Positions 1-64,000 of a DNA stretch of 64,000 nt are shown here, one piece after another. Each line of letters starts with the position of its first letter. The stretch's first letter is position 1. The stretch lies in NCBI RefSeq assembly GCF_001550095.1, contig NZ_LRUC01000010.1, forward strand, positions 62,001 through 126,000, in the 5' to 3' direction. Both the position numbers and the translations under genes were made by a program. This stretch comes from Celeribacter ethanolicus. Its GTDB lineage: Bacteria > Pseudomonadota > Alphaproteobacteria > Rhodobacterales > Rhodobacteraceae. The notes beneath the pieces were generated by a model. The model was not told where the DNA came from. It was given only the letters and a program-made list of their open reading frames with translations, and made no database searches.

Positions 1-92
1 GTCGCCGGGTCGATCTTCAATTGCCGTCCCGCCCCCGAGAGGCTTTCGGTCCGCGCCACAGCCAGAAACACCCGCAGATCATCCCAGTTCAT
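1..92 (-). CDS. LysR-family transcriptional regulator, N-terminal fragment
   Basis: Reading the minus strand from an ATG at 92 gives a peptide beginning MNWDDLRVFLAVARTESLSG, followed by GAGRQLKIDPAT up to the window edge. This is the usual first helix and start of the winged helix-turn-helix of LysR-type regulators. Only about 30 residues are inside the window, so the effector domain is not visible. It is divergent from mmsA with about 106 nt between the starts. LysR genes often control a divergent neighbour, so regulation of mmsA is a reasonable inference but is not shown. Confidence 0.8.
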   Translation of the reverse strand, partial: MNWDDLRVFLAVARTESLSGAGRQLKIDPA

Positions 93-105
93 CTTGGCTC
101 CCTTC

Positions 106-125
106 ATTTTGCAAAAACGCAAAAT
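106..125. promoter_or_regulatory. Palindrome in the LysR/mmsA divergent promoter
   Basis: ATTTTGC (106-112) and GCAAAAT (119-125) are perfect 7-bp arms around a 6-nt spacer in an AT-rich stretch between the two divergent starts. The site is 14 nt from the LysR-gene start and about 75 nt from the mmsA start. This suits an autoregulatory operator bound by the LysR protein. Function is inferred from symmetry and place only. Confidence 0.45.
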
Positions 126-198
126 ATTTTTGAAATCTTCGCCCTTTTGAACCCATTTCCGCAAGACTAACTTTAAGACAAGTCAGATGGAGGACCCC

Positions 199-1698
199 AT
201 GCAAGAGCTCAAACATTACATCAACGGTGCATACGTCGCTGGCACCTCCGGCCGTTTCTCAGAAGTGCGCAACCCGGCCACTGGTGAAGCCATCGCCAAG
301 GTGCCGCTCGCAACGCCCGCCGAGCTGGACGATGCCGTCGCGAAAGCCGCAGTGGCGCAGGTCGAATGGGCCAGGGTCAACCCGCAGCGCCGTGCGCGCG
401 TAATGATGAAATTCGGTCGCCTGATCGAGGACAACATGGACGCGCTGGCCGAATGCCTGTCCCGCGAGCATGGCAAGACGTTGCCGGACGCGAAGGGCGA
501 CATTCAGCGTGGGCTTGAAGTGATCGAGGTCTGCATGGGCGCGCCTGCGATGCTCAAGGGCGAATTCACCGGCGACGCTGGCCCTGGCATCGACCTTTAC
601 GCCATCCGCCAGCCGCTTGGCGTCGTTGCGGGCATCACGCCATTCAACTTCCCGGCGATGATCCCGCTGTGGAAAATGGGCCCGGCGCTGGTCTCCGGCA
701 ACGCCATGATCCTGAAACCCTCCGAACGCACGCCGATGACCTCTCTGATGCTCGCCGAGCTGGCCACCGAAGCCGGTGTGCCCGCGGGCGTGTTGCAGGT
801 CGTCCATGGTGACAAGGAAACGGTCGACGCGATCCTCGACAATGAGGTGATTCAGGCCGTGGGTTTTGTCGGCTCCACCCCGATCGCGCAATATATCTAC
901 GGCCGTGCGGCCACCAACGGCAAGCGCGCGCAGTGTTTCGGTGGTGCGAAAAACCACATGATTATCATGCCGGACGCCGATCTCGACAAGGCCGCCGACG
1001 CGCTGGTCGGCGCGGGTTTCGGCGCCGCTGGCGAACGCTGCATGGCCGTCTCCGTGGCGGTACCGGTCGGCAAGGAAACCGCCGACAAGCTGATCGAGAA
1101 ACTCGTTCCCAAGATCGAGAAACTCAAGGTCGCGCCCTATACCGCCGGTGACGACACCGATTACGGCCCCGTCATCACCGCGCAGGCGAAAGCGCGCATC
1201 GAAAGCCTGATCACCTCCGGCGTGGACCAGGGTGCGACGCTTGTGACCGATGGGCGTGGCATGAGCATTCAGGGCTATGAGAACGGCTATTTCGTCGGCC
1301 CGACCCTGTTCGATGACGTCACCCCGGAGATGGACATCTACAAGGAAGAGATCTTTGGCCCGGTCCTGAGCCAAGTCCGCATGGAGACCTATGAAGAGGC
1401 GCTTCAGCTCATCATCGACAACGATTACGGCAACGGCACGGCGATCTACACCGCCGATGGTGACACCGCGCGCGACTTCGTGGCGCGTGTGAATGTCGGC
1501 ATGGTCGGCGTCAACTTCCCGATCCCGGTGCCGCTGTCCTATTATTCCTTCGGCGGCTGGAAAAAATCGGCCTTCGGCGATCTCGACCAATACGGGCCGG
1601 ACGCGTTCAAGTTCTACACCAAGACCAAAAAGGTCACCTCACGCTGGTTCTCCGGTATCAAGGATGGTGTGGCGCTGAACTTCAAGGCGATGGACTGA
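199..1698 (+). CDS. mmsA: CoA-acylating methylmalonate-semialdehyde dehydrogenase
   Basis: A 499-residue aldehyde dehydrogenase superfamily protein. It oxidises methylmalonate semialdehyde (and malonate semialdehyde) to propionyl-CoA or acetyl-CoA with NAD+, in valine and myo-inositol breakdown. The body matches MmsA throughout: the PFNFPAMIPLW motif, the NAD-binding GSTPIAQYIYGRA stretch, and the GERCMAVSV segment with catalytic Cys at about residue 281. The C-terminal FYTKTKKVTSRW also fits. The length is usual for the family. An ATG at 187 is also in frame, but GGAGG at 189-193 sits 5 nt before the ATG at 199, so 199 is preferred. It is monocistronic, with a hairpin terminator after the stop, and diverges from a LysR gene. 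Confidence 0.93.
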   Translation: MQELKHYINGAYVAGTSGRFSEVRNPATGEAIAKVPLATPAELDDAVAKAAVAQVEWARVNPQRRARVMMKFGRLIEDNMDALAECLSREHGKTLPDAKGDIQRGLEVIEVCMGAPAMLKGEFTGDAGPGIDLYAIRQPLGVVAGITPFNFPAMIPLWKMGPALVSGNAMILKPSERTPMTSLMLAELATEAGVPAGVLQVVHGDKETVDAILDNEVIQAVGFVGSTPIAQYIYGRAATNGKRAQCFGGAKNHMIIMPDADLDKAADALVGAGFGAAGERCMAVSVAVPVGKETADKLIEKLVPKIEKLKVAPYTAGDDTDYGPVITAQAKARIESLITSGVDQGATLVTDGRGMSIQGYENGYFVGPTLFDDVTPEMDIYKEEIFGPVLSQVRMETYEEALQLIIDNDYGNGTAIYTADGDTARDFVARVNVGMVGVNFPIPVPLSYYSFGGWKKSAFGDLDQYGPDAFKFYTKTKKVTSRWFSGIKDGVALNFKAMD

Positions 1699-1725
1699 TC
1701 CAAACCTTCATAAATCGAACATTCA

Positions 1726-1755
1726 GGCGGGCTTTCACATGAAAGCTCGCCTTTT
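1726..1755 (+). terminator. Rho-independent terminator after mmsA
   Basis: GGCGGGCTTTC (1726-1736) pairs with GAAAGCTCGCC (1741-1751) with one G-T wobble and a 4-nt loop. TTTTCTT follows. It lies 28 nt after the mmsA stop. Confidence 0.8.
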
Positions 1756-1798
1756 CTTGTCTTATTTCAATATTCGCTCGTCTCTCACGGTCCTGCAG

Positions 1799-1827
1799 CA
1801 CATCCGTCAACATATATGACGGATGTG
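1799..1827. promoter_or_regulatory. 11-bp-arm palindrome upstream of the DUF2892 gene
   Basis: CACATCCGTCA (1799-1809) and TGACGGATGTG (1817-1827) are perfect inverted copies around a 7-nt AT-rich centre. No T-run follows on the plus strand, so an operator is more likely than a terminator. It lies about 75 nt upstream of the DUF2892 start. The binding protein is unknown; the Crp/Fnr-type regulator encoded next door is one candidate. Confidence 0.55.
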
Positions 1828-1900
1828 AGTTTGTTACAGACAGACGCCTGACGTCGCAGTAGCGTGGTTCTTGGTTAACCAAGACTCACTGGAGAGTTCC

Positions 1901-2098
1901 ATGTTGAAAAAGAACGTCGGCGGCCTTGACCGCATCCTGCGCATCGTGATCGGCCTTGCCCTCATCCTCGGGTTCTTCCTGAACACCGAAGCTTCGCTGC
2001 GCTGGCTCTACCTGATCGGGATCATCCCGCTGGTGACCGGGCTGATCTCCTCCTGCCCGCTCTATTCGATCTTCGGGATCAACACCTGCAAGAAATGA
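1901..2098 (+). CDS. DUF2892 (YgaP-like) small inner-membrane protein
   Basis: A 65-residue protein with two hydrophobic segments (about residues 9-25 and 30-50). It has the family look: N-terminal KKNVGGLDRILRI, then a short second helix ending in ISSCPLYSIFGINTCKK. The two C-terminal cysteines are typical of DUF2892, the domain that is also fused to rhodanese in YgaP. The ATG at 1901 has GGAGAG 5 nt upstream and is preferred over an upstream TTG at 1871. Its stop is 3 nt from the convergent Crp/Fnr gene. Proximity to the sox locus suggests a role in sulfur or redox stress, but this is inference. Confidence 0.8.
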   Translation: MLKKNVGGLDRILRIVIGLALILGFFLNTEASLRWLYLIGIIPLVTGLISSCPLYSIFGINTCKK

Positions 2099-2101
2099 TC
2101 G

Positions 2102-2758
2102 TCACCCCGAATGCGCCAGCGCATCGAGCGCTTCGCGATCGGTGAGATAGACCACGCCGCGGGCGGTTTTCACCCATCCGCGGCGCTGGAATTCCTGAAG
2201 CTGACGGGAAATCACCTCCCGCGCAGTGCCCAGTTCCGCCGCCAGTTGCGCGTGCGTCGCCTTCAACTCCCCCGCGCCCCGTGACAATCCGAGAAGTTTT
2301 TGCGCCAGACGAATATCGACCTTTTGAAAGGCGATTTCCTCAATCACATGGAACAGGTCGGTGATCCGCCGCGAATAGGCGGAAAACACGAAATTGCGGA
2401 AACTCCGGGAGCGCGCCACCAGATCGTCGAACACCCGGCGCGGAATGGCAACCGCCTCCACCTCCGTCTCGGCAATGCCCTCGGCGCTGTAATCCTCATA
2501 GGCCAGAAGGCAGGCGGTGGTCAGCACACAGCTTTCCCCGGCATGCACCCGATAGAGCACGATCTCGCGCCCGCCCTCGGTGGTCTGCTGCACCCGCACA
2601 GTGCCTTCGAGCAGCATGAGAAGGTTCTCCGGGCTTTTGCCCGGCCCGAACAGCACCGTGTTTTCCGGCAGGTGCACGATCTGCGACTGGCTCACGAGGC
2701 GCTCGCGCACCTTCGGCTCCAACGCCGCCAGACCGGAAAAACGGTCGATCCAATCCAT
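2102..2758 (-). CDS. Crp/Fnr-family transcriptional regulator
   Basis: A 218-residue protein. An N-terminal cyclic-nucleotide-binding-like beta-barrel (about residues 15-120, with LPENTVLFGPGKSPENLLML and GREIVLYRVHAGESCVL) is followed by a C-terminal winged HTH (about 140-215, with TAREVISRQLQEFQRRGW). There is no N-terminal cysteine cluster like that of Fnr, so an iron-sulfur oxygen sensor is unlikely. A longer frame extends upstream of 2758, but MDWIDRFSGL is the natural start. Close relatives are often found near rhodanese, sulfide or YgaP genes. The effector and targets are unknown; the adjacent DUF2892, DUF302 and soxCD genes are possible targets. Confidence 0.85.
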   Translation of the reverse strand: MDWIDRFSGLAALEPKVRERLVSQSQIVHLPENTVLFGPGKSPENLLMLLEGTVRVQQTTEGGREIVLYRVHAGESCVLTTACLLAYEDYSAEGIAETEVEAVAIPRRVFDDLVARSRSFRNFVFSAYSRRITDLFHVIEEIAFQKVDIRLAQKLLGLSRGAGELKATHAQLAAELGTAREVISRQLQEFQRRGWVKTARGVVYLTDREALDALAHSG

Positions 2759-2787
2759 CCTGTGCCCCTTTGCTTCAAGGGGTCTTC

Positions 2788-3237
2788 TTAAAAGCTTGTC
2801 GCCTCTTCCACAATCTCTGTCAGCAAATCCTCGACCGCCTGCATCGGCCCCTCGGGGTAATCGCGGAAACCGATGGTGACCTTGCCCGCCCGATCCGCCA
2901 CGAAGATCGAATAGGGGCAATGCACGATGTTCATCGGATCGGCCTCCATCACCTGCCGCGACACGGTGGCCGAGCAGAACAGGAACACATCCGCCGCATC
3001 GAACAACACGACGTCGGAACCGACATCCTCGCGGGTCCGCTCCAGCATCTCGCCGGTGTGGCTACGGTAGTCGATCACCAGGCCCTTCGAGATGATCGCA
3101 TCCTCGACGGCAAAAGCCGCGTCCTCGAACGTGCCGTCATAATCGAAGGTGATCGCCTGATCGTTCGCCAGAACCGGCGCGCCGAAACCTGCGCCGGTCG
3201 CGAGTGCCAAAAGCACCGCCAAAGCTTTGGTGTTCAT
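2788..3237 (-). CDS. Exported DUF302-domain protein
   Basis: A 149-residue protein. The signal peptide MNTKALAVLLALATGAGFG ends near PVLAND, so the mature protein is periplasmic. The rest fits DUF302: the FEDAAFAVEDAIISKGLVI helix, a central strand pair, FLFCSATVSRQVMEADP, NIVHCPYSIFVAD, then a C-terminal helix. Two cysteines (in FLFCSA and VHCPY) could bind a metal or heme or be redox active. DUF302 has no settled biochemical role. It is encoded between soxD, from which a terminator separates it, and the Crp/Fnr gene, 29 nt away. The start at 3237 has a GGAGG-type site upstream. Confidence 0.8.
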   Translation of the reverse strand: MNTKALAVLLALATGAGFGAPVLANDQAITFDYDGTFEDAAFAVEDAIISKGLVIDYRSHTGEMLERTREDVGSDVVLFDAADVFLFCSATVSRQVMEADPMNIVHCPYSIFVADRAGKVTIGFRDYPEGPMQAVEDLLTEIVEEATSF

Positions 3238-3272
3238 GAGAAATCCTCCCTGTTTTTCCGATGATACCATGG

Positions 3273-3305
3273 AAAAGGGGCGGCACCCAGTTCGGATGCC
3301 GCCCC
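3273..3305 (-). terminator. Terminator at the end of the sox minus-strand operon
   Basis: On the minus strand TGGGTGCCGCCCC-type arms form a perfect 9-bp stem (3297-3305 with 3277-3285) and an 11-nt loop. TTTTCC follows (complement of 3271-3276). It lies 20 nt after the soxD stop and probably ends the soxVWXYZABCD transcript before the DUF302 gene. Confidence 0.75.
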
Positions 3306-3324
3306 CCTGTTCGCGCAGGATGTC

Positions 3325-4413
3325 TTACTGCGACACGGATTTGAGATATTCGATCACCGCGGCAATCTCTTCGTCCTTTTTCAGCCCGGCGAAGGTCATC
3401 TTGGTCTTCGGGAACATCGCCTTCGGCTTGTGCAGATATGCGGTCAGGTTCTCCTCGGTCCAGATGAAGCCCTCGGCATGGGCATCCGTGAAGTCCTTGG
3501 AATATTTGAACCCTTCGATATGGGTGATCGGGGCCCCGACCACACCATTGAGCACCGGACCGGTCTTGTTCTTGGCCCCCTCACCGACCTGGTGACAGGC
3601 GGCGCATTTCTTGAAGACCTTCTCGCCTTTCCCGGCCAGCTCCGGATCGAAGGACATCGTCGCCATCTCAACGGGCGCCTGTTCCGCGGCGGGCTCCGCC
3701 GTGGCCTCTTCGACCGCAGGCGTCTCGACAGCCTTCTCGACGACGGAGGCGGCTTCGGTCACGGTTTCCGCGCCCGCTTCCTCCGGCGTCACGTCAAGAA
3801 CGGTCGCGCGTTTGGTGATCTCGACCGTGTCCTTGCAGTTCTCGTAACAGGCATTCGCCTCGGTGAAGATGGTGTATTCCGTTTCCGGGCGATCATCGAC
3901 GACAAAGCCCCCGGCGTTCGGCATCTCCACCTCAAGGAAGTTCTCGTTCGACAGCACGAAATCGTCGTCCACGATATAGTTCGAGTAGAGCAGATAGGCG
4001 GTGATCGCATAGACGTCGTCGTCGGACATGGTCTGCGCATTGCCGAAGGGCATGGAGCGGCGGACATAATCGTAGACGGTCGAGAGATACGGCCAGTAAG
4101 AGCCGATGGTCTTCAACGGGTCCTTGTCCGCCAGCGTGCCGTCGCCCCCCGCCAGTTTCGGCCAGTTGTCGACGCCTTCCGCGAACTCGCCATGACAGAC
4201 GGCACAGTTCTCGGAAAAAATCATCTCACCGTCTTCGACCGAGCCGGAGCCGATGGGCAAACCCTCGCCATTGGGGGAAATATCGTGGTTCCACGCCGCG
4301 ATTTCTTCGGGCAGAGCTGCGCGGCCAAGGCCGAGTTTTTCCGCGAAAGCCGGCATCGCCAGCGCGGCGGAGAGGGCGGTTGTGAGGATCAGTTTAGGAA
4401 GAAACTTCGACAT
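3325..4413 (-). CDS. soxD: SoxD, diheme cytochrome c subunit of sulfane dehydrogenase SoxCD
   Basis: A 362-residue periplasmic cytochrome that takes electrons from the SoxC molybdenum site during oxidation of SoxY-bound sulfane sulfur. The signal peptide is LPKLILTTALSAALAMPAFA. Two c-type heme motifs are visible, CAVCH (Cys70-Cys73-His74) and CAACH (Cys270-Cys273-His274). The second lies in a cytochrome c2-like domain (about 255-362) after an Ala/Glu/Pro-rich linker (about 210-250). The start at 4413 overlaps the soxC end by 20 nt, which suggests translational coupling. Two heme domains is the Paracoccus-type SoxD architecture. Confidence 0.93.
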   Translation of the reverse strand: MSKFLPKLILTTALSAALAMPAFAEKLGLGRAALPEEIAAWNHDISPNGEGLPIGSGSVEDGEMIFSENCAVCHGEFAEGVDNWPKLAGGDGTLADKDPLKTIGSYWPYLSTVYDYVRRSMPFGNAQTMSDDDVYAITAYLLYSNYIVDDDFVLSNENFLEVEMPNAGGFVVDDRPETEYTIFTEANACYENCKDTVEITKRATVLDVTPEEAGAETVTEAASVVEKAVETPAVEEATAEPAAEQAPVEMATMSFDPELAGKGEKVFKKCAACHQVGEGAKNKTGPVLNGVVGAPITHIEGFKYSKDFTDAHAEGFIWTEENLTAYLHKPKAMFPKTKMTFAGLKKDEEIAAVIEYLKSVSQ

Positions 4414-5674
4414 TTTCCGCCTCCCCGTTCGTTTTGACATGCCAGGTCTGGATACAGTTGTTGTGATAGACGGAGTTCTCGCCGCGCACGTCGCGCAGTT
4501 GCGCTTTGGTCGGCTGAACATAGCCCGTGTCGTCATGGGCGCGCGACTGGAGCAGCATCTCTTCGCCATCCCATGTGGTGTCGAGATAGAAGCGGGTGAG
4601 CGCCATCGACTGGCCCTCATTGGCAAGCCGCGCCTTCTGCCAGGTCTTGCCGCCGTCCATCGAAACATCAACGCCGGTGATGGCGCCCCGCCCGGACCAC
4701 GCAAGCCCCGTGATCACCAGCGGGCCTTTGCCGTGCTTGATCGGCGATTGCGGGCTGGGCGAGGTCACCACGGATTTCGCATCCATGACCCAGGTCCATT
4801 TGCGCGAGGTGCCGTCCGCGAGCGTGTCGGTGTATTTCGAGGTTTCCTCACGCGACTGAATGGCCTGCGCGGTGACTTCGATGCGGCGCAGCCATTTCAC
4901 CCACATGTTGCCTTCCCAACCGGGCACGACCAGACGCACCGGATAGCCATGCTCCATGCGCAGCGCTTCACCATTGGCCTTGAACGCGATCATGCAATCA
5001 TCGAGCGCCTTTTCCATCGGGATCGAGCGCCCGTTCGACGACGCATCCGCGCCCTCGACATAGACCCATTTGTCCTTGAGATCGCCCGCAGCCCCAAGCC
5101 CCGCCTCTTCGAGAAGCGTGCGCAGCGTGACGCCGGTGTATTCCATGTTGTGGATCATGCCATGGGTGAACTGCGCGCCATTCAACTGCGCCCCCGCCCA
5201 TTCCATACCCGTGTTGGCCGCGCATTCGAGGAAGAACGTCTTGTTCACCCGCGGGAAGCGTTCGAGATCTTCATAGCTAAAGACCAAAGGCGTATCGACC
5301 AAGCCGTTGATCATCAAACGATAATCTTCTTTCTTGAGCTCAATCGCACCGGAGTGGTGTCGCTCGAAAGCACAGCCCTGCGGCGTGATCGTCCCGTCGA
5401 GCGCATGGATCGGCGTAAAGTTGATCGAGGAAATCGGATCGGCCGTCAGCCAGGGCACGTTGCGGCGAATGACATCGCCCTCGTATTTGATCGGCAGGCC
5501 ATAGGGCGTTTCATCCACGCCCGCACCCGTGGACATGGCCCAGTCCTGTTTCTCGGTGATCAGCGGATCGGGACCGTCTTGGGCAGCGGCCTTGCTCGCG
5601 GCCAGTCCGACCCCGGTGGCCGCCGCCCCGCGCAGGAAGGCGCGTCGGCTTTGTCCGTTCTGGGTGTCACTCAT
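4394..5674 (-). CDS. soxC: SoxC, molybdopterin subunit of sulfane dehydrogenase SoxCD
   Basis: A 426-residue sulfite-oxidase-family protein. It starts with a twin-arginine leader (SRRAFLRG, residues 9-16), so it is exported folded by Tat. The Moco-binding domain holds the conserved Cys in FFLECAANTGMEW (Cys151). A C-terminal Mo-co dimerisation domain follows (about 310-420). Within the Sox system SoxCD removes six electrons from the sulfane sulfur bound to SoxY. Presence of soxCD predicts complete oxidation to sulfate without sulfur globules. It is cotranscribed with soxB upstream (58-nt gap) and soxD downstream (overlapping). Confidence 0.95.
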   Translation of the reverse strand: MSDTQNGQSRRAFLRGAAATGVGLAASKAAAQDGPDPLITEKQDWAMSTGAGVDETPYGLPIKYEGDVIRRNVPWLTADPISSINFTPIHALDGTITPQGCAFERHHSGAIELKKEDYRLMINGLVDTPLVFSYEDLERFPRVNKTFFLECAANTGMEWAGAQLNGAQFTHGMIHNMEYTGVTLRTLLEEAGLGAAGDLKDKWVYVEGADASSNGRSIPMEKALDDCMIAFKANGEALRMEHGYPVRLVVPGWEGNMWVKWLRRIEVTAQAIQSREETSKYTDTLADGTSRKWTWVMDAKSVVTSPSPQSPIKHGKGPLVITGLAWSGRGAITGVDVSMDGGKTWQKARLANEGQSMALTRFYLDTTWDGEEMLLQSRAHDDTGYVQPTKAQLRDVRGENSVYHNNCIQTWHVKTNGEAENVEVSS

Positions 5675-5732
5675 CTCTCGTGTCTCCCTCTTATGCGTTT
5701 CTGTGCGATTTCATGTGGCGAGGCCCCGGCGC

Positions 5733-7430
5733 TCAGGCGCCGATGACCTTGACGGAGGTGTTCGGTTCGACGTGAACCACGCCCTGTTTGCGGATGTGAT
5801 CTTCGACCACGTCCCAGATCTGCGGCCCCTCGGTGCCCTCGTTGACCGAAGCCCAGCCCGCGACGACATAGTTTTTCGCCGGGTCCAGCAGCTCGCCGGT
5901 CTTGAGCAGCGTCAGCTCCGAAATCCGCTCGCCTTGCGGCTTGGTGATATCGATGCGGTAGCCAAGACCGCCCATCCGCACCATGTCGCCGCCCTGCTGG
6001 TAATAGGGGTCGGGGTTGAAGATGTTGTCGGCCACGTCTTCCATAATCGTATGGATGAACTCGCCGGTCATCTCGCTGCGGTAGGCCTTGCCATAGGTCA
6101 TCGAGGTGGCGTTCCAGATGTCTTCGCGGGTGATCTTGTCTCCCGGAAGCAGCGACGGCCCCCAACGCACACCCGGCGACATCGCGATATCCGCCTCGCG
6201 CTCACTCAGAAGCGCGTCACAGATCAGATCGTCCCAAGTGCCGTTGAAATTGCCGCGACGGTAGAGCACGCTATCGGTCTCGCCGATCACCTCGGACATC
6301 GCCTCTTCATAGGGCGCGCGCTGCTCATTGATCAGGGCGGACACCTCTTTGTCCGGCTCGATCACGTCGGAGAAGATCGGGATGAGTTTATGGCGGAAGC
6401 CCATCATGCGACCGTCGCGCACGTCCAGATCGACGCGAGAGACGAATTTGCCGTTGGACCCGGACGCGATGATGATCGTCTCGCCGACCAGAACCGGCTC
6501 CGGCAGCGCATCATGGGTGTGGCCGGAGAGCACGACGTCGATGCCCTTGACGAGGCTCGCCATTTTCTTGTCCACGTCGAAGCCGTTGTGCGACAGCAGC
6601 ACGACCAGCTCCGCGCCCATGCCGCGCACCTCGTCGACCACTTCCTGCATCCGCTCGGTGCGAATGCCGAAAGAGTATTCCGGGAACATCCAGCCGGGGT
6701 TGGCGATGGGCATATAGGGGAAGGCCTGACCGATGACGGCGATCTTCACGCCGCCACGCTCAAAGAATTTGTAAGGCTCGAAATCCTCCGCCGGTTCGTC
6801 CCATTCGGCGTCGAAAATATTCGCGCCCAGAGCCGCAAACGGCAGATCGGCCACGACTTCGCGCACGCGCTCGGAGCCAAGCGTGAATTCCCAGTGGAAG
6901 GTCATCGCATCGGGTTTCAGCGCGTTCATCACATTGACCATATCCTGCCCCGCCGTGTGGTAGCAGGTGTAGGAGCCGTGCCATGTGTCGCCGCCATCGA
7001 GCAAAAGCGCATCGGGCCGCGCAGCGCGGATCGAATTGATCACGGTGGCCACGCGGTCGAGGCCCCCGACCTTGCCGTAAGCTTTGCCGAGTGCTGCAAA
7101 ATCGTTGTAGCTCAGCGCATAGGCCGTGGGCGAATTGTCTTCGATGCCGTAGAGCTTGCGGAAATCCGCCCCCGTGATATGCGGCACCGCGCCCTTGTTG
7201 CCGCCCACGCCGATGTTGATCTCCGGCTCCCGGAAATAGATCGGTTTGAGCTGGGCGTGGATGTCCGTGACATGGATCAGCGAGACGTTGCCAAACGTGT
7301 CGAACTCCAGAAGCTGATCCTGAGTCAGGCTTTGCTGGGCCGCAAGCCGCGCCCAGTTGCCAAAACCGGAGGCGCCAACAAGGGCGGAGGCGGCCATGGA
7401 GACCTGAAGGAAGTCACGACGTGAAATCAT
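5733..7430 (-). CDS. soxB: SoxB, thiosulfohydrolase
   Basis: A 565-residue periplasmic di-manganese hydrolase that releases sulfate from the S-thiosulfonate group on SoxY. The Tat leader is SRRDFLQVSMAASALVG. Metallophosphatase motifs are in order: HVTDIHAQLKPIYFREPE, LLDGGDTWHGS, GANIFD, LLSHNGFDVDKKM and SGHTHDALPEP, followed by the 5'-nucleotidase-like C-terminal domain with FNGTWDDLICDALL. An 11-codon longer frame exists, but the ATG at 7430 has ACGGAG about 9 nt upstream and gives a proper leader. It is separated from soxA by a 107-nt gap that holds a hairpin. Confidence 0.96.
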   Translation of the reverse strand: MISRRDFLQVSMAASALVGASGFGNWARLAAQQSLTQDQLLEFDTFGNVSLIHVTDIHAQLKPIYFREPEINIGVGGNKGAVPHITGADFRKLYGIEDNSPTAYALSYNDFAALGKAYGKVGGLDRVATVINSIRAARPDALLLDGGDTWHGSYTCYHTAGQDMVNVMNALKPDAMTFHWEFTLGSERVREVVADLPFAALGANIFDAEWDEPAEDFEPYKFFERGGVKIAVIGQAFPYMPIANPGWMFPEYSFGIRTERMQEVVDEVRGMGAELVVLLSHNGFDVDKKMASLVKGIDVVLSGHTHDALPEPVLVGETIIIASGSNGKFVSRVDLDVRDGRMMGFRHKLIPIFSDVIEPDKEVSALINEQRAPYEEAMSEVIGETDSVLYRRGNFNGTWDDLICDALLSEREADIAMSPGVRWGPSLLPGDKITREDIWNATSMTYGKAYRSEMTGEFIHTIMEDVADNIFNPDPYYQQGGDMVRMGGLGYRIDITKPQGERISELTLLKTGELLDPAKNYVVAGWASVNEGTEGPQIWDVVEDHIRKQGVVHVEPNTSVKVIGA

Positions 7431-7499
7431 GCGTGTAGCTCCGTAGATGCCGCACAAATCCATGAATTATGCGGGAATTTGAATATATCGGGAGAGAGA

Positions 7500-7531
7500 A
7501 AGCCCCGCGCGAGCCATCGTCGGCGGGGCTT
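7500..7531 (-). terminator. Hairpin between soxA and soxB (possible attenuator)
   Basis: AAGCCCCGC (7500-7508) and GCGGGGCTT (7523-7531) are perfect 9-bp arms around a 14-nt loop, beginning 6 nt after the soxA stop. On the minus strand the sequence after the hairpin is TCTCTCTCCCG rather than a clean T-run. It may be a partial terminator or an mRNA-stability hairpin that lowers soxBCD relative to soxXYZA. Confidence 0.55.
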
Positions 7532-7537
7532 CAAAGA

Positions 7538-8401
7538 TCAGTTGCGGACGGACGGCCCCTCGACGGACAGGCCGTTGCCACGGGACGCCACGTAAAGCTC
7601 CAGCGCCACGAATTCCGGCGAGCCCGGCGAGAAGGTCTCTGCGCGGGTGTCACGGATACAGCCTTTGAACCGGCCATGAGTGCCGGTCAGCTTGTTGTCC
7701 TTGATCCGGTAAACCGGGAAGCCGTTGGTCTGGCCCTGCGACAGGTGGTCGGCGCGGATCATGTTGCCATAGTTCTGCTCGTGGCAGTTGGCGCAGGACA
7801 GATCGAGCTGGCCGAAGCGGGTATAGTACATCTCCTTACCCTGCTCCCAAGTGGCCTGGGCCGGACCGTCGATCGCGACATTCATCGGCGTGCCACGCGC
7901 GACAGAGGCGAGAGCCGCTTCGAAATTCAGCATGGTGACGCTGTCGTATTTCTGCTTCTCGGCGCCCATCCGTTCGGTCAGACAGTCGTTGATCTGCATC
8001 TGGATGGTGTAGACCGCTTCCTTGTCGTCATTCCATTTCGGATAGGTCGGACGCACGGAGGCGAGGCTGTCGACGCCCTCATGGCAATCCATACAGGATT
8101 TGCCCTCGGTGCCCATCACCGTTTCGAATTGCTCGAACCCGGCTTCGGCGCCCAGCATGCCGGGGTTGTCGAAATCGTCCATCTCCATCGCCTGGGTCTC
8201 GTCGGAGCGGAAGCGCCAACCGGACAGGATTTCGTCGAGATGGCCCTCCAGATGCGCAGGTGCCGTCGTCTTGGTGACGATCTCGATCTCGCCGTTGATC
8301 ACCAGTTCCGCCTCCTCGTCGGCCAAGGCCGGGGCCGCGAGCACCAGAGCGGTCAGAGCCGCCGCGGTGCGAACGGTGCGAAGCGTGTTCTTCAGTTTCA
8401 T
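7538..8401 (-). CDS. soxA: SoxA, diheme cytochrome c of SoxAX
   Basis: A 287-residue periplasmic cytochrome with signal peptide MKLKNTLRTVRTAAALTALVLAAPALA. It has two CxxCH motifs, CMDCH (103-107) and CANCH (203-207), so it is the diheme form. Cys248 in RFKGCIRD is the conserved axial cysteine of the active-site heme. Cys140 may ligate the N-terminal heme, as in other diheme SoxA proteins. SoxAX couples thiosulfate to the SoxY cysteine with a two-electron oxidation. The frame extends 46 codons upstream into the soxZ side, but the start at 8401 has an AGGAGAG site and a signal peptide. Confidence 0.95.
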   Translation of the reverse strand: MKLKNTLRTVRTAAALTALVLAAPALADEEAELVINGEIEIVTKTTAPAHLEGHLDEILSGWRFRSDETQAMEMDDFDNPGMLGAEAGFEQFETVMGTEGKSCMDCHEGVDSLASVRPTYPKWNDDKEAVYTIQMQINDCLTERMGAEKQKYDSVTMLNFEAALASVARGTPMNVAIDGPAQATWEQGKEMYYTRFGQLDLSCANCHEQNYGNMIRADHLSQGQTNGFPVYRIKDNKLTGTHGRFKGCIRDTRAETFSPGSPEFVALELYVASRGNGLSVEGPSVRN

Positions 8402-8465
8402 GCGTTTCTCTCCTCCCTGGGGTTTACGCGCGCCCCCTCCTCCAAGGGCGCGCGAAGAGCCTTGG

Positions 8466-8795
8466 TCAGGCGATGTCGATCGCCTTGACGTCCTCGTAGA
8501 CGGAGCCGTCGTCGTCATACCAGGTGAACTTGAACTCACCGGCCTCGGGCACGGTAGCTTCGAATTCGATATAGGGGTTGGTCGAGATCGACGGTTCCAG
8601 CGTCACGTCGATCACCGACTGACCGTTGAACTCGCAGGTGAAGCGGTTGATGATCGACCGCGGGATCACATTGCCGTCGCTGTCCTTGCGCTGGCCCGAT
8701 TCCATCGGGTGAGAGATCAGCGTCTTGATGGCGATGACCTCACCGGCAGAGGCGGTTTTGGGGACTTTGACGCGGGGTTTGACACCAGATGCCAT
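8466..8795 (-). CDS. soxZ: SoxZ, sulfur-carrier partner of SoxY
   Basis: A 109-residue all-beta protein that begins MASGVKPRVKVPKTASAGEV and contains ISHPMESGQRKDSDGNVIPR and FTWYDDDGSVYE, all typical of SoxZ. It has no signal peptide; SoxZ is exported as a complex with SoxY. It lies 28 nt after soxY on the minus strand and is cotranscribed with it. SoxYZ carries the sulfur intermediate between the Sox enzymes. Confidence 0.95.
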   Translation of the reverse strand: MASGVKPRVKVPKTASAGEVIAIKTLISHPMESGQRKDSDGNVIPRSIINRFTCEFNGQSVIDVTLEPSISTNPYIEFEATVPEAGEFKFTWYDDDGSVYEDVKAIDIA

Positions 8796-8823
8796 TGGGT
8801 TTTCTCCTGAAAAATGTCTTCGC

Positions 8824-9240
8824 TTAGCCGCCGCAGCCGCCGATGGTGACCTTCACGGTCGCGGCGGTCTTGACGAACGAGCCGTCTGCCATCTTCGCGA
8901 TCGCGACCACGTCCTGCGTGCCAGCAAGACGGATGCGGGTGGAGGCCATTTGCGAACCGGCGAGCGGGCCGAAGGTAAAGGCCGCCACCTCCGGGGTCGG
9001 GTTGCCGGTGGCGAAGACCGCGATGGTTTCCGCGCCCGGAGCGTCCACGGTGATCGGAACGGTGTTGCCGTTCTCGGCGATTTCCGGGGCGGTCAGGGTG
9101 ATGCCACCCTCGCCGGTCTCGGCGCCCCCGGTGAAAGCGGCGATGGCGTCATCGGCTGCCGCCACGGCACGGAAGGGCAGCAGGGCCACTGCCGTCGCGC
9201 CGAGGCCGAGAGCCAGTGCGTCACGTCGTGTGAGATTCAT
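8824..9240 (-). CDS. soxY: SoxY, covalent sulfur carrier
   Basis: A 138-residue protein. The N-terminus MNLTRRDALALGLGATAV is a twin-arginine leader, through which the SoxYZ pair is exported. The C-terminus ends VTIGGCGG, the swinging-arm motif whose cysteine (Cys136) carries thiosulfate-derived sulfur through the cycle. Size and motif match canonical SoxY. It is encoded between soxX and soxZ in one minus-strand operon. Confidence 0.96.
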   Translation of the reverse strand: MNLTRRDALALGLGATAVALLPFRAVAAADDAIAAFTGGAETGEGGITLTAPEIAENGNTVPITVDAPGAETIAVFATGNPTPEVAAFTFGPLAGSQMASTRIRLAGTQDVVAIAKMADGSFVKTAATVKVTIGGCGG

Positions 9241-9282
9241 GGTTTGCTCCTCGTTAGAGATTTGGGGAATGCTGGCCGACGA

Positions 9283-9780
9283 TCACTCGTCTTTCAGCGT
9301 CATCAGATAGGCGACCACATCCTCGATCTGCTGGGCCGACAGGATCGGCGGCAGATCGGCAGGCGCGGCCTTGCCGGTGTAGGCGTCGCCCGGGCGGTTG
9401 AAGCCATCGACCTTGTAGAAGGCCGGCATCACTGTGCCCTCGAAGGTCTTCTTCGGATTGACCACCAGACCGCGCAGTTCGGCTTCGGTCCAGCGTGAGC
9501 CCGCGCCGTCGAGCCAGGGACCGACCTCGCCGTGGAACGGCACGTCGGCATAGGCCTCCGCCGCATGGCAGGAAACGCAATTGCCCAGGGACTTTTCCGT
9601 CATGATCTTGCGACCTTCGTCCGCATTGCCGGCAGAGCCGGTCAGCGAGGTCTCGACCGCGCCGTAATCGTCGAACTGAACGTCACCGGGTGCGATCTCC
9701 GCCGCCGCGACGACCGGAAACGCAAGGACACCGAGCGTGAGCGCGGCGAATGGCTTAAGGCGTTTTGCGATGCGTTTCAT
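9283..9780 (-). CDS. soxX: SoxX, monoheme cytochrome c of SoxAX
   Basis: A 165-residue protein with an N-terminal signal peptide cut near VVAAAE and one heme motif CVSCH (Cys68-Cys71-His72). The C-terminal helix contains ILSAQQIEDVVAYLMTL. With SoxA it forms the SoxAX cytochrome. An in-frame ATG lies four codons upstream, but GGAGGAGAC directly before 9780 supports this start. It is the first gene after the soxW/soxX intergenic region, so it probably has its own promoter there. Confidence 0.94.
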   Translation of the reverse strand: MKRIAKRLKPFAALTLGVLAFPVVAAAEIAPGDVQFDDYGAVETSLTGSAGNADEGRKIMTEKSLGNCVSCHAAEAYADVPFHGEVGPWLDGAGSRWTEAELRGLVVNPKKTFEGTVMPAFYKVDGFNRPGDAYTGKAAPADLPPILSAQQIEDVVAYLMTLKDE

Positions 9781-9872
9781 GTCTCCTCCCAAAGACTCTG
9801 TTTCATTTGCCGCATATCTGCGTTGTTCTTATTGCATACCGTAGCGTGCCAATTTGTCGCAACGCAAGCAAC

Positions 9873-9892
9873 AAATTCAAAAAAGTGAATTT
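9873..9892. promoter_or_regulatory. Putative SoxR operator in the soxW-soxX gap
   Basis: AAATTCA (9873-9879) and TGAATTT (9886-9892) are perfect 7-bp arms around AAAAAG, 93 nt upstream of the soxX start on the minus strand. The surrounding 120 nt are AT-rich compared with the genes. SoxR of related alphaproteobacteria is known to bind both the soxS-soxV and soxW-soxX gaps; the site here has the same ATTC/GAAT half-site as the 11382-11405 palindrome. Assignment is inferred. Confidence 0.6.
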
Positions 9893-9939
9893 TGCTGCAT
9901 GTGCATCCTTGAGGCGAACTGAATCCGCCCTAAGATGCT

Positions 9940-10536
9940 TCAGTTACTCACCTTTAACTTGCCCTGCTCCTGCTGCAGAACCACTTGACGCGCATGGTAT
10001 TTCTGGAACGGCTCATCGCCATCGTAGCCGTGATCGAGCACCCATTGCATCATGTTGTAGGTGGTCAGCTTGCCGAAGGCGCCGGGCACGGTGGAGACCG
10101 CTGCGTCCTTGGCGGAGACGCCTTCGGGCACCTCTTCGGGGAAATACAGATTCGTCGGTGTGAACAATACCCCCCACTTCTGCACCATGTCCTTTTCCGG
10201 CAAGGTCTCGCCGTCGAAATCCGTCACTTCGACATCGCCGAACATGTTGATCTGGATGACGAAGAAATTCTCCTCGATCATCTGGGTGATCTCCGGGTCC
10301 GGGTAGACCTCTTCGTGCATTTTCTTGCAGTAGATGCAGCCGCGTTGCTCCACCATCACCACAAGCCGCTTGCCTTCGGCATTGGCCTCGGCCAGATCTT
10401 CGCGCAGGTCCTTGAACGTGTCGCGCTGCCACGGCGTCTTGTGCAGCCCGTCGTCGCCCATTTCCACCGCCAAAGCGGGGAAAGCGGCGGCGGCCAGCGT
10501 TAGAGAAAGAAGGGTCCGTCGTGCAATCTTGAACAT
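9940..10536 (-). CDS. soxW: SoxW, periplasmic thioredoxin
   Basis: A 198-residue thioredoxin-fold protein with signal peptide MFKIARRTLLSLTLAAAAFPALA and the redox motif CIYC (Cys67-Cys70) in VEQRGCIYCKKMHEEV. The cis-Pro region FTPTNLYF follows. It receives electrons from the membrane protein SoxV and passes them to Sox partners, keeping the SoxY cysteine active. Its start lies 3 nt after the soxV stop, so the two are one unit (soxVW). Confidence 0.92.
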   Translation of the reverse strand: MFKIARRTLLSLTLAAAAFPALAVEMGDDGLHKTPWQRDTFKDLREDLAEANAEGKRLVVMVEQRGCIYCKKMHEEVYPDPEITQMIEENFFVIQINMFGDVEVTDFDGETLPEKDMVQKWGVLFTPTNLYFPEEVPEGVSAKDAAVSTVPGAFGKLTTYNMMQWVLDHGYDGDEPFQKYHARQVVLQQEQGKLKVSN

Positions 10537-10539
10537 GGT

Positions 10540-11295
10540 TTACAGGCTCCCGTTGGATCCGATTTTCGAGAAAGAGGGGAAGGTTTCGATCATCCATGCC
10601 GCGATCACATTGACCGAATTGGTCACGATCAGGACCGCGAAGAGGATCAGGAACACCCCCATCAGCTTTTCCACCTTCGGCAGGTGGCGGCGGAATTTGG
10701 CGGCGAATTTCAGGAAGGGCTTGATGAAGAAGGCCGCCACCACGAAAGGCGCGGTCATGCCGATGCCGAAAACCACCATCATCATCAGCCCGCGCAATGC
10801 GGTGGCCTCATTCGACGCCAGCATCACTACGCCCACGAGCACACCGCCCACGCAGGGCGTCCACCCGGCGGCAAAGGCCAGCCCCACAAGATAAGACGAC
10901 CAGACATTCATATTGGCCGTGTCGCCCGCTTGCATCTGGAACTGGCGATTGAGAAAGCCGATGCGGATCACGCCAAGGAAATGCAACCCGAGGATGAACA
11001 CCAGAGCGGCGGAGCCGATGCGGAAAATGTCCTGATGACTGCGAAACGCCTGGCTGAGCGAAAACGCCGCCGCCCCCAGGAGGACGAAGACCGTGATGAT
11101 CCCCAGCGAGAACATCACCGACGAGATCACTGCCCGCTTGCGCGCGCCCGGCGCCAATTCGCCTTCGGCATTGATCTCCGCCATCGAGGTTCCGGCCATG
11201 TAGGACAGGTAGAACGGCACGATGGGCAGGATACAGGGTGAGAAAAACACCACCAACCCGCCCAGAAGGGCCGATAGAAACGTTACGTCGAGCAT
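10540..11295 (-). CDS. soxV: SoxV, CcdA-type membrane thiol transporter
   Basis: A 251-residue integral membrane protein with about six transmembrane helices. The two redox cysteines lie in FSPCILPIVPF and GWTPCVGGVLVGV, the DsbD/CcdA signature. In the Sox system it carries reducing equivalents from cytoplasmic thioredoxin to SoxW. It is the first gene of the minus-strand cluster and diverges from soxS. The 5' gap (134 nt) contains a 24-bp palindrome expected to be the SoxR operator. Confidence 0.94.
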   Translation of the reverse strand: MLDVTFLSALLGGLVVFFSPCILPIVPFYLSYMAGTSMAEINAEGELAPGARKRAVISSVMFSLGIITVFVLLGAAAFSLSQAFRSHQDIFRIGSAALVFILGLHFLGVIRIGFLNRQFQMQAGDTANMNVWSSYLVGLAFAAGWTPCVGGVLVGVVMLASNEATALRGLMMMVVFGIGMTAPFVVAAFFIKPFLKFAAKFRRHLPKVEKLMGVFLILFAVLIVTNSVNVIAAWMIETFPSFSKIGSNGSL

Positions 11296-11381
11296 ATAAT
11301 CCTCCCAGTGCGACTGGCCGGTTTGACCCGACGAGGCTCCTCAACCCCGCACCGCGGTTGATCCGCGACTTGTGCCATTCA

Positions 11382-11405
11382 CATATTCAAATTAGGTTGA
11401 ATATG
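11382..11405. promoter_or_regulatory. Putative SoxR operator between soxV and soxS
   Basis: CATATTCAA (11382-11390) and TTGAATATG (11397-11405) are perfect 9-bp arms around ATTAGG. The site lies 24 nt before the soxS start at 11430 and 86 nt before soxV, so it can control both. ArsR-type SoxR repressors are known to act at the soxS-soxV gap in related bacteria. The site would also cover a possible upstream soxS start at 11403, which argues for 11430. Confidence 0.75.
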
Positions 11406-11429
11406 TCGCACCCGTCAATCGGTATACAT

Positions 11430-11855
11430 ATGTTGACAAGAATTTTGGCCTTTGCCGCCCTTTCGCTCGGAGTGATTCTCTGCGTTGCCTCCCCTGCCGC
11501 CGCCATGGAACTGGTGATGGTGGAGCAGGACGGCTGTGCTTATTGCGCCCGCTGGAATGCGGAAATCGCCCCGATCTATCCGAAAACCCCGGAGGGCGAT
11601 TATGCGCCGCTGCGCCGCGTCGACCTGCGTGCGCCCCGTCCCGACGACCTCGATTTCAAGGGGCCCGTGATCTTCACACCGACCTTCATTCTGGTCGACG
11701 AGGGCGTCGAGCAGGGCCGGATCGAAGGCTATGCGGGCGACGAAATGTTCTGGACCATGCTCACCATGCTGCTGCGCGATCACTCCGATTTCGCAGCGCC
11801 GGACGAGAGCCTCAAAGACGCAACCGACGTGGAGGGAGACCGCGCCGGAAACTGA
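11430..11855 (+). CDS. soxS: SoxS, periplasmic thioredoxin-like regulator of Sox activity
   Basis: A 141-residue protein with a cleavable leader (MLTRILAFAALSLGVIL, ending near AAAM) and a thioredoxin-like CAYC motif (Cys36-Cys39) in VEQDGCAYCARWNAEI. IFTPTFILVDEG is the cis-Pro strand. Paracoccus SoxS keeps SoxYZ reductively active. An in-frame ATG at 11403 is possible but lies inside the palindrome. It is the first gene of a plus-strand group followed by a GlcG-like gene, soxR and soxT. Confidence 0.88.
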   Translation: MLTRILAFAALSLGVILCVASPAAAMELVMVEQDGCAYCARWNAEIAPIYPKTPEGDYAPLRRVDLRAPRPDDLDFKGPVIFTPTFILVDEGVEQGRIEGYAGDEMFWTMLTMLLRDHSDFAAPDESLKDATDVEGDRAGN

Positions 11856-11877
11856 GATCACACCAAGGGAGGAAACA

Positions 11878-12390
11878 ATGAAATCATTTAAAACCATGGC
11901 CTTGCACGCAGGTTTCTGCGCCAGCATCATGGCCGTGCCCGCGCTTGCCCAGGAAGACGACGCTTTTGTCACCTTTCAGGTGCTGAAACCGGAATACGCC
12001 CAACGCGCCGCCGTGGCCGCGATGGAAAGCTGTCGCGAGGCCGGCTATCAGGTCGGCGTCATGGTGGTCGATCGCTTCGGCATCCCGCAGGCCTATGTGC
12101 GCGACCGCTACGCCGGTTTGCACGTCTTCGAGACCGCAAGGCGCAAGGCCTGGACCGCCGTCTCCTTTCGCACCGACACGCTCAGCCTCGGTGAGCTGAC
12201 CGCGCCGGGCGAGATGATGGCGGGCATTCGCGAACTGTCCGAACCTCTCGCCCTCGGAGGCGGTCTTGTGATTGAAGCGTCAGGCTCTATAGTGGCCGGC
12301 ATCGGTGTTTCCGGCGCCCCAGGCCCCGACCTTGATGCGGACTGCGCTCAGGCGGGCATCGACGCCATCATGGACGACATCGCGTTTTAA
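11878..12390 (+). CDS. Exported GlcG/HbpS-family protein
   Basis: A 170-residue protein with signal peptide MKSFKTMALHAGFCASIMAVPALA, then one GlcG/HbpS (DUF336) domain. Family features visible are VAAMESCREAGYQVGVMVVDRFGIPQAYVRDRYAG, the ARRKAWTAVSFRTDT segment and GGGLVIEASGSIVAGIGVSGAPGPDLDADCAQAGIDAI. Homologues bind heme or corrinoid or act as redox-sensing extracellular proteins; the exact role is unknown. AAGGGAGG directly precedes the ATG. It lies between soxS and soxR, where the known soxSRT order has no gene, so it is probably a periplasmic accessory of the Sox system. Confidence 0.82.
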   Translation: MKSFKTMALHAGFCASIMAVPALAQEDDAFVTFQVLKPEYAQRAAVAAMESCREAGYQVGVMVVDRFGIPQAYVRDRYAGLHVFETARRKAWTAVSFRTDTLSLGELTAPGEMMAGIRELSEPLALGGGLVIEASGSIVAGIGVSGAPGPDLDADCAQAGIDAIMDDIAF

Positions 12391-12430
12391 GGACCCAAAC
12401 AACTCTTCGAGGACACATGAGGTGGACAAA

Positions 12431-12808
12431 GTGAATTCGCCTTTGCCAATCATTACGGAGAACATGTCCGACGAGGACATGGATGTGATGATGTCGAGCG
12501 CCTGCGATGCGTCGCAGCTTTTGAAAGCCCTGTCGCATGAGGGGCGGTTGATGATCCTGTGTCATCTGGTGACCGGCGAGAAATCCGTCACCGAGCTCGA
12601 AGAGCTTTTGTCGGCACGTCAGGCCGCGGTGAGCCAACAGCTCGCCCGGCTGCGTCTCGAAGGCCTGGTGACGCCCCGCCGTGAGGGCAAGGCGATCTAC
12701 TATTCCTTGACCGACGACCGACCGAAACGCATTCTCGAAGTGATCTACGACATGTTCTGTTCCGTCGATGGTGGCCCGAAAAAGGCGGCGCTCAAAAGCG
12801 ACGCCTGA
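12431..12808 (+). CDS. soxR: SoxR, ArsR-family repressor of sox genes
   Basis: A 125-residue winged-HTH protein: DASQLLKALSHEGRLMILCHL, SVTELEELLSARQAAVSQQLARLRLEGLV and TPRREGKAIYYSLTD are the ArsR core. Cysteines in SSACDAS, LCHL and DMFCSVDG could serve sulfane-sulfur sensing, as shown for SoxR and SqrR relatives. The start is uncertain. GTG at 12431 has GAGG 8 nt upstream; ATG at 12464 (MSDEDMDVMM) has GGAG very close. It follows the GlcG-like gene by 40 nt. It is expected to repress the soxV and soxX promoters until thiosulfate or polysulfide is present. Confidence 0.88.
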   Translation: MNSPLPIITENMSDEDMDVMMSSACDASQLLKALSHEGRLMILCHLVTGEKSVTELEELLSARQAAVSQQLARLRLEGLVTPRREGKAIYYSLTDDRPKRILEVIYDMFCSVDGGPKKAALKSDA

Positions 12809-12889
12809 CGACATGTCCCGCGCAGATCGGGAGGATCAAAGCGACGGGCGCATAAACGACGGGCATAGGACGGGCATTAGGGAGGAGAC

Positions 12890-13945
12890 ATGCTCGACAG
12901 TGTTGATCCGGGGCTGCTTGCGGCCCTCATCGGGATGTGCGGCGGGCTGGTCCTTGGCCTTGCCGCCAGACTGGGGCGGTTCTGCTCCATGGGCGCCATC
13001 GAGGATGCGCTTTACCAAGGCTCCGACCTGCGCGCCCGGCAATGGGGCGTGGCTCTGGGCGTGGCGCTCCTGGGCACCTTTACCCTGATCGGGTTCGGCC
13101 TGTTCGATCCGTCGCAAACCGCCTATCTCGGCCTCAGATGGTATCCGCTCGCCTCCATCGGTGGCGGGCTTCTGTTCGGTTATGGCATGGCTCTGGCGGG
13201 CAATTGCGGGTTTGGCGCGCTGGCGCGTCTCGGCGGCGGCGATCTGCGCAATTTCGTCATCGTTCTGGTGATGGGGCTTGCCACCTATGTCACGCTGAAC
13301 GGGCCGCTGGCACATCTGCGGGTCACGCTCTTCCCGCCCATGCCCGCCGAAGGCTCCCTGCCCGGTTTCGCACATGCGCTTGGCCAGAGCCTCGGCCTGC
13401 CCGTCGTCCCCAGCGGGATCGTCGCGGGTCTCGCAATGCTCGCCCTTGCGCTTTCCTCACGCGCCTTTCGCGCCAAGCCGAAACTCATCCTCTGGGGCGG
13501 CGCTGTCGGGCTGGCGATTGTTTCCGGCTGGGCCGGCACCGCATGGCTGTCGGAAGCCACATTCGAGGCCACCCCCGTCACCTCGCACAGCTTCGCCGCC
13601 CCGATCGGCGACACGCTCTTCTACCTCATGAGCTCCTCGGCCCTCTCTCCCGGATTTGGCGTCGGCTCGGTCATCGGCGTGCTTGCCGGCGCGGCCATCG
13701 GCTCCCTGATCAAGGGACATTTCCGCTGGGAAGCCTGCGAAGACCCGCGCGAGTTGAAGCGCCAGATTTTGGGCGCGTCTTTCATGGGCGTGGGGGCCGT
13801 TCTGGCTTTTGGCTGCACCGTCGGCCAAGGGCTTTCCGCCTTCTCGCTCCTGACCTATTCCGCCCCGGTGACCATCGCCGCCATCGTCGCTGGCGCAGCC
13901 CTCGGCCTGCGCCAGTTGATCTACGGGTTTTCCTTCGCGCGCTAG
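12890..13945 (+). CDS. soxT: SoxT, YeeE/YedE-family sulfur-compound permease
   Basis: A 351-residue polytopic membrane protein of the YeeE/YedE (TsuA-like) family. Two similar halves each hold a conserved small-residue/cysteine loop: ARLGRFCSMGAIEDAL and LAGNCGFGALARLGGGDLR in the first, VLAFGCTVGQGLSAFSLL in the second. TsuA imports thiosulfate through such cysteines. In soxSRT loci SoxT proteins are linked to uptake and SoxR induction. GGGAGG lies just before the ATG. It is the last gene of the plus-strand group and is followed after 3 nt by a copy of the TTGAGTATTT element. Confidence 0.88.
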   Translation: MLDSVDPGLLAALIGMCGGLVLGLAARLGRFCSMGAIEDALYQGSDLRARQWGVALGVALLGTFTLIGFGLFDPSQTAYLGLRWYPLASIGGGLLFGYGMALAGNCGFGALARLGGGDLRNFVIVLVMGLATYVTLNGPLAHLRVTLFPPMPAEGSLPGFAHALGQSLGLPVVPSGIVAGLAMLALALSSRAFRAKPKLILWGGAVGLAIVSGWAGTAWLSEATFEATPVTSHSFAAPIGDTLFYLMSSSALSPGFGVGSVIGVLAGAAIGSLIKGHFRWEACEDPRELKRQILGASFMGVGAVLAFGCTVGQGLSAFSLLTYSAPVTIAAIVAGAALGLRQLIYGFSFAR

Positions 13946-13948
13946 AGT

Positions 13949-13975
13949 TTGAGTATTTTGGGCAGCAAAGGAAAC
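13949..13975 (+). repeat. Dispersed stop-codon-linked element, copy 1
   Basis: TTGAGTATTT, then TGGG, then CAGCAAAGGAAAC, 3 nt after the soxT stop codon and on the soxT strand. Similar copies are at 39456-39480, 55551-55577 and 59465-59491, with variants at 47237-47261 and 31584-31608 (minus). Confidence 0.8.
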
Positions 13976-13984
13976 AGTGCTCGC

Positions 13985-15235
13985 TCAGCCCAGGATCAGC
14001 ACCTGAAGATCGGCGACATTCGTTCCCGTGGCGCCGATCTGTAACAGGTCTCCGGCGGCTTTGAGCCCACGGTAACTGTCGTTGCGCGCAAGCACCTCCT
14101 GCGGGTCCAGACCCGCCTCCCGCATCCGGTCGAGCGTGCCGGGATCGACCAGACCGCCCGCCGCATCGGTCGGACCATCGCGCCCGTCGGTGCCGCCCGA
14201 GAGAAAAACGTAATCCCCAAGCCCCGCCGCTTCGGCCAGCACCGCCACCCGCAGAGCAAGCTCCTGATTGCGCCCACCAAGCCCGTCGCCCGTCAGTTTC
14301 ACCGTGGTCTCGCCACCGAATAGAAACACGCCGCGCTCGCCCGAGCCTTTGGCACAATCGACGATAATCCTGGCCGCCTCGGCGACATCGCCCTCAAGCG
14401 GCATCGGGAAGACATGCACCCCATGGCTGGCCCCGCCCCCCGCCGCGCGCGCCATGGCCGCGACCGAAATCTTGTTCGACCCGATGAGTGTGGAGGAACT
14501 CTCCGGCAAGGGACCGAGATCGGGTTGCGGCTGTGACAGGTAGGTCGTCACCGACGCGGGCAGCCTGTCCCAAAGTCCGAGGTCGATCAACACCGCTGCC
14601 GCTTCGGCCCGCGTGCCGATGGGCGAAACGGTCGGCCCGGACGCAATCGCCCGCAGATCGTCCGACACCACATCCGACAGCAAAAGCGCCGTGACCTTCG
14701 CAGGCGCCGCCGCCCTGAGCAAACCGCCACCCTTGAGCCGGGACAACTGTTGCCGCACGAGGTTCATCGTCACAATGTCCGCGCCCGAGGCCAGCAAAAG
14801 CCGGTTGACCTCCGCCTTGTCCTCCAAGGACACCCCCGCCACCGGCGCGGGCAAAAGCGCGGAACCGCCGCCCGAAATCAGCGCAAGAACATCGCCCGTC
14901 GCATGCGACAGCGCCTCCTCGACCCGAAGCGCGGCGCGCGCGCCCTCGGCATCCGGCACCGGATGACCCGCGGCCAGCACCTCCGCCCCCGCAAGGGGGC
15001 TGGCGTTTTCGTAATTCGTGACAACGATGACCGTGCGCGCCCTGACCTGGCGCATGGCCGCTTCCGCCATGCTCCGCGCCGCCTTGCCCACCGCGATGAT
15101 GATCGGCTGCTCGAAGCTCTGCCCGGCAAGGGCCGCCTCGACGGCCTGACCGGGATCGGCCGCCGCCACACCTTCGAGGAAAATCTCGCGCGCCCGGGCC
15201 CGCAGTTCATTGATTTGAGAGGGTTCGCTTGTCAT
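13985..15235 (-). CDS. Glycerate 2-kinase (MOFRL family)
   Basis: A 416-residue enzyme that phosphorylates D-glycerate with ATP to 2-phosphoglycerate, in glyoxylate, serine-cycle or tartrate breakdown. The N-terminal DUF4147 domain shows IIAVGKAARSMAEAA, AGHPVPDAEGARAA and LALISGGGSALLPAP. The C-terminal MOFRL domain (about residues 300-405) shows FLFGGETTVKLTGDGLGGRNQE-type motifs and FLSGGTDGRDGPTDAAGG. A longer upstream frame overlaps the divergent selD and is not coding. The start at 15235 (MTSEPSQINELRA) leaves 102 nt to selD. The gene converges on soxT with the repeat element between them. Confidence 0.92.
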   Translation of the reverse strand: MTSEPSQINELRARAREIFLEGVAAADPGQAVEAALAGQSFEQPIIIAVGKAARSMAEAAMRQVRARTVIVVTNYENASPLAGAEVLAAGHPVPDAEGARAALRVEEALSHATGDVLALISGGGSALLPAPVAGVSLEDKAEVNRLLLASGADIVTMNLVRQQLSRLKGGGLLRAAAPAKVTALLLSDVVSDDLRAIASGPTVSPIGTRAEAAAVLIDLGLWDRLPASVTTYLSQPQPDLGPLPESSSTLIGSNKISVAAMARAAGGGASHGVHVFPMPLEGDVAEAARIIVDCAKGSGERGVFLFGGETTVKLTGDGLGGRNQELALRVAVLAEAAGLGDYVFLSGGTDGRDGPTDAAGGLVDPGTLDRMREAGLDPQEVLARNDSYRGLKAAGDLLQIGATGTNVADLQVLILG

Positions 15236-15337
15236 GACCGGATGTTGACACGTTGACCCTGCGGCGTCCAGCGCCCTTGCCAAGCCGCACGCTTCGCGGC
15301 AGGTTTCGCAGGACATTGCCCGATACGGAGCCGAGAG

Positions 15338-17533
15338 ATGCATGAGCTTCCCCTCACCCGAGAACTGGTCCTGATCGGCGGCGGACACAGCCATGCGCTG
15401 ATCCTGAAACGCTGGGGGATGAAGCCCCTTCCCGGCGTGCGCGTGACGGTGATCAACCCGGGCGCGGTGGCGGCCTATTCCGGCATGTTGCCGGGGTTTG
15501 TGGCCAAACATTACCAACGCGAAGAGTTGGAGCTCGATCTGGTGCGACTGGCGCGTTTTGCTGGTGCGCGGGTGCTCCTCGGTCGGGCCACCGGGATCGA
15601 CCGCGACGCCCGTCTGGTGCATGTCGAAGGCCACCCGCCGATCCGCTACGATTATGCCTCCATCGACATCGGCATCACCTCCGCCATGCCCGATCTGGAC
15701 GGGTTTGCCGATTACGGCGTGCCAGCCAAACCGCTCGAGCGCTTTGCGACCCGGTGGGACGCGTTTCAGACCGCCGCGCGTCAGGGTGAGGTCCTGCCCC
15801 ATATGGCGGTGATCGGGGGCGGGGTCGCGGGCGCGGAACTCGCCGCGGCCATGGCGCATCGTCTGGGCGATCTGCCGCAGATGGAGATCACGCTCATCGA
15901 CCGGGGCGAAATCCTTTCCGAGATGCGCGCGCCGACCCGGCACCGCCTGCTCAAAACCCTCGCCGATTTGCGCGTCACCTTGCGCCCGCAAGCCGAGGTT
16001 GCCCGGATCGAAGCCGATCGGGTCAGTTTCACCGACGGCAGTGCGCTCGGCAGCTTCTTCACCCTCGGCGCGGCAGGCGCGCGTCCCTATGACTGGCTCG
16101 CCGACTCCGGTCTCGATCTGCACGACGGCTTCGTCACCGTCGGCCCGACGCTGCAATCCTCCGATCCGCGCATTTTCGCCGCCGGAGATTGCGCGCATCT
16201 CGCCTTCGATCCGCGCCCCAAGGCGGGCGTCTATGCGGTGCGCGAGGCACCCGTGCTGTTCGACAACCTGCGCGCCTGCCTGAGCGAAGGCCCCGGGGGG
16301 CGCCTGCGCCCTTACAAGCCGCAAAAGGACTATCTCAAGCTGATCTCTCTGGGCGGCCAATCCGCCCTCGCCAACAAGGCGGGGCTTGTCACCTCCGGCC
16401 CGCTGATGTGGCGCTGGAAAGACCGGATCGACCGAAAATTCATGGAGAAACTCAAGGAACTGACCCCAATGACGCCCCCCGCCCTGCCCGCCCAGGTGGC
16501 CGAGGGGCTGCGCGAAGAGGTCGAGGGCAAAAAACCGATGTGCGGTGCCTGCGGCGCCAAGGTGGGCGGCAACATCCTCACCCGCGTGCTGCGCGAGCAG
16601 CCCGGTGAGGGGCGGCCCGCTTTAGAGCGGCGCGACGTGCTGCATCTGGCGGGCGACGACGCCGCCCTCCTGACCCATGGCGACACCTGGCAGGTGGCCT
16701 CTGTCGATCACCTGCGCGCCTTTGTCGAGGACCCGGTGCTGATGACGCGGATCACCGCGATCCATGCGCTCGGCGATGTCTGGGCCATGGGGGCCTCGCC
16801 TCAGGCAGCCCTCATGACCGTCACCCTGCCGAAAATGAGCGCGGCGTTGCAGGAGGGCTGGCTGGCGGAAATCATGCAGGCCGCGCGCGATGTCTTCACC
16901 GAGGAAGGCGCGGAGATCATCGGCGGGCACACCGCGATGGGATCCGAGTTCTCCGTCGGCTTCACCGTCACCGGCCTGCTGGATCAGCCGATCACACTCA
17001 AGGGCGCCCGCCCCGGCGATCGGCTCATCCTGACCAAACCTCTGGGCACCGGCGTGATGCTCGCCGCAGAGATGGAGATGAAGGCCAGCGGGCGCGACAT
17101 GGAGGCCGCCTATGCCTCAATGGTTCAAAGTTCCGGCGAGGCGGCGCGCATTCTGGGCAATGCCCATGCGATGACCGATGTCACCGGCTTCGGCCTGGCG
17201 GGGCATCTCTTGGGCATCTGTCGCGCCTCGGAAGTCGGCGCGGTGCTCCGGCTCGACGATGTGCCACTGCTGCCCGGTGCTTTGGAGCAATCCATGACAG
17301 GCATGCGTTCGACGATCTACACCGCGAACCGCGCCTATACCGCAGAATATCAGGGCCCGGAAGGGGCGCTGGCCGATCTCCTGTTCGACCCGCAAACCGC
17401 CGGTGGGCTTCTGGCCTGTCTGTCACCGATGCGGGCGGAGAAATGCGTGACGGCGCTTCGGGCGGCAGGCTACGAGGCCGCCCTGATCGGGGAAATCACC
17501 GAAGGCCCCGTGCGGCTCACGATCGACGCTTAA
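15338..17533 (+). CDS. selD: FAD-dependent oxidoreductase fused to selenide, water dikinase (SelD)
   Basis: A 731-residue two-domain protein. Residues 1 to about 385 are a pyridine-nucleotide disulfide oxidoreductase/NDH-2-like FAD domain: LVLIGGGHSHALILKRWG, a second Rossmann motif VIGGGVAGAELAAAM, and FAAGDCAH. Residues from about 395 to 731 are SelD, which makes selenophosphate from selenide and ATP. The active-site CxxK is intact (Cys405, Lys408), with HLAGDDAALL, GGHTAMGSEF, DVTGFGLAGHL and DPQTAGGLL. The FAD part lacks an obvious CxxC pair, so it is not clearly a sulfide:quinone reductase. The fusion is known in some alphaproteobacteria. The partner selU/mnmH is convergent next door, pointing to tRNA selenouridine synthesis. 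Confidence 0.93.
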   Translation: MHELPLTRELVLIGGGHSHALILKRWGMKPLPGVRVTVINPGAVAAYSGMLPGFVAKHYQREELELDLVRLARFAGARVLLGRATGIDRDARLVHVEGHPPIRYDYASIDIGITSAMPDLDGFADYGVPAKPLERFATRWDAFQTAARQGEVLPHMAVIGGGVAGAELAAAMAHRLGDLPQMEITLIDRGEILSEMRAPTRHRLLKTLADLRVTLRPQAEVARIEADRVSFTDGSALGSFFTLGAAGARPYDWLADSGLDLHDGFVTVGPTLQSSDPRIFAAGDCAHLAFDPRPKAGVYAVREAPVLFDNLRACLSEGPGGRLRPYKPQKDYLKLISLGGQSALANKAGLVTSGPLMWRWKDRIDRKFMEKLKELTPMTPPALPAQVAEGLREEVEGKKPMCGACGAKVGGNILTRVLREQPGEGRPALERRDVLHLAGDDAALLTHGDTWQVASVDHLRAFVEDPVLMTRITAIHALGDVWAMGASPQAALMTVTLPKMSAALQEGWLAEIMQAARDVFTEEGAEIIGGHTAMGSEFSVGFTVTGLLDQPITLKGARPGDRLILTKPLGTGVMLAAEMEMKASGRDMEAAYASMVQSSGEAARILGNAHAMTDVTGFGLAGHLLGICRASEVGAVLRLDDVPLLPGALEQSMTGMRSTIYTANRAYTAEYQGPEGALADLLFDPQTAGGLLACLSPMRAEKCVTALRAAGYEAALIGEITEGPVRLTIDA

Positions 17534-17534
17534 G

Positions 17535-17576
17535 GCGGTCCGCCAAAAAACTGAGACACAGATTTTGGCGGACCGC
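17535..17576. repeat. 14-bp-arm inverted repeat between selD and mnmH
   Basis: GCGGTCCGCCAAAA (17535-17548) and TTTTGGCGGACCGC (17563-17576) are perfect inverted copies around a 14-nt loop. The arm begins 2 nt after the selD stop, between convergent genes. On either strand a short T-run lies inside the stem rather than after it. It is probably a bidirectional terminator, but terminal repeats of a lost small mobile element are an alternative. Confidence 0.7.
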
Positions 17577-17634
17577 AGTACAAGATATAAGCCTGACACG
17601 CGCCCTGCCTTTTTCTGATTAAAGGCGTGACGCT

Positions 17635-18681
17635 TTAAAGCTGTTCCATAAAGCGTGTAATGCCCGCCGCCGCATCTTCGCGCGCGGCTACGCTCATATC
17701 GCCGAGATCGACATGTGCCAGCACCTCGGGCGCATGGCGGGCGCGGGCTTTCTCGTAGCGTGGATCGTAATGCTGCGCCATGAGCGCCGCCGCCAGTTCG
17801 ACAACATCGCCCCGCGCCGCCATCTCCCGCCAGGCATCGACCCGCGCATGGCCTTGCAAAGGAACAAGCTGATCGAGCCGCGCCGCCATCAGCTCGGCAT
17901 CTTCGACAAGATCCGCGTAGGCCTCGGCAAGATAGCGCGCCCGGACCCCCAGTTCCGCGCTCACCTCGATGCGCGGCGCGGCACACATCGCCGCCCAGAG
18001 CGCGGGCGGCACCGACAGCTCGCCGATCCGCGAGCTTTCCGCCTCCACCAGCACCGGCCTCGCGGGGTCGAGCCGCGCAAGCGCCGCCGCAAGCCGGCTC
18101 TCAAAGCCTTTCTGCGCCGGCTGATCCCCCATGCCGCCAAAGATCGAGCCGCGGTGATTGGCAATGCCTTCGAGATCGAGCACCTGCCCGTCCCGCGCCG
18201 CCACCCGCTGCAACAGATCGGTCTTGGCCGTGCCCGTGTTGCCGTCGATCAGCACGAAACGATGCGGCAGCAGCGTGTCGTGCAACATACCGATCACCGC
18301 CTTGCGCCAGCTCTTATAGCCGCCGTCCACCACCTCCACCCGCCAGCCGATCTGGCGCAGGATGATGGCAAAGGAATTCGACCTCTGCCCCCCGCGCCAA
18401 CAATAGACCAGCGGCTGCCAGCCACCCTCCTTGTCGGCCAGCGGCCCCTCGATATGATCGGCGGCGTTGCGCGCCACCAGAGCCGCACCGAGCTTGCGCG
18501 CCAGAAAGGGCGATTGTTTGTAGACCGTCCCGACCTCGGCCCGTTCGACATCCGAAAGCACCGGCAGGTTGATCGCGCCGGGCACATGGTCCTCAGCAAA
18601 CTCGGACGGCGCACGCACGTCGATCACCGTGTCGAACGGTGCATCAAGGAACTGTTGGACGGTGGCAAACGCGATACTCAT
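17635..18681 (-). CDS. mnmH: tRNA 2-selenouridine synthase (SelU/MnmH)
   Basis: A 348-residue protein that replaces the sulfur of 2-thiouridine at the wobble position of some tRNAs with selenium from selenophosphate. The N-terminal rhodanese domain (about 1-125) has the catalytic cysteine in VYCWRGGQRSNSFA. The C-terminal domain carries a P-loop-like GNTGTAKTDLLQ, then LDLEGIANHRGSIFGG, both typical of SelU. Length is usual. It converges on the selD fusion gene, which would supply its substrate. No selA, selB or selC is seen here, so selenocysteine insertion is not indicated by this window. Confidence 0.93.
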   Translation of the reverse strand: MSIAFATVQQFLDAPFDTVIDVRAPSEFAEDHVPGAINLPVLSDVERAEVGTVYKQSPFLARKLGAALVARNAADHIEGPLADKEGGWQPLVYCWRGGQRSNSFAIILRQIGWRVEVVDGGYKSWRKAVIGMLHDTLLPHRFVLIDGNTGTAKTDLLQRVAARDGQVLDLEGIANHRGSIFGGMGDQPAQKGFESRLAAALARLDPARPVLVEAESSRIGELSVPPALWAAMCAAPRIEVSAELGVRARYLAEAYADLVEDAELMAARLDQLVPLQGHARVDAWREMAARGDVVELAAALMAQHYDPRYEKARARHAPEVLAHVDLGDMSVAAREDAAAGITRFMEQL

Positions 18682-18788
18682 AGGGCTTTGTAGCGCCGGA
18701 TCGACAGGTCGAACAGGGCTATCGTTTCGTTCTGCAAAGCGGGCCCCGGCCCGTCACATGGTACTGCACGAAACCCAACGCCCGCGAC

Positions 18789-18895
18789 TTCTGGAGCATA
18801 GCTTTGTGCTTCATGCTGTGTCCAGCGGTGTGCCACTACATCTGATTCAGCCTTGGTTGGGTCACACGCATGGAGCCAGTAAGTGGCCGGGTATG
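18789..18895 (+). pseudogene. Remnant of a tyrosine recombinase (phage-type integrase)
   Basis: In one plus-strand frame the translation reads LLEHSFVLHAVSSGVPLHLI followed by QPWLGHTHGASKW. This matches the region around the conserved HxLR-to-LGH motif of tyrosine recombinases (compare H.V.SGVPL..IQ.WLGH). Only about 35 codons remain. There is no upstream catalytic Arg and no downstream Tyr, and the frame then loses all similarity. It lies 130 nt from the tRNA-Thr 3' end, a usual integration target. The rest of 18682-19026 shows nothing else recognisable. Confidence 0.6.
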
Positions 18896-19026
18896 AAAAC
18901 TACCGTTGCCCTCTCGCCACGCCGAGATTCTTCCCGCCGCGTGCTTCCGTATTGCTTCCGTTTTTCAAAACGGAGCAAACGTGAACGCGTCAATATTGCG
19001 CAACATATTGATTTTATTGATAAGAA

Positions 19027-19102
19027 TGGTGCCCCCACACGGACTCGAACCGCGGACCTACTGATTACAAATCAGTTGCTCTACCAGCTGAGCTATAGGG
19101 GC
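19027..19102 (-). tRNA. tRNA-Thr (anticodon TGT)
   Basis: The minus strand folds as a full cloverleaf. The acceptor stem is GCCCCTA/TGGGGGC with discriminator A and an encoded CCA (19027-19029). The D arm is GCTC-AGCTGGTA-GAGC, the anticodon stem ACTGA/TCAGT holds loop TTTGTAA, and the T arm CGCGG-TTCGAGT-CCGTG. The anticodon TGT complements 19067-19069. It lies between the integrase remnant (3' side) and the GGDEF-like remnant (5' side). Confidence 0.97.
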
Positions 19103-19160
19103 ACTCAGGCGCCCATTTAAGCGTGCAACCAGGGACGCGCAAGCGATTTGTCGTTCTTTC

Positions 19161-19331
19161 AGCCAGCGCCCTCTCCAGTACCACCCGATTTCCGCCGGCA
19201 CGGCGTGCGGCATCGAATGCCCGGTGCGCGGTCGCCATACAGGAGATCAGGCCTCTGTGGGCCCGGCACGTTCCGCCGATCGAAACTGTCAGGGCAGCGG
19301 CCCGGAAAATCAGACCAACCGCAAGGCTCAA
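19161..19331 (-). pseudogene. Possible C-terminal remnant of a GGDEF diguanylate cyclase
   Basis: Minus-strand translation gives AAALTVSIGGTCR and, about 15 residues later, ATAHRAFDAARRAGGNRVVL. This resembles the end of GGDEF domains (TVSIG, then A.D.A...AKR.GRNRV). Only about 57 codons are present, with no GGDEF motif, no upstream domain and no convincing start. It is probably a decayed gene. The remainder of 19103-19423 shows no other gene. The match is by eye to a short motif and so is tentative. Confidence 0.4.
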
Positions 19332-19423
19332 TAGAGATCTGACACGCCCGACCCCCTCGGCTTACTCCGCACGAACATGGCATGAGCAAAGCAGGATTGG
19401 GTTACAACTTGCTTAATGACCGC

Positions 19424-21127
19424 TTACGTCAGGTCCGAGGCATTCTCGGACCGGGCCAGCAGGAGCACGGCGACCAGCCCGACGGAAATCACCAGAAGGG
19501 CTGCGGGAGAGGCCGCTTCGAGCTGTTCGAGCGAGGCTTTCTCGAACACCCGCGTCGCCAGCGTGTTGTAGTTAAACGGCCGCAGCAGCAGCGTCGCGGG
19601 CAGTTCCTTGACGCAATCGACGAAGACCAGCAAAAGCGCCGTGCCGACCGAACCGCGGATCAGGGGCACATAGACCCGGCGCAGGGTGCCGCCAAGCGTC
19701 TGGCCAAGCGAGCGTGCCGCCATCGGCAGCGAGGGCGCCACCCGGCCCAGAGCGGCATCGGTCGCGCCTTGGGCAATGGCAAAGAAGCGCACGACATAGG
19801 CAAAGACGATGGCAAAGGCCGTGCCGGTCATCAAAAGACCCGGATCGCGTCCGGTCAGCGCCGCGATGCCGTCGGCCAGAATGTGATCGAGACCGGCGAG
19901 CGGAAACAGGATGCCGATGCCCAGCACCGCTCCCGGCGCAGCATAGCCCAGCGTGGTGAAGGGCAGCACCAGACGCGGCAGTTTGCGCCCGGTGAGCCGC
20001 ACGCCGTACACCATGAAGAGCGCGGCAATAACCGTGAGGATCGCGGCGGAACCTGCCACGGTCAGCGTGTTGGTCAAAGCCTGCAAAAGCCCGGGCTCCA
20101 GCCATTGCTCCAGCTCGCCCAGCGCATGGTGCAGGATAACGCCGACGGGCAGGATGAACCCCACCGCGAAGGGCACGACACAGAGCGCCAGTGCCAGCAA
20201 CCCCTGCCAGCCCGTCAGCCGGATCGGCGAAATCGGTCGGGCCTGACGCGCGCCTTGCGAATAGCGCGCCCGCCCGCGCGAAGATTTCTCCAGTGCGACC
20301 AGAAGGAACACGACGACCAGCACCACGGAGGCAATCTGCGCCGCACCGCCGGCGTTACCGCCTTCGAGCCAGGTCGAGAAAATCCCGGTGGTCAGGGTCT
20401 GCACCGAGAAATAGCTCACCGTGCCGTAATCCGACACGGTCTCCATCATCACGATAGCAGTCCCCGCCGCAATCGCCGGGCGCGCAAGCGGCAGGCCGAC
20501 GCGCCAGAAGCGTTCGAACGGCCCCGCCCCCAATGCGCGGGCGGTTTCATAGACCGAGCCGGATTGCTCGCGAAACGCCGCGCGGGTCATGAGAAACACA
20601 TAGGGCGTAAGAGCGGCGGCCAGAACGATGATCGAAAAGCCCAGAGAACGCACCTCCGGGAACCAATAATCGCGCGAGGTCTGCCAGCCGAACAGCTCGC
20701 GCATCAGGGTCTGCACCGGCCCGGCATATTCGAGAAAATCGACCAGGGCATAGGCACCGACATAGGCCGGGATCGCCAAGGGCAGAAGCAACAGCCATTC
20801 AAACGCGCGCGAGAAGGGAAAGCGATACATGGTCACGAGCCAGGCGGCACCGGTGCCAACACAGGCGGCCAGAAGCGCGACCCCAAAGGCCAGAAGCGCC
20901 GTGGTCAGCATGTAACGCGGCAGGGTGGTGGCCAGAAGATGCGGCCAGATGTTCACGCTCGGGTGGAACGCGATCCAGACCACGGAGATCAGCGGCATCA
21001 GCACCAGAGCCGCGATGACAAAGGCCCCGACCGACCAGGGCGACAGGCGCGCCACGCGCGCGAGCCCGTGGTGACGGGCGTTCGGGCGGGCATCGCAGGC
21101 CGGAGGCTGAGTCATTTGGTCGGTCAT
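19424..21127 (-). CDS. fbpB: Fe(III)-type ABC transporter permease (FbpB-like)
   Basis: A 567-residue permease with two fused BPD_transp_1 modules, about 11-12 transmembrane helices in all. EAA loops are visible: YETARALGAGPFERFWRVGLPLARPAI in the first half and AARSLGQTLGGTLRRVYVPLIRGS in the second. The fused double permease is typical of the Fe(III) (FbpB/SfuB) family. No substrate-binding protein or ATPase gene is adjacent. A matching FbpC-type ATPase gene lies at 51086-52240 and may be its partner. MTDQMTQ gives two possible starts (21127 and 21115). Confidence 0.88.
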   Translation of the reverse strand: MTDQMTQPPACDARPNARHHGLARVARLSPWSVGAFVIAALVLMPLISVVWIAFHPSVNIWPHLLATTLPRYMLTTALLAFGVALLAACVGTGAAWLVTMYRFPFSRAFEWLLLLPLAIPAYVGAYALVDFLEYAGPVQTLMRELFGWQTSRDYWFPEVRSLGFSIIVLAAALTPYVFLMTRAAFREQSGSVYETARALGAGPFERFWRVGLPLARPAIAAGTAIVMMETVSDYGTVSYFSVQTLTTGIFSTWLEGGNAGGAAQIASVVLVVVFLLVALEKSSRGRARYSQGARQARPISPIRLTGWQGLLALALCVVPFAVGFILPVGVILHHALGELEQWLEPGLLQALTNTLTVAGSAAILTVIAALFMVYGVRLTGRKLPRLVLPFTTLGYAAPGAVLGIGILFPLAGLDHILADGIAALTGRDPGLLMTGTAFAIVFAYVVRFFAIAQGATDAALGRVAPSLPMAARSLGQTLGGTLRRVYVPLIRGSVGTALLLVFVDCVKELPATLLLRPFNYNTLATRVFEKASLEQLEAASPAALLVISVGLVAVLLLARSENASDLT

Positions 21128-21322
21128 TCTTCCGGCTTACTGCCTTTCCGACAGGACGTGAAGCCCAGTTTCGCCGCAAAATCCAAGGGATCGTGGCTAT
21201 TTTGCCGTGCGGACCTCAGGGCGAATCCGGTTTCCCTACCGGCAAAACCGGTTATATTAACGCTAACGCGCCGCCGCAAAATCAGGCACGGCATAAGAAC
21301 AGAGACAGGACCGACAGAGCCC

Positions 21323-22201
21323 ATGATCATCTCCATGCATATCGGCGCCCATTGCACCAATGGCGCGCAGCTCATGCGCGGGCTTCTCAAGAACAAGACA
21401 GTGCTGGCCGAGCATGGCGTGGCGGTGCCGCCGCCCTCGCATTACCGCGATGTGCTGCCGCAGATCATGAAAAAGGTCAAAAACAACCGTGCCAGCCCCG
21501 AAACGCAGGAAATGCTGCTCGATCAGATGCTCGATATGGACGATTGCACCCGCATGGTGCTGTCCTACGAGGATGTGATCTGCATGCACCCGCTCATCTT
21601 CGAGAAGGGGCAGTTCTACAGCAAGGCGGATTTCAAACTCCCCTGGCTGCGCAACACTTTTGCCGACCATCAGATGGAATTCTTCATCGGCGTCCGTAAC
21701 CCGGCGACCTTCATCCCGGAGGCGTTCTCCTATTGCGGCCCGAACACCAGTTTCCAAAGCTTCCTGTCAGGGATCAATCTCGACACGCTGCGCTGGTCCG
21801 GGCTTCTGACCCGCATCCGGACCGTCTGCCCGGATACGTCCGTGACCTGTTTCGCCTTCGAGGACACGCCCCTGACCTGGGCACAGGTGATGCGCGACAT
21901 GACCGGAGTCGGCCCGATGGTGCCGATGTCGGGCGGGCTCGACATTCTGGCGACGATCATGAAGCGCGAAGGCATGAAGCGGCTGCGCACCTATCTGCAC
22001 ACCCACAAGCCCCAGACCGAAGAACAACGCCGCCGCATCCTTCAGGCCTTTCTCGACAAATATGTCGACGAAGACGCTTTGGAAGAAGAGATCGAGGTGC
22101 CCGGCTGGGACGAAGCCCTCGTCGAGCGGCTGACCGAGGCCTATGAGGAAGACTTGGAGCGGATCGAAGCCATGCAGGGCGTGCGCTTTATCGCGCCTTG
22201 A
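21323..22201 (+). CDS. Sulfotransferase-like protein of unknown function
   Basis: A 292-residue protein. Its start, MIISMHIGAHCTNGAQLMRG, lines up with the first strand and PAPS-binding loop of sulfotransferase-like proteins (HIGTHKTGTT), but the loop lacks the usual Lys-Thr-Gly-Thr. EFFIGVRNPATFIPEAF resembles the second PAPS motif (RNP). The C-terminal third is charged and helical (QTEEQRRRILQAFLDKYVDEDALEEEIEVPGW). A frame open far upstream runs antisense to fbpB and is not coding; ATG 21323 is the likely start. Activity cannot be claimed with a changed loop. Confidence 0.6.
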   Translation: MIISMHIGAHCTNGAQLMRGLLKNKTVLAEHGVAVPPPSHYRDVLPQIMKKVKNNRASPETQEMLLDQMLDMDDCTRMVLSYEDVICMHPLIFEKGQFYSKADFKLPWLRNTFADHQMEFFIGVRNPATFIPEAFSYCGPNTSFQSFLSGINLDTLRWSGLLTRIRTVCPDTSVTCFAFEDTPLTWAQVMRDMTGVGPMVPMSGGLDILATIMKREGMKRLRTYLHTHKPQTEEQRRRILQAFLDKYVDEDALEEEIEVPGWDEALVERLTEAYEEDLERIEAMQGVRFIAP

Positions 22202-22209
22202 GGTCCGCC

Positions 22210-22902
22210 TCACTCCGGAACATACGCTCCCACCAGCCCCTCGATCCCGCTCACCGGATGCGCCTTGAGCCAGCGCGCCACGCGGCATCCGGCCTCGGCA
22301 TAGAAACTCGCATCGCGCGCGCCCATGGAATGCCGCCAGTCATGCGCTTTCTCGGGCAACGCCCCCTGCCCCGGATCGCAACTCTCCGGGTTCAGATCGA
22401 AACGCGGGTCGCGCGACACATAGGTGGCAATCCCCTCATCGACCCAAGCCGGAAACCGCGCCTGTGCCTTGAGCCCGATCTGGCGATGCAGCGCCACATG
22501 GGTCAGCTCATGGGCGATGATCTCCGTGTCATGCCCCTTAGGCGTGAGGTAGAACAGATGACTGCCATAGGCCATCGCGCGCACCTCCATACCGCCCATG
22601 ACCTTGTTGCAGGTCTCGGTGTAACAGATCAGCATGCGCGGCCGCTCCTGCGGCCCAAAGGCGGCTTCGACGCGCGCTTCGGCAAAGACGAGACGGCGCA
22701 GCATCTCGTCCGAGGTGGTCGGGCCGGTCAGTTCGGAATAGACCTCCGGCGCGATCTTTTTAAACCCGAAACAGCCCGGACAGACCCCGGCCACAACCGG
22801 GGACAGCCCAAGCATCACAAGCCCGAGGCCAAAGCCCAGCACCAGCGCGATCAGCGACAGCGCGATGCGGTGACCGAGACGTTGACCAAGTCGGGAGGCC
22901 AT
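22210..22902 (-). CDS. Membrane-anchored zinc metallopeptidase-like protein
   Basis: A 230-residue protein with one N-terminal transmembrane helix (about residues 14-40, ALSLIALVLGFGLGLVMLGL) and a periplasmic domain. The motif HELTHVALH with a downstream Glu in WVDEGIATYVSRDPRF is the gluzincin pattern (HExxH then E) of the peptidase MA-like families. Cysteine pairs in CPGCFG and CYTETCNK may form disulfides. The substrate is unknown. It is encoded just upstream of nothing obvious on its strand and follows gapR by 23 nt, so they may share a transcript. Confidence 0.75.
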   Translation of the reverse strand: MASRLGQRLGHRIALSLIALVLGFGLGLVMLGLSPVVAGVCPGCFGFKKIAPEVYSELTGPTTSDEMLRRLVFAEARVEAAFGPQERPRMLICYTETCNKVMGGMEVRAMAYGSHLFYLTPKGHDTEIIAHELTHVALHRQIGLKAQARFPAWVDEGIATYVSRDPRFDLNPESCDPGQGALPEKAHDWRHSMGARDASFYAEAGCRVARWLKAHPVSGIEGLVGAYVPE

Positions 22903-22925
22903 GACGGAACCTCGGAACAGGCGCC

Positions 22926-23210
22926 TCAGCGCATGCCCAGAGCTTCCCGATACATTTCAAGGATCGCCTCTTCCTCGGCGATCTCGTCGGCGGTCTTCTT
23001 GCGCAGCGCAATGAGTTTGCGCATCGCCTTGGTGTCGTAACCGCGCCCTTTGGCCTCGGCCATCACCTCTTTCTGCTGATCGGCGATGTCCTTTTTCTCA
23101 AGCTCAAGCCGCTCGAAACGCTCGACAAACTGGCGCAGCTCGTCCGCGGTGACGCGGTAGGAGGCGTCGGGGCCGGAGCTGTGGCCGGATTCGATATCGT
23201 CGTCCATCAT
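22926..23210 (-). CDS. gapR: GapR-family nucleoid-associated protein (DUF2312)
   Basis: A 94-residue protein matching GapR, the alphaproteobacterial protein that binds overtwisted AT-rich DNA and helps chromosome replication and segregation. After a variable acidic N-terminus come LRQFVERFERLELEKKDIADQQKEV-type coiled-coil helix, AEAKGRGYDTKAMRKLIALRKK and a C-terminal helix ending EMYREALGMR. The length is usual. Two adjacent ATGs (MMDDD) leave the start ambiguous by one codon. The metallopeptidase gene follows on the same strand. Confidence 0.92.
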   Translation of the reverse strand: MMDDDIESGHSSGPDASYRVTADELRQFVERFERLELEKKDIADQQKEVMAEAKGRGYDTKAMRKLIALRKKTADEIAEEEAILEMYREALGMR

Positions 23211-23377
23211 GATAGAAACCTTCCTCGGATTTTATGCTCTTATCTGCCCCGATCCCTACCCGTCCGATGACGGTGAGGCAAGTCTCGGAAACGCCTCTGC
23301 GCGCTTCCGTGCTTGCCTGACGCGACCCGAGGCGTTAGGCGGTCCCGAAGGATGGCCGACAAGCATGGGAGATGAAC

Positions 23378-23593
23378 ATGGGCGCATTGATCTGGGGCGG
23401 CGTGGTGTTGACGCTGATCGGCGTGGGCCTCTTGGTCTATTGCATCGTCGCGGCGATGAAAGCCAGGAAACTCGGCGGCTCCGACGAGGACATTCGCGCC
23501 CGCCTGCAAAAGGTCGTGGCCCTTAATCTGGTGGCGCTTCTGGTCTCCGCCATGGGGCTCGGTGCGGTGACCATCGGCATCATTCTCGGCTAA
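23378..23593 (+). CDS. Small membrane protein of unknown function
   Basis: A 71-residue protein beginning MGALIWGGVVLTLIGVGLLV. It has two transmembrane helices (about 4-25 and 46-70) joined by a short basic cytoplasmic loop (KARKLGGSDEDIRARLQKVV). ATG 23378 is 6 nt after GGGAG; an in-frame ATG two codons upstream is also possible. Similar small proteins are common in Rhodobacterales without a known function. It diverges from gapR. Confidence 0.7.
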   Translation: MGALIWGGVVLTLIGVGLLVYCIVAAMKARKLGGSDEDIRARLQKVVALNLVALLVSAMGLGAVTIGIILG

Positions 23594-24073
23594 GGCCATC
23601 TGCTGCAAGACATCTGTCCTGAAACCCGTTTCCTGAGCCGGTTTCTACCGAACGGCGCAGGTTGGGTTTGAGCCCATTTCTGGGATTTCTGTATTCTGTC
23701 GCCCCCTGTAGAATTCCGGAAACGGGGCCAGGAATCAGCCAGCCAAAAGCCGAGTCGCCCGGGGCGGCATGCGCCAAACGGATGCCCGTTCCACCCTGTC
23801 CAATTTCGTCACAATTTCCGACGCCAGGCGACCAAACTGCCCGAAAATCGCACATCGTTTCGCAACCGGTAACAGTCGCGCGAAAGACAGAGGAATTCCT
23901 TTCCCTCGCCGTCGAAAGTGCTAGTTTGGATAATGCAACAGTAACCATTTCGGCCTTCTCCTGCCCCAGAGCCCCGGATCACCGGTCCGGCACCATGGGG
24001 CTGACAGAGGGCCTTTTAACGACCGCGCAAAGCCCTCGCAGAGACCGGGGCCACGAGCATGAGGAGACGTCTT
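23594..24073. other. 480-nt intergenic region without a recognisable gene
   Basis: No reading frame with family similarity or good coding character is visible on either strand. The last 150 nt before 24074 are more AT-rich and contain TTTGGATAAT-like sequence that could be part of a promoter for the downstream gene. No riboswitch or tRNA fold was recognised by eye. Confidence 0.5.
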
Positions 24074-25084
24074 ATGAGCCAAGCCGAGACCGCGCTACAG
24101 ACCGCCATCCGCGACGTTCAGGACATTTCCGATCTGCCCCGTGACGAATGGGCCGAGGCGCTTGAGGAATTCTGTGAAGAACACGGTTATTACGAACCGC
24201 TTGGCGACCGCTTCGCCGCCGCCTTCCTCGACGAAAAACCTCGCCTCCTGGTCAGTTTCGACACGTTCGAACAGGCGACCGAGCGCAATGACAAGGGCTA
24301 TCCCACGGGCATGATGCTCGCCGCCCGGCACGGCTGGTCCTCGCTGACGCTCATGGCCAACGATCTCGACCCGAAAGACCGCTGGTTCCGTTCGAAAAAC
24401 ATCTATCGCTATTTCGACCGCCTTGTGGACGACGGCTTCTTCGAGGATTTCGATCAAGTCGTGTTCTACGGCGCAGGCGCCTGTGGCTATGCCGCGGCGG
24501 CCTATTCCGTCGTCGCCCCCGGTGCGACCGTCATCGCCATCGCGCCGCAAGCCACGCTCGACGGGCGTCTGGCAAGCTGGGACCGGCGTTTCCCGAAAAC
24601 CCGCCGGATGGATTTCACCAGCCGCTACGGTTTCGCCCCCGACATGGTCGACGGGGCGGAGAAGGCCTTTGTGCTCTATGACCCGCGGGTGAGCGAAGAT
24701 GCGATGCATGCCGCGCTGTTCAACCGGCCGCATGTCAACCGCATTCCCTGCCGCCTGTTCGGCACCGATCCGGAATATGAGATGCTCGAAATGGGCGCCC
24801 TCGGCCCGATCCTCGAGGCCGCGATTGATGGCAAACTCGATCAGCGTGCCATCACCCGTGCGCTGCGCAAACGCCGCAATCACCTCGGCTATCTGCGCCG
24901 GCTTCTGGCCGAAAGCGCTCCCAAAGCCCGGCCCTATCAGACCGCGCTGCTGTGCCGCCATGTGCTGCGCAACCGCAAATACGCCCCGCGCTTCCGCAAG
25001 GCCTATGACATCGCGCTTGAGGTGCTCGAGGAACGCAACATCACCCTGCCCGAGCTGGAAACGCCGTTTCAGGAAAACGCCTGA
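24074..25084 (+). CDS. Alpha/beta-hydrolase-like protein of unknown function
   Basis: A 336-residue protein. The centre, VVFYGAGACGYAAAAYSVV then TVIAIAPQATLD, lines up with a hydrolase-like family that usually reads FYGSSMGGYAAL...ISPQ. The nucleophile-elbow serine is not present here, and a cysteine occurs nearby. Residues 230-336 are basic and helical (RALRKRRNHLGYLRRLL). Homologues in roseobacters are sometimes labelled phosphoadenosine phosphosulfate reductase, which the sequence does not support. AGGAGACGTCTT precedes the ATG at 24074; an in-frame ATG at 24059 is less likely. It is preceded by a long empty leader and followed by a terminator. Confidence 0.6.
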   Translation: MSQAETALQTAIRDVQDISDLPRDEWAEALEEFCEEHGYYEPLGDRFAAAFLDEKPRLLVSFDTFEQATERNDKGYPTGMMLAARHGWSSLTLMANDLDPKDRWFRSKNIYRYFDRLVDDGFFEDFDQVVFYGAGACGYAAAAYSVVAPGATVIAIAPQATLDGRLASWDRRFPKTRRMDFTSRYGFAPDMVDGAEKAFVLYDPRVSEDAMHAALFNRPHVNRIPCRLFGTDPEYEMLEMGALGPILEAAIDGKLDQRAITRALRKRRNHLGYLRRLLAESAPKARPYQTALLCRHVLRNRKYAPRFRKAYDIALEVLEERNITLPELETPFQENA

Positions 25085-25091
25085 CGGAGCC

Positions 25092-25115
25092 CGGCGGTCT
25101 CTCAAAAGACCGCCG
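25092..25115. terminator. Hairpin between the hydrolase-like gene and ureG
   Basis: CGGCGGTCT (25092-25100) and AGACCGCCG (25107-25115) are perfect 9-bp arms with a 6-nt loop. They lie 7 nt after the plus-strand stop and 18 nt after the ureG stop on the minus strand. TTGTCT follows on the plus strand. It may serve both convergent genes. Confidence 0.7.
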
Positions 25116-25133
25116 TTGTCTCAGAGGTTGGCC

Positions 25134-25748
25134 TTAACCGAGGCCACCTTCCTCCTCGACGAACCGCACGATCTCGTCCACCCCTTCGCCATGGCGCAGC
25201 GCCGCCATGACATAGGTGCCTTGGCCCCGCGCCCGCTTGGTGTCTTCTTCCAACAACGCCCGGTCGACCCCCACATAAGGCGCCAGATCCACCTTGTTGA
25301 CGACCAGAAGATCGGAGCGCGTCACACCGGGCCCGCGTTTGCGCGGAATGTCCTGCCCGGCCGCCGTGTCGATCACATAGATCGTCAGATCGGCCAGTTC
25401 CGGCGAAAACGTCGCCGCCAAATTATCTCCGCCGCTCTCGATCAGGATCACGTCCAGATCCGGGAATGTCGAAGACAGATCCGCCACGGCGGCAAGGTTG
25501 ATCGAGGCATCTTCACGGATCGCCGTATGCGGACAGCCGCCGGTTTCCACGCCGCGAATGCGCTCCATCGGCAGGATTTGTTGGCGCATCAGAGCCTCGG
25601 CATCCTCGCGCGTATAGATGTCATTGGTGATGACCGCGATGGAATACTTCTCCGACAGCGCCTTCGCCAGCGCCCCGGTCAGCGTCGTTTTCCCCGCGCC
25701 CACCGGCCCGCCAATGCCAACGCGCAACGCCCCGTTCGGTGATGCCAT
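25134..25748 (-). CDS. ureG: UreG, urease accessory GTPase
   Basis: A 204-residue SIMIBI-class GTPase that drives nickel delivery to urease with UreD, UreF and UreE. The P-loop is [13 protein letters not shown], followed by [12 protein letters not shown], the metal-binding Cys-Pro-His in [23 protein letters not shown] (switch II), and [12 protein letters not shown] for guanine binding. It is 12 nt after ureF and is the last gene of the ureEFG group. Confidence 0.97.
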
Positions 25749-25760
25749 GTCTGCCTCCTG

Positions 25761-26396
25761 TTATGTCTTGAAAATCCGCACATCCATGTCCTCATGACGC
25801 GCCGCGTTGAGATCGGCGGCAAACGCGCCCGTCGACAGCCCGTCGACCGTCGCGCCAAGTGCCTCTTCCGCCACTCTGTCGATCCCCTCATGAAGCGCAG
25901 ACAGCGCGCTCTGCCCCGCCGCCTGCCCGAGCGGCATAAAGCGCACGCCTGCGGACACAAGATTCGAGGCAAAGCTATGAAGATAAAGCGAGATCACAGT
26001 CTTGGGCGCAAGCCCCAGATCCCGCGCCGCCTCGCCCACCGCCACCGGCAGCGCCCGCGCCGGGCGCTTGGGCCCGCCCATCTCCGCCACCGTACGCGCA
26101 AAGGCCGTGCCCTGCTCATAGGCCTCCGCCCAGCGCTCTTTCGACCCGGCCAGAGCCTCCGCCAGCGCCGCCATCTCATCGGCATCCGCGCCTTGCAGCA
26201 CCATCGACAACAGCCAGGCATCCGCCCGCCCGCCGCCACGGGTCAAGACCGCATCGAGCCAGTCCCGAAGCCCGGCCGCATCGCGCACCTGCCCCCCGCT
26301 GATCGCCAGTTCCAGCCCATGCGAATAGGCGAACCCGCCCAGCGGAAAGGCGGGCGAGAGCCATTGCGTCAGCGTCAGAAGCGCGCGGTCCGTCAT
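25761..26396 (-). CDS. ureF: UreF, urease accessory protein
   Basis: A 211-residue all-helical protein: LTLTQWLSPAFPLGGFAYSHGLE at the N-terminus and GKPARALPVAVGEAA-type central helices are characteristic. It joins UreD to UreG in the urease activation complex and acts as gatekeeper for GTP hydrolysis and nickel transfer. It starts 6 nt after the ureE stop, so it is cotranscribed with it. Confidence 0.95.
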   Translation of the reverse strand: MTDRALLTLTQWLSPAFPLGGFAYSHGLELAISGGQVRDAAGLRDWLDAVLTRGGGRADAWLLSMVLQGADADEMAALAEALAGSKERWAEAYEQGTAFARTVAEMGGPKRPARALPVAVGEAARDLGLAPKTVISLYLHSFASNLVSAGVRFMPLGQAAGQSALSALHEGIDRVAEEALGATVDGLSTGAFAADLNAARHEDMDVRIFKT

Positions 26397-26402
26397 GTTC
26401 GC

Positions 26403-26969
26403 TCAATCGTGATGATGGTGGTGTTTATGGTCATGCTCGTGATGGTGGTCGTGGGAATGGTCATGTCCATGAGAATGCGCATGAGAATGCCCGTGGGCAT
26501 GGCTGTGCCCGTTATCATGCCCCCCATGATCATGACCCATCGTCCGGCCGTGGCCATAGGCCCCGCCCTCCGGCGAGAACGGCGCCACGATCTCCGCGAC
26601 CTCGGCACCCAATTGTTCCAGCATGGCCTTCAAAACCGGATCGCGTTGGATCACCAACCGGTCGGCAGCAATTTCACAAGGCGTATGCCGGTTGCCGATA
26701 TGCCAGGCGTAGCGCGTCACCGTCTCGCCGGTCACCGCATACAACTCTTCCTCGGCGGCCCGCACCCCGATCACCGTGCCGTCTTCGCAGAGAAAGCCGT
26801 CGCCCTCGCCGATCGACACCGTCTGCGGCAGATCGACGAACACCGTCAAACCGCCCTCGGTCACCAGTTTCTTGCGCCGCAGAAGCCGCTGATCGTAGGT
26901 CAGCGCAACGTGATCCGTGGCCGCCTCGGCACCAGCTTCGCTGAGTTCATAGGCTTTCAAACCGCTCAT
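26403..26969 (-). CDS. ureE: UreE, urease nickel metallochaperone with a long His-rich tail
   Basis: A 188-residue protein. The N-terminal UreE domain (VALTYDQRLLRRKKLVTEGG) and the C-terminal metal-binding domain (YAWHIGNRHTPCEIAADRLV) are normal. The last about 45 residues are a His/Asp/Gly tail (for example HSHAHGHSHAHSHGHDH), which can store several nickel ions, as in Klebsiella UreE. It is the first gene of ureEFG and diverges from the gene at 27045. In most relatives ureE directly follows ureC; here 2.1 kb intervene. Confidence 0.95.
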   Translation of the reverse strand: MSGLKAYELSEAGAEAATDHVALTYDQRLLRRKKLVTEGGLTVFVDLPQTVSIGEGDGFLCEDGTVIGVRAAEEELYAVTGETVTRYAWHIGNRHTPCEIAADRLVIQRDPVLKAMLEQLGAEVAEIVAPFSPEGGAYGHGRTMGHDHGGHDNGHSHAHGHSHAHSHGHDHSHDHHHEHDHKHHHHHD

Positions 26970-27044
26970 CTCTCATCCTCCTGCCGGGAATTGGGACTTT
27001 CTTAACCGACTCGCCCCCAAATGTAAGGCAAGGAGATCCTGCCC

Positions 27045-28244
27045 ATGCGTCTTTCGTCATTCGATCATAGCACCCCCGACGCCCCTTTCGAGGCCGTCGA
27101 CGCACTTTTCACGCTGCGCGCCGAAATTGCCCGGCTGCGGGAGCTTGAAGCGGAATTATGTGATGAAATTCTGACCTTTGCCAGTGAGCAGGGCTGTGAC
27201 AAAGTGCTTGGCGCCGGGCGCATGGCGGTGATCGAAACCCGTCGCCCCCGTCGCATCGCGCCCGAATATCTGCCACAGGAGTCGCTGCTGAACCCGGATC
27301 TGTTCCGCGTATCCGAGGAAACCGTTGTCCTTCTGGCGCCGCGCGCCACGGGCTTCCTGGCGACACAGCCTGTGTCCGACGACATGAGCCGCGCTGGCCT
27401 CGACGCCGGGGACGCTGACACGCCCCCCGGCGACCTCCCGTTTATCACCCGGTCAGAAAGCCTCTTCGACCCGGCCATGGAGACCGACACGGAGCAGACA
27501 GCGCAAGAAGTGGCGGAGCCGATGAGCGACCAGCCCGCCACGTCCCACGACCTCGCGGCGGAGGTCATCAAGGACCCGTCGGACACCGTCGCGAGGCTCG
27601 CGGAGCCGGACAGTCCGGTCGCCGAAGTCGCAGGGCATCTTGCGGAAGCACCGGACGCAAACCCTGCCATCATACGCACCATCGGCGCCCCCCTCGGCCC
27701 GAAAGACGGCGCATCGAACCACACGCTCGAGACTTCGGAATCCGGCGCGGAGATGGCTGCGGAGGATGCAGTCGACGACATCATCGACGACACCTCCCCT
27801 GCCGCGTTCATCGCCGATCCGGGAAGCTCGGAAGAACCGGCGATCAGCGCGACGCTCGTCCCCGAAACGCTCTGCGCTTCCGATCCTTTCGTGCAGGCCG
27901 AAGATCCCTTCGGACTGAAATCGGCATCGCCACGCGCGGCAAGCCCGGAGCTCCCCCCGGTTGAGGCGGCAGATGCGACCGAGGGCGCAACCCCGCGTGA
28001 CCTGCGCCCCACGGGACATGCCGATTTGCAACCTCTCGCCGGGCTTCAGGAAGAGATCCTGGCCCGGATGCAGGCGGATGCCGACGCGCCACTCCCCCCG
28101 GCCACCCTGCCCGACGCGCTCGATCTGACCCGCGCGCTCGAAGCCGAAGCCGATCTCGGTTTCGGACAGGATGGCATCGCAGATGACGACACCCTGCCCG
28201 CCGCCTTTTCGAGTCGCCGCCTCGCGATCGGAGGTGACGGTTGA
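27045..28244 (+). CDS. Unknown protein: coiled-coil N-terminal domain plus long acidic tail
   Basis: A 399-residue protein. Residues about 15-105 form a compact domain that starts with a coiled coil (LRAEIARLRELEAELCDEI) and continues to RIAPEYLPQESLLNPDLFRV. From about 110 to 399 it is acidic and low in complexity, rich in Asp, Glu, Ala, Pro and Ser, and probably disordered. AAGGAG lies 12 nt upstream of the ATG. The N-terminal domain resembles that of the next gene (28287). It lies between ureE and ureC in opposite orientation. Function is unknown. Confidence 0.6.
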   Translation: MRLSSFDHSTPDAPFEAVDALFTLRAEIARLRELEAELCDEILTFASEQGCDKVLGAGRMAVIETRRPRRIAPEYLPQESLLNPDLFRVSEETVVLLAPRATGFLATQPVSDDMSRAGLDAGDADTPPGDLPFITRSESLFDPAMETDTEQTAQEVAEPMSDQPATSHDLAAEVIKDPSDTVARLAEPDSPVAEVAGHLAEAPDANPAIIRTIGAPLGPKDGASNHTLETSESGAEMAAEDAVDDIIDDTSPAAFIADPGSSEEPAISATLVPETLCASDPFVQAEDPFGLKSASPRAASPELPPVEAADATEGATPRDLRPTGHADLQPLAGLQEEILARMQADADAPLPPATLPDALDLTRALEAEADLGFGQDGIADDDTLPAAFSSRRLAIGGDG

Positions 28245-28286
28245 CATCCCCCTATTCCAACCCCTTGCTCCAGAAGGGAAAAGACC

Positions 28287-28613
28287 ATGGATATGTCCCT
28301 CTCTCCCGTTGATGAGCTGGTCCGCCTGCGCCGCAAAATCGCGGAACTGCGCGCTCGCGAGGCCGCGCTCGAAGCCGGTTTCATCTCCTCCTGCGCCTCC
28401 GGTCGGTATCACGGGCTGACCTGTGACCTCGTGGTGTCCCACACCGCCTATCAGGTCTTCGACATTTCGAAACTGCCGCCCGACACGCTCGGCGACGATC
28501 GCTATTACGCGACCAAACAGGTCACTTCGATCCGCATCGAAGAGCGTGAGGACGACGCCTTGCCCGCCGCGCTCAACGCACCTCAGATCATGCCGCTGCT
28601 TTCACGCCCTTAA
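28287..28613 (+). CDS. Small coiled-coil protein related to the 27045 N-terminal domain
   Basis: A 108-residue protein. LSPVDELVRLRRKIAELRAR then EAALEAGFIS forms a helical or coiled-coil start, followed by a short alpha/beta part with ISKLPPDTLGDDRYYATKQV. It aligns with the first domain of the upstream product over about 80 residues (V-D-x-L, LR, IA-x-LR, EA-x-L, then a Pro-Leu segment), so they look like diverged tandem copies. AGGGAAAAG precedes ATG 28287. No known family is recognised. Confidence 0.6.
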   Translation: MDMSLSPVDELVRLRRKIAELRAREAALEAGFISSCASGRYHGLTCDLVVSHTAYQVFDISKLPPDTLGDDRYYATKQVTSIRIEEREDDALPAALNAPQIMPLLSRP

Positions 28614-28731
28614 ATCGCAGGCCGCAATCACGGGCCGAAATCCGGCCTTACTGAACGCAGCCCAAACGGCAACGAAGCTTCGTCCACACCCGCCGCACAC
28701 GGCGTCGGAACCGTCGCGGTCAGCACGTCCG

Positions 28732-28956
28732 TCAGACGCAAAACAGATCCCGGAACACGTAATGCGGGATGCGATCACGGGTGATGCCCATGGCCAGCAA
28801 TTCCTCATTGCTCAGTGCATCGAGCCGGGCCAGTTCCCCAAGCCGTTTGCGGCGCACGGCATAGGCGTTCACCCCCTGCCCCAGTGTGGCGAAAAACAGA
28901 TCGAGCCGCGCCCGCAAACAGGGCGTCAGGATTGCGATATTGGCAACATGCTGCAT
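28732..28956 (-). CDS. DUF1127-domain small protein
   Basis: A 74-residue protein. The C-terminal half, VRRKRLGELARLDALSNEEL then LAMGITRDRIPHYV, is the arginine-rich DUF1127 pattern (L..LDD.LL.DIGI.R..I). DUF1127 proteins of alphaproteobacteria affect RNA turnover, phosphate or stress responses; what this one does is not known. GAGG lies 6 nt before the ATG. It is the only minus-strand gene between ureC and ureE. Confidence 0.75.
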   Translation of the reverse strand: MQHVANIAILTPCLRARLDLFFATLGQGVNAYAVRRKRLGELARLDALSNEELLAMGITRDRIPHYVFRDLFCV

Positions 28957-29116
28957 GGAAACCTCTTTTGATACGGGTTTCCTCCCTGTCTTTTCAGGCT
29001 ACGGGAATTATCTGAACAAACAATTGAACCCTGCGCGCGACCGAAGCTTGATGCAACACCCGCCGGATCGAAGACGGGGCTTGCATGTTTTCTGGGCAGT
29101 TACGCCGCCTTCCGTA

Positions 29117-30859
29117 TCAGAACAGGAAGTACCTCTGCGCCATCGGCAGTTCCGTCGCCGGTTCACAGGTCAAAAGCTCGCCATTGGCCCGCACCTCATA
29201 GGTCTCAGGGTTCACCTCGATCTCGGGCGTCGCGTTGTTCATCACCATGGAGGATTTGCCGATGTTGCGGGTGTTCTCCACCGCGAGCGTCTGCTTGGCG
29301 AGACCGAGCTGCTTGCCGATGCCATCGGTCTGTGCCGCCTGGGACACGAAGAGCACGGCAGAGTTTTCCACAGCGCGTCCCATCGCCCCGAACATCGGTC
29401 GCGTGTAAACCGGCTGCGGAGTCGGGATCGAGGCGTTCGGATCACCCATCTGCGCCACGGCGATCATCCCGCCGAGCAGAACCATCTCCGGCTTCACGCC
29501 AAAGAACGCCGGCGACCAGATCACCAGATCCGCGCGTTTGCCGACCTCGACCGTGCCGATATGACGGCTCATGCCATGCGCGATCGCCGGGTTGATGGTG
29601 TATTTCGCGACATAGCGCTTGACCCGTACATTGTCATTGTCGCCGGTCTCATCCGACAGACGCCCACGCTGTTTCTTCATCTTATCGGCGGTCTGCCATG
29701 TGCGGATGATCACCTCGCCCACACGGCCCATCGCCTGACTGTCCGACGAAATCACCGAAAACGCCCCCATGTCATGCAGAATGTCTTCCGCCGCAATCGT
29801 CTCCTTGCGAATGCGGCTTTCGGCAAAGGCCACGTCTTCAGGGATCGACTTGTCGAGGTGGTGACAGACCATGAGCATGTCGAGATGCTCTTCCAGAGTG
29901 TTCTGGGTAAAGGGCCGGGTCGGGTTCGTCGACGAGGGCAGGATGTTCTCATGCCCCACCACCTTGATGATGTCCGGCGCATGGCCGCCACCCGCGCCTT
30001 CGGTGTGATAGGCGTGGATCGTCCGGCCCTTGATGGCCGCCAGTGTGTTTTCCACGAACCCGCTCTCGTTAAGCGTATCCGTGTGGATCATCACCTGCAC
30101 ATCCATGTCATCGGCCACCGAGAGGCAGCAATCAATCGCGCCGGGCGTCGTCCCCCAATCCTCATGCAGCTTAAGCGCCGCCGCCCCCGCCTTGACCATC
30201 TCGACAAGCGCACCGGGTTGCGAAGCGTTGCCCTTGCCCGCGAGCGCGATGTTCATCGGCACACCGTCCAGTGCCTGCAACATCCGCCCGATGTGCCACG
30301 GCCCCGGCGTACAGGTGGTCGCAAGCGTGCCATGTGCCGGCCCCGTGCCGCCGCCCAGCATACAGGTCAGCCCGGAATGCAGCGCATCCTCGATCTGCTG
30401 CGGACAAATGAAGTGAATATGGCTGTCAAAGCCCCCCGCCGTGATGATCCGCCCCTCGCCCGCAATCGCCTCTGTGCCCGGCCCGACGATGATATCGACA
30501 CCCGGCTGGGTATCCGGGTTCCCGGCCTTGCCGATGCCCGCGATCCGCCCGTCCTTCAACCCGATGTCGGCCTTGTAAATCCCGGTCACGTCGAGGATCA
30601 GCGCATTGGTGATCACCGTATCGACCGCGCCCTCGGCGCGGCTTTTCTGTGACTGGCCCATGCCGTCGCGAATGACCTTGCCCCCGCCGAATTTGACCTC
30701 CTCGCCATAAAGCGGAGCATTCCTGCCCCGGCCCGCAAGCTCTGAGGTCAGGTCACGCTCAACCTCGATGATCAGATCGGTATCGGCCAGCCGAACCTTG
30801 TCGCCGGTGGTCGGACCGAACATGTCGGCATAAGTGGCGCGGGAGATTTTTGCAGGCAT
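29117..30859 (-). CDS. ureC: UreC, urease alpha (catalytic) subunit
   Basis: A 580-residue amidohydrolase that splits urea to ammonia and carbamate. Nickel ligands and catalytic features are present: [14 protein letters not shown], the carbamylated lysine in [35 protein letters not shown], the flap motif [13 protein letters not shown], and [13 protein letters not shown]. The length is a little above the usual 567-572. It follows the LprI-like gene by 10 nt in the order ureD-ureA-ureB-lprI-like-ureC. Confidence 0.97.
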
Positions 30860-30869
30860 CTTGTCCCTC

Positions 30870-31268
30870 TCAGTTCATCTCGTAAACGGCGCGGATGTCT
30901 TCGGTCCGCCGCCGTGTGACAGTCTCAAGACAGCGCGCCACGATCATCGGTTCCATCGAACCGCCGCGCACCAGAAATCCGGTCGCTTCACAGACCTTGT
31001 CGCGATAGGGGAGCCACGCCCGCTGCGCCTCGCGCAGCGTATCCTCGGCACCGCGCAGGTCCTCCGACAGGCCCAGATCCCACTCTTTCGCCACCGCAAT
31101 GGCGTTCTGATAGGCCAGGTTCAGATCCTCATCCGCCGCCCTGTAATCGCGCCCGGCACAGATGTTCATATCCATCTGGGTCATCGCATTTGCACAATCG
31201 ACCTCGGCCTCCTGCGCCAGAACGGGAGACCCCAGAACGGCCAGCGACATGAGTACAAACCGGATCAC
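30870..31268 (-). CDS. Exported LprI-like (DUF1311) protein within the urease operon
   Basis: A 132-residue protein with signal peptide [19 protein letters not shown]. The mature part is a lysozyme-inhibitor LprI/DUF1311 helical domain: [51 protein letters not shown] and [14 protein letters not shown], with four cysteines likely in two disulfides. Its ATG overlaps the ureB stop by 4 nt, so it is translationally coupled. A gene of this kind at this place is common in Rhodobacteraceae urease clusters; its link to urease is unknown. Confidence 0.85.
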
Positions 31269-31570
31269 AGCTTACCCATGATCTTCTGGTTGAACCCGTA
31301 CACTTCGCGCGCACCCGCCAGAGGCACAAGATCGACCTCCCGCGTCTGCCCCGGTTCGAACCGCACGGCCGTGCCTGCGGCAATATCGAGGCGCTTGCCC
31401 TTCGCCGCCGCACGGTCGAACGCCAACCCCGCGTTGGTCTCATAGAAATGGTAATGCGAACCGACCTGCACCGGGCGGTCGCCGGTGTTGGACACGGTGA
31501 TCGTCGTCACCTCCGCCCCTGCGTTCAGCTCGATCTCGCCGTCCTGAATGAAATACTCACCGGGTATCAT
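31265..31570 (-). CDS. ureB: UreB, urease beta subunit
   Basis: A 101-residue protein starting [18 protein letters not shown], the family's usual first residues, and holding [19 protein letters not shown] and [20 protein letters not shown] frame open ten codons upstream is not needed; GGAGGCGCGCCG precedes the ATG at 31570. It overlaps the LprI-like gene by 4 nt and lies 39 nt after ureA. That gap contains a copy of the TTGAGTATTT element. Confidence 0.95.
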
Positions 31571-31583
31571 CGGCGCGCCTCCT

Positions 31584-31608
31584 GCTTTCTGATGGTCCAA
31601 ATACTCAA
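31584..31608 (-). repeat. Dispersed stop-codon-linked element, variant copy in the ureA-ureB gap
   Basis: On the minus strand TTGAGTATTT, GGAC, CATCAGAAAGC begins 1 nt after the ureA stop codon. It ends 13 nt before the ureB start, just upstream of the ureB ribosome-binding site. Only this copy and 47237-47261 have the CATCAGAAA ending. Confidence 0.75.
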
Positions 31609-31609
31609 G

Positions 31610-31912
31610 TCAACGGATCGGGTGGTGCACGGTGACGAGTTTCGTCCCGTCCGGGAAGGTCGCCTCCACCTGCACTTCGTGAATCATCTCCGGCACGCCG
31701 GACATGCATTGTTCGCGGGTGATCACATGCGCGGCCGCCTGCATCAGTTCCGACACCATCTTGCCGTCGCGCGCGCCCTCGACCACGAAATCGGTGATCA
31801 GCGCGATCGCCTCCGGGTGGTTCAGCTTTACACCGCGCGCCAACCGATTGCGCGCCACCATGGCTGCGACCGAGACCAGCAGCTTGTCTTTTTCTCTCGG
31901 TGTCAGGTTCAT
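31610..31912 (-). CDS. ureA: UreA, urease gamma subunit
   Basis: A 100-residue protein with the invariant pattern [71 protein letters not shown]-type strand and LVTVHHPI. It forms the (alpha-beta-gamma)3 urease with UreB and UreC. It lies 15 nt after ureD. Its stop codon adjoins the repeat element at 31584-31608. Confidence 0.97.
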
Positions 31913-31927
31913 TCCCGTCCCTCGCTG

Positions 31928-32752
31928 TCACATTTGCCAGACACGCGGCAAATCCGTCTGTCTGATCGTCTTCAAAACTTGCGCCACATAGCGGCGCAGA
32001 GGATAGCCATCGGGCGCCATCGCCCGGATCACCAGCTTGCCGTTCCAGCCGGACACACCGGCGGTCACACCCTCATGCTGGATCGGTTTCACCAGATCGG
32101 CAAGCGCTTCCGCCCCCGGCGCGAACAGCCCCACGGTGGCAATCGCCCGCGCCCCCGACAAAAGCGCCGGATTGTCCCGGAGCGCCAAAAGCCCGGCGTC
32201 GATCTCCAGCGGTTCGATGAACTCCGGCCGCCCGGCCCGATGAATTTCCCGGCGATCCGACAGGTGCAGCGTCTCGATGGTCTCCCCCATCGCCGCGCGT
32301 CCCAGAACCACCATCTCGGAGAACAAAAAACGCGCATCTCCCGCGATCTGGGCCGTCGTCCGGCGCGTCAGCCGCGCGGTCTCGAACAGGATCGTCTCCT
32401 GCGGCAACCAGTCGAGCCGCGCCCCCGCCCCGGCATGGAGGCTCACGGACACTTCGGCATCCGCCCCACCCGCGACAGAGGCATAGGCCCGCTCGGCGGT
32501 CTGCGTCGTGCCGATCAGCGCCCCGTCTCCTTCGACCTCAAGCCGGTAATCCAGCCGGTCTCCGGCGGTCAACCCCCCGGATGTATTGAGAAAAACCACC
32601 TCGGGAACGGCGCTGTGCACCTTCGGCAACATCGCCTTGGCGGAGCCCTGTTGATACAAATCCTTCAGCCCCCGCGCCCCCATCATCACATGGGCACGCC
32701 CGCGCACGCGCTGCAAGCGGGCGGCATCACTGGCATGGGGCGTGTCGAGCAT
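31928..32752 (-). CDS. ureD: UreD, urease accessory protein
   Basis: A 274-residue protein, the scaffold that binds apo-urease and channels nickel with UreF and UreG. RGRAHVMMGARGLKDLYQQG, VVFLNTSGGLTAGDRLDYRL, RAYAS, LDWLPQETILFETA and SGWNGKLVIRAMA are characteristic. It is the first gene of the ureDAB-lprI-C unit and diverges from pyrC. The 162-nt gap should hold the promoter, and no clear NtrC or other operator was recognised. Confidence 0.94.
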   Translation of the reverse strand: MLDTPHASDAARLQRVRGRAHVMMGARGLKDLYQQGSAKAMLPKVHSAVPEVVFLNTSGGLTAGDRLDYRLEVEGDGALIGTTQTAERAYASVAGGADAEVSVSLHAGAGARLDWLPQETILFETARLTRRTTAQIAGDARFLFSEMVVLGRAAMGETIETLHLSDRREIHRAGRPEFIEPLEIDAGLLALRDNPALLSGARAIATVGLFAPGAEALADLVKPIQHEGVTAGVSGWNGKLVIRAMAPDGYPLRRYVAQVLKTIRQTDLPRVWQM

Positions 32753-32914
32753 GAAATCCTCCGGGTCGGCCTCGACCCTAGCCGCGCGCAGCGGGGGGCT
32801 TCAATCCCGGAGCGAAACACCGGGGCGAAAAACTGACCAGAGGCTTAAAAAATAAGCGCAACCGGGGCCCCGCACCATCTGGCGCTTTGTCCCGGATCGC
32901 GCTAAGGCAAGGCC

Positions 32915-33955
32915 ATGACCGACACACTCACGCTCCGCCGCCCCGACGACTGGCATCTGCATCTGCGCGATGGCGCGATGATGGAGGCCGTTCTGCCCGA
33001 AACCGCGCGCCATTTCGCCCGCGCCATCGTCATGCCGAACCTCGTGCCCCCGGTGGTCACCGGCGCGGAGGCTGCGGCGTATCGCGAGCGCATTCTCAAG
33101 GCCAATCCGGGCCGCGGCACCTTCGAGCCGCTGATGACGCTCTATCTCACCGAGGCAACCGATCCCGAGGACGTGGCCGCCGCCCATGCCTCCGGTCTGG
33201 TGAAAGCCGTGAAACTCTACCCGGCGGGCGCGACGACCAACTCCGCCTCCGGCGTGCGCGATTTCGACAAGGTCCGCCCGGTGCTTGAGAAAATGGCCGA
33301 AATCGGCCTGCCGCTCTGCACCCATGGCGAGGTCGTCACCCCCGAAGTCGACATCTTCGACCGTGAGGCCGTGTTCATCGACACCGTGCTCGACCCGATC
33401 CGCCGCAAGACCCCCGGTCTGCGCGTGGTGATGGAACACATCACCACCAAGGACGGCGTCGATTACGTCGCCAGCCAAGGCGATGACATGGGCGGCACGA
33501 TCACCACGCATCACCTTGTGATCAACCGCAACCACATCCTCGTCGGGGGCATCAAGCCGCATTACTACTGCCTGCCGGTGGCGAAACGTGAAACCCACCG
33601 CCTCGCGCTGGTCGCAGCCGCGACCTCCGGCGACGCGCATTTCTTCCTCGGCACCGACAGCGCGCCGCATCTCGATCACGACAAGGAAAGTGCCTGTGGC
33701 TGTGCCGGGTGCTTCACCGCGACCAACACCATGTCGATCCTCGCCGAGGTGTTCGAGCGCGAAGGCAAACTTGAAAACCTCGAAAAATTCACCTCGGTGA
33801 ACGGGCCGAATTTCTACCGCCTGCCGCTCAACGAGGCGACGATCACGCTCCGCAAGGGCGCGCCCGTCACCTACCCGGCCAAGATCGACAGCGCCAATGG
33901 CCCGGTGACCGTATTCGACCCGCAGATGCCGCTCCACTGGAGCGTGGACGCCTAA
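32915..33955 (+). CDS. pyrC: Dihydroorotase, class II
   Basis: A 346-residue zinc amidohydrolase that interconverts carbamoyl-aspartate and dihydroorotate in pyrimidine synthesis. DWHLHLRDG holds the HxH zinc ligands. [12 protein letters not shown] carries the carbamylated Lys. [31 protein letters not shown] and GTDSAPH supply the remaining metal and substrate residues. Length and motifs are those of E. coli-type PyrC. The next gene, pyrE, follows after 15 nt and works two steps later in the pathway. Confidence 0.97.
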
Positions 33956-33970
33956 GACGAAGGACCGATC

Positions 33971-34651
33971 ATGATCCCCTCCTCCTTTCCCGATCAAACC
34001 GAAATCGCCCGTCTGACGGCGCGGATGCTTCTTGAAATCGGCGCGGTGAACTTCCGCCCGGAAGAGCCCTATATCCTCGCCTCCGGCCTGCCCTCGCCGA
34101 CCTATATCGACTGTCGCAAGCTGATTTCCTTCCCGCGCATCCGTTCGACGCTTATGGATTTCATGGCGATCTCGATCATGCGCGAAGCGGGCTTCGAGGC
34201 GTTCGACAACATCGCGGGCGGCGAAACCGCGGGCATCCCCTTCGCCGCGCTGGTCGCCGACCGTCTCGGCCTGCCGATGACCTATGTGCGCAAAAAGCCC
34301 AAAGGCTACGGTCGCAACGCCCGGATCGAGGGCGAAATGTCCGAGGATCAGCGCGTCTTGCTGGTCGAGGACCTGACCACAGATGGCGGCTCGAAACTCT
34401 CCTTCGTCGACGCGATCCGCGACACCGGCGCGACCTGCAACTGGACGGCGGTGATCTTCTACTACGGCATCTTCCCGGACACAGAAAAGCGTCTGGCGGA
34501 TCACGGCGTCAAGCTGATCAGCCTCTGCACCTGGTGGGACGTACTCGAAGAGGCGAAACGCCAGAAAACCTTCGACGCGTCGGCTCTGGCGGAGGTCGAG
34601 CACTTCCTCGGCGCGCCGCATGCCTGGCAGGAAAAGCACAAGAAAGCCTGA
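33971..34651 (+). CDS. pyrE: Orotate phosphoribosyltransferase
   Basis: A 226-residue enzyme that converts orotate and PRPP to OMP. The PRPP-binding motif [14 protein letters not shown] and the [17 protein letters not shown] loop are present, as is [20 protein letters not shown] for orotate binding. It is slightly longer than E. coli PyrE, as is common in alphaproteobacteria. It is cotranscribed with pyrC and followed by a terminator hairpin. Confidence 0.96.
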
Positions 34652-34678
34652 CCCCCGGCCTGTTGCGAAAAATTTCAG

Positions 34679-34707
34679 CGCCGCCCCCGTGGGCGGCGTT
34701 TCGCTTT
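34679..34707 (+). terminator. Terminator after pyrE
   Basis: CGCCGCCC (34679-34686) and GGGCGGCG (34691-34698) form a perfect 8-bp stem with a 4-nt loop, followed by TTTCGCTTT. It starts 28 nt after the pyrE stop. Confidence 0.75.
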
Positions 34708-34719
34708 GGCCTCAGGCAG

Positions 34720-34756
34720 TTATCCGCCATGCGACAGCGCAGCGGAGTTTTCCACA
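34720..34756 (+). promoter_or_regulatory. Two DnaA-box-like sites upstream of dnaB
   Basis: TTATCCGCC (34720-34728) and TTTTCCACA (34748-34756) each keep most of the DnaA consensus TTATCCACA (two and one mismatches). They lie 135-171 nt before the dnaB start and are followed by GGTTATACATTTTG. DnaA control of dnaB would make sense, but sites this loose also occur by chance. Confidence 0.4.
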
Positions 34757-34890
34757 GGTTATACATTTTGAAACCCGTGCCCCAGCCGGGTAATCAGGAC
34801 GGACCGCAAGCAGGACGCGACTCGCGGGATCAGGCAGCAGCCCGACTCGGCAGCCGCCAAAATCAGACGAAGAGAGCAGGAACCGGACGC

Positions 34891-36423
34891 ATGAGCGAAA
34901 TCGCCAATCTTCAGGATGTGCGCAACCACGACGGTGAGGCCACGCCTCCCGCGAAGGGGCTCGTGATCACGCCTTACGCGGGCGCTGTGCCGCACAATAT
35001 CGAGGCCGAGCAACAGCTTCTGGGCGCGCTTCTGACCAACAACGACGTGTTCGACAAGATCGCCTCGATCATCTCGCCCGAGCATTTCTTCGATCCGGTT
35101 CACAAGGATATTTTCGAGAAAGCTTCCGAGCGCGTGTCGAAAAACATGCTGGCCTCGCCGGTGACGCTCAAGGCCTATATGGAGGATCACGAGGGGCTGC
35201 GCGAGCTGGGCGGTCCGGCCTATCTGGCGCGGCTCGCGGCCTCGGCGATCTCGACCTATGCGGTGCGCGATTATGCGCAGTTGATTTACGATCTGTTCCT
35301 GCGCCGTCAGCTCATCGAGCTGGGCAATGAAATCTCCGGCTCCGCCGCCTCCGGGTCTGACTCGCGCGACCCGAGCGAACAGATCGTCGCCGCCGAACAG
35401 CGGCTCTATTCTCTGGCCGAACAGGGCAAGGGCGAAACCGGGTTTACCTCGTTTCTCTCCGCCGTGACCCAGGCCGTGCTGAACGCCAACGCCGCCTATG
35501 AACGCGGCGGCGGCATGGCGGGGATTCCCACCGCACTTGTGGATCTCGACAAGAAAATGGGGGGTCTGCACCCCTCCGACCTGATCATCCTCGCCGGGCG
35601 TCCCTCGATGGGGAAAACCTCGCTTGCGACCAACATCGCCTTCAACATCGCCAAGGCCTACAAGAAAGGCACCCTGCCCGACGGCAAACAGGGCGCGGTC
35701 GAGGGCGGCGTTGTCGGCTTCTTCTCGCTCGAGATGAGTTCCGAACAGCTCGCCGCGCGTATTCTGGCTGAAGCCTCGGAGATTTCGTCGCACAAGATCC
35801 GACAGGGTGACATGACGGAGGACGAATTCCGCCGCTTCGTTGACGCCGCCAAGACCCTCGAATCTTGCCCGCTTTACATCGACGACACGCCCTCGATCCC
35901 GATTTCGCAGCTTGCCGCCCGTGCGCGCCGCCTGCAACGGACCCACGGGCTCGACCTGCTGATCATCGACTACCTGCAACTGGTGCGCGGCACGTCGCGG
36001 ACCGAGGGCAACCGGGTGCAGGAGATCGGCGAAATTTCCATGGGTCTCAAGGCCATCGCCAAGGAACTCAACATCCCGGTTATTGCGCTGTCGCAGCTCT
36101 CCCGGACGGTGGAATCCCGCGACGACAAACGCCCGCAGCTCTCCGATCTTCGTGAATCCGGCTCCATCGAGCAGGATGCCGACGTGGTGATGTTTGTCTA
36201 CCGTGGCGAATATTACAAAGAGCGCGAAAAGCCCGACGACGACAATCTCGAAGCCATGGAAAAATGGATGCAGGACATGGAGCGCCTGCACGGCAAGGCC
36301 GAAGTCATCCTCGGCAAGCAGCGTCACGGGCCTATCGGCACCGTCGAGCTGTCCTTCGAGGCGCAGTTCACCCGCTTTGGCAACCTCGCCAAGGAACTCC
36401 ACAACAATTTCGACTACGAGTAA
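34891..36423 (+). CDS. dnaB: Replicative DNA helicase DnaB
   Basis: A 510-residue hexameric helicase. The N-terminal DnaB domain (about 30-135) starts PHNIEAEQQLLGALLTN. The RecA-like C-terminal domain has Walker A LAGRPSMGKTSLATNIA, VGFFSLEMSSEQLAARI, Walker B LDLLIIDYLQLVRG, and the DDKRPQLSDLRESGSIEQDA arginine-finger region. A frame open 119 codons upstream is not coding; ATG 34891 has a purine-rich AAGAGAGCAGG site upstream. The 239-nt leader has the pyrE terminator and two DnaA-box-like sites. Confidence 0.97.
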   Translation: MSEIANLQDVRNHDGEATPPAKGLVITPYAGAVPHNIEAEQQLLGALLTNNDVFDKIASIISPEHFFDPVHKDIFEKASERVSKNMLASPVTLKAYMEDHEGLRELGGPAYLARLAASAISTYAVRDYAQLIYDLFLRRQLIELGNEISGSAASGSDSRDPSEQIVAAEQRLYSLAEQGKGETGFTSFLSAVTQAVLNANAAYERGGGMAGIPTALVDLDKKMGGLHPSDLIILAGRPSMGKTSLATNIAFNIAKAYKKGTLPDGKQGAVEGGVVGFFSLEMSSEQLAARILAEASEISSHKIRQGDMTEDEFRRFVDAAKTLESCPLYIDDTPSIPISQLAARARRLQRTHGLDLLIIDYLQLVRGTSRTEGNRVQEIGEISMGLKAIAKELNIPVIALSQLSRTVESRDDKRPQLSDLRESGSIEQDADVVMFVYRGEYYKEREKPDDDNLEAMEKWMQDMERLHGKAEVILGKQRHGPIGTVELSFEAQFTRFGNLAKELHNNFDYE

Positions 36424-36477
36424 GCCCCGCACCGAATAGCGCTTGCGACTCTCGGCGGCGGCGGCCAATAAACACCC

Positions 36478-37518
36478 ATGGGCACCTCTACTCTTCATAT
36501 TGATCTCGATGCGCTCGCCGCGAACTGGCGCGCGCTCGACAAACTCTCCGCAGACACGGTGGAAACCTCTGCGGTGGTCAAGGCCGACGCTTACGGGTTG
36601 GGGGTTGGCAAGGTCGCCCGCGCCCTGATGCGCACCGGCGTGAAATCCTTTTTCGTCGCCGCCGCCGAAGAAGGCGTCGTGCTGCGCGAGGCGGTCGGAC
36701 CGAAACCCTGGATCGGCGTTCTGGGCGGGCATATGCCCGGCGACACCGACATGATCGGCGACATGGGCCTCGTCCCCATGCTCAACTCGCTCGACCAGAT
36801 CACCCGCCATTTTGAGGCCCTCCCCGGTCGTCCCTTCGGCATTCAGCTCGACACCGGCATGAACCGTCTCGGCCTTGAGCCCGTCGAATGGGACGCGGTG
36901 AAGGATCTGGTGATGAAGGCGACACCCGATCTCGTGATGAGCCATCTGGCCTGTGCCGATGAGCCCGAGCACGAGATGAACGCCTATCAGCTCAAGAATT
37001 TCCGCGAGATGACCGACGGGCTGAACGTGCGTCGTGCGCTTGCAGCCACCGGCGGCATCCTCTTGGGGCCGGACTACCATTTCGATCTGGTGCGCCCCGG
37101 CATCGGCATGTACGGCGGCCTGCCCTATGAGGACGGCAAACCCGTTGTGCGCCTCGAATGCCCGGTGATACAGACCCGCGATGTGCAGCCTGGCGAGACC
37201 GTCGGCTATTCCAACATGTGGACCGCCGAAGTGCCCTCGCGCATCGCCACCATCGCCGCCGGTTATGCCGATGGCATCACCCGGCTGATCTCCAACAAGG
37301 CCGTGCTGTTCGATGGCGAGACCCCCTGCCCGCTCGTGGGCAAGGTCTCGATGGACCTGATCACCGTGGACATCACCCATCTCGATCAGGTGCCGCGCTC
37401 GCTCGATCTGCTCTGCCCGCATCAGACCGTCGACGATCTCGCCACCATCGGCCAGACCATCGGCTATGAAATCCTGACCTCGCTCGGCGCGCGCTATCAG
37501 CGCCGCTATATCGGATGA
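36478..37518 (+). CDS. alr: Alanine racemase
   Basis: A 346-residue PLP enzyme that makes D-alanine for peptidoglycan. The PLP lysine lies in [16 protein letters not shown] near residue 36. The C-terminal beta domain has the catalytic Tyr in VGYSNMWTA and the [13 protein letters not shown] stretch. [11 protein letters not shown] is also typical. Its stop overlaps the mlaE start by 4 nt (37515-37518), which links cell-wall and outer-membrane lipid functions in one operon. Confidence 0.96.
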
Positions 37519-38300
37519 GCGTGATCGCCCGGCCTCTGGCCGCGCTTGGCGCGGGCGTTCTGTCTGTGCTGGCGACGGTGGGCCGGGTCGGGCTTTTCGC
37601 GCTCGCCGCCTTTCGCCATATCCTGACCCCGCCGTTTTACGCCCGTGAATTCCTGCATGCCCTGCTGCACGTCGGCTATCTGTCGCTACCCGTCGTCGGC
37701 CTCACCGCCGTCTTCACCGGCGGCGCGCTGGCGCTTCAGATCTACGCTGGCGGCGCGCGGTTCTCCGCAGAGCAAGTCGTGCCGCAGATCGTGGCGCTTG
37801 GCGTGGTGCGCGAACTCGGCCCGGTGATGGTCGGGTTGATGATGGCCGCCCGCGTCACCTCCTCGATCGCCGCCGAGATCGCCACGATGAAGGTCACCGA
37901 GCAGATCGACGCTCTGGTGACGCTCTCCACCGATCCGATGAAATACCTCACCGCGCCGCGCGTCTTCGCCGGTCTCGTCACCGTGCCGCTTCTGGTTGCG
38001 GTGGGCGATGCCATCGGCGTGTTCGGCGGCTGGTTCGTCTCCGTGCAATCTCTGGGCTTCAACCCGGCGGTTTACCTCAAGAACACGGTCGATTTTCTTG
38101 AACCGAACGACATCGTTTCCTCGCTGGTCAAAGGCGCGGCCTTCGGCGTGATCGCCACCCTGATGGGCTGTTATTTCGGGATGCACTCGGGGCGCGGCGC
38201 GCAGGGCGTGGGCCAGGCGACGAAATCCTCCGTCGTGGCCGCAGCCGTCTTGATCCTCGCCGCCAACTTCCTTCTGACACAGGCGTTTTTCGCGACATGA
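37515..38300 (+). CDS. mlaE: MlaE-like phospholipid ABC transporter permease
   Basis: A 261-residue permease of the MlaE family with about five to six transmembrane segments. [20 protein letters not shown] then [20 protein letters not shown] is the conserved cytoplasmic motif for contact with the ATPase. It takes part in retrograde phospholipid transport that keeps outer-membrane asymmetry. Overlaps of 4 nt with alr and mlaF suggest coupled translation. No mlaD or mlaC gene follows in this window. Confidence 0.92.
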
Positions 38301-39046
38301 TCCGCCTTCACGACGTGCATAAGGCCTTTGGGGCAAAAGAAATCCTGCGCGGCGTCGATCTCGATGTCGCCAAGGGCGAGAGCTGTGTCATCATCGGCGG
38401 CTCCGGCACCGGCAAATCCGTGGCGCTGAAATGCGTTCTCGGGCTGATCACCCCCGATCAGGGCACGATCATGGTCGATGGCGAAGACATCACCAAGACC
38501 GGCGACCGCGACGCCTTCCTTGCCCGCTTCGGCATGTTGTTTCAGGGCGCGGCCCTGTTCGACAGCCTTCCGGTCTGGCAAAACGTCGCCTTTCGCCTGT
38601 TGCGCGGCTCGCTCAAGCGTCCGCGCGCCGAGGCCAAGGAAATCGCCATAGAGAAACTGCGCCGCGTCGGCATGGGACCGGATGTGGCCGATCTCTTCCC
38701 CGCCGAACTGTCCGGTGGGATGCAGAAACGCGTGGGCCTCGCCCGCGCCATTGCCGCCGATCCGGAGATCATCTTTTTCGACGAACCGACCACCGGGCTC
38801 GACCCGATCATGGCCGGTGTGATCAACGAGCTGATCCGCGAGATCGTGGTCGAAATGGGCGCGACCGCCGTCACCATCACCCATGACATGACCTCCGTGC
38901 GCGCCATCGCCGACAAGGTCGCTATGCTGCACCGGGGCAAAATCCGCTGGCACGGGCCCGTGTCCGAGATGGACACAGCCGACGATCCCTATCTGCGCCA
39001 GTTCATCACCGGCTCGCCAAACGGGCCGATCGAGACGCTGCGGTAG
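38297..39046 (+). CDS. mlaF: MlaF-like phospholipid ABC transporter ATPase
   Basis: A 249-residue ABC ATPase: Walker A IIGGSGTGKSVALK, Q-loop MLFQGAALFDSL, signature ELSGGMQKRVGLARAIA, Walker B IIFFDEPTTGLDPIMAG and the H-loop in TITHDMTSVR. The GGMQKR signature is that of the Mla/Ttg2A/YrbF group. It partners the MlaE permease encoded immediately upstream. Confidence 0.94.
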   Translation: MIRLHDVHKAFGAKEILRGVDLDVAKGESCVIIGGSGTGKSVALKCVLGLITPDQGTIMVDGEDITKTGDRDAFLARFGMLFQGAALFDSLPVWQNVAFRLLRGSLKRPRAEAKEIAIEKLRRVGMGPDVADLFPAELSGGMQKRVGLARAIAADPEIIFFDEPTTGLDPIMAGVINELIREIVVEMGATAVTITHDMTSVRAIADKVAMLHRGKIRWHGPVSEMDTADDPYLRQFITGSPNGPIETLR

Positions 39047-39050
39047 GGCC

Positions 39051-39494
39051 ATGACCCCGCTCCGCCTCGCCAATCTCTCGCTCCTGCTCCTCTTCCCCAT
39101 CGCATGGGTCGCGCCGCTGATGCGCGCGGGATTGTTGCCGCTCTTTGGCTTGTCGGAAATCTCCGTCCTTTCGGGCATCGTGAGTCTCTGGGACAAGGAC
39201 ATTCCGCTAGCCCTCGTGGTCATCTTCTTCGCCCTGATCGCCCCCATCACCAAAGTCATCGCGCTCGAAGGCCTGCTCTCCGGCCGTCTGCCTGCCCGCA
39301 TGAAACCGTGGCTGTTTCGGCTCGGGCGTCTGGCGATGGCCGATGTGTTCCTGGTTGCGATCTACATCACCCTCGCCAAGGGCATCGGCGTCGGGCGGGT
39401 CGAAGTGGGTTGGGGATTGTATCTGTTCACGTTTTGCGTGCTGGCCAGCCTTGGATTGAGTATTTTTGCAGCAAAGGAACAAGAGACCGCTTGA
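39051..39494 (+). CDS. Paraquat-inducible protein A-like membrane protein
   Basis: A 147-residue protein with about four transmembrane helices. It resembles the PqiA domain: LGLSEISVLSGIVSLWDKDI, PLALVVIFFALIAPITKVIAL and RLGRLAMADVFLVAIYITLAKG are its typical segments. PqiA-type proteins are membrane partners of MCE lipid transport systems, in keeping with mlaEF upstream. The last codons (encoding LSIFAAKEQETA) lie in a copy of the dispersed TTGAGTATTT element, so the native end has probably been replaced by repeat sequence. Confidence 0.8.
   Translation: MTPLRLANLSLLLLFPIAWVAPLMRAGLLPLFGLSEISVLSGIVSLWDKDIPLALVVIFFALIAPITKVIALEGLLSGRLPARMKPWLFRLGRLAMADVFLVAIYITLAKGIGVGRVEVGWGLYLFTFCVLASLGLSIFAAKEQETA
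39456..39480 (+). repeat. Dispersed stop-codon-linked element, copy inside the pqiA-like 3' end
   Basis: TTGAGTATTT, TT, GCAGCAAAGGAAC lies within the reading frame of the pqiA-like gene and encodes most of its last residues. It is on the gene's own strand, 14 nt before the end of the stop codon. Confidence 0.75.
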
Positions 39495-39547
39495 ACCGGC
39501 GGGGCTTGAACGACTAGAACGAAGCAAGAACAACCCGGGAGCCGCAG

Positions 39548-40918
39548 ATGGCCAAGGCACAGAAGAACTTCGTTTGCTCCAATTGCGGGGCGGTGACCAA
39601 CAAATGGTCCGGGCGCTGCGACGGCTGCGGCGAGTGGAACACGATCTCCGAGGAGAAACCGCTCTCCTCCGCCGGGCCGACCACGAAAACGCTGGGCGGC
39701 ATGCGCGGCAAGGAAATCCCGCTGACCACGCTCGCCACAAAAGAGGCGCCGCCGCCACGCACCGCCTGCGGGCTGGAGGAATTCGACCGGGTTCTGGGCG
39801 GCGGGCTTGTCCCCGCTTCGGCCATTCTGGTGGGCGGCGATCCCGGCATCGGCAAATCCACGCTTCTGTTGCAGGCGGCCGCCCGGTTTGCAGGCGCCGG
39901 TCTCAAGGTGATCTACATCTCCGGCGAGGAGGCCAGCGCGCAGGTCCGGATGCGGGCGCAGCGGCTTGGGCTCGAAGAGGCTGCGGTACAGCTCGGTGCG
40001 GAAACCAACCTGCGCGACATTCTCACGACGCTTGAGGCAGAGCGGCCCGATCTGGTCATCATCGATTCCATCCAGACCATGTGGGCCGACAATGTCGAAA
40101 GCGCGCCGGGGTCGGTGTCGCAGGTTCGCGCCGCCGCGCACGAACTTGTGAGCTTTGCCAAAACCCGTGGCGTTTCCGTCGTCCTCGTCGGCCATGTGAC
40201 CAAGGAAGGCCAGCTCGCAGGCCCCCGCGTGGTCGAGCATATGGTCGACACGGTGCTCTATTTCGAGGGCGAGCGCGGGCATCAGTTCCGGCTTTTGCGC
40301 GCGGTGAAAAACCGCTTCGGCCCCGCGCATGAAATCGGCGTGTTCGAGATGACCGGTGACGGGCTGTCCGAGGTCACCAACCCCTCCGCGCTGTTCCTGT
40401 CCGAACGCGACCAACCCGCCCCCGGATCGGTGGTTTTCGCGGGAATTGAGGGCACAAGGCCGGTTTTGGTGGAGTTTCAGGCCCTCGTCGCCCCCTCGCC
40501 CCACGCTCAGGCCCGGCGCACGGTGGTGGGCTGGGACGGCTCGCGTCTTGCCATGATCCTTGCCGTGCTGGAGGCGCGCTGCGGCATTCCGTTTGCGGGG
40601 CTCGATGTCTACCTGAACGTAGCGGGCGGCATGAAGGTCTCCGAACCCGCCGCCGATCTCGCCGTGGCCGCCGCCCTTCTCTCGGCCCGCGAAGACGCCG
40701 CCCTGCCGAAAGATTGTGTGGTTTTCGGGGAACTTTCTCTCTCCGGCAGTCTCAGACCGGTCGGTCAAACCGAAAACAGGTTGAAAGAGGCGCGAAAACT
40801 TGGTTTTTCCTCGGCCATCGCCCCGTCGCAATCGAAAGCGGGCGAAAACAGCGGCATGGCGATCCGTCAGATGAGCGATCTGGTGGGCTTTGTCGGAGAG
40901 GTCTTCGGCGCGGGCTGA
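39548..40918 (+). CDS. radA: RadA, DNA repair/recombination ATPase
   Basis: A 456-residue protein. An N-terminal C4 zinc finger (Cys10, Cys13, Cys24, Cys27) leads into a RecA-like ATPase with Walker A VGGDPGIGKSTLLLQ and Walker B LVIIDSIQT. The RadA-specific KNRFG motif (VKNRFGPAHEIGVFEM) follows, and then a Lon-protease-like C-terminal domain (about 290-456). It processes recombination intermediates. It begins 53 nt after the pqiA-like gene; cvpA follows after 33 nt. Confidence 0.96.
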   Translation: MAKAQKNFVCSNCGAVTNKWSGRCDGCGEWNTISEEKPLSSAGPTTKTLGGMRGKEIPLTTLATKEAPPPRTACGLEEFDRVLGGGLVPASAILVGGDPGIGKSTLLLQAAARFAGAGLKVIYISGEEASAQVRMRAQRLGLEEAAVQLGAETNLRDILTTLEAERPDLVIIDSIQTMWADNVESAPGSVSQVRAAAHELVSFAKTRGVSVVLVGHVTKEGQLAGPRVVEHMVDTVLYFEGERGHQFRLLRAVKNRFGPAHEIGVFEMTGDGLSEVTNPSALFLSERDQPAPGSVVFAGIEGTRPVLVEFQALVAPSPHAQARRTVVGWDGSRLAMILAVLEARCGIPFAGLDVYLNVAGGMKVSEPAADLAVAAALLSAREDAALPKDCVVFGELSLSGSLRPVGQTENRLKEARKLGFSSAIAPSQSKAGENSGMAIRQMSDLVGFVGEVFGAG

Positions 40919-40951
40919 CGCGTCCCCGGAAAAATAACAAGTGAGGCGCCC

Positions 40952-41506
40952 ATGGACGGCTTTACAATCATCGACGGCATCGTGGCGCTGGTCATCATCG
41001 TCTCGGCGCTTCTGGCCTATTCGCGCGGCTTCGTGCGTGAAGGCATGGCGATCGCTGGCTGGATCGTGGCGGCCATTCTCGGCTACATCTTTGCCCCCAA
41101 GGCCGTGCCACTGGTCAAGGAAGTGCCCTATCTGGGCGATTACATCGCGGGGTCCTGCGAATTGTCGGTGATCACCGGTTTCTTCGCGGTCTTCGCCCTG
41201 GCGCTCATCATCGTCTCCGTCTTCACGCCGCTGTTCTCCTCCGCCGTGCAACGCTCGGCTCTGGGCGGCATCGACCAGGGGCTCGGTTTCCTGTTCGGCG
41301 TGGTGCGCGGCATCGTGCTCGTGGCCATCGCGCTGGTGATCGTGGATCGCGTCTCCACCGGCGATCCGATCGACGTGCTGGAGAACTCCCGCACCGCCAA
41401 GGTCTTTGCCCGCTCGCAGGACAAGATCGACGAGAGCCTGCCGGACAGCGCGCCGGACTGGATCACCCAACGCTACGAGGCCCTGGTCTCGACCTGCACC
41501 GAATGA
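40952..41506 (+). CDS. cvpA: CvpA-family membrane protein
   Basis: A 184-residue inner-membrane protein with four predicted helices. MDGFTIIDGIVALVIIVSAL, LAYSRGFVREGMAIAGWIVA and LGGIDQGLGFLFGVVRGIVL are the CvpA hallmarks. CvpA is linked to colicin V export and purF expression in E. coli. Here too it lies immediately upstream of purF, though with a terminator in the 164-nt gap. The molecular function is not settled. Confidence 0.9.
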   Translation: MDGFTIIDGIVALVIIVSALLAYSRGFVREGMAIAGWIVAAILGYIFAPKAVPLVKEVPYLGDYIAGSCELSVITGFFAVFALALIIVSVFTPLFSSAVQRSALGGIDQGLGFLFGVVRGIVLVAIALVIVDRVSTGDPIDVLENSRTAKVFARSQDKIDESLPDSAPDWITQRYEALVSTCTE

Positions 41507-41513
41507 CAAAGAG

Positions 41514-41536
41514 GGCGGCCCGAGGGTCGCCTTTTT
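41514..41536 (+). terminator. Terminator after cvpA
   Basis: GGCGGCC (41514-41520) pairs with GGTCGCC (41525-41531) with one wobble and a CGAG loop. TTTTT follows (41532-41536). It separates cvpA from purF. Confidence 0.8.
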
Positions 41537-41670
41537 CATATCCCGCCCGATATGGCCTCCCTTTCACAGAGGGTGTGACGAAAAGCTATGTGATCCTTTC
41601 GTGACACTGGCGTCCTGAGGGCTTAAAGGAGGGGCGAAAACGCCCGCCACAGGATTCGGAGCCAGGCTTC

Positions 41671-43143
41671 ATGCGCACCATGCCCCCGTCTCACCCGTTC
41701 GACGATGACAAGCTCAAAGAGGAATGCGGCGTCTTCGGCGCAATCGGCGTCACCGACGCCGCCTCCTTCATCGCGCTCGGCCTTCACGCCCTGCAACACC
41801 GCGGTCAGGAAGCGGGCGGCATCGTCACCTACGACCCCGAGGCCGGATTTCACTCCGCCCGCCGCTTTGGCTATGTCCGCGACAATTTCACCTCGCAAAA
41901 GGTGATGGAAACCCTGCCCGGCTCCATCGGCATCGGCCATGTCCGCTATTCGACCGCAGGCTCCAAAGGCACCACCGCAATCCGCGACGTGCAGCCCTTC
42001 TTCGGTGAATTCGCCATGGGTGGCGCGGCGATTGCCCATAACGGCAACATCACCAATGCCGAGGCGCTGCGTCGCGAGTTGATCGAGCGCGGCTCGATTT
42101 TCCAGTCCAGCTCCGATTCCGAATGCATCATTCACCTGATGGCCCGCTCCCTGCAACGCAACATCCCCGAGCGGATGAAAGACGCGCTGCGCCGGGTCGA
42201 GGGCGCCTTCTCCGTCGTCGCCATGACCCGCACCAAACTCATCGGTGTGCGCGACCCGCGTGGCGTGCGCCCGCTCGTATTGGGCAAAGTCGGCGACAAA
42301 GGCTATGTGCTATCGTCCGAGACCTGTGCGCTCGACATCATCGGCGCCGAGTTTGTCCGCGAGATCGAGCCCGGCGAAATGGTGGTGATCTCCGACAATG
42401 GCAAAGTCACGAGTTCGAAACCGTTCGAACAGCAGGCGTCGCGCTTCTGCATCTTCGAACATGTCTATTTCTCCCGCCCCGACAGCATCCTCGAAGGCCG
42501 CTCGGTCTATGAGACCCGCCGTCAGATCGGCGTGGAACTGGCGAAAGAGGCCCCCGTGGATGCCGATCTCGTCTGTCCGGTGCCCGACAGCGGCACGCCG
42601 GCGGCCATCGGTTTTGCCTTTGAAAGCGGCATCCCCTACGGCATGGGCATCATCCGCAACCAGTACATGGGCCGGACCTTCATCGAGCCGTCCGAACAGA
42701 TCCGCAACATGGGCGTGCGTCTGAAACTCAACGTCAACCGGGCGCTCATTCGCGACAAACGCATCATCCTCGTGGACGACTCGGTGGTGCGCGGCACCAC
42801 CTCGCGCAAGATCAAGGACATGCTTCTGGACGCCGGCGCCGCCGAGGTCCATTTCCGCATCGCCTCTCCGCCCACCATGTGGCCCTGTTTCTACGGCGTC
42901 GACACGCCGGATCGGGACAAGCTTCTGGCCGCCAAGATGTCGGTCGAGGAGATGCGCGAGTATCTCGGCGTCGACAGCCTTCAGTTCATCTCGCTCGACG
43001 GGCTCTATCGCGCCGCCGGTGTGGCTGCGGGTCGTGATCCGAAAGCGCCGCGCTATTGCGACGCCTGCTTCTCCGGCGAATACCCGGTCGTGCCCTCGGA
43101 CATGATCGCCAAAGGCTTCGAGATGAAGACAGCGGCGGAATAA
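41671..43143 (+). CDS. purF: Amidophosphoribosyltransferase
   Basis: A 490-residue enzyme for the first step of purine synthesis (PRPP plus glutamine to phosphoribosylamine). An 18-residue propeptide precedes the glutaminase nucleophile, Cys19 in KEECGVFGAIG. The PRPP-binding motif is ILVDDSVVRGTTSRK. Cysteines in RFCIFEH, MWPCFYG and RYCDACFSG match the four iron-sulfur ligands of the Bacillus subtilis type, so an oxygen-sensitive 4Fe-4S cluster is likely. Confidence 0.96.
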   Translation: MRTMPPSHPFDDDKLKEECGVFGAIGVTDAASFIALGLHALQHRGQEAGGIVTYDPEAGFHSARRFGYVRDNFTSQKVMETLPGSIGIGHVRYSTAGSKGTTAIRDVQPFFGEFAMGGAAIAHNGNITNAEALRRELIERGSIFQSSSDSECIIHLMARSLQRNIPERMKDALRRVEGAFSVVAMTRTKLIGVRDPRGVRPLVLGKVGDKGYVLSSETCALDIIGAEFVREIEPGEMVVISDNGKVTSSKPFEQQASRFCIFEHVYFSRPDSILEGRSVYETRRQIGVELAKEAPVDADLVCPVPDSGTPAAIGFAFESGIPYGMGIIRNQYMGRTFIEPSEQIRNMGVRLKLNVNRALIRDKRIILVDDSVVRGTTSRKIKDMLLDAGAAEVHFRIASPPTMWPCFYGVDTPDRDKLLAAKMSVEEMREYLGVDSLQFISLDGLYRAAGVAAGRDPKAPRYCDACFSGEYPVVPSDMIAKGFEMKTAAE

Positions 43144-43170
43144 CATCGCCGCCCGCAGGTCCCTGCAAAG

Positions 43171-43213
43171 GGTCCGACAAAAGTCCGACAGAAAGCCGAC
43201 AGAAAGCCGACAT
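43171..43213 (+). repeat. Four-copy 11-12 bp tandem repeat before the DUF2199 gene
   Basis: The core (G/A)TCCGACA or GCCGACA recurs at 43172, 43183, 43195 and 43206, separated by AAA or GAAA. The last copy runs into the ATG at 43212. The array takes the place where a ribosome-binding site should be; only the purine-rich GAAAG spacers could serve. Confidence 0.7.
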
Positions 43214-43730
43214 GGCAAATTTGCTCGATCTCGATCCCCGCTGGCGGGCGCTCACCGACCCGGAGGGCGCCTTTGGCGGCGTGATCGACATCGGCTTCGA
43301 TCACCCGTCCGAGTGGCTCCATGAGCCCCGTGGCGATCAGCCCTTCGTCAAGGCAGGCGAGGATCAACTGGCCTCCGAGCTCTGCCGTCTGGGCAACAAA
43401 CGCTACCTCCGTGCCACGCTCGCCCTGCCCATTCGCGGCTCGGACGAGGCGCTGATGGTGGCGCTTTGGGCTGAGGTGCCGCATGAGGTGTTTTACGCCT
43501 ATCTCGAGTTGCTGGACGGCGGCCCCGTGCCTGCCGAGACCACGGCTCATCTTGCCAACGATCTCTCGCCTCTGCTCGCTTTGGACAGTGCCGTGACCCT
43601 CACCTTCGGCGACGGCTCCGCGCGCCCGCAGGTAGAACAACTTGAAATAAAAGAGATTTCTCTCGACCAGCTTCTCGATCTCTACGAGGCCACCGGGACA
43701 CTGGATCGCAGCGCGCTCAAACCCACTTGA
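43212..43730 (+). CDS. DUF2199-family protein
   Basis: A 172-residue protein with the DUF2199 pattern: GGVIDIGFDHPSEW, ASELCRLGNKRYLRATLALPIR and MVALWAEVPHEVFYAYLELLD. The cysteine-rich start found in many members is missing. Soluble and cytoplasmic by appearance; function unknown. The start follows a tandem repeat and has no clear ribosome-binding site. An upstream frame is open, but similarity starts near MANLLDLDPRW. Confidence 0.72.
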   Translation: MANLLDLDPRWRALTDPEGAFGGVIDIGFDHPSEWLHEPRGDQPFVKAGEDQLASELCRLGNKRYLRATLALPIRGSDEALMVALWAEVPHEVFYAYLELLDGGPVPAETTAHLANDLSPLLALDSAVTLTFGDGSARPQVEQLEIKEISLDQLLDLYEATGTLDRSALKPT

Positions 43731-43761
43731 CGCAAGCCCCCGCAAACGCCACACCGCTGTC

Positions 43762-44430
43762 ATGACAGAGAACACGAAAATCGCCCTCATCACCGGCGCC
43801 TCGCGCGGCCTTGGTTTCTTCCTCGCCGAAGCGCTCGCGCCCGCCTATCACATCGTCGCCGTCGCCAAGACTACCGGCGCGCTCGAAGAGCTCGACGACC
43901 GGATCAAGGCCCGTGGTGGTCAGGCGACGCTTGCCCCCATGGACATCACCAACCCGGACGCCATGGCGCATCTCTGTCGCGGCATTTACGACCGCTGGGG
44001 GCATCTCGACCTCTGGGCGCATACCGCTGTTTACACTCAGCTTTTGTCGCCCGCCGACCATATGGACCCGAAGGATTTCGACCGCACGATGAATACGAAC
44101 GTCATCGCCACCGGTAAGCTGATCCCCATGGTCTCGCCGCTTCTGAACATGGCCGCGACGCCGGGCGATGTGCTGTTTTTCGACGATCCGCATGCGGGCG
44201 AAAAGTTCTTCGGCGCCTATGGGGCCTCGAAAGCCGCGCAGATCGCCATGGCGAAAAGCTGGCAGGCAGAAACCGCACAGGTCGAGAAAGCCCCGCGCAT
44301 CCATGTGCTGACGCCCGCACCGATGCCCACCGCGACACGCGCGCGGTTCTTCCCGGGCGAGGACAAATCCGGCCTCACACACCCGCGCGACGAGGCCCCG
44401 CGTCTTCTGAAACAGGCCGGGCTGCTCTGA
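43762..44430 (+). CDS. Short-chain dehydrogenase/reductase
   Basis: A 222-residue SDR. The cofactor loop is [18 protein letters not shown] (TGxxxGxG). [13 protein letters not shown] gives the catalytic YxxxK. The usual Ser on the preceding strand is not clear ([15 protein letters not shown]), so the catalytic triad may be changed. The N-terminal Rossmann half is well kept and the end is short. No substrate can be named. It follows the DUF2199 gene by 31 nt. Confidence 0.82.
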
Positions 44431-44542
44431 ACCGGTCAAAACCCGGCTTTTCCAAGGTTTCAGCGGCTCTTTTGAGGGCCGTGGCTTGCCGCGATTCCGT
44501 GCCTGCTTTAAGGAGGAAAGCAAGACAACAGAAAGCGGCCCC

Positions 44543-45325
44543 ATGCGTATTTTGATCACCAATGACGACGGCATCAACGCCCCCGGCCTCAGGACGCTCG
44601 CAGCCATCGCGACCGAGATCGCCGGCCCCGGGGGCGAGGTCTGGACCGTCGCACCGGCCTTCGAACAATCCGGCGTCGGCCATTGCATTTCCTACGCCAA
44701 TCCGACGATGATTTCCGAACTCGGCCCCCGCCGCTGGGCCGCCGAGGGATCGCCTGCGGATTGCGTGCTCGCGGGGTTCCACGACATCCTGCCGGGCCGT
44801 CCCGATCTGGTGCTTTCCGGGATCAACCGGGGCAACAATGCAGGCGAAAACGTCATGTATTCCGGCACCATCGGTGGTGCCATGGAGGCCGCGCTTCAGG
44901 GCGTGAAAGCCATCGCCCTGTCGCAATTCCTCGGCCCGCGCAATTACGAAGCAGAGGACCCGTTCGAGGCTGCCGCCGTCCATGGCGCACGCGTCATCCA
45001 ACATCTTCTGGACCATGCGCCCTGGGGCGAGGAAGATTCTTACCGTTTGTTCTACAACGTGAATTTCCCTCCGATCCCGGCCTCTGATGTGAAAGACATC
45101 CTCGTTGCCCGCCAGGGTCGGCGCAAGACCGCGGGCTTCGTGATGGAAGGACAGGTGTCTCCGACGGGGCGGCGGTTCCTCTGGGTGCGCGGGTCCGAGC
45201 AATCGGTCGACACCGGCCCGGGCACCGATGTCACTGCCAATCTCGAGGGCCATATCTCAGTCACACCGATGCGCGCCGATCTGACCGCCCATGATGCGCT
45301 CGCCGCTCTGGAGGCCGCCCTCTGA
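44543..45325 (+). CDS. surE: SurE, 5'/3'-nucleotidase
   Basis: A 260-residue metal-dependent phosphatase acting on nucleoside monophosphates and polyphosphate. The start [16 protein letters not shown] carries the Asp-Asp metal ligands, and [20 protein letters not shown] then IGGAMEA is the active-site loop. An upstream in-frame extension is not supported. Its stop overlaps the pcm start (TGATG), a surE-pcm pairing seen in many bacteria and linked to stationary-phase survival. Confidence 0.96.
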
Positions 45326-45966
45326 TGGCAATGGATGCCGAAACCCAGATGCAATTCCTCTACACGCTCCGGTCCAAGGGCGTGACGGATGCTCGCACGC
45401 TTTCGGCGATGGAAAAGGTAGACCGGGGCGATTTCGTCAAAGGCCTGTTCACCGCCCGCGCCTATGAGGACATGCCGCTGCCCATCGCCTGCGGCCAGAC
45501 CATTTCGCAGCCCTCCGTCGTCGGCCTGATGACCCAGGCTTTGAACGTGCAACCGCGCGACAAGGTCCTGGAAGTGGGCACCGGATCGGGCTATCAGGCC
45601 GCGATCCTGAGCCACCTCGCCCGCCGCGTCTATACGGTCGACCGCTATATCCGACTGGTGCGCGAAGCCCAGGCGATCTTCGACCGGCTCGGCATCGTCA
45701 ACATCACGTCGATGCCCACCGACGGCTCCTTCGGCCTGCCCGATCAGGCGCCGTTTGATCGCATCCTTGTGACCGCCGCCGCCGAAGACCCTCCCGGCCC
45801 CCTCTTGGCGCAGTTGAAAACAGGCGGTATCATGGTTCTGCCGGTGGGTCAGTCCGATGCCGTGCAGAGCCTGATCAAGGTGACGCGGCTGGAAACGGGT
45901 TTCGATTACGAAGAACTGCGCGCCGTGCGTTTCGTGCCCCTCGTCGAGGGGATGGGTCAGGAGTGA
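45325..45966 (+). CDS. pcm: Protein-L-isoaspartate O-methyltransferase
   Basis: A 213-residue SAM-dependent enzyme that starts repair of isoaspartyl residues. [20 protein letters not shown] and the SAM-binding [19 protein letters not shown] are diagnostic, with [14 protein letters not shown] following. The ATG shares one base with the surE stop, so translation is probably coupled. The LysM/LytM lipoprotein gene follows after 82 nt, as in the E. coli surE-pcm-nlpD order. Confidence 0.96.
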
Positions 45967-46048
45967 GCGTGACACAGAACCAGCGTCACGAATGTAAAAA
46001 GGACAAAGCCTCCATGAGAGAGGCGGGGTCCGAACCGAGGACAGAGCC

Positions 46049-47230
46049 ATGACGATTTCCCCTTCCCGCCAGACCCTGCGCCTGATGTTTGCCGGCTGTG
46101 CCGCTCTGGCGCTGACCGCCTGCGACAAGCCGATCGACTTCGATCTTCGGGGCATGACCGATGCGTTCTCCACCGCGCCCGCCGCGAATGAGGCGAAAAC
46201 CGTGGCGAAACCGACGCCGAACGCGCAGGGCATCATTTCCTATCCGAATTATCAGGTGGCCATCGCCAAACGCGGCGACACCATCGCCTCGGTCGCGGCG
46301 CGCACCGGTCTGCCCGCTGGCGATCTCGCCCGCTACAATGGCATCACCGAAGACGTCACGCTCCGCGAAGGCGAAGTCATCGCCCTGCCCCGCCGTGTCG
46401 ATGGCACGTCGGGCACGACGCGCGCGGGCACCATCGCCACCGGCGAGCGCATCGACATCACAGCACTTGCCGAGGAAGGGCTCAGCAACGCCCAAACCGG
46501 TCAAACGACGACGACCAGCACGACGATGACACAGACGACCGCCTCCGATCCCATCGAGGGCATGGAACCCGTGCGTCACCAGGTGCAACGCGGCGAGACC
46601 GCCTATTCTATCGCCCGCAAATACGGCATCTCCGTGCGCGCGCTCGCCGACTGGAACGGGCTCGGCTCCGATCTCGCCGTCACCGAAGGGCGTTACCTGC
46701 TGATCCCGGTGAAGGCCTCCGAAGTGACGACAGCCCCCGCCGAAACCGAACCGGGGCAAGGCTCACCAACGCCGACGCCGCCTTCGGCCTCCGAGCCGCT
46801 GCCCGATCCGGCCGCGGCCCAGCCCGCGCCCGCGACGACCAAACCGGCGGCCGATCTCGGCGCGACCCAGACCAGCACCACCTCGGAAATGACGAAACCC
46901 GTCTCCGGCGCGATCATCCGCGATTACGACAAGACGAAATCGAAATTCATCCTCTTCGCCGCCACGGCCGGAACCCCGGTCAAAGCCGCGAAGGACGGCA
47001 CGGTCAAGCTGATCTCGACCAATGCCGACGGGGTGAAAATCATGGTCATCGACCATGGCGGCGGGTTGCAGACAGCCTATAGCTTCATCGACGACATCGC
47101 GGTGAACAAGGGCGACAGCGTCAAACGCGGCCAGACGATTGCCAAAGTGACGGCCAACGAATTCAACGCCTTGCAGTTCATGGTCTTCAAGGGCACCCAG
47201 ACGGTCGACCCGACGCCCTACCTGAACTGA
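46049..47230 (+). CDS. NlpD-like lipoprotein with two LysM domains and a degenerate LytM domain
   Basis: A 393-residue lipoprotein. The lipobox LTAC places the acylated Cys near residue 25. LysM 1 (YQVAIAKRGDTIASVAARTG) and LysM 2 (HQVQRGETAYSIARKYGISV) bind peptidoglycan. A Thr/Pro/Ala-rich linker leads to a C-terminal M23/LytM domain. That domain has lost zinc ligands: LHFEIR is replaced by LQFMVFK and the first His motif is absent. This makes it an EnvC/NlpD-type activator of amidases rather than an enzyme. The surE-pcm-nlpD context agrees. Confidence 0.9.
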   Translation: MTISPSRQTLRLMFAGCAALALTACDKPIDFDLRGMTDAFSTAPAANEAKTVAKPTPNAQGIISYPNYQVAIAKRGDTIASVAARTGLPAGDLARYNGITEDVTLREGEVIALPRRVDGTSGTTRAGTIATGERIDITALAEEGLSNAQTGQTTTTSTTMTQTTASDPIEGMEPVRHQVQRGETAYSIARKYGISVRALADWNGLGSDLAVTEGRYLLIPVKASEVTTAPAETEPGQGSPTPTPPSASEPLPDPAAAQPAPATTKPAADLGATQTSTTSEMTKPVSGAIIRDYDKTKSKFILFAATAGTPVKAAKDGTVKLISTNADGVKIMVIDHGGGLQTAYSFIDDIAVNKGDSVKRGQTIAKVTANEFNALQFMVFKGTQTVDPTPYLN

Positions 47231-47236
47231 TCGGGA

Positions 47237-47261
47237 TTGAGTATTTAGACCATCAGAAAAC
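47237..47261 (+). repeat. Dispersed stop-codon-linked element, variant copy after the NlpD-like gene
   Basis: TTGAGTATTT, AGAC, CATCAGAAAAC starts 6 nt after the stop codon, on the gene's strand, and is followed by the terminator at 47270. It matches the minus-strand copy at 31584-31608 in 23 of 25 positions. Confidence 0.78.
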
Positions 47262-47269
47262 CTCATGAA

Positions 47270-47308
47270 AAACCCCGATGTGCTTCACACATCGGGGTTT
47301 CGTTTTTT
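47270..47308. terminator. Strong bidirectional terminator
   Basis: AAACCCCGATGTG (47270-47282) and CACATCGGGGTTT (47288-47300) are perfect 13-bp arms with a 5-nt loop, followed by CGTTTTTT. On the minus strand the stem ends in TTTTTC. It lies between the convergent NlpD-like and DUF815 genes and can serve both. Confidence 0.92.
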
Positions 47309-47332
47309 GGGGCTTTCTGATGACTCATATAC

Positions 47333-48175
47333 TCAGCCGAGTTTGATGCCCTTGCGTCCAGCCAGATCGGTGAAGAACTGCCATGCCACACGGCCCGACC
47401 GCGAGCCGCGTGTCGCCTGCCATTCGATAGCTTCGGCGCGCAATGTCTCATCGTCGATCTCGACGCCGTATTCCGTGCAATAGCCCCGGATCATCGCCAG
47501 ATATTCATCCTGCGAACAGGGATGGAAGCCGAGCCACAGCCCGAAGCGATCAGACAGGGAGACCTTTTCCTCCGTGGCCTCGGAGGGGTTGATCGCAGAG
47601 CTGCGCTCGTTCTCGATCATGTCGCGCGGCATCAGGTGGCGGCGGTTCGAGGTGGCATAGAACAGGACGTTGTCGGGGCGGCCTTCGATCCCGCCGTCGA
47701 GCACCGCCTTGAGCGATTTGTAATGCTCGTCGTCATGGCTGAACGACAGGTCATCGCAGAACAGCACGAAACGATACCCGGAGCCACGCAGCAGATTGAG
47801 CAGACGCGCCACGGAAGGCAGATCCTCGCGCTGCATCTCGACGATCTTGAGCGGCGTCCCCTCGGCATTCACCGCCGCATGCACCGCCTTGACGAGAGAG
47901 CTTTTCCCCATGCCGCGCGCGCCCCAAAGGAGCGCATTGTTGGCGGGGAGGCCTCGGGCAAACTGGCGGGTGTTTTCCAGAAGCGTATCGCGCGACCGGT
48001 CCACCCCAATCAGGAGCGAAATATCCACGCGCGACACTTTGGTCACCGGATGAAGCGCGTCCGGTTCTGTCTGCCAGACATAGGCATCTGCGACGTCGAA
48101 ATCTGGCGTGGCCAGCGGCGCGGGGGCCATGCGTTCCAGCGCTTCGGCGATACGTTTGAGTGCTTTAGTCTTCAT
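47333..48175 (-). CDS. DUF815-family AAA+ ATPase
   Basis: A 280-residue ATPase. Walker A is ALLWGARGMGKSSLVKAV, Walker B FVLFCDDLSFSHDDEHY, and a sensor region NVLFYATSNRRHLMPRD follows. The end, EWQATRGSRSGRVAWQFFTD, is typical of DUF815. The family is widespread and its role is unknown. It starts 3 nt after the tatC stop, so it is cotranscribed with tatABC, as in other Rhodobacterales. Confidence 0.9.
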   Translation of the reverse strand: MKTKALKRIAEALERMAPAPLATPDFDVADAYVWQTEPDALHPVTKVSRVDISLLIGVDRSRDTLLENTRQFARGLPANNALLWGARGMGKSSLVKAVHAAVNAEGTPLKIVEMQREDLPSVARLLNLLRGSGYRFVLFCDDLSFSHDDEHYKSLKAVLDGGIEGRPDNVLFYATSNRRHLMPRDMIENERSSAINPSEATEEKVSLSDRFGLWLGFHPCSQDEYLAMIRGYCTEYGVEIDDETLRAEAIEWQATRGSRSGRVAWQFFTDLAGRKGIKLG

Positions 48176-48177
48176 TC

Positions 48178-49065
48178 TTAATCTTCTTTGTCGAACTCAG
48201 AAAACAGCTCTTCGTCTTCGTCCAGAACACCGGCGGCGCGCAGCTCAGCGGTGCGTTTCTTTTCGACGCGGGCGACGAGGAAGATCGAGATTTCATAAAG
48301 GCCGTAAACCACGGTGAAGAGAATGAGCTGGGTCGTCACATCCGGCGGCGTCACGAGGGCAGCGACGGTCAGGATGCCGACAACGGCATATTTCCGGGTC
48401 GAGCGCAGCCCCTGTGCCGAGGCGAGGCCAGCCTTGCCCATCAGGGTCAAGAGCACTGGAAGCTGGAAACACAACCCGAAGGCCACGATCATTTTCAACG
48501 TGATATCAAGGCTTTCGTTGACCTTACCGTTGAACACGATGTCGATGCCCGTGTCCTTGGTCGCGGTCGCCACATCGCCGCCACTGGTCACCAGCGCCCC
48601 CACAAAGGACGGCAGATCGGCAAAGCCAAGGAAAAAGGTCATCGCCAGCGGCACGACCACGAATTGCGCAAAAGCCGCCCCCATCAGGAAGAGCACCGGG
48701 GAGGCAATCAGGAACGGCAGGAAGGCGTTTTTCTCGTTCTTATACAGCCCCGGCGCGACGAAACGCCAAAGCTGATAGGCGATCACGGGGAAGGCCAGCG
48801 CCAGACCGCCCACCATGGAGATACGGATCAGCGTGAAGAAATATTCCTGCGGCGCGGTGTATTGCATCACCGGGTTCGGGTTGCCCAGAGACCGCATGGT
48901 TTTCTCGATCGGGATCAGCAGGAAATCGAGGATCGGCCCCGCCACGGCGAAACAGATCACCATCGCGATGATGAACGCCAACGCGGCGCGAATGATCCGC
49001 GTACGCAATTCTGCGAGGTGTTCGATCAGCGGCGCGCTGCTGTCGTCGATGTCGCTGTCGCTCAT
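48178..49065 (-). CDS. tatC: TatC, twin-arginine translocase receptor subunit
   Basis: A 295-residue six-helix membrane protein that recognises twin-arginine leaders. APLIEHLAELRTRIIRA at the start, ISMVGGLALAFPVIAYQLWRF and LPVLLTLMGKAG are conserved TatC parts. A loop after helix 3 (about residues 155-190, TSGGDVATATKDTGID) is longer than in E. coli TatC. Its start overlaps the tatB stop by 4 nt. Substrates in this window include SoxB, SoxC and SoxY. Confidence 0.96.
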   Translation of the reverse strand: MSDSDIDDSSAPLIEHLAELRTRIIRAALAFIIAMVICFAVAGPILDFLLIPIEKTMRSLGNPNPVMQYTAPQEYFFTLIRISMVGGLALAFPVIAYQLWRFVAPGLYKNEKNAFLPFLIASPVLFLMGAAFAQFVVVPLAMTFFLGFADLPSFVGALVTSGGDVATATKDTGIDIVFNGKVNESLDITLKMIVAFGLCFQLPVLLTLMGKAGLASAQGLRSTRKYAVVGILTVAALVTPPDVTTQLILFTVVYGLYEISIFLVARVEKKRTAELRAAGVLDEDEELFSEFDKED

Positions 49066-49517
49066 GCTTCGCCGTCCTTCTTCGCCTGCTCTTCGGCATC
49101 CAACTCGGCCTGAAGCCGCTCGGTCGCCTTCTTCGCCGCCGCATCGGAGATTTTCTGGGCGGCTTCGGCCCGCTCCGGGCTCAGCTCGTCTTTCTGCAGC
49201 GCCGTCGTCTTCGCAGCGGCCTTGCCCTCCGCCGCTTTGGTCGGGTCCCATTTCTCGAACTTGTCGGCGGCTTCATTGAGCTTGTCGAGGCCGAATTTCT
49301 TCGGATTGGCCGCGCCCTTCAAAGCGTCCGCCGCCTCTTTCACACCTGTTTCATCGGCCGCCGCCTCCATCGCACGGGAAAACTCGCGCGCCATGGATTT
49401 CGCCCGCGCCGTAAACCGCCCGAGCGTGCGGAACATGCCCGGCAGGTCTTTGGGGCCGACGACGATCAACGCCACGACCCCGATGATCAGAAGTTCCGAC
49501 ATGCCGATGTCAAACAT
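49062..49517 (-). CDS. tatB: TatB, twin-arginine translocase subunit
   Basis: A 151-residue protein with one N-terminal transmembrane helix followed by an amphipathic helix: MFDIGMSELLIIGVVALIVV, GPKDLPGMFRTLGRFTARAKS. The Glu after the start and the GPKDLP hinge are TatB hallmarks. The remainder is charged, Ala/Lys-rich and probably flexible. It lies between tatA (68-nt gap) and tatC (4-nt overlap). Confidence 0.95.
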   Translation of the reverse strand: MFDIGMSELLIIGVVALIVVGPKDLPGMFRTLGRFTARAKSMAREFSRAMEAAADETGVKEAADALKGAANPKKFGLDKLNEAADKFEKWDPTKAAEGKAAAKTTALQKDELSPERAEAAQKISDAAAKKATERLQAELDAEEQAKKDGEA

Positions 49518-49585
49518 CCCGCACCGCCTTGTCTAAAAGCCACGCCAACGGGTCGCCCCGCCCCGAAAGTCCAAGCCGAAAAGGC

Positions 49586-49801
49586 TCAGACCTTGTCTTT
49601 CTCGTCTTCGGGAGTGACGTCTTTCGCCACCTGAGCGGCTTCGTCTTCGATTTCCTTGGTGCCCTCGGCCACGCCCTTCTTGAAGGATGTGATGCCTTTG
49701 CCGACCTCGCCCATGAGGCCGGAGATCTTGCCGCGGCCGAAAAGGACCAGCACCACGACGGCGATGAGCAGGAGGCCCGGAAGGCCGATGTTGTTGAGCA
49801 T
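49586..49801 (-). CDS. tatA: TatA, twin-arginine translocase pore subunit
   Basis: A 71-residue protein: [20 protein letters not shown] then [23 protein letters not shown] is the usual helix-FGRGK-amphipathic pattern (FG hinge). The tail is acidic. The ATG at 49801 is preferred over an open upstream extension. It is the first gene of tatABC-DUF815; the 217-nt upstream gap is divergent with the gene at 50019. Confidence 0.95.
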
Positions 49802-50018
49802 GTCAGTCTCCATCTGAGAGGGGCATTGGCCCGTCTGTCTAATCTCGCGGGTCCCAGAATTAGAAGGCTCGACAGGGAAGGAAAAGCGCAAAATCGCGCC
49901 TGCGGCCCTGTTGCACAACATTGGCGCGAGATATGAAGGTGGAACTCTTCAACTGACAGGTTTATGTCAGTTATGGGCGCGCAGTCTCAGATCATCGCAA
50001 CCGAATCGGAGAAAAACG

Positions 50019-50345
50019 ATGACTGACATTCAAATACTTGAAACCGTTACCTTTCGCCTGAAAGATGGTGTGACGGAGACGGAGTTCATGGCGGTGGCCT
50101 GCGCACTTGACGACTATCTCAACCGCTGTGCGGGGCTGTGTGCCCGCACGCTGTCCCGCGACGAGACCGGGCTCTGGCGCGAAGATTACATCTGGGTCAA
50201 TGAGGCGGCAGCCAAGGCGGCCGATGCAGGTTTCATGGCCGCACCCGAGGCGCAGGCCTTCATGGCCCTGGTCGCACGCGACAGCGTTCAGATGGCGCAT
50301 GCACCCGTCTCGCTGTTCCGCAGCACGACAGCGGTCACGATCTGA
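50019..50345 (+). CDS. Small protein of unknown function paired with a WYL regulator
   Basis: A 108-residue soluble protein. The pattern VTFRLKDGVTETEFMAVACA, RTLSRDETGLWREDYIWVN and AAPEAQAFMALVARDSVQMA resembles dimeric alpha-beta barrel (ABM or EthD-like) proteins that have no settled function. GGAG lies 9 nt before the ATG. The WYL regulator starts 3 nt after its stop, so they form one unit and the regulator may control this promoter. Confidence 0.7.
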   Translation: MTDIQILETVTFRLKDGVTETEFMAVACALDDYLNRCAGLCARTLSRDETGLWREDYIWVNEAAAKAADAGFMAAPEAQAFMALVARDSVQMAHAPVSLFRSTTAVTI

Positions 50346-50347
50346 TC

Positions 50348-51079
50348 ATGGCAGGCGGTCGCAAGCAAACCGGCATCCGGCGCAGCGACCGCCTGTTCGA
50401 TCTCATCCAGATCCTTCGCGATGGCAAATTGCATACCGCGCGGGAATTGGCGGAACGTGTCGAGGTGTCCGAGCGCACGATCTGGCGCGATATGGCCACG
50501 CTCCGGGCTTCGGGCGTCCCGGTCGAGGGCGAGCGCGGCGTCGGCTATATGGTCACTGCACCGATCACCCTGCCGCCGATGAACCTCACGATGGGAGAGC
50601 TGGAGGCACTGCACCTCGCCGTTGCGATCCTGAGCGAGGCGACCGATCCGGACCTTGCCACGAATGCCAAAAGCCTTGCCGCGAAGATCGACGCGGTTTT
50701 GCCGGAAAACACCGGCCCGCCCGCCGCCGGTTGGGGCATGGCGGTGCATCCCTTTGCCTTCGCCGACGCGCGCACCGGGTTTCGCCACATGCCGCTTTTG
50801 CGGACGGCCGTGCGGGAAAAAAAGGTCCTGCGCATCGCCTATCTGTCGTTGGACGGGACGAAAACCACCCGACTGGTGCGGCCCTTGCAGCTCGATTACT
50901 GGGGCCGGGTCTGGACCATGTCCGCCTGGTGCGAAACCCGTGACGATTTTCGCACCTTTCGCGTCGACCGGATCGAAAGCACCATCGACACCGGCGCGCA
51001 GTTTCGCGACGAGCCAGGGAAAACGCTGGCTGAATTCCTCGCGATTCAGAAAGCGTCCAAGGTTTTCGAGGCCCGGTAG
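50348..51079 (+). CDS. YafY-type HTH/WYL-domain transcriptional regulator
   Basis: A 243-residue regulator. The N-terminal HTH_11 domain, RRSDRLFDLIQILRDGKLHT, ARELAERVEVSERTIWRDMA, is followed by a short link and a WYL domain (about 145-220: LRIAYLSLDGTKTTRLVRPL, DYWGRVWTMSAWCETRDDFR, TFRVDRI). WYL domains sense ligands, often nucleic-acid or nucleotide related. The effector is unknown. It is encoded directly after the gene at 50019 and convergent with the ABC ATPase gene. Confidence 0.9.
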   Translation: MAGGRKQTGIRRSDRLFDLIQILRDGKLHTARELAERVEVSERTIWRDMATLRASGVPVEGERGVGYMVTAPITLPPMNLTMGELEALHLAVAILSEATDPDLATNAKSLAAKIDAVLPENTGPPAAGWGMAVHPFAFADARTGFRHMPLLRTAVREKKVLRIAYLSLDGTKTTRLVRPLQLDYWGRVWTMSAWCETRDDFRTFRVDRIESTIDTGAQFRDEPGKTLAEFLAIQKASKVFEAR

Positions 51080-51085
51080 CGTCGG

Positions 51086-52240
51086 TTACGTATTCACAGG
51101 GAAGACGAAACACCGGTCCCGGCGCATCATCAGCCACATCGGCGTACCCGGTTTCGGCAGGAAGACCGAGGGAACCGTCGCCTTGAGCACCGAACCGTCG
51201 AAATCCATTTTGAATTCCACAAGGCTCTCGCGGCCCATGAACCGCGCCCGTTGCACCACGCCACGCGCGGGCGTGCCGTCCTGCGGCGTCGGGTTCGGGC
51301 CACGCCCGGCGCGGTCGAAGTCGATGCGCAAGTGCTGTGGCCGGATGACGATTTCCACCTCCGTACCGTCCGGCTGACCGGGGACAAAGAATTCCCCGAA
51401 GGCCGTGGTGACGGCAAGGTTCTGAACCGTGCCATGGATCACGTTGATGTCGCTGAAAAAGGCCGCCGCCTTGCGATCCGTCGGCGCGTTATAGATATTA
51501 TAGGGCGCACCCTGCTGGACGATGCGCCCGTCCCGCATCAGCGCGATCTCGTCGGCCATGCGCATCGCTTCGTGCGGCTCGTGAGTCACCAGCAGAACAG
51601 CGGTGTTCTCCGCCTTGAGCACGTCGAGCGTGCTGTCGCGAATATCGTCCTTCAACCGCTCGTCGAGGCCGGAGAAGGGTTCGTCCATCAACATGATCGA
51701 GGGGCGCGGCGCAAGCGCACGGGCCAGCGCGATGCGTTGTTGTTCGCCGCCCGACAGCTCATGCGGATATTTGTCATAGGCCGACAGCAGCCCGACCTTG
51801 TCGAGCAGGTCTTCGATCCGGGGCTTCTTGTCGGATTTGTGGCCTTTTAGGCCGAAACCCACGTTTTCGGAGACCGACAAATGTGGGAAAAGTGCAAAAT
51901 CCTGAAACATCAGCCCGATAGAACGCTGTTCCGGCGGCACGCGAAATACCGTATCGCAGACCAGTTGGCCGTCGACGTAGATCTCGCCTTCATCCTGCAT
52001 ATCGACGCCCGCGATGATGCGCAGCGTCGTGGATTTGCCACAGCCCGACGGCCCAAGCAGGCAGGTCACCTGCCCCGGCATGACCTTGAGCGATACGTAA
52101 GAGACCACCTCACGGCCTTGAAAGCGGCGGCGGATGTTGCGGATTTCCAAACGGGGATCGGTCACGGGCTCGGTCAAAGGTGCGGTCTTTGTCTGACGAA
52201 AAGTCTCAACTTCCCTATCAGGCGGCAACGGCCTTAGCAA
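51086..52240 (-). CDS. fbpC: Fe(III)-type ABC transporter ATPase (FbpC-like)
   Basis: Up to 384 residues. The ATPase has LEIRNIRRRFQGREVVSYVS, Walker A LLGPSGCGKSTTLR, Q-loop GLMFQDFALFPHLSV, signature ELSGGEQQRIALARALA, Walker B IMLMDEPFSGLD and H-loop VTHEPHEA. A C-terminal TOBE domain follows (about 285-384). No ATG is available. Candidate starts are TTG 52240, TTG 52177 and GTG 52165; GTG 52165 fits the family length best, but no start has a good ribosome-binding site. It overlaps or adjoins arsM upstream. No permease is adjacent, and the permease at 19424-21127 is a likely partner. Confidence 0.87.
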   Translation of the reverse strand: MLRPLPPDREVETFRQTKTAPLTEPVTDPRLEIRNIRRRFQGREVVSYVSLKVMPGQVTCLLGPSGCGKSTTLRIIAGVDMQDEGEIYVDGQLVCDTVFRVPPEQRSIGLMFQDFALFPHLSVSENVGFGLKGHKSDKKPRIEDLLDKVGLLSAYDKYPHELSGGEQQRIALARALAPRPSIMLMDEPFSGLDERLKDDIRDSTLDVLKAENTAVLLVTHEPHEAMRMADEIALMRDGRIVQQGAPYNIYNAPTDRKAAAFFSDINVIHGTVQNLAVTTAFGEFFVPGQPDGTEVEIVIRPQHLRIDFDRAGRGPNPTPQDGTPARGVVQRARFMGRESLVEFKMDFDGSVLKATVPSVFLPKPGTPMWLMMRRDRCFVFPVNT

Positions 52241-53286
52241 CAGCCGCCCGAGGCGGGGGCGCCGGTCTCGGTGAGACTGTCGAAGGGGCTGGTGCCGCCA
52301 CAGCCTGCCAAAATGCCGTAATGGGTGGAGAAATCGCCGATGAACTCGAAATGCGGTGCAAAGCGCGTGTCGGCGAGCATCTTGAACGTGTTGCCACAGA
52401 CCGGAAAGACCTTGCCCGTCTCAATCTGATGCCCGGCATCGAGGTCGAACACATGCGGCATCTCCGGCACGGTGCCCTTGTAGATCACCGCCTGGCCGTA
52501 ATCCTCGCATTCCGGTTCGAGATCGAGTTTGAACAGACGATAGGTGGCGGAGATGAACCGGATCGGGGCGACCCTGGCCTCCAGCGCAGGATTTTCGACC
52601 GTGAGCGCCCGATGGGTCACAAGACGCGGATCGGCAAACCCGGCGGCACGGGCCATATATTCGAAATCGTTCCAATAGAGCGCGCCGGAGAGGCATTCGC
52701 CGTAGAGCACCGGATCGGCACGCAGCGCCTCCGGCACACGGCGATCGGCGTAGACATCGGAAAAATACATCTCCCCGCCGGGTTTCAGAAGACGATAGGC
52801 CTCGCGCAGCACGGCGGGCTTGTCCATGGCGAGATTCAGAACACAGTTCGAGACGATAACGTCGAAACTGCCCTCTTCGAGTGGCAACGCGTCGAGCTTC
52901 TCGATATAGCCCTGATGAAATTCCACATTGGATTGCGCATAACCGAAGCGCTCCGCATGCCAGTCCTGATGGCGGCGGGCAACGGCAAGCTGTTCCTCGG
53001 TCATGTCGACACCGACGACAGAGCCGTCCTCGCCCACGAATTGCGATAGCGCGTAAACGTCCCGCCCGGACCCGGAGCCTAGATCGAGCACCCGCGCGCC
53101 CTTCAGTGCCGCAGGCGCGATCAGCCCGCAGCCATAGTAGCGCGACAGCACCTCGTCATGAATGTTGGAAAGCGCGCGTTTCAACCCGTCCGACATCGCA
53201 TCCGGCGAACAGCAGGCGTTGGTCTTGAGATCCTGCGATCCCTGCAACACCTTGCCGTAATAGTCCTGCACCTCGGCGTGGCTCAT
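52234..53286 (-). CDS. arsM: Arsenite S-adenosylmethionine methyltransferase
   Basis: A 350-residue enzyme that methylates As(III). SAM is bound by ARVLDLGSGSGRDVYALSQ and VGVDMTEEQLAVAR. The As(III)-binding cysteines of the family map to Cys53 (YYGCGL), Cys148 (VSNCVLNL) and Cys198 (YGECLSGA). A further pair, Cys25-Cys26, is near the start, and the end GGCC is also common. No ars operon genes (arsR, arsC, acr3) are near. It follows the SDR by 30 nt and runs into the ABC ATPase gene, which is an unusual grouping. Confidence 0.94.
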   Translation of the reverse strand: MSHAEVQDYYGKVLQGSQDLKTNACCSPDAMSDGLKRALSNIHDEVLSRYYGCGLIAPAALKGARVLDLGSGSGRDVYALSQFVGEDGSVVGVDMTEEQLAVARRHQDWHAERFGYAQSNVEFHQGYIEKLDALPLEEGSFDVIVSNCVLNLAMDKPAVLREAYRLLKPGGEMYFSDVYADRRVPEALRADPVLYGECLSGALYWNDFEYMARAAGFADPRLVTHRALTVENPALEARVAPIRFISATYRLFKLDLEPECEDYGQAVIYKGTVPEMPHVFDLDAGHQIETGKVFPVCGNTFKMLADTRFAPHFEFIGDFSTHYGILAGCGGTSPFDSLTETGAPASGGCC

Positions 53287-53316
53287 GGCGCGCTCCCTTA
53301 TGTTTTATGCTGTGTC

Positions 53317-54096
53317 TTACATCGTGCTGTTGGTCTGACCACCGTCCAGAAGGACGTTCTGGCCGATCATGAATCCCGCGAATTGCGAGCACATGAAGGC
53401 ACAGGTGGCGCCGAACTCCTCGGGCGTGCCGTAGCGCCCGGCAGGAATGGTCTTGCACCGTTCGGCACGAACCGCATCGGGCGTGGTTCCACCCTGTTCG
53501 GCCAGTGCCCCGTCCATCCCGACCATGCGGTCGGTGGCGTGGAAACCGGGCAGAAGGTTGTTCATCACCACGCCCGCGCCCGCGACCTGGCGCGAGGTGC
53601 CCGCGACATAGCCCGTAAGCCCCGCACGCGCCGAATTCGACAGCCCCAGAACGCCGATCGGCGCCTTCACGGAGACGGAGGTGATGTTGACGACACGCCC
53701 CCAGCCGCGCTCCATCATCCCCGGCACCAGCGCCTTGATCAGCGCAATGGGAGCCAGCATGTTGGCGTCGAGCGCCTTGATGAAATCCTCGCGCTCCCAA
53801 TCCGTCCACATCCCCGGCGGCGGGCCACCGGCATTGGTGACGAGAATGTCGATGCCTTGCGCCTTGTCCAACACGGCCCTGCGGCCTTCTTCCGTGGTCA
53901 CATCGGCGGCAACCGTGTCGACCGTGACGCCGAACTCAGTACGGATTTCGGCGGCGGCGGCTTCGAGCGCCTCTGCGCCGCGGGCGTTCATCACCAGATC
54001 GACCCCGGCCTCCGCCAGCGCCCGGGCACAGCCCAGCCCCAGCCCTTTCGAGGAGGCGCACACCAGCGCCCGTTTGCCCTTGATCCCGAGATCCAT
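53317..54096 (-). CDS. SDR-family oxidoreductase
   Basis: A 259-residue classical-like SDR: ALVCASSKGLGLGCARALAE cofactor loop, NAGGPPPG, VVNITSVSVKAPI with the catalytic Ser, and C-terminal IGQNVLLDGGQTNS. The position where YxxxK is expected reads GLSNSARAGLTGYV, so the catalytic Tyr-Lys pair is altered (Asn/Arg). This is also seen in a known subgroup of SDRs near 3-oxoacyl-ACP reductase-like proteins. AAGGAG precedes the ATG at 54096. It is first in the SDR-arsM-fbpC run. The substrate is unknown. Confidence 0.85.
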   Translation of the reverse strand: MDLGIKGKRALVCASSKGLGLGCARALAEAGVDLVMNARGAEALEAAAAEIRTEFGVTVDTVAADVTTEEGRRAVLDKAQGIDILVTNAGGPPPGMWTDWEREDFIKALDANMLAPIALIKALVPGMMERGWGRVVNITSVSVKAPIGVLGLSNSARAGLTGYVAGTSRQVAGAGVVMNNLLPGFHATDRMVGMDGALAEQGGTTPDAVRAERCKTIPAGRYGTPEEFGATCAFMCSQFAGFMIGQNVLLDGGQTNSTM

Positions 54097-54510
54097 CGCA
54101 TTCTCCTTCCGATACACTCTTGTCCGATATGTAGAACCCGCACCCCGGCTTGTCATCCGCCAACTGCGCACCCCGGTGCGACTCGCCCGGAGCGGATAAA
54201 CCGGGGTTTGCGACGGAGAAAGAACCACTCTCGCCCAAATCCCGCCATTGTTTCCGATCACAATGGGAGTGTTTTACCAAGTATACCCCGCTCACCCGGC
54301 GAAGAGGCGTTTCTATGTACTTCTATGTACAATGACACCGAGTCCCGGCATAATGGAACCTCCGTTGTCACGGGCAGGATCGCGCTCCGGTTTGCGTGCG
54401 GACCTGAGTGCCGGATCGCCTCCGGCATTCGGAACGGTTCCGCCAAATGCCGTTCCTGACAATGGACCTTTTCGGGGGAAAGGGGATTTGGGACAGTGTT
54501 GGGGAAAGGC
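54097..54510. other. 414-nt intergenic region with a tandem decamer and an inverted repeat
   Basis: No gene is visible. TTCTATGTAC occurs twice in tandem (54311-54330). A nested inverted repeat lies at 54424-54451: CGGAAC-G-GTTCCG (54430-54442) inside GGCATT and AATGCC. It is about 60 nt before the Hint gene start. It is divergent promoter space for the SDR and Hint genes. Confidence 0.6.
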
Positions 54511-55554
54511 ATGACGGCAGTCAGCAGGGATCATCACATGCAGGCTCGGATGGACGGCCAGACCGGCCTGCCGGTGCAGAGCCTTGCAGTCTATCGCGCA
54601 AGCGCGTTGCGGGTCACCAATGGGGTGAACCTGGGCGAACCGCTTGCGAATGCCGCTGAGCTTGAGTTGGCCGATGTCTATGAATTGCGCAAACAGGCCA
54701 TACGCGAGCGGCTCACCGTCAACGTCGATGGTGACAAGTTGCGCGTGGCCGAAGGGTCCGAGCTTGGCGCGCCCGGGCACGATCTGCACCTCGACTGCGT
54801 CGCGACCTTCATGGCCGGCTCCGGCAATACCATCGAGGTTCTGCTGCTCGTCGAAACCGACGCGGGCGGCCTGATCGAAGGCACCTATTTCCTGCCCTTT
54901 GCTGCGATGCAGCCGGATGTGGAATATGTGCTCGTGAAACTGGACGAGAACACCGTGCGCACACGGCTTTCCGATGTCGCCTGTGTCGCCTTTACCCGCG
55001 GCACACGGATCACTCTGGCCAACGGCATGCAGAAACCCATTGAAGAACTCACGGTCGGGGATCGCGTATTAACCCGCGACCACGGCCCGCAGGAGGTCCG
55101 CTGGATCGGGTGTCAGACCGTGCGAGCGACCGGGGCCTTCGCCCCCATTGTGATCAAGGAAGGCGCGCTGAACAACGCCCATGACCTGATCGTGTCGCCA
55201 AACCACCGGATCTTCATCTACCAGCGCCGCGATGCGGTGCACGCCGGTCGGGCGGAAGTTCTGGTCAAGGCGAAGCTTCTGGTCAACGGCCAGAATGTGA
55301 TCCAGTCCGAGGGCGGGTTTGTCGACTATTTCCAGCTTTTGTTCGACACCCATGAGATCATCTATGCCGAGGGTATCGCTGCCGAGAGCATGTTCGTCGA
55401 CGGGCGTGTGAAACCGTTCCTGCCCGAGGATGTGCAGGCGCGGATCGCCTCAGAACACGCCCATGCAGAAACCCCGCGGGCCTTCGAGCTGCGCGACGGG
55501 ATGCTGGAGCCTTCGGTGGCCGCCGACGTGCTGCGGTCGGCCTCCGGAAGCTGA
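54511..55554 (+). CDS. Hint_2 (hedgehog/intein-like) domain protein
   Basis: A 347-residue protein. Residues 1 to about 155 are a beta-rich N-terminal part. The Hint domain runs from about 158 to 300, with the autocatalytic Cys158 in VACVAFTRGTRITLANG, then IEELTVGDRVLTRDHGPQEV and the conserved His in VSPNHRIFIYQ. Such proteins are abundant in Rhodobacterales; cleavage or cholesterol-like transfer has been suggested for the fold, but their role is unknown. GGGGAAAGG precedes the ATG at 54511. The stop codon lies inside a copy of the TTGAGTATTT element. Confidence 0.87.
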   Translation: MTAVSRDHHMQARMDGQTGLPVQSLAVYRASALRVTNGVNLGEPLANAAELELADVYELRKQAIRERLTVNVDGDKLRVAEGSELGAPGHDLHLDCVATFMAGSGNTIEVLLLVETDAGGLIEGTYFLPFAAMQPDVEYVLVKLDENTVRTRLSDVACVAFTRGTRITLANGMQKPIEELTVGDRVLTRDHGPQEVRWIGCQTVRATGAFAPIVIKEGALNNAHDLIVSPNHRIFIYQRRDAVHAGRAEVLVKAKLLVNGQNVIQSEGGFVDYFQLLFDTHEIIYAEGIAAESMFVDGRVKPFLPEDVQARIASEHAHAETPRAFELRDGMLEPSVAADVLRSASGS

Positions 55555-55577
55555 GTATTTGGAGCAGCAAAGGAAAC
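55551..55577 (+). repeat. Dispersed stop-codon-linked element, copy overlapping the Hint gene stop
   Basis: CTGAGTATTT, GGAG, CAGCAAAGGAAAC. The TGA at 55552-55554 is the Hint gene stop codon, so the element supplies the stop. It differs from the others by C instead of T at its first base. Confidence 0.78.
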
Positions 55578-55584
55578 GGAAAAG

Positions 55585-55605
55585 CGCGCATCAGGGCGCG
55601 TTTTT
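55585..55605 (+). terminator. Terminator after the Hint gene
   Basis: CGCGC (55585-55589) pairs with GCGCG (55596-55600) around a 6-nt loop and is followed by TTTTT. The stem is short. It starts 8 nt after the repeat copy. Confidence 0.6.
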
Positions 55606-55666
55606 GTTGTGTGCAGAGTGTTCTGGCCCATTGCCGGGGCGCATACCCGCGCGTATATGAACGCGC

Positions 55667-57274
55667 ATGTTGGATCGCAGCCATAACGCCCCCGAATTGC
55701 CGCCGGAGATTGCACGTCGCCGGACCTTCGCCATCATCTCGCACCCGGACGCCGGTAAGACGACGTTGACGGAGAAGTTCCTGTTGTACGGCGGCGCGAT
55801 CCAGATGGCCGGTCAGGTGCGCGCGAAAGGCGAAGCGCGACGCACGCGCTCGGACTTCATGCAGATGGAAAAGGACCGCGGGATTTCCGTGTCGGCCTCG
55901 GCGATGTCGTTCGATTTTTCGGGCTATCGGTTCAACCTTGTCGACACGCCCGGCCACTCGGACTTTTCCGAGGACACCTACCGCACGCTCACCGCTGTGG
56001 ATGCCGCGATCATGGTGATCGACGGGGCGAAGGGCGTTGAAAGCCAGACGCAGAAGCTGTTCGAGGTCTGCCGTCTGCGCGATCTGCCGATCCTGACCTT
56101 TTGTAACAAGATGGACCGCGAAAGCCGGGACACGCTTGAGATCATTGACGAAATCCAGGAAAACCTTGCGATTGACGTGACACCCGCCTCCTGGCCGATT
56201 GGCGTCGGACGGGATTTCCTTGGCTGCTATGACGTGCTCAATGACCGTCTCGAACTGATGGACCGCGCCGACCGCAACAAGGTGGCCGAGAGCATCAAGA
56301 TCGAGGGGCTGGACGATCCGAAACTCGCCGACCACGTTCCCGCGCATCTGTTGGAGCAGCTCAAGGAAGAGCTCGAGATGGCGCGCGAGCTGTTGCCGCC
56401 GTTCGACCGCCAGGCCTTCCTGGATGGCACCCTGACACCGATCTGGTTCGGCTCCGCGATCAATTCCTTCGGCGTCAAGGAGCTGATGGACGGGATCGGC
56501 AAATACGGCCCCGTGCCGCAGCCGCAATCGGCCGAACCGCGCGCCATCGGGCCGGAAGAGAACAAGGTCATGGGCTTTGTTTTCAAGGTTCAGGCCAATA
56601 TGGACCCGAAACACCGCGACCGGGTGGCTTTTGTGCGGCTGGCCTCCGGGCATTTCAAACGTGGCATGAAGCTGATGCATGTGCGGTCGAAAAAGCCGAT
56701 GGCGATCTCGAACCCGGTGCTGTTTCTGGCCTCCGACCGCGAATTGGCGGAAGAGGCCTGGGCCGGGGACATCATCGGCATTCCGAACCACGGGCAATTG
56801 CGCATCGGCGACACGCTGACCGAGGGCGAGGACATTCGTGTGACCGGCATTCCGAGCTTTGCTCCGGAATTGTTGCAAGGCGTCCGCGCGGGCGATCCGA
56901 TGAAGGCCAAGCACCTCGAGAAAGCGTTGATGCAATTCGCCGAGGAAGGCGCGGCGAAGGTGTTCAAACCGGCGATTGGCTCTGGCTTTATCGTCGGCGT
57001 TGTCGGCGCGCTTCAATTCGAAGTGCTGGCCTCGCGCATTGAGTTGGAATATGGCCTGCCTGTTCGATTTGACGCATCACAGTTCACATCTGCGCGCTGG
57101 GTGAGCGGTCCGAAGTTGGAAATGGACAAGTTTATCAACGCGAACAAACAGCATATTTCCTACGATCACGATGGCGATCCGGTGTTCCTGACGCGTCTGC
57201 AATGGGACATCGACCGGATCGAGCGGGATTATCCGGAGCTGAAACTGTCGGCGACCAAGGAAATGATGATCTGA
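55667..57274 (+). CDS. prfC: Peptide chain release factor 3
   Basis: A 535-residue translational GTPase that recycles RF1/RF2 after termination. G-domain motifs are IISHPDAGKTTLTEK (G1), DTPGHSDFSEDTYRT (G3) and TFCNKMDRE (G4). RARTRSDFMQMEKDRGISVS-like switch I reads GEARRTRSDFMQMEKDRG. Domains II and III (about 280-535) end in ERDYPELKLSATKEMMI. The family length is about 525-530. It is a single gene with a long inverted repeat after its stop. Confidence 0.96.
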   Translation: MLDRSHNAPELPPEIARRRTFAIISHPDAGKTTLTEKFLLYGGAIQMAGQVRAKGEARRTRSDFMQMEKDRGISVSASAMSFDFSGYRFNLVDTPGHSDFSEDTYRTLTAVDAAIMVIDGAKGVESQTQKLFEVCRLRDLPILTFCNKMDRESRDTLEIIDEIQENLAIDVTPASWPIGVGRDFLGCYDVLNDRLELMDRADRNKVAESIKIEGLDDPKLADHVPAHLLEQLKEELEMARELLPPFDRQAFLDGTLTPIWFGSAINSFGVKELMDGIGKYGPVPQPQSAEPRAIGPEENKVMGFVFKVQANMDPKHRDRVAFVRLASGHFKRGMKLMHVRSKKPMAISNPVLFLASDRELAEEAWAGDIIGIPNHGQLRIGDTLTEGEDIRVTGIPSFAPELLQGVRAGDPMKAKHLEKALMQFAEEGAAKVFKPAIGSGFIVGVVGALQFEVLASRIELEYGLPVRFDASQFTSARWVSGPKLEMDKFINANKQHISYDHDGDPVFLTRLQWDIDRIERDYPELKLSATKEMMI

Positions 57275-57298
57275 CCAGACGGCTGAGCGCGGCATTCT

Positions 57299-57342
57299 GC
57301 CGATCCGTGCCAAAAGGGGATTCCCTCCCGGCACGGATCGGC
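57299..57342. repeat. 13-bp-arm inverted repeat after prfC
   Basis: GCCGATCCGTGCC (57299-57311) and GGCACGGATCGGC (57330-57342) are perfect inverted copies around an 18-nt loop that itself contains GGGGATTCCC. No T-run follows (TAAACTGCC). It may be a factor-dependent terminator, an mRNA 3' stabiliser, or an operator for the gene at 57381. Confidence 0.7.
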
Positions 57343-57380
57343 TAAACTGCCAAGAACACCCTCATCATTCAGGAGCCTTC

Positions 57381-57830
57381 ATGTCCGTCAGCCGCCTCGC
57401 CCTTACCGCCGGCCTCTCCGCCACCGCCGTCTCGACGCTGGGCTTGCCAGCCCTTGCCGAGACCTCCGGCTGGGACCTGCTCAAGGGGATCACCATCGAA
57501 GAGATCGTGACTGACAGCAGCTACGAGGTGAAGAAGGGCTTCCCGGAGCGGCTCAAGAACGGCATCGAAGGAATGGAGCTGACCGGCTATGCCGTTCCGC
57601 TGACGCCCGGCGCGGATGTCACCGATCTGATCCTCGTCTCCGACATGGGGCTTTGCCCGTTCTGCGGCAGTGCCGACCATGGCGCTTCGGTTCAGGTCAG
57701 CCTCAACACCCCGATCCAGGGGCTCGAGGAAGGCGCGCGGATCACGCTCAAGGGCAACATGAAACCGGTGCTCGACCCGGAGACATGGCAGGCGGCAATT
57801 CTGGAAAATGCAGAGGTTGTCGGCGGCTGA
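57381..57830 (+). CDS. Periplasmic protein with a CPFC motif, function unknown
   Basis: A 149-residue protein with a cleavable signal peptide (MSVSRLALTAGLSATAVSTL, ending at ALA). The mature part has LTGYAVPL, then LILVSDMGLCPFCGSADHGA with CxxC, and an OB-like strand set ARITLKGNMKPVLDP. The CPFC-x5-H arrangement suggests binding of zinc or another metal, as in DUF3299-like proteins. No partner is evident; the neighbours are housekeeping genes. Confidence 0.65.
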   Translation: MSVSRLALTAGLSATAVSTLGLPALAETSGWDLLKGITIEEIVTDSSYEVKKGFPERLKNGIEGMELTGYAVPLTPGADVTDLILVSDMGLCPFCGSADHGASVQVSLNTPIQGLEEGARITLKGNMKPVLDPETWQAAILENAEVVGG

Positions 57831-57970
57831 GCCCGACAGATCGGCCTTTCCTTGACCTTTTTGTGATTGAAGCGTAGAAGACGCGCCAAAGCGTTCCGGC
57901 AATATGGCCGGGCGGGCCGCGCGGGGTTTTGCGGCCATTTTCACAGCCGCACCATCGCGAAAGGCACAGT

Positions 57971-59410
57971 TTGACCAAGTTCACCGATCTCAATCTCGCT
58001 CCGAAAGTTCTCAAAGCCATCGAAGATGTCGGCTACGAGACACCCACGCCGATTCAGGCCGGAGCGATTCCGCCCGCGCTTGAGGGCCGTGACGTCCTGG
58101 GCATCGCCCAGACCGGGACCGGTAAAACCGCGTCTTTCGTGTTGCCGATGATCACCATGCTGGCCCGTGGCCGGGCGCGCGCGCGCATGCCGCGCTCTCT
58201 GGTCCTCTGCCCGACGCGGGAACTGGCCGCGCAGGTTGCCGAGAACTTCGATCAGTACACGAAATACATGAAGCTCACCAAAGCGCTGCTGATCGGCGGT
58301 GTGAGCTTCAAGGAACAGGACGCGCTGATCGACAAGGGCGTCGACGTTCTGATCGCCACGCCCGGTCGTCTTTTGGACCATTTCGAGCGCGGCAAGCTGA
58401 TCCTGTCCGATGTGAAAGTCATGGTGGTGGACGAGGCCGATCGGATGCTCGACATGGGCTTTATCCCGGACATCGAGCGCATCTTCGGTCTGACGCCCTT
58501 CACCCGCCAGACACTGTTCTTCTCCGCCACCATGGCCCCCGAGATCGAACGCATCACCAACACCTTCCTCTCTGCGCCTGCGAAGATCGAAGTGGCGCGT
58601 CAGGCGACCGCCTCCGAACGGATCGAACAGCACGCGGTGATGTTCAAAGGCTCCCGCCGCGACCGTGCCGCAAGCGAGAAACGCGCCGTGCTGCGCGCCC
58701 TGATCGACCAGGAAGGTGCGACGCTTCAGAACGCGGTGATCTTCTGCAACCGCAAGACGGATGTGGATATCGTCTCGAAGTCGCTCAAGAAATACGGCTA
58801 TGACGCGGCCCCGATCCACGGCGATCTGGACCAGAGCCAGCGCAACGCCACGCTCGACGGCTTCCGGGCCGGCAAGATCAAGATCCTCGTAGCCTCCGAC
58901 GTTGCCGCCCGTGGTCTCGATGTGCCCTCCGTAACCCATGTGTTCAACTTCGACGTGCCGGGCCATGCCGAGGATTACGTTCACCGCATCGGCCGGACCG
59001 GTCGCGCGGGCCGCGATGGCAAGGCGATCACGCTGGTCGAGCCGCGCGACGAAAAGAATTTCGCTGATGTCGAGACGCTTCTGACCAAGGAAATCCCCCG
59101 GATGGACAATCCGCTCGGGAATGCCGCACCCGCAGAAGAAGAGACGGAGCAGCGCGGTGAGAAACCGAAACGCACCCGGTCGCGCAAACGCAAACCCGAG
59201 GATGCCCCCAAGACTGATGCGCCCAAAGCCGAAGCTCCCGTCGAAGCACAGGCCGAAGACGCCCCGCGCGAAGAGGCTCCGAGGTCCGAACCGCGCTCTG
59301 ACAATCGCGCGCGCCGGGGCCGCAAGGAAGACGACAACAAGGTCGTGGGCCTTGGAGATCACCTGCCCTCCTTCATCGCGCTCAGCTTTGAGGAACGTCA
59401 GGCTGGCTAA
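57971..59410 (+). CDS. rhlE: RhlE-like DEAD-box RNA helicase
   Basis: A 479-residue helicase. Q motif FTDLNLAPKVLKAIEDVGYE then TPTPIQ, motif I AQTGTGKTASF, Ia PTRELAAQV, II VDEADRMLD, III SATMAPE and VI HRIGRTGRAGRDG are present. The C-terminal about 90 residues are a basic/acidic, Ala/Pro-rich tail (RTRSRKRKPEDAPKTDAP). No ATG exists at the start. TTG 57971, with AAAGG 6 nt upstream, directly precedes the Q motif and is the best choice. A strong terminator follows. Confidence 0.93.
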   Translation: MTKFTDLNLAPKVLKAIEDVGYETPTPIQAGAIPPALEGRDVLGIAQTGTGKTASFVLPMITMLARGRARARMPRSLVLCPTRELAAQVAENFDQYTKYMKLTKALLIGGVSFKEQDALIDKGVDVLIATPGRLLDHFERGKLILSDVKVMVVDEADRMLDMGFIPDIERIFGLTPFTRQTLFFSATMAPEIERITNTFLSAPAKIEVARQATASERIEQHAVMFKGSRRDRAASEKRAVLRALIDQEGATLQNAVIFCNRKTDVDIVSKSLKKYGYDAAPIHGDLDQSQRNATLDGFRAGKIKILVASDVAARGLDVPSVTHVFNFDVPGHAEDYVHRIGRTGRAGRDGKAITLVEPRDEKNFADVETLLTKEIPRMDNPLGNAAPAEEETEQRGEKPKRTRSRKRKPEDAPKTDAPKAEAPVEAQAEDAPREEAPRSEPRSDNRARRGRKEDDNKVVGLGDHLPSFIALSFEERQAG

Positions 59411-59434
59411 GCCCCCTACCCTTTCCGGACATAA

Positions 59435-59461
59435 AAAACCCGCGCCGAAAGCGCGGGTTTT
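59435..59461. terminator. Terminator after rhlE
   Basis: AAAACCCGCGC (59435-59445) and GCGCGGGTTTT (59451-59461) are perfect arms with loop CGAAA, followed by GTTTT. It lies between rhlE and the convergent RNase J gene and can act in both directions. Confidence 0.9.
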
Positions 59462-59464
59462 GTT

Positions 59465-59491
59465 TTGAGTATTTAGGGCAGCAAAGGAAAC
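59465..59491 (+). repeat. Dispersed stop-codon-linked element, copy after the rhlE terminator
   Basis: TTGAGTATTT, AGGG, CAGCAAAGGAAAC. It matches copy 1 (13949-13975) at 26 of 27 positions. It lies 54 nt after the rhlE stop and 15 nt from the end of the convergent RNase J gene. This is the only copy not close to its upstream stop codon. Confidence 0.82.
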
Positions 59492-59506
59492 TGGCGCCCC
59501 CGTCGA

Positions 59507-61168
59507 TCAGCTCGACAGGCGAGAGATCACAATCTGAACCTCAGGTTTCTTGCCCACCTCTTCCAGCGTCGTTTTGCGGATGATCCGGCGCATTTCCTCT
59601 TCCAGCGCGTCGTCATCCGACAGCGTCTTAGGCTTGGCGCGCATCAGGAACTGATTCACATCTTCTTCGAGGACATCGACCAGAGGCGCGCGCGACAGCC
59701 CGACTTCGGGCAGGCCACGCAGCTCGCACCAGCAATCGCCCAGCGGCTCATCATCCTCGACGATCACGGTGGCGACCACCAGCCCGTTCATCGCGATACG
59801 GATACGGTCGCGGACGATACCGTCGAGCGCGCCGATCTGGACGGAGCCGTCGAGATAGGTGCGCCCAGTCTCGACATATTCAGACACACGCGGCGTATTA
59901 CCGGAAAGGTCGACGCCGACGCCATTGGGGGCGACGATGGCCTGAAACCCGTTGCTCTCGGCCATTTTGGCATGTTCGCGCAGGTGGCGATGTTCGCCGT
60001 GCATCGGGATCACGATCTGCGGTTTGACGATTTCGTGCAAAAGCGCCAAATCCGGCCCATTGGCATGGCCGGAGACGTGGTATTCATCACGGCCCGAGAT
60101 GGTTTCAACGCCCATTTCCGAGAAGCTGTTGAGGATGCGCCCGACGGAGACCTCATTGCCCGGAATGGTTTTCGAGGAGAAAATCACCGTGTCGCCCTCG
60201 GTCATCTTGAGGCCGAGGTATTTACCGCGCGAAAGCTGCGCGGTGGCGGCGCGATGTTCGCCCTGCGAGCCGGTGGTCAGCAGCATGAGGTTTTCGCGCG
60301 GAATATCGCCCGCGTTTTCCGGCGAAACGGTTTTCGGGAAATCGGCGATGATGCCGGTCTCGATCGCAGCGGTGATCATGCGGCGCATGGCGCGGCCCAG
60401 AAGCACGACGGAACGCCCGGCTTTGGAGCCTGCTTCGGCAAGGGTTTTGACCCGTGCGATGTTGGAGGCAAAGGTGGTGGCGGCGACCATGCCATCGAGC
60501 GAGGCGACGAGCTTGGTGATCGGTTCGACCACCTCGGATTCGGAACGGCCCGGTTTGGGCGAGAACACGTTGGTCGAGTCGCACACCAGCGCCTTGACAC
60601 CCGAGGACGCCACGCTTTCCCAAAGCTCCCGGTCGAAGGGCTCGCCCACCACCGGATTTTCATCGAGTTTGAAATCGCCGGTATGGATCACGCGGCCCGC
60701 GGGCGTGTCGATCACCAGCGCCGAAGATTCCGGAATCGAGTGCGACACCGGCAGGAAGCCGACGGTGAACGGCCCACATTGGATGGTTTCCGGCCATTTG
60801 GAGACGGTCTTGATCTGCAACTCGTCATGGCCGTGCTCTTCGAATTTGAGCCGCGCAATATGGGCGGTGAAGGCGCGGGCATAGACCGGCGCGTCGAGAC
60901 GGGGCCAGAGGTGACCGACCGCACCGACGTGGTCTTCGTGCGCATGGGTGATGAAGATCGCCTCGATCCGGTCCTTGCGCTCCTCGAGCCAGGCGATGTC
61001 AGCGAAGATCAGATCGACGCCCGGCGTGCCGTCCATCGAGGGGAAGGTGACACCGAGATCGACCACGATATAGCGCTCGTCGCCCTCCGGCCCGTAGCCG
61101 TAGACGTAACAGTTCATGCCGATCTCGCCGGCGCCGCCCAAGGGAAGATAGAGAAGACGTTCGCTCAT
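59507..61168 (-). CDS. rnj: Ribonuclease J
   Basis: A 553-residue metallo-beta-lactamase/beta-CASP RNase with 5'-3' exonuclease and endonuclease activity, in mRNA decay and rRNA maturation. The zinc motif is FITHAHEDHVGAVGHLWP, with HTGDFKLD, CDSTNVFS and the beta-CASP HVSGHANGPDL and IPMHGEHRHL motifs. The C-terminal domain is shorter than in Bacillus. The ATG overlaps the coaX stop (TGATG). It is last in the nuoN-birA-coaX-rnj run. Confidence 0.95.
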   Translation of the reverse strand: MSERLLYLPLGGAGEIGMNCYVYGYGPEGDERYIVVDLGVTFPSMDGTPGVDLIFADIAWLEERKDRIEAIFITHAHEDHVGAVGHLWPRLDAPVYARAFTAHIARLKFEEHGHDELQIKTVSKWPETIQCGPFTVGFLPVSHSIPESSALVIDTPAGRVIHTGDFKLDENPVVGEPFDRELWESVASSGVKALVCDSTNVFSPKPGRSESEVVEPITKLVASLDGMVAATTFASNIARVKTLAEAGSKAGRSVVLLGRAMRRMITAAIETGIIADFPKTVSPENAGDIPRENLMLLTTGSQGEHRAATAQLSRGKYLGLKMTEGDTVIFSSKTIPGNEVSVGRILNSFSEMGVETISGRDEYHVSGHANGPDLALLHEIVKPQIVIPMHGEHRHLREHAKMAESNGFQAIVAPNGVGVDLSGNTPRVSEYVETGRTYLDGSVQIGALDGIVRDRIRIAMNGLVVATVIVEDDEPLGDCWCELRGLPEVGLSRAPLVDVLEEDVNQFLMRAKPKTLSDDDALEEEMRRIIRKTTLEEVGKKPEVQIVISRLSS

Positions 61169-61944
61169 CAGTTGCCCATGTCCTTATTATAATTATGGAT
61201 CACGACAAGGCCGTGGATCGTCAGGAATTCATCGAAATGGTCAAAGAGTTTGTGGCCCTGATTGAACAGCGGCGCAAGCCCCCCGGTCGCGATCACGCGC
61301 ATCGGGCGGCCATATTCGTCCTTGATCCGGTTGCAGGTCTCACGCACCAACCCGATATAGCCCCAGAACACACCGGATTGCATACAGGCGACGGTGTTGG
61401 TCCCGATGACCTTTTGCGGCATGGTCACATCGACATGCGGCAGGGCGGCAGCGGCGTGGTGAAGGCTTTCGAGCGAGGCGTTGACCCCGGGAGAGATCAC
61501 ACCACCGACATAGGCGCCGTCCTCCGCCACCACGTCGAAGGTGGTCGCGGTGCCGAAATCCACCACGATCAGATCACCGCCGTAAAGATCGAAGGCGCCT
61601 GCGGAGTTCACAAGCCGGTCGGGCCCAACGGTCGTGCCCTCGTCCACCCGCGGCATATGCGGCAGGAGGCATTCTGGCTTGCCGACCACCAAAGGCCGAC
61701 AATCGAAATAGCGGTTCGCCAGCACTCGCAGGTTGAACACCACGCGGGGCACGGTCGAGGAGATGATCACCTCGGAAATATCCGCCTCGATCTTCTGGAA
61801 ATTCATCAGCGTCGAGAGCCAGACGTAATACTGATCCGCCGTGCGCTGATGTTCGGTCGAGGTGCGCCATGTGGCGACGATCTCGCGACCGTTCCAGATG
61901 GAGAAGACGGTGTTGGTGTTGCCGGTGTCGATACAGAGAAGCAT
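61168..61944 (-). CDS. coaX: Type III pantothenate kinase
   Basis: A 258-residue ASKHA-fold kinase for the first step of CoA synthesis. [17 protein letters not shown] is the phosphate-binding start, PLVVGKPECLLPHMPRVDEG follows, then GPDRLVNSAGAFDLYGGDLI, VVDFGTATTFDVV and GGVISPGVNASLESLHHAAA. Overlaps of one base with both birA (upstream) and RNase J (downstream) imply tight translational coupling. Confidence 0.96.
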   Translation of the reverse strand: MLLCIDTGNTNTVFSIWNGREIVATWRTSTEHQRTADQYYVWLSTLMNFQKIEADISEVIISSTVPRVVFNLRVLANRYFDCRPLVVGKPECLLPHMPRVDEGTTVGPDRLVNSAGAFDLYGGDLIVVDFGTATTFDVVAEDGAYVGGVISPGVNASLESLHHAAAALPHVDVTMPQKVIGTNTVACMQSGVFWGYIGLVRETCNRIKDEYGRPMRVIATGGLAPLFNQGHKLFDHFDEFLTIHGLVVIHNYNKDMGN

Positions 61945-62696
61945 CAGAAATAGACCTCTGCGGCTGGGATGGTAAGTTTGCCCGCGTGCGTGTCGAGCAC
62001 GAGATTGCCGAAGGCATCCACGGTCTCGAAAATGCCATGATGCGTTTCACGCATGGTGCGGGCGCGGATTTCGGTGCCGAGACGCGCCGCGCGGGCCAGC
62101 CACGCCTCGCGCACCGGGCCGAACCCGTAGGTGGTGAACTGGCTTTCCCAATAGGCGAAACTCGGGGCCAGATGGTCGAGGAATTCCTCTGGCGCAATCA
62201 AGGCTCCGGTCTCATGCGCGAGCGACACGGGCGGTGTCGCGCCCGCGTCAACCTGATCCGCGCCGGGCGCTTCGACCAGGTTGATGCCAATGCCGATGGC
62301 GAGATGCGAAGGCCCACGCTCCAACAGGATGCCCGCAACCTTGCCGCCGTTCAGCAGCACGTCATTCGGCCATTTGAGCGCAAAGGGATCGGCGCGTCCG
62401 GTGACAGCGACAAAGGCGTCGTAAAGCGCCAGAGAGGCCACGAAACTGCGCAGCGCGACAAGTGCCGGCGGTTCGGTCGGGAACATCAGCAACGTGGCGG
62501 CGAAATTGCCCTCCGGCATGGACCACGGGCGCCCGCGTCGGCCATGAGCACCGGTTTGAGAGAGCGCCATGATCCATTGCGGAAACGCGGAAGAGGCCGC
62601 GACACGCGCGGCCTCCGACATGGTGCTGTCCACAGAGGGCAGGACGGTGCGCCCCACCCCCTCGGGCCATGTATGGCGATTACTTGACAAGCGCAT
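61944..62696 (-). CDS. birA: Biotin--[acetyl-CoA-carboxylase] ligase
   Basis: A 250-residue biotin protein ligase without the N-terminal DNA-binding domain of E. coli BirA, so it is enzyme only. [20 protein letters not shown] is the biotinyl-AMP loop (variant of GRGRRGR), and [19 protein letters not shown] is the catalytic core with the conserved Lys. LAIGIGINL follows, and a small C-terminal domain. Its start lies 17 nt inside the end of nuoN. Confidence 0.95.
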
Positions 62697-64000
62697 CCGC
62701 CGCGATCGCCGCCATACCGTCGACGCCGAACATGTTCACGATACCGACGAGCATGATCAGCGCGGAGACGGCCAGAAGCGCAAAGGCCACCGGGCTCTTC
62801 GTGTTGTCGAGCGGCTCCACTTCGCTACCGAAATAGATGTAGTAGACGACACGCAGGTAGTAGAAGGCCGCAATCACCGAGGCGATCACACCAAAGATCG
62901 CTAGCCAGGTGAGACCGGCGTTCCAGGCTGCCATGAGCACGGAGAACTTGGCGAAGAAGCCGAGCATCGGCGGCACACCGGCGAGCGAGAAGAACAGCAC
63001 CAGCACCGCGAGCGCCTTGGTCGGCGAAACGCGCCAGTAGAGGTTCAGCGCGGACAGATCGGTGACCGGCTTGCCGTCGCGTTCCATCGTCATGATGAAG
63101 GCGAAGGCACCGATGTTCATCGCGACATAGATCGCCATATAGACCATCGCGGATTGCACACCCTCGGCATTGGCCGCCGCCAGTCCCATGAGCGCAAAGC
63201 CCATGTGGGTGATGGAGGAATAAGCCATCAGACGTTTGATGTTGGTCTGACCGATCCCGGCAAAGGCACCCCAGAACATGGAGGCGACGGCGATCACGGC
63301 GAGCACCTGTTGCCAGTCACCCGGCACGCCGCCGAACGCATCGAACAGCACGCGGGCAAAGAGCCCCATGGCCGCAAGCTTCGGCGCGGTGGCGAAGAAA
63401 GCGGTGGTCGGCGTCGGCGCGCCTTCATAAACGTCCGGGGTCCACATGTGGAACGGAACGGCGGACACCTTGAACGCCAGACCGGTCATCACGAAGATCA
63501 GGCCGAACAGCACGCCCAGCGGCACGTTGCCCTGCACCACGGTGACGATGCCGGCGAAAGAGGTGGTGCCGGAGAAACCGTAGATCAGCGAGGAGCCATA
63601 GAGCAGCAGACCCGAAGAGAGCGAGCCGAGCACGAAATATTTGAGGCCCGCTTCGGTCGATTTCACGCTGTCGCGGCGGAAGGACGCGATGACGTAGAGC
63701 GACAGCGACATCAGTTCGAGGCCGAGGTAGAGCGACATGAGATCGCCCGCCGAAACCATGACCATCATGCCGATCGTGGAGAACAGCACGAGGATCGGAT
63801 ATTCGAACTTCGCGAAACCGCGTTTTTCGAGGAAGTCGTGCGACATCACGAGGACCGCCGCCCCCGCGAGCAACACGCCGACCTTGCCGAAGCGCGAGAA
63901 AGCGTCGTCGATGAACAGGCCGCCGAAGGCTGCGCGGCTGCCCTGCCCGCCGAGCCCGATCCACAGCGCCACGATCACGAAGACCGCCGCGGTGAGCCAG
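62680..64000 (-). CDS. nuoN: NADH-quinone oxidoreductase subunit N, 5' end outside the window
   Basis: About 440 codons are present and the frame runs open through the window end, so roughly 40 N-terminal residues are missing. It is a polytopic antiporter-like subunit of complex [21 protein letters not shown] (with the conserved Glu), [20 protein letters not shown]-like [20 protein letters not shown] (proton-channel Lys), and [17 protein letters not shown]. The carboxyl end overlaps the birA start by 17 nt. Other nuo genes should lie upstream, beyond the window. Confidence 0.94.

Follow-up and report, generated by a model that had tools for sequence, protein, structure and literature searches.

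The ends of genes in Celeribacter ethanolicus carry a dispersed element of about 25 nt, composed of the head GAGTATTT, a free joint of about three bases and a purine-rich tail. Comparing sequences within the Rhodobacteraceae, we show that the element is placed at gene ends, that its head and tail are conserved around the free joint, and that its tails are lineage-specific and can be exchanged. One interpretation, which we put forward tentatively, is that the element is a directional 3′-end signal of some 25 nt that might be read in RNA by a putative co-evolving factor.

Results

Copies of the element in the window

An earlier, sequence-only reading of the 64-kb stretch of DNA analysed here (the window) had described six copies, and all six are present, with the positions and strands listed in Table 1. 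That reading had proposed a control against chance. The sequence YTGAGTATTT, with up to one mismatch, has eight matches in the window as compared with a mean of 1.55 in shuffled sequence, and eight or more were reached in none of 100 shuffles. A seventh, decayed copy (CTGAGTATATGAGTCATCAGAAAGC) faces the copy at 47237, with a hairpin between the two; its orthologue at the end of the DUF815 gene of C. halophilus has an intact head. Five of the six original copies had been placed at a stop codon, no more than 7 nt from one, or within the last codons of a gene, as we found for those at 13949, 31608 (minus strand), 47237, 55551 and 39456; the exception is the copy at 59465.

Table 1. Copies of the element and associated hairpins in the window
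Feature	Position	Strand	Context
Element copy, tail AGCAAAGGAAAC	13949..13975	+	Sulphur-transport (SoxT-like) gene; head 3 nt past its stop
Element copy, tail CATCAGAAAGC	31584..31608	-	Within one operon, between urease gamma and urease beta; gamma stop 1 nt upstream
Element copy, tail AGCAAAGGAAC	39456..39480	+	Among the 13 final codons of a PqiA-like ORF; encodes LSIFAAKE
Element copy, tail CATCAGAAAAC	47237..47261	+	LysM/M23 peptidase gene, stop 6 nt upstream; a hairpin follows
Hairpin CCCCGATGTG...CACATCGGGG, 3′ side T-rich	47273..47297	+	Separates two facing copies; coordinates counted by hand
Decayed copy, head GAGTATaT	47312..47336	-	Head TGA is the stop of a convergent DUF815 gene
Element copy, tail AGCAAAGGAAAC	55551..55577	+	Hint-domain gene, whose stop codon is the TGA of CTGAGTATTT
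Hairpin with T-run	55585..55605	+	3′ of the 55551 copy, upstream of prfC (RF3); coordinates counted by hand
Terminator-like hairpin CCCGCGC...GCGCGGG with TTTTGTT	59439..59464	+	Immediately 5′ of the 59465 head; coordinates counted by hand
Element copy, tail AGCAAAGGAAAC	59465..59491	+	54 nt past a DEAD-helicase stop, behind the hairpin/T-tract terminator of that gene

The Pfam domains of the six upstream genes are sulphur-transport, urease gamma, PqiA, LysM with peptidase M23, Hint and DEAD-helicase. No terminator-like hairpin adjoins the copy at 13949, which has the end of a convergent gene 11 nt behind it, and the tail of the copy at 59465 points towards the end of an RNase J-like gene running in the opposite direction. 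The site at 55551 is common to five of the six Celeribacter species compared, with tails that differ among them.

The family in the C. ethanolicus genome

The pattern YTGAGTATTTN{0,8}CARMAA matched the genome 35 times and its reverse not once, and GAGTATTT was found 155 times as compared with 53 for the control. A genome-wide profile search, also suggested by the earlier reading, was carried out with a model derived from the sequences of 43 copies and gave 100 matches at E<=10, the weakest of which are doubtful. From these we dropped six weak matches (11.8-14.2 bits), four lacking an exact GAGTATTT, and a further four located on contig C48, a redundant piece of the assembly that duplicates contig C10 at a constant offset, leaving 86 copies for analysis. 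Among the 79 copies with a recognised tail, the joint was 3 nt long in 56, 4 nt in 19 and 2 nt in 4, lengths that depend on where the start of the tail is set; joints vary from copy to copy within one genome.

Placement at stop codons and terminators

As judged from our own gene-caller predictions of stop codons and gene ends rather than from curated annotation, 41 of the 86 heads start between −6 and +15 nt from a sense stop, a distance seen for 14 of 183 occurrences of 400 permuted 8-mers in the window and for 1.07% of random positions. The earlier proposal of a family-wide 3′-end element is thus upheld. The TGA of the head is itself the stop codon in 16 of the 41 stop-near copies.

We refer to elements at a stop codon as class A and to those behind a terminator as class B. 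A strong hairpin before the head (score >=20, within 12 nt) was present in 26 of the 86 copies, namely in 25 of the 45 non-stop copies but in only one of the 41 stop copies, and a downstream hairpin with at least three T residues accompanies nine of the 41 class A copies. Over all 86 copies, a GC-rich hairpin with a T-run was not a constant part of the unit. Twelve stop copies were without a downstream canonical terminator by the criterion used. They occupy 10 convergent sites whose two stops are 33-72 nt apart, and at five of these sites we could read neither a flanking strong hairpin nor a facing second copy.

The genes neighbouring the 86 copies were convergent in 44 cases and divergent in three (p = 2.5e-10), and tandem-sense in 30 as compared with tandem-antisense in eight (p = 4.7e-4). 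However, 62 elements from four genomes of other genera gave a tandem-sense to tandem-antisense ratio of 18:18, and the orientation relative to genes is, therefore, not general; the placement on the sense strand noted earlier holds for this genus but not for those four genomes. Copies whose only nearby stop is antisense, at the tail, make up two of the 86, and stop-near copies that lack a hairpin are in sense orientation. Among elements that have no hairpin before them and at least 60 nt behind them between tandem genes, 11 of 13 heads lie at the stop when 2.46 would be expected, and none of 1,000,000 simulations reached 11; this excess led us to reject, for Celeribacter, the idea that the stop position merely offers permissive space. 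Copies inside predicted genes are few (2 of 86 in this genome and 4 of 128 in seven others), and inverted pairs of elements occur, either tail-to-tail or around hairpins.

Tail dialects in the Rhodobacteraceae

The head recurs over the Rhodobacteraceae and is enriched in 61 of 196 sampled genomes; no enrichment was seen outside the family in the sample. Copy number is patchy, with two or fewer matches in 84 of the 196 genomes and counts of up to 146 matches per genome. The tails are dialects that differ by lineage, and at a given site one dialect can stand in for another. There are several tails per genome, several genomes carrying two or three, and the tails form a gradual series in which neighbours are one or two bases apart. 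Both endings recognised in the earlier reading exist, but many tail types occur, and these two do not form a pair of subfamilies. Tail arrays were observed in C. baekdonensis (loci L423 and L425), and hairpin modules adjoin the head in other genera. We found no paper on the motif in the open-licence literature, where printed DNA strings may be split or placed in figures.

Conservation at orthologous gene ends

Of 80 gene ends queried, 34 were matched, yielding 75 orthologue pairs, 64 of them with an exact head; this proportion is no retention rate because the loci compared were mostly fetched for carrying the element. Over the 64 pairs, identity was 83% in the tail, 63-69% in the flanks and 48% in the joint, and the MITE-like sharing of a whole sequence, middle included, was not seen between these orthologues. 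The head was 98% identical, which is partly by construction. The prfC site of C. baekdonensis was scored as negative in this comparison, yet the head is present there, the script having missed it. Because the tails, unlike the joints, stay alike between orthologues, head and tail appear to be kept by selection and not by recent copying.

Mobile elements and RNA families

Recent mobile copying was rejected, given that joints vary both within a genome and between genomes whereas the tail is kept. REP elements with RAYT (Y1) transposases are extragenic and have an imperfect palindrome inside the repeat unit. The element resembles them in its extragenic position at gene 3′ ends, often beside hairpins, and in its inverted pairs. 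Unlike them, it keeps its head and tail conserved while the joint between them is free, and it is without an internal hairpin; reading of the alignment revealed no internal inverted repeat in single copies, the hairpins lying beside the unit. The Y1 (RAYT-type) transposase domain PF01797 was found in two of 12 high-copy and none of 14 low-copy genomes. A REP/RAYT origin was rejected because the transposase is missing from the C. ethanolicus genome and from 10 of the 12 high-copy genomes. The suggestion of a mobile miniature element that targets gene ends by preference is consequently not supported, on grounds both of this distribution and of the retention of tails, but not joints, between orthologues.

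A search of the window and 12 loci against Rfam at gathering thresholds gave three matches, none of them on an element. The tail sequence GCAAAGGARAC matched the genome 46 times, as compared with 30 for the reversed control. Four non-element contexts resemble coding or ribosome-site sequence, and at least three further non-element matches lie outside those four; the contexts inspected (four of at least seven) offered nothing convincing for a small RNA that would act in trans by pairing with the tail.

Discussion

A proposed directional signal at the 3′ end

If the element is a 3′-end signal, it would act in the RNA of any transcript crossing it from head to tail. A class A element would lie within the mRNA and would itself be the main end-forming signal. 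A class B element would be transcribed only by read-through, or as part of antisense RNA nearing the next gene, and might serve as a fail-safe. A putative trans-acting factor would read the family-constant head together with the tail, the tail changing along with the factor, and its binding could result in cleavage, termination or decay. In its more general form, which we regard as plausible but still well short of probable, the hypothesis is that of a two-part end-of-gene code, in which a co-evolving reader of the constant 8-base head and the lineage tail sets transcript ends or bars transcription into the next gene. Such a code would be nearer in function to signals of the eukaryotic 3′-end or Nrd1/Nab3 type than to intrinsic or Rho-dependent termination.

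Several observations fit poorly with recognition in RNA. Sense and antisense placements are balanced in other genera, the mature sense transcript of class B genes should end upstream of the element, and the dialects are hard to reconcile with a general RNase or Rho. The available part of the RNase E map of Rhodobacter sphaeroides describes AU-rich sites, yet these are frequent near start rather than stop codons (PMC6238624), and the available part of a study of PNPase-dependent 3′ ends reports no motif (PMC7866481).

Possible recognition in DNA

The balanced orientation in other genera favours recognition at the DNA level, for which one could envision two scenarios. In one, which we consider rather unlikely, the element is the site of a sequence-specific DNA-binding protein that would organise the chromosome, influence supercoiling or provide insulation, using separate domains or subunits to contact head and tail. 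The near-constant spacing (a 3-nt joint in 56 of 79), the occurrence of both orientations relative to genes outside this genus, and the C. baekdonensis tail arrays, which look like repeated binding sites, are in keeping with such a protein, but the stop-near copies of Celeribacter are almost all sense. A simple RNA polymerase road-block fits badly and was set aside by reasoning: polymerase would halt before copying a stop codon borne by the head, and a block at that position would generate messages without a stop.

The other scenario, to which we give slightly less credence, is that of a recognition sequence kept by biased DNA exchange, like the DNA uptake sequences (DUS) of the Neisseriaceae, with a family core, species dialects, permissive intergenic spots and inverted pairs at terminators. 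According to the available part of the DUS study, these sequences have a core, dialects and terminator-linked inverted pairs (PMC3630211). The element is similarly a short motif whose enrichment is confined, in the genomes sampled, to one family, with a common core and species-typical dialects (although several genomes hold two or three tails), minority dialects within a genome, and inverted pairs tail-to-tail or flanking hairpins. The orientation balance, the patchy copy number and the gradual tail series also agree with such exchange. On the other hand, the likeness is one of sequence, and the element is about 25 nt long with a free joint. Its copies number some 20-150 per genome, with counts of up to 146 matches, whereas 1543 and more than 3400 DUS are given for some genomes; intragenic DUS are called common there (PMC3630211, in the part available), whereas almost no copies of the element lie in genes. 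Finally, Celeribacter copies hug the stop codon instead of filling permissive space.

Terminator accessories and inert repeats as improbable alternatives

Decidedly improbable, in our view, is a role as an accessory to intrinsic terminators, or as an RNase E site whose A-rich tail binds Hfq, with no special reader in either case. Many class B heads immediately follow a hairpin and T-tract, and other copies lie just before one. The head resembles the RNase E site motif (GU/AUU), and several tails resemble the ARN repeats of Hfq-type sites. However, a tail specific in sequence and lineage is foreign to terminators, and this explanation leaves unaccounted for both the class A copies without a strong hairpin and the uniformity of tails within a genome combined with their difference between species. 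The R. sphaeroides RNase E sites share with the element a U/A-rich sequence in gene-end RNA, but in the part of the map available they are AU-preferring, frequent at start codons and not reported to be enriched at stops (PMC6238624), and an 8-base head with a dialect tail is far more specific.

We give least credence to an extragenic repeat that was dispersed by a transposase in the past, has no function for the host and is now decaying. This would suit the many intergenic copies, the hairpin modules of other genera and the patchy distribution, but not the head and tail kept at orthologous sites around a free joint, the joints that differ among copies within one genome, or the rarity of the Y1 transposase.

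Implications

According to the prevailing view, bacterial transcripts end at hairpins or through Rho. Should the element prove to form or guard 3′ ends, bacteria would possess an end-of-gene signal that is sequence-specific. Should it turn out to be a protein-binding site or one of the DNA uptake type, it would be the first such dialect system known to us in the Alphaproteobacteria. The dialects make the question testable, since a reader must exist whose specificity tracks the tail from species to species. For genome annotators, the element is a simple marker of gene ends in a large and ecologically important family.

Copies and anatomy of the element

All six copies of the gene-end element that had been picked out in the sequence-only reading were recovered when the sequence of the window was checked, and the table adds one more. 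By its prfC, the 4.2-Mb genome that contains the window (G000) most likely belongs to Celeribacter, the nearest relatives being C. persicus (98%), then Celeribacter sp. PS-C1 (96%) and C. halophilus (95%). In this genome the head-plus-tail pattern gave 35 matches, as compared with 0 for the reversed pattern, and the head GAGTATTT by itself gave 155, as compared with 53 in the control. A sequence-only model trained on 43 copies returned 100 matches at E<=10; 6 of these were discarded as weak, 4 for an inexact head and 4 for lying on a duplicated contig, which left the 86 copies analysed here. Matches on contigs C10 and C48 are shifted throughout by the same 111,717 bases, and one region seems to be present twice in the assembly.

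The head is preceded by T in most copies and is followed by a short joint and, 3′ of it, a purine-rich tail. Of the 79 copies with a recognised tail, 56 have a joint of 3 nt, 19 one of 4 nt and 4 one of 2 nt; the third position of the joint is T in just 1 of 75 copies. Tails in this genome are AGCAAAGGAAAC-like (41/86), CATC(A/G)GAAA-like (20/86), ACAAAGGAAAC-like (16/86), CAAGAAAAAG (2/86) or of other types (7/86). Tail types form series of small steps, such as CTGCAATGAAG, CTGCAATAAAG, TCGCAATAAAG, TCGCGATAAAG, TCACGATAAAG and TCACGGTAAAG. C. baekdonensis (G013; loci L423 and L425) carries tandem tails behind a single head, made up of three CACGGTAAA(A)G units.

Position at gene ends

The proposed link to stop codons held against both permuted 8-mers and random positions. 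Gene ends were called from codon usage, with the window as training sequence, and not taken from curated annotation; on this basis the head lay between −6 and +15 nt relative to a sense gene's end in 41 of 86 copies, versus 14 of 183 occurrences of 400 8-mer permutations in the window and 1.07% of 20,000 random positions. The stop codon is the head's own TGA in 16 of these 41. A strong hairpin ending no more than 12 nt before the head was found in 25 of the 45 non-stop copies but in only 1 of the 41 stop-codon copies; a looser criterion, which would also admit several stop-codon copies, places a hairpin before 33 of the 45.

Although random window positions fall more often between divergent than convergent genes (549 versus 230 of 20,000), the neighbours of the 86 copies are convergent in 44 cases, tandem-sense in 30, tandem-antisense in 8, divergent in 3 and undefined in 1; two copies lie within predicted genes. 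When the set is narrowed to tandem pairs in which the element is followed by 60 nt or more and not preceded by a hairpin, the head is at the stop in 11 of 13, as against 2.46 expected, and 11 was never reached in 1,000,000 simulations.

No downstream canonical terminator, by the criterion used here, was found for 12 stop-codon copies at 10 convergent sites, where the stop-to-stop distance is 33–72 nt. Two of these sites have two copies facing tail to tail, three further sites are accompanied by a strong hairpin, upstream in one case and downstream in two, and at five a single element is the sole recognisable signal. An RNase J-like gene (Pfam) faces the copy at 59465, which is probably a coincidence.

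Coordinates of features discussed in the text
Feature	Position	Strand	Remark
Seventh copy of the element, decayed	window 47312-47336	minus	
Convergent site, strong hairpin upstream	C47:90753		with T-tract
Convergent site, strong hairpin downstream	C47:117130		too few T
Convergent site, strong hairpin downstream	C49:123740		too few T
Recurrent GC-rich hairpin modules immediately 5′ of head, other genera	L279, L319-L334, L337-L355		GGGGGCGCTGCCCCC, GGGGGTTTCACACCCCC, GCCTCCGGCGG, long CGTCGTCCATTGG stem
RNase J-like gene	window 59510-61168	minus	
5' ureB small RNA (RF02514) match	window 30385-30674	plus	97.1 bits, cut-off 40
CcsR1 match	L272:1964-2048	minus	67.2 bits, cut-off 65.3

Conservation and range

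Comparison of 64 pairs of orthologous sites within the genus, all with an exact head in the relative, gave an identity of 83% in the tail, 63% in the 5′ flank, 69% in the 3′ flank and 48% in the joint; the 98% identity of the head is partly by construction, and because most relatives' loci were chosen for carrying an element, a retention rate is not readable from these pairs. By our reading of the pair list, tail type differs at the same site in roughly 30 of the 64. At the gene end before prfC, TGAGTATTT is kept in five of the six Celeribacter species compared, with the remainder of the element varying in type (AGCAAAGGAAAC, ACAAAGGAAAC, CTGCAATGAAGAC, CTGCGACGAAGG, CTGCAATGAAAC), and among these six the element is absent in C. 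litoreus. At the facing pair C33:32572, C. baekdonensis (L429) has another tail in both copies. About 60 nt past that pair, close to a convergent gene end, L429 carries TCAGGTAATCTGA twice in tandem, which is either unrelated or a further tail type.

Enrichment, taken as 10 or more matches and a count at least fivefold that of the reversed control, was found for the pattern GAGTATTTN{9,12}GAAR in 61 of 196 sampled genomes of the order, all 61 from Rhodobacteraceae, and this is a lower bound because the pattern is blind to some tail types, or dialects (e.g. CACGGTAAAG). Totals were 3649 versus 348 in the control, and 84 genomes had at most two matches. Dialects across the family include CCAAGATGAAG, GGAACAATGAAG, GGAACATTGAAG and CCAATAAGAAA, and one genome (G029) has three dialects. 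In a separate scan, the own-genus tail pattern matched in 12 of 61 genomes, all 12 inside the genus. When 192 genomes from across the class (189 outside the family) were sampled, a comparable excess was not seen among the matches listed, where the top total outside the family was 14 versus 6 in the control and the tails were unlike each other.

Three further own-genus genomes (G001, G013, G019; 66 elements) resembled the home genome, with 40 convergent, 18 tandem-sense, 6 tandem-antisense and 2 divergent placements. Outside the genus, four genomes with 62 elements between them gave 21 convergent, 18 tandem-sense, 18 tandem-antisense, 1 divergent and 4 intragenic. Avoidance of divergent promoters is thus general and sense orientation is not: the earlier claim that copies lie on the sense strand of the preceding gene applies to the genus (30 to 8 at home) but not to the other genera (18:18). 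By eye, a GC-rich hairpin module usually precedes the head in these four genomes, for example GGGGGCGCTGCCCCC...CCCCCG or GCCTCCGGCGG. At five loci of a genome from another genus (G299; L272, L302, L305, L306, L316), the head of the facing partner is of a GATATTT type (read AAATATC), not GAGTATTT, possibly a second head class. L272, itself element-bearing, also has a match to CcsR1, the CCUCCUCCC-motif stress RNA.

Possible modes of action and relation to known systems

That head, tail and joint are conserved to different degrees calls for a reader of both head and tail. A road-block on duplex DNA would not suit the stop-codon copies. The leading single reading, at low confidence, is that the element is a signal in RNA, active in any transcript that passes over it in the head-to-tail direction; stop-codon copies would then be part of the mRNA, and hairpin copies would be present only in read-through or antisense RNA. 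An RNA-level 3′-end signal fits both kinds of copy, but the equal orientation in other genera weakens it and favors a site acting at the level of DNA. Our confidence in the RNA reading is therefore low, and the DNA-level rivals, all taken together, are slightly likelier.

As far as the excerpted text of PMC3630211 goes, the DNA uptake sequences of Neisseriaceae resemble the element in combining a core with dialects and in forming inverted pairs linked to terminators, but they are far more numerous and common within genes. Identity with REP/RAYT repeats was ruled out by the transposase test. R. sphaeroides RNase E sites are described, in the excerpted text of PMC6238624, as frequent near start codons. 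Rfam gave no family at the element copies searched. Elsewhere in the window, the RF02514 match lies antisense to a predicted gene at the ureC position of the urease operon, and may be conserved coding sequence, not RNA. A search of the open-licence literature found no description of the motif. Judged from sequence, the element would be a categorically new kind; the label reflects that it fits none of the known kinds when judged by what defines each, and it claims nothing about function.
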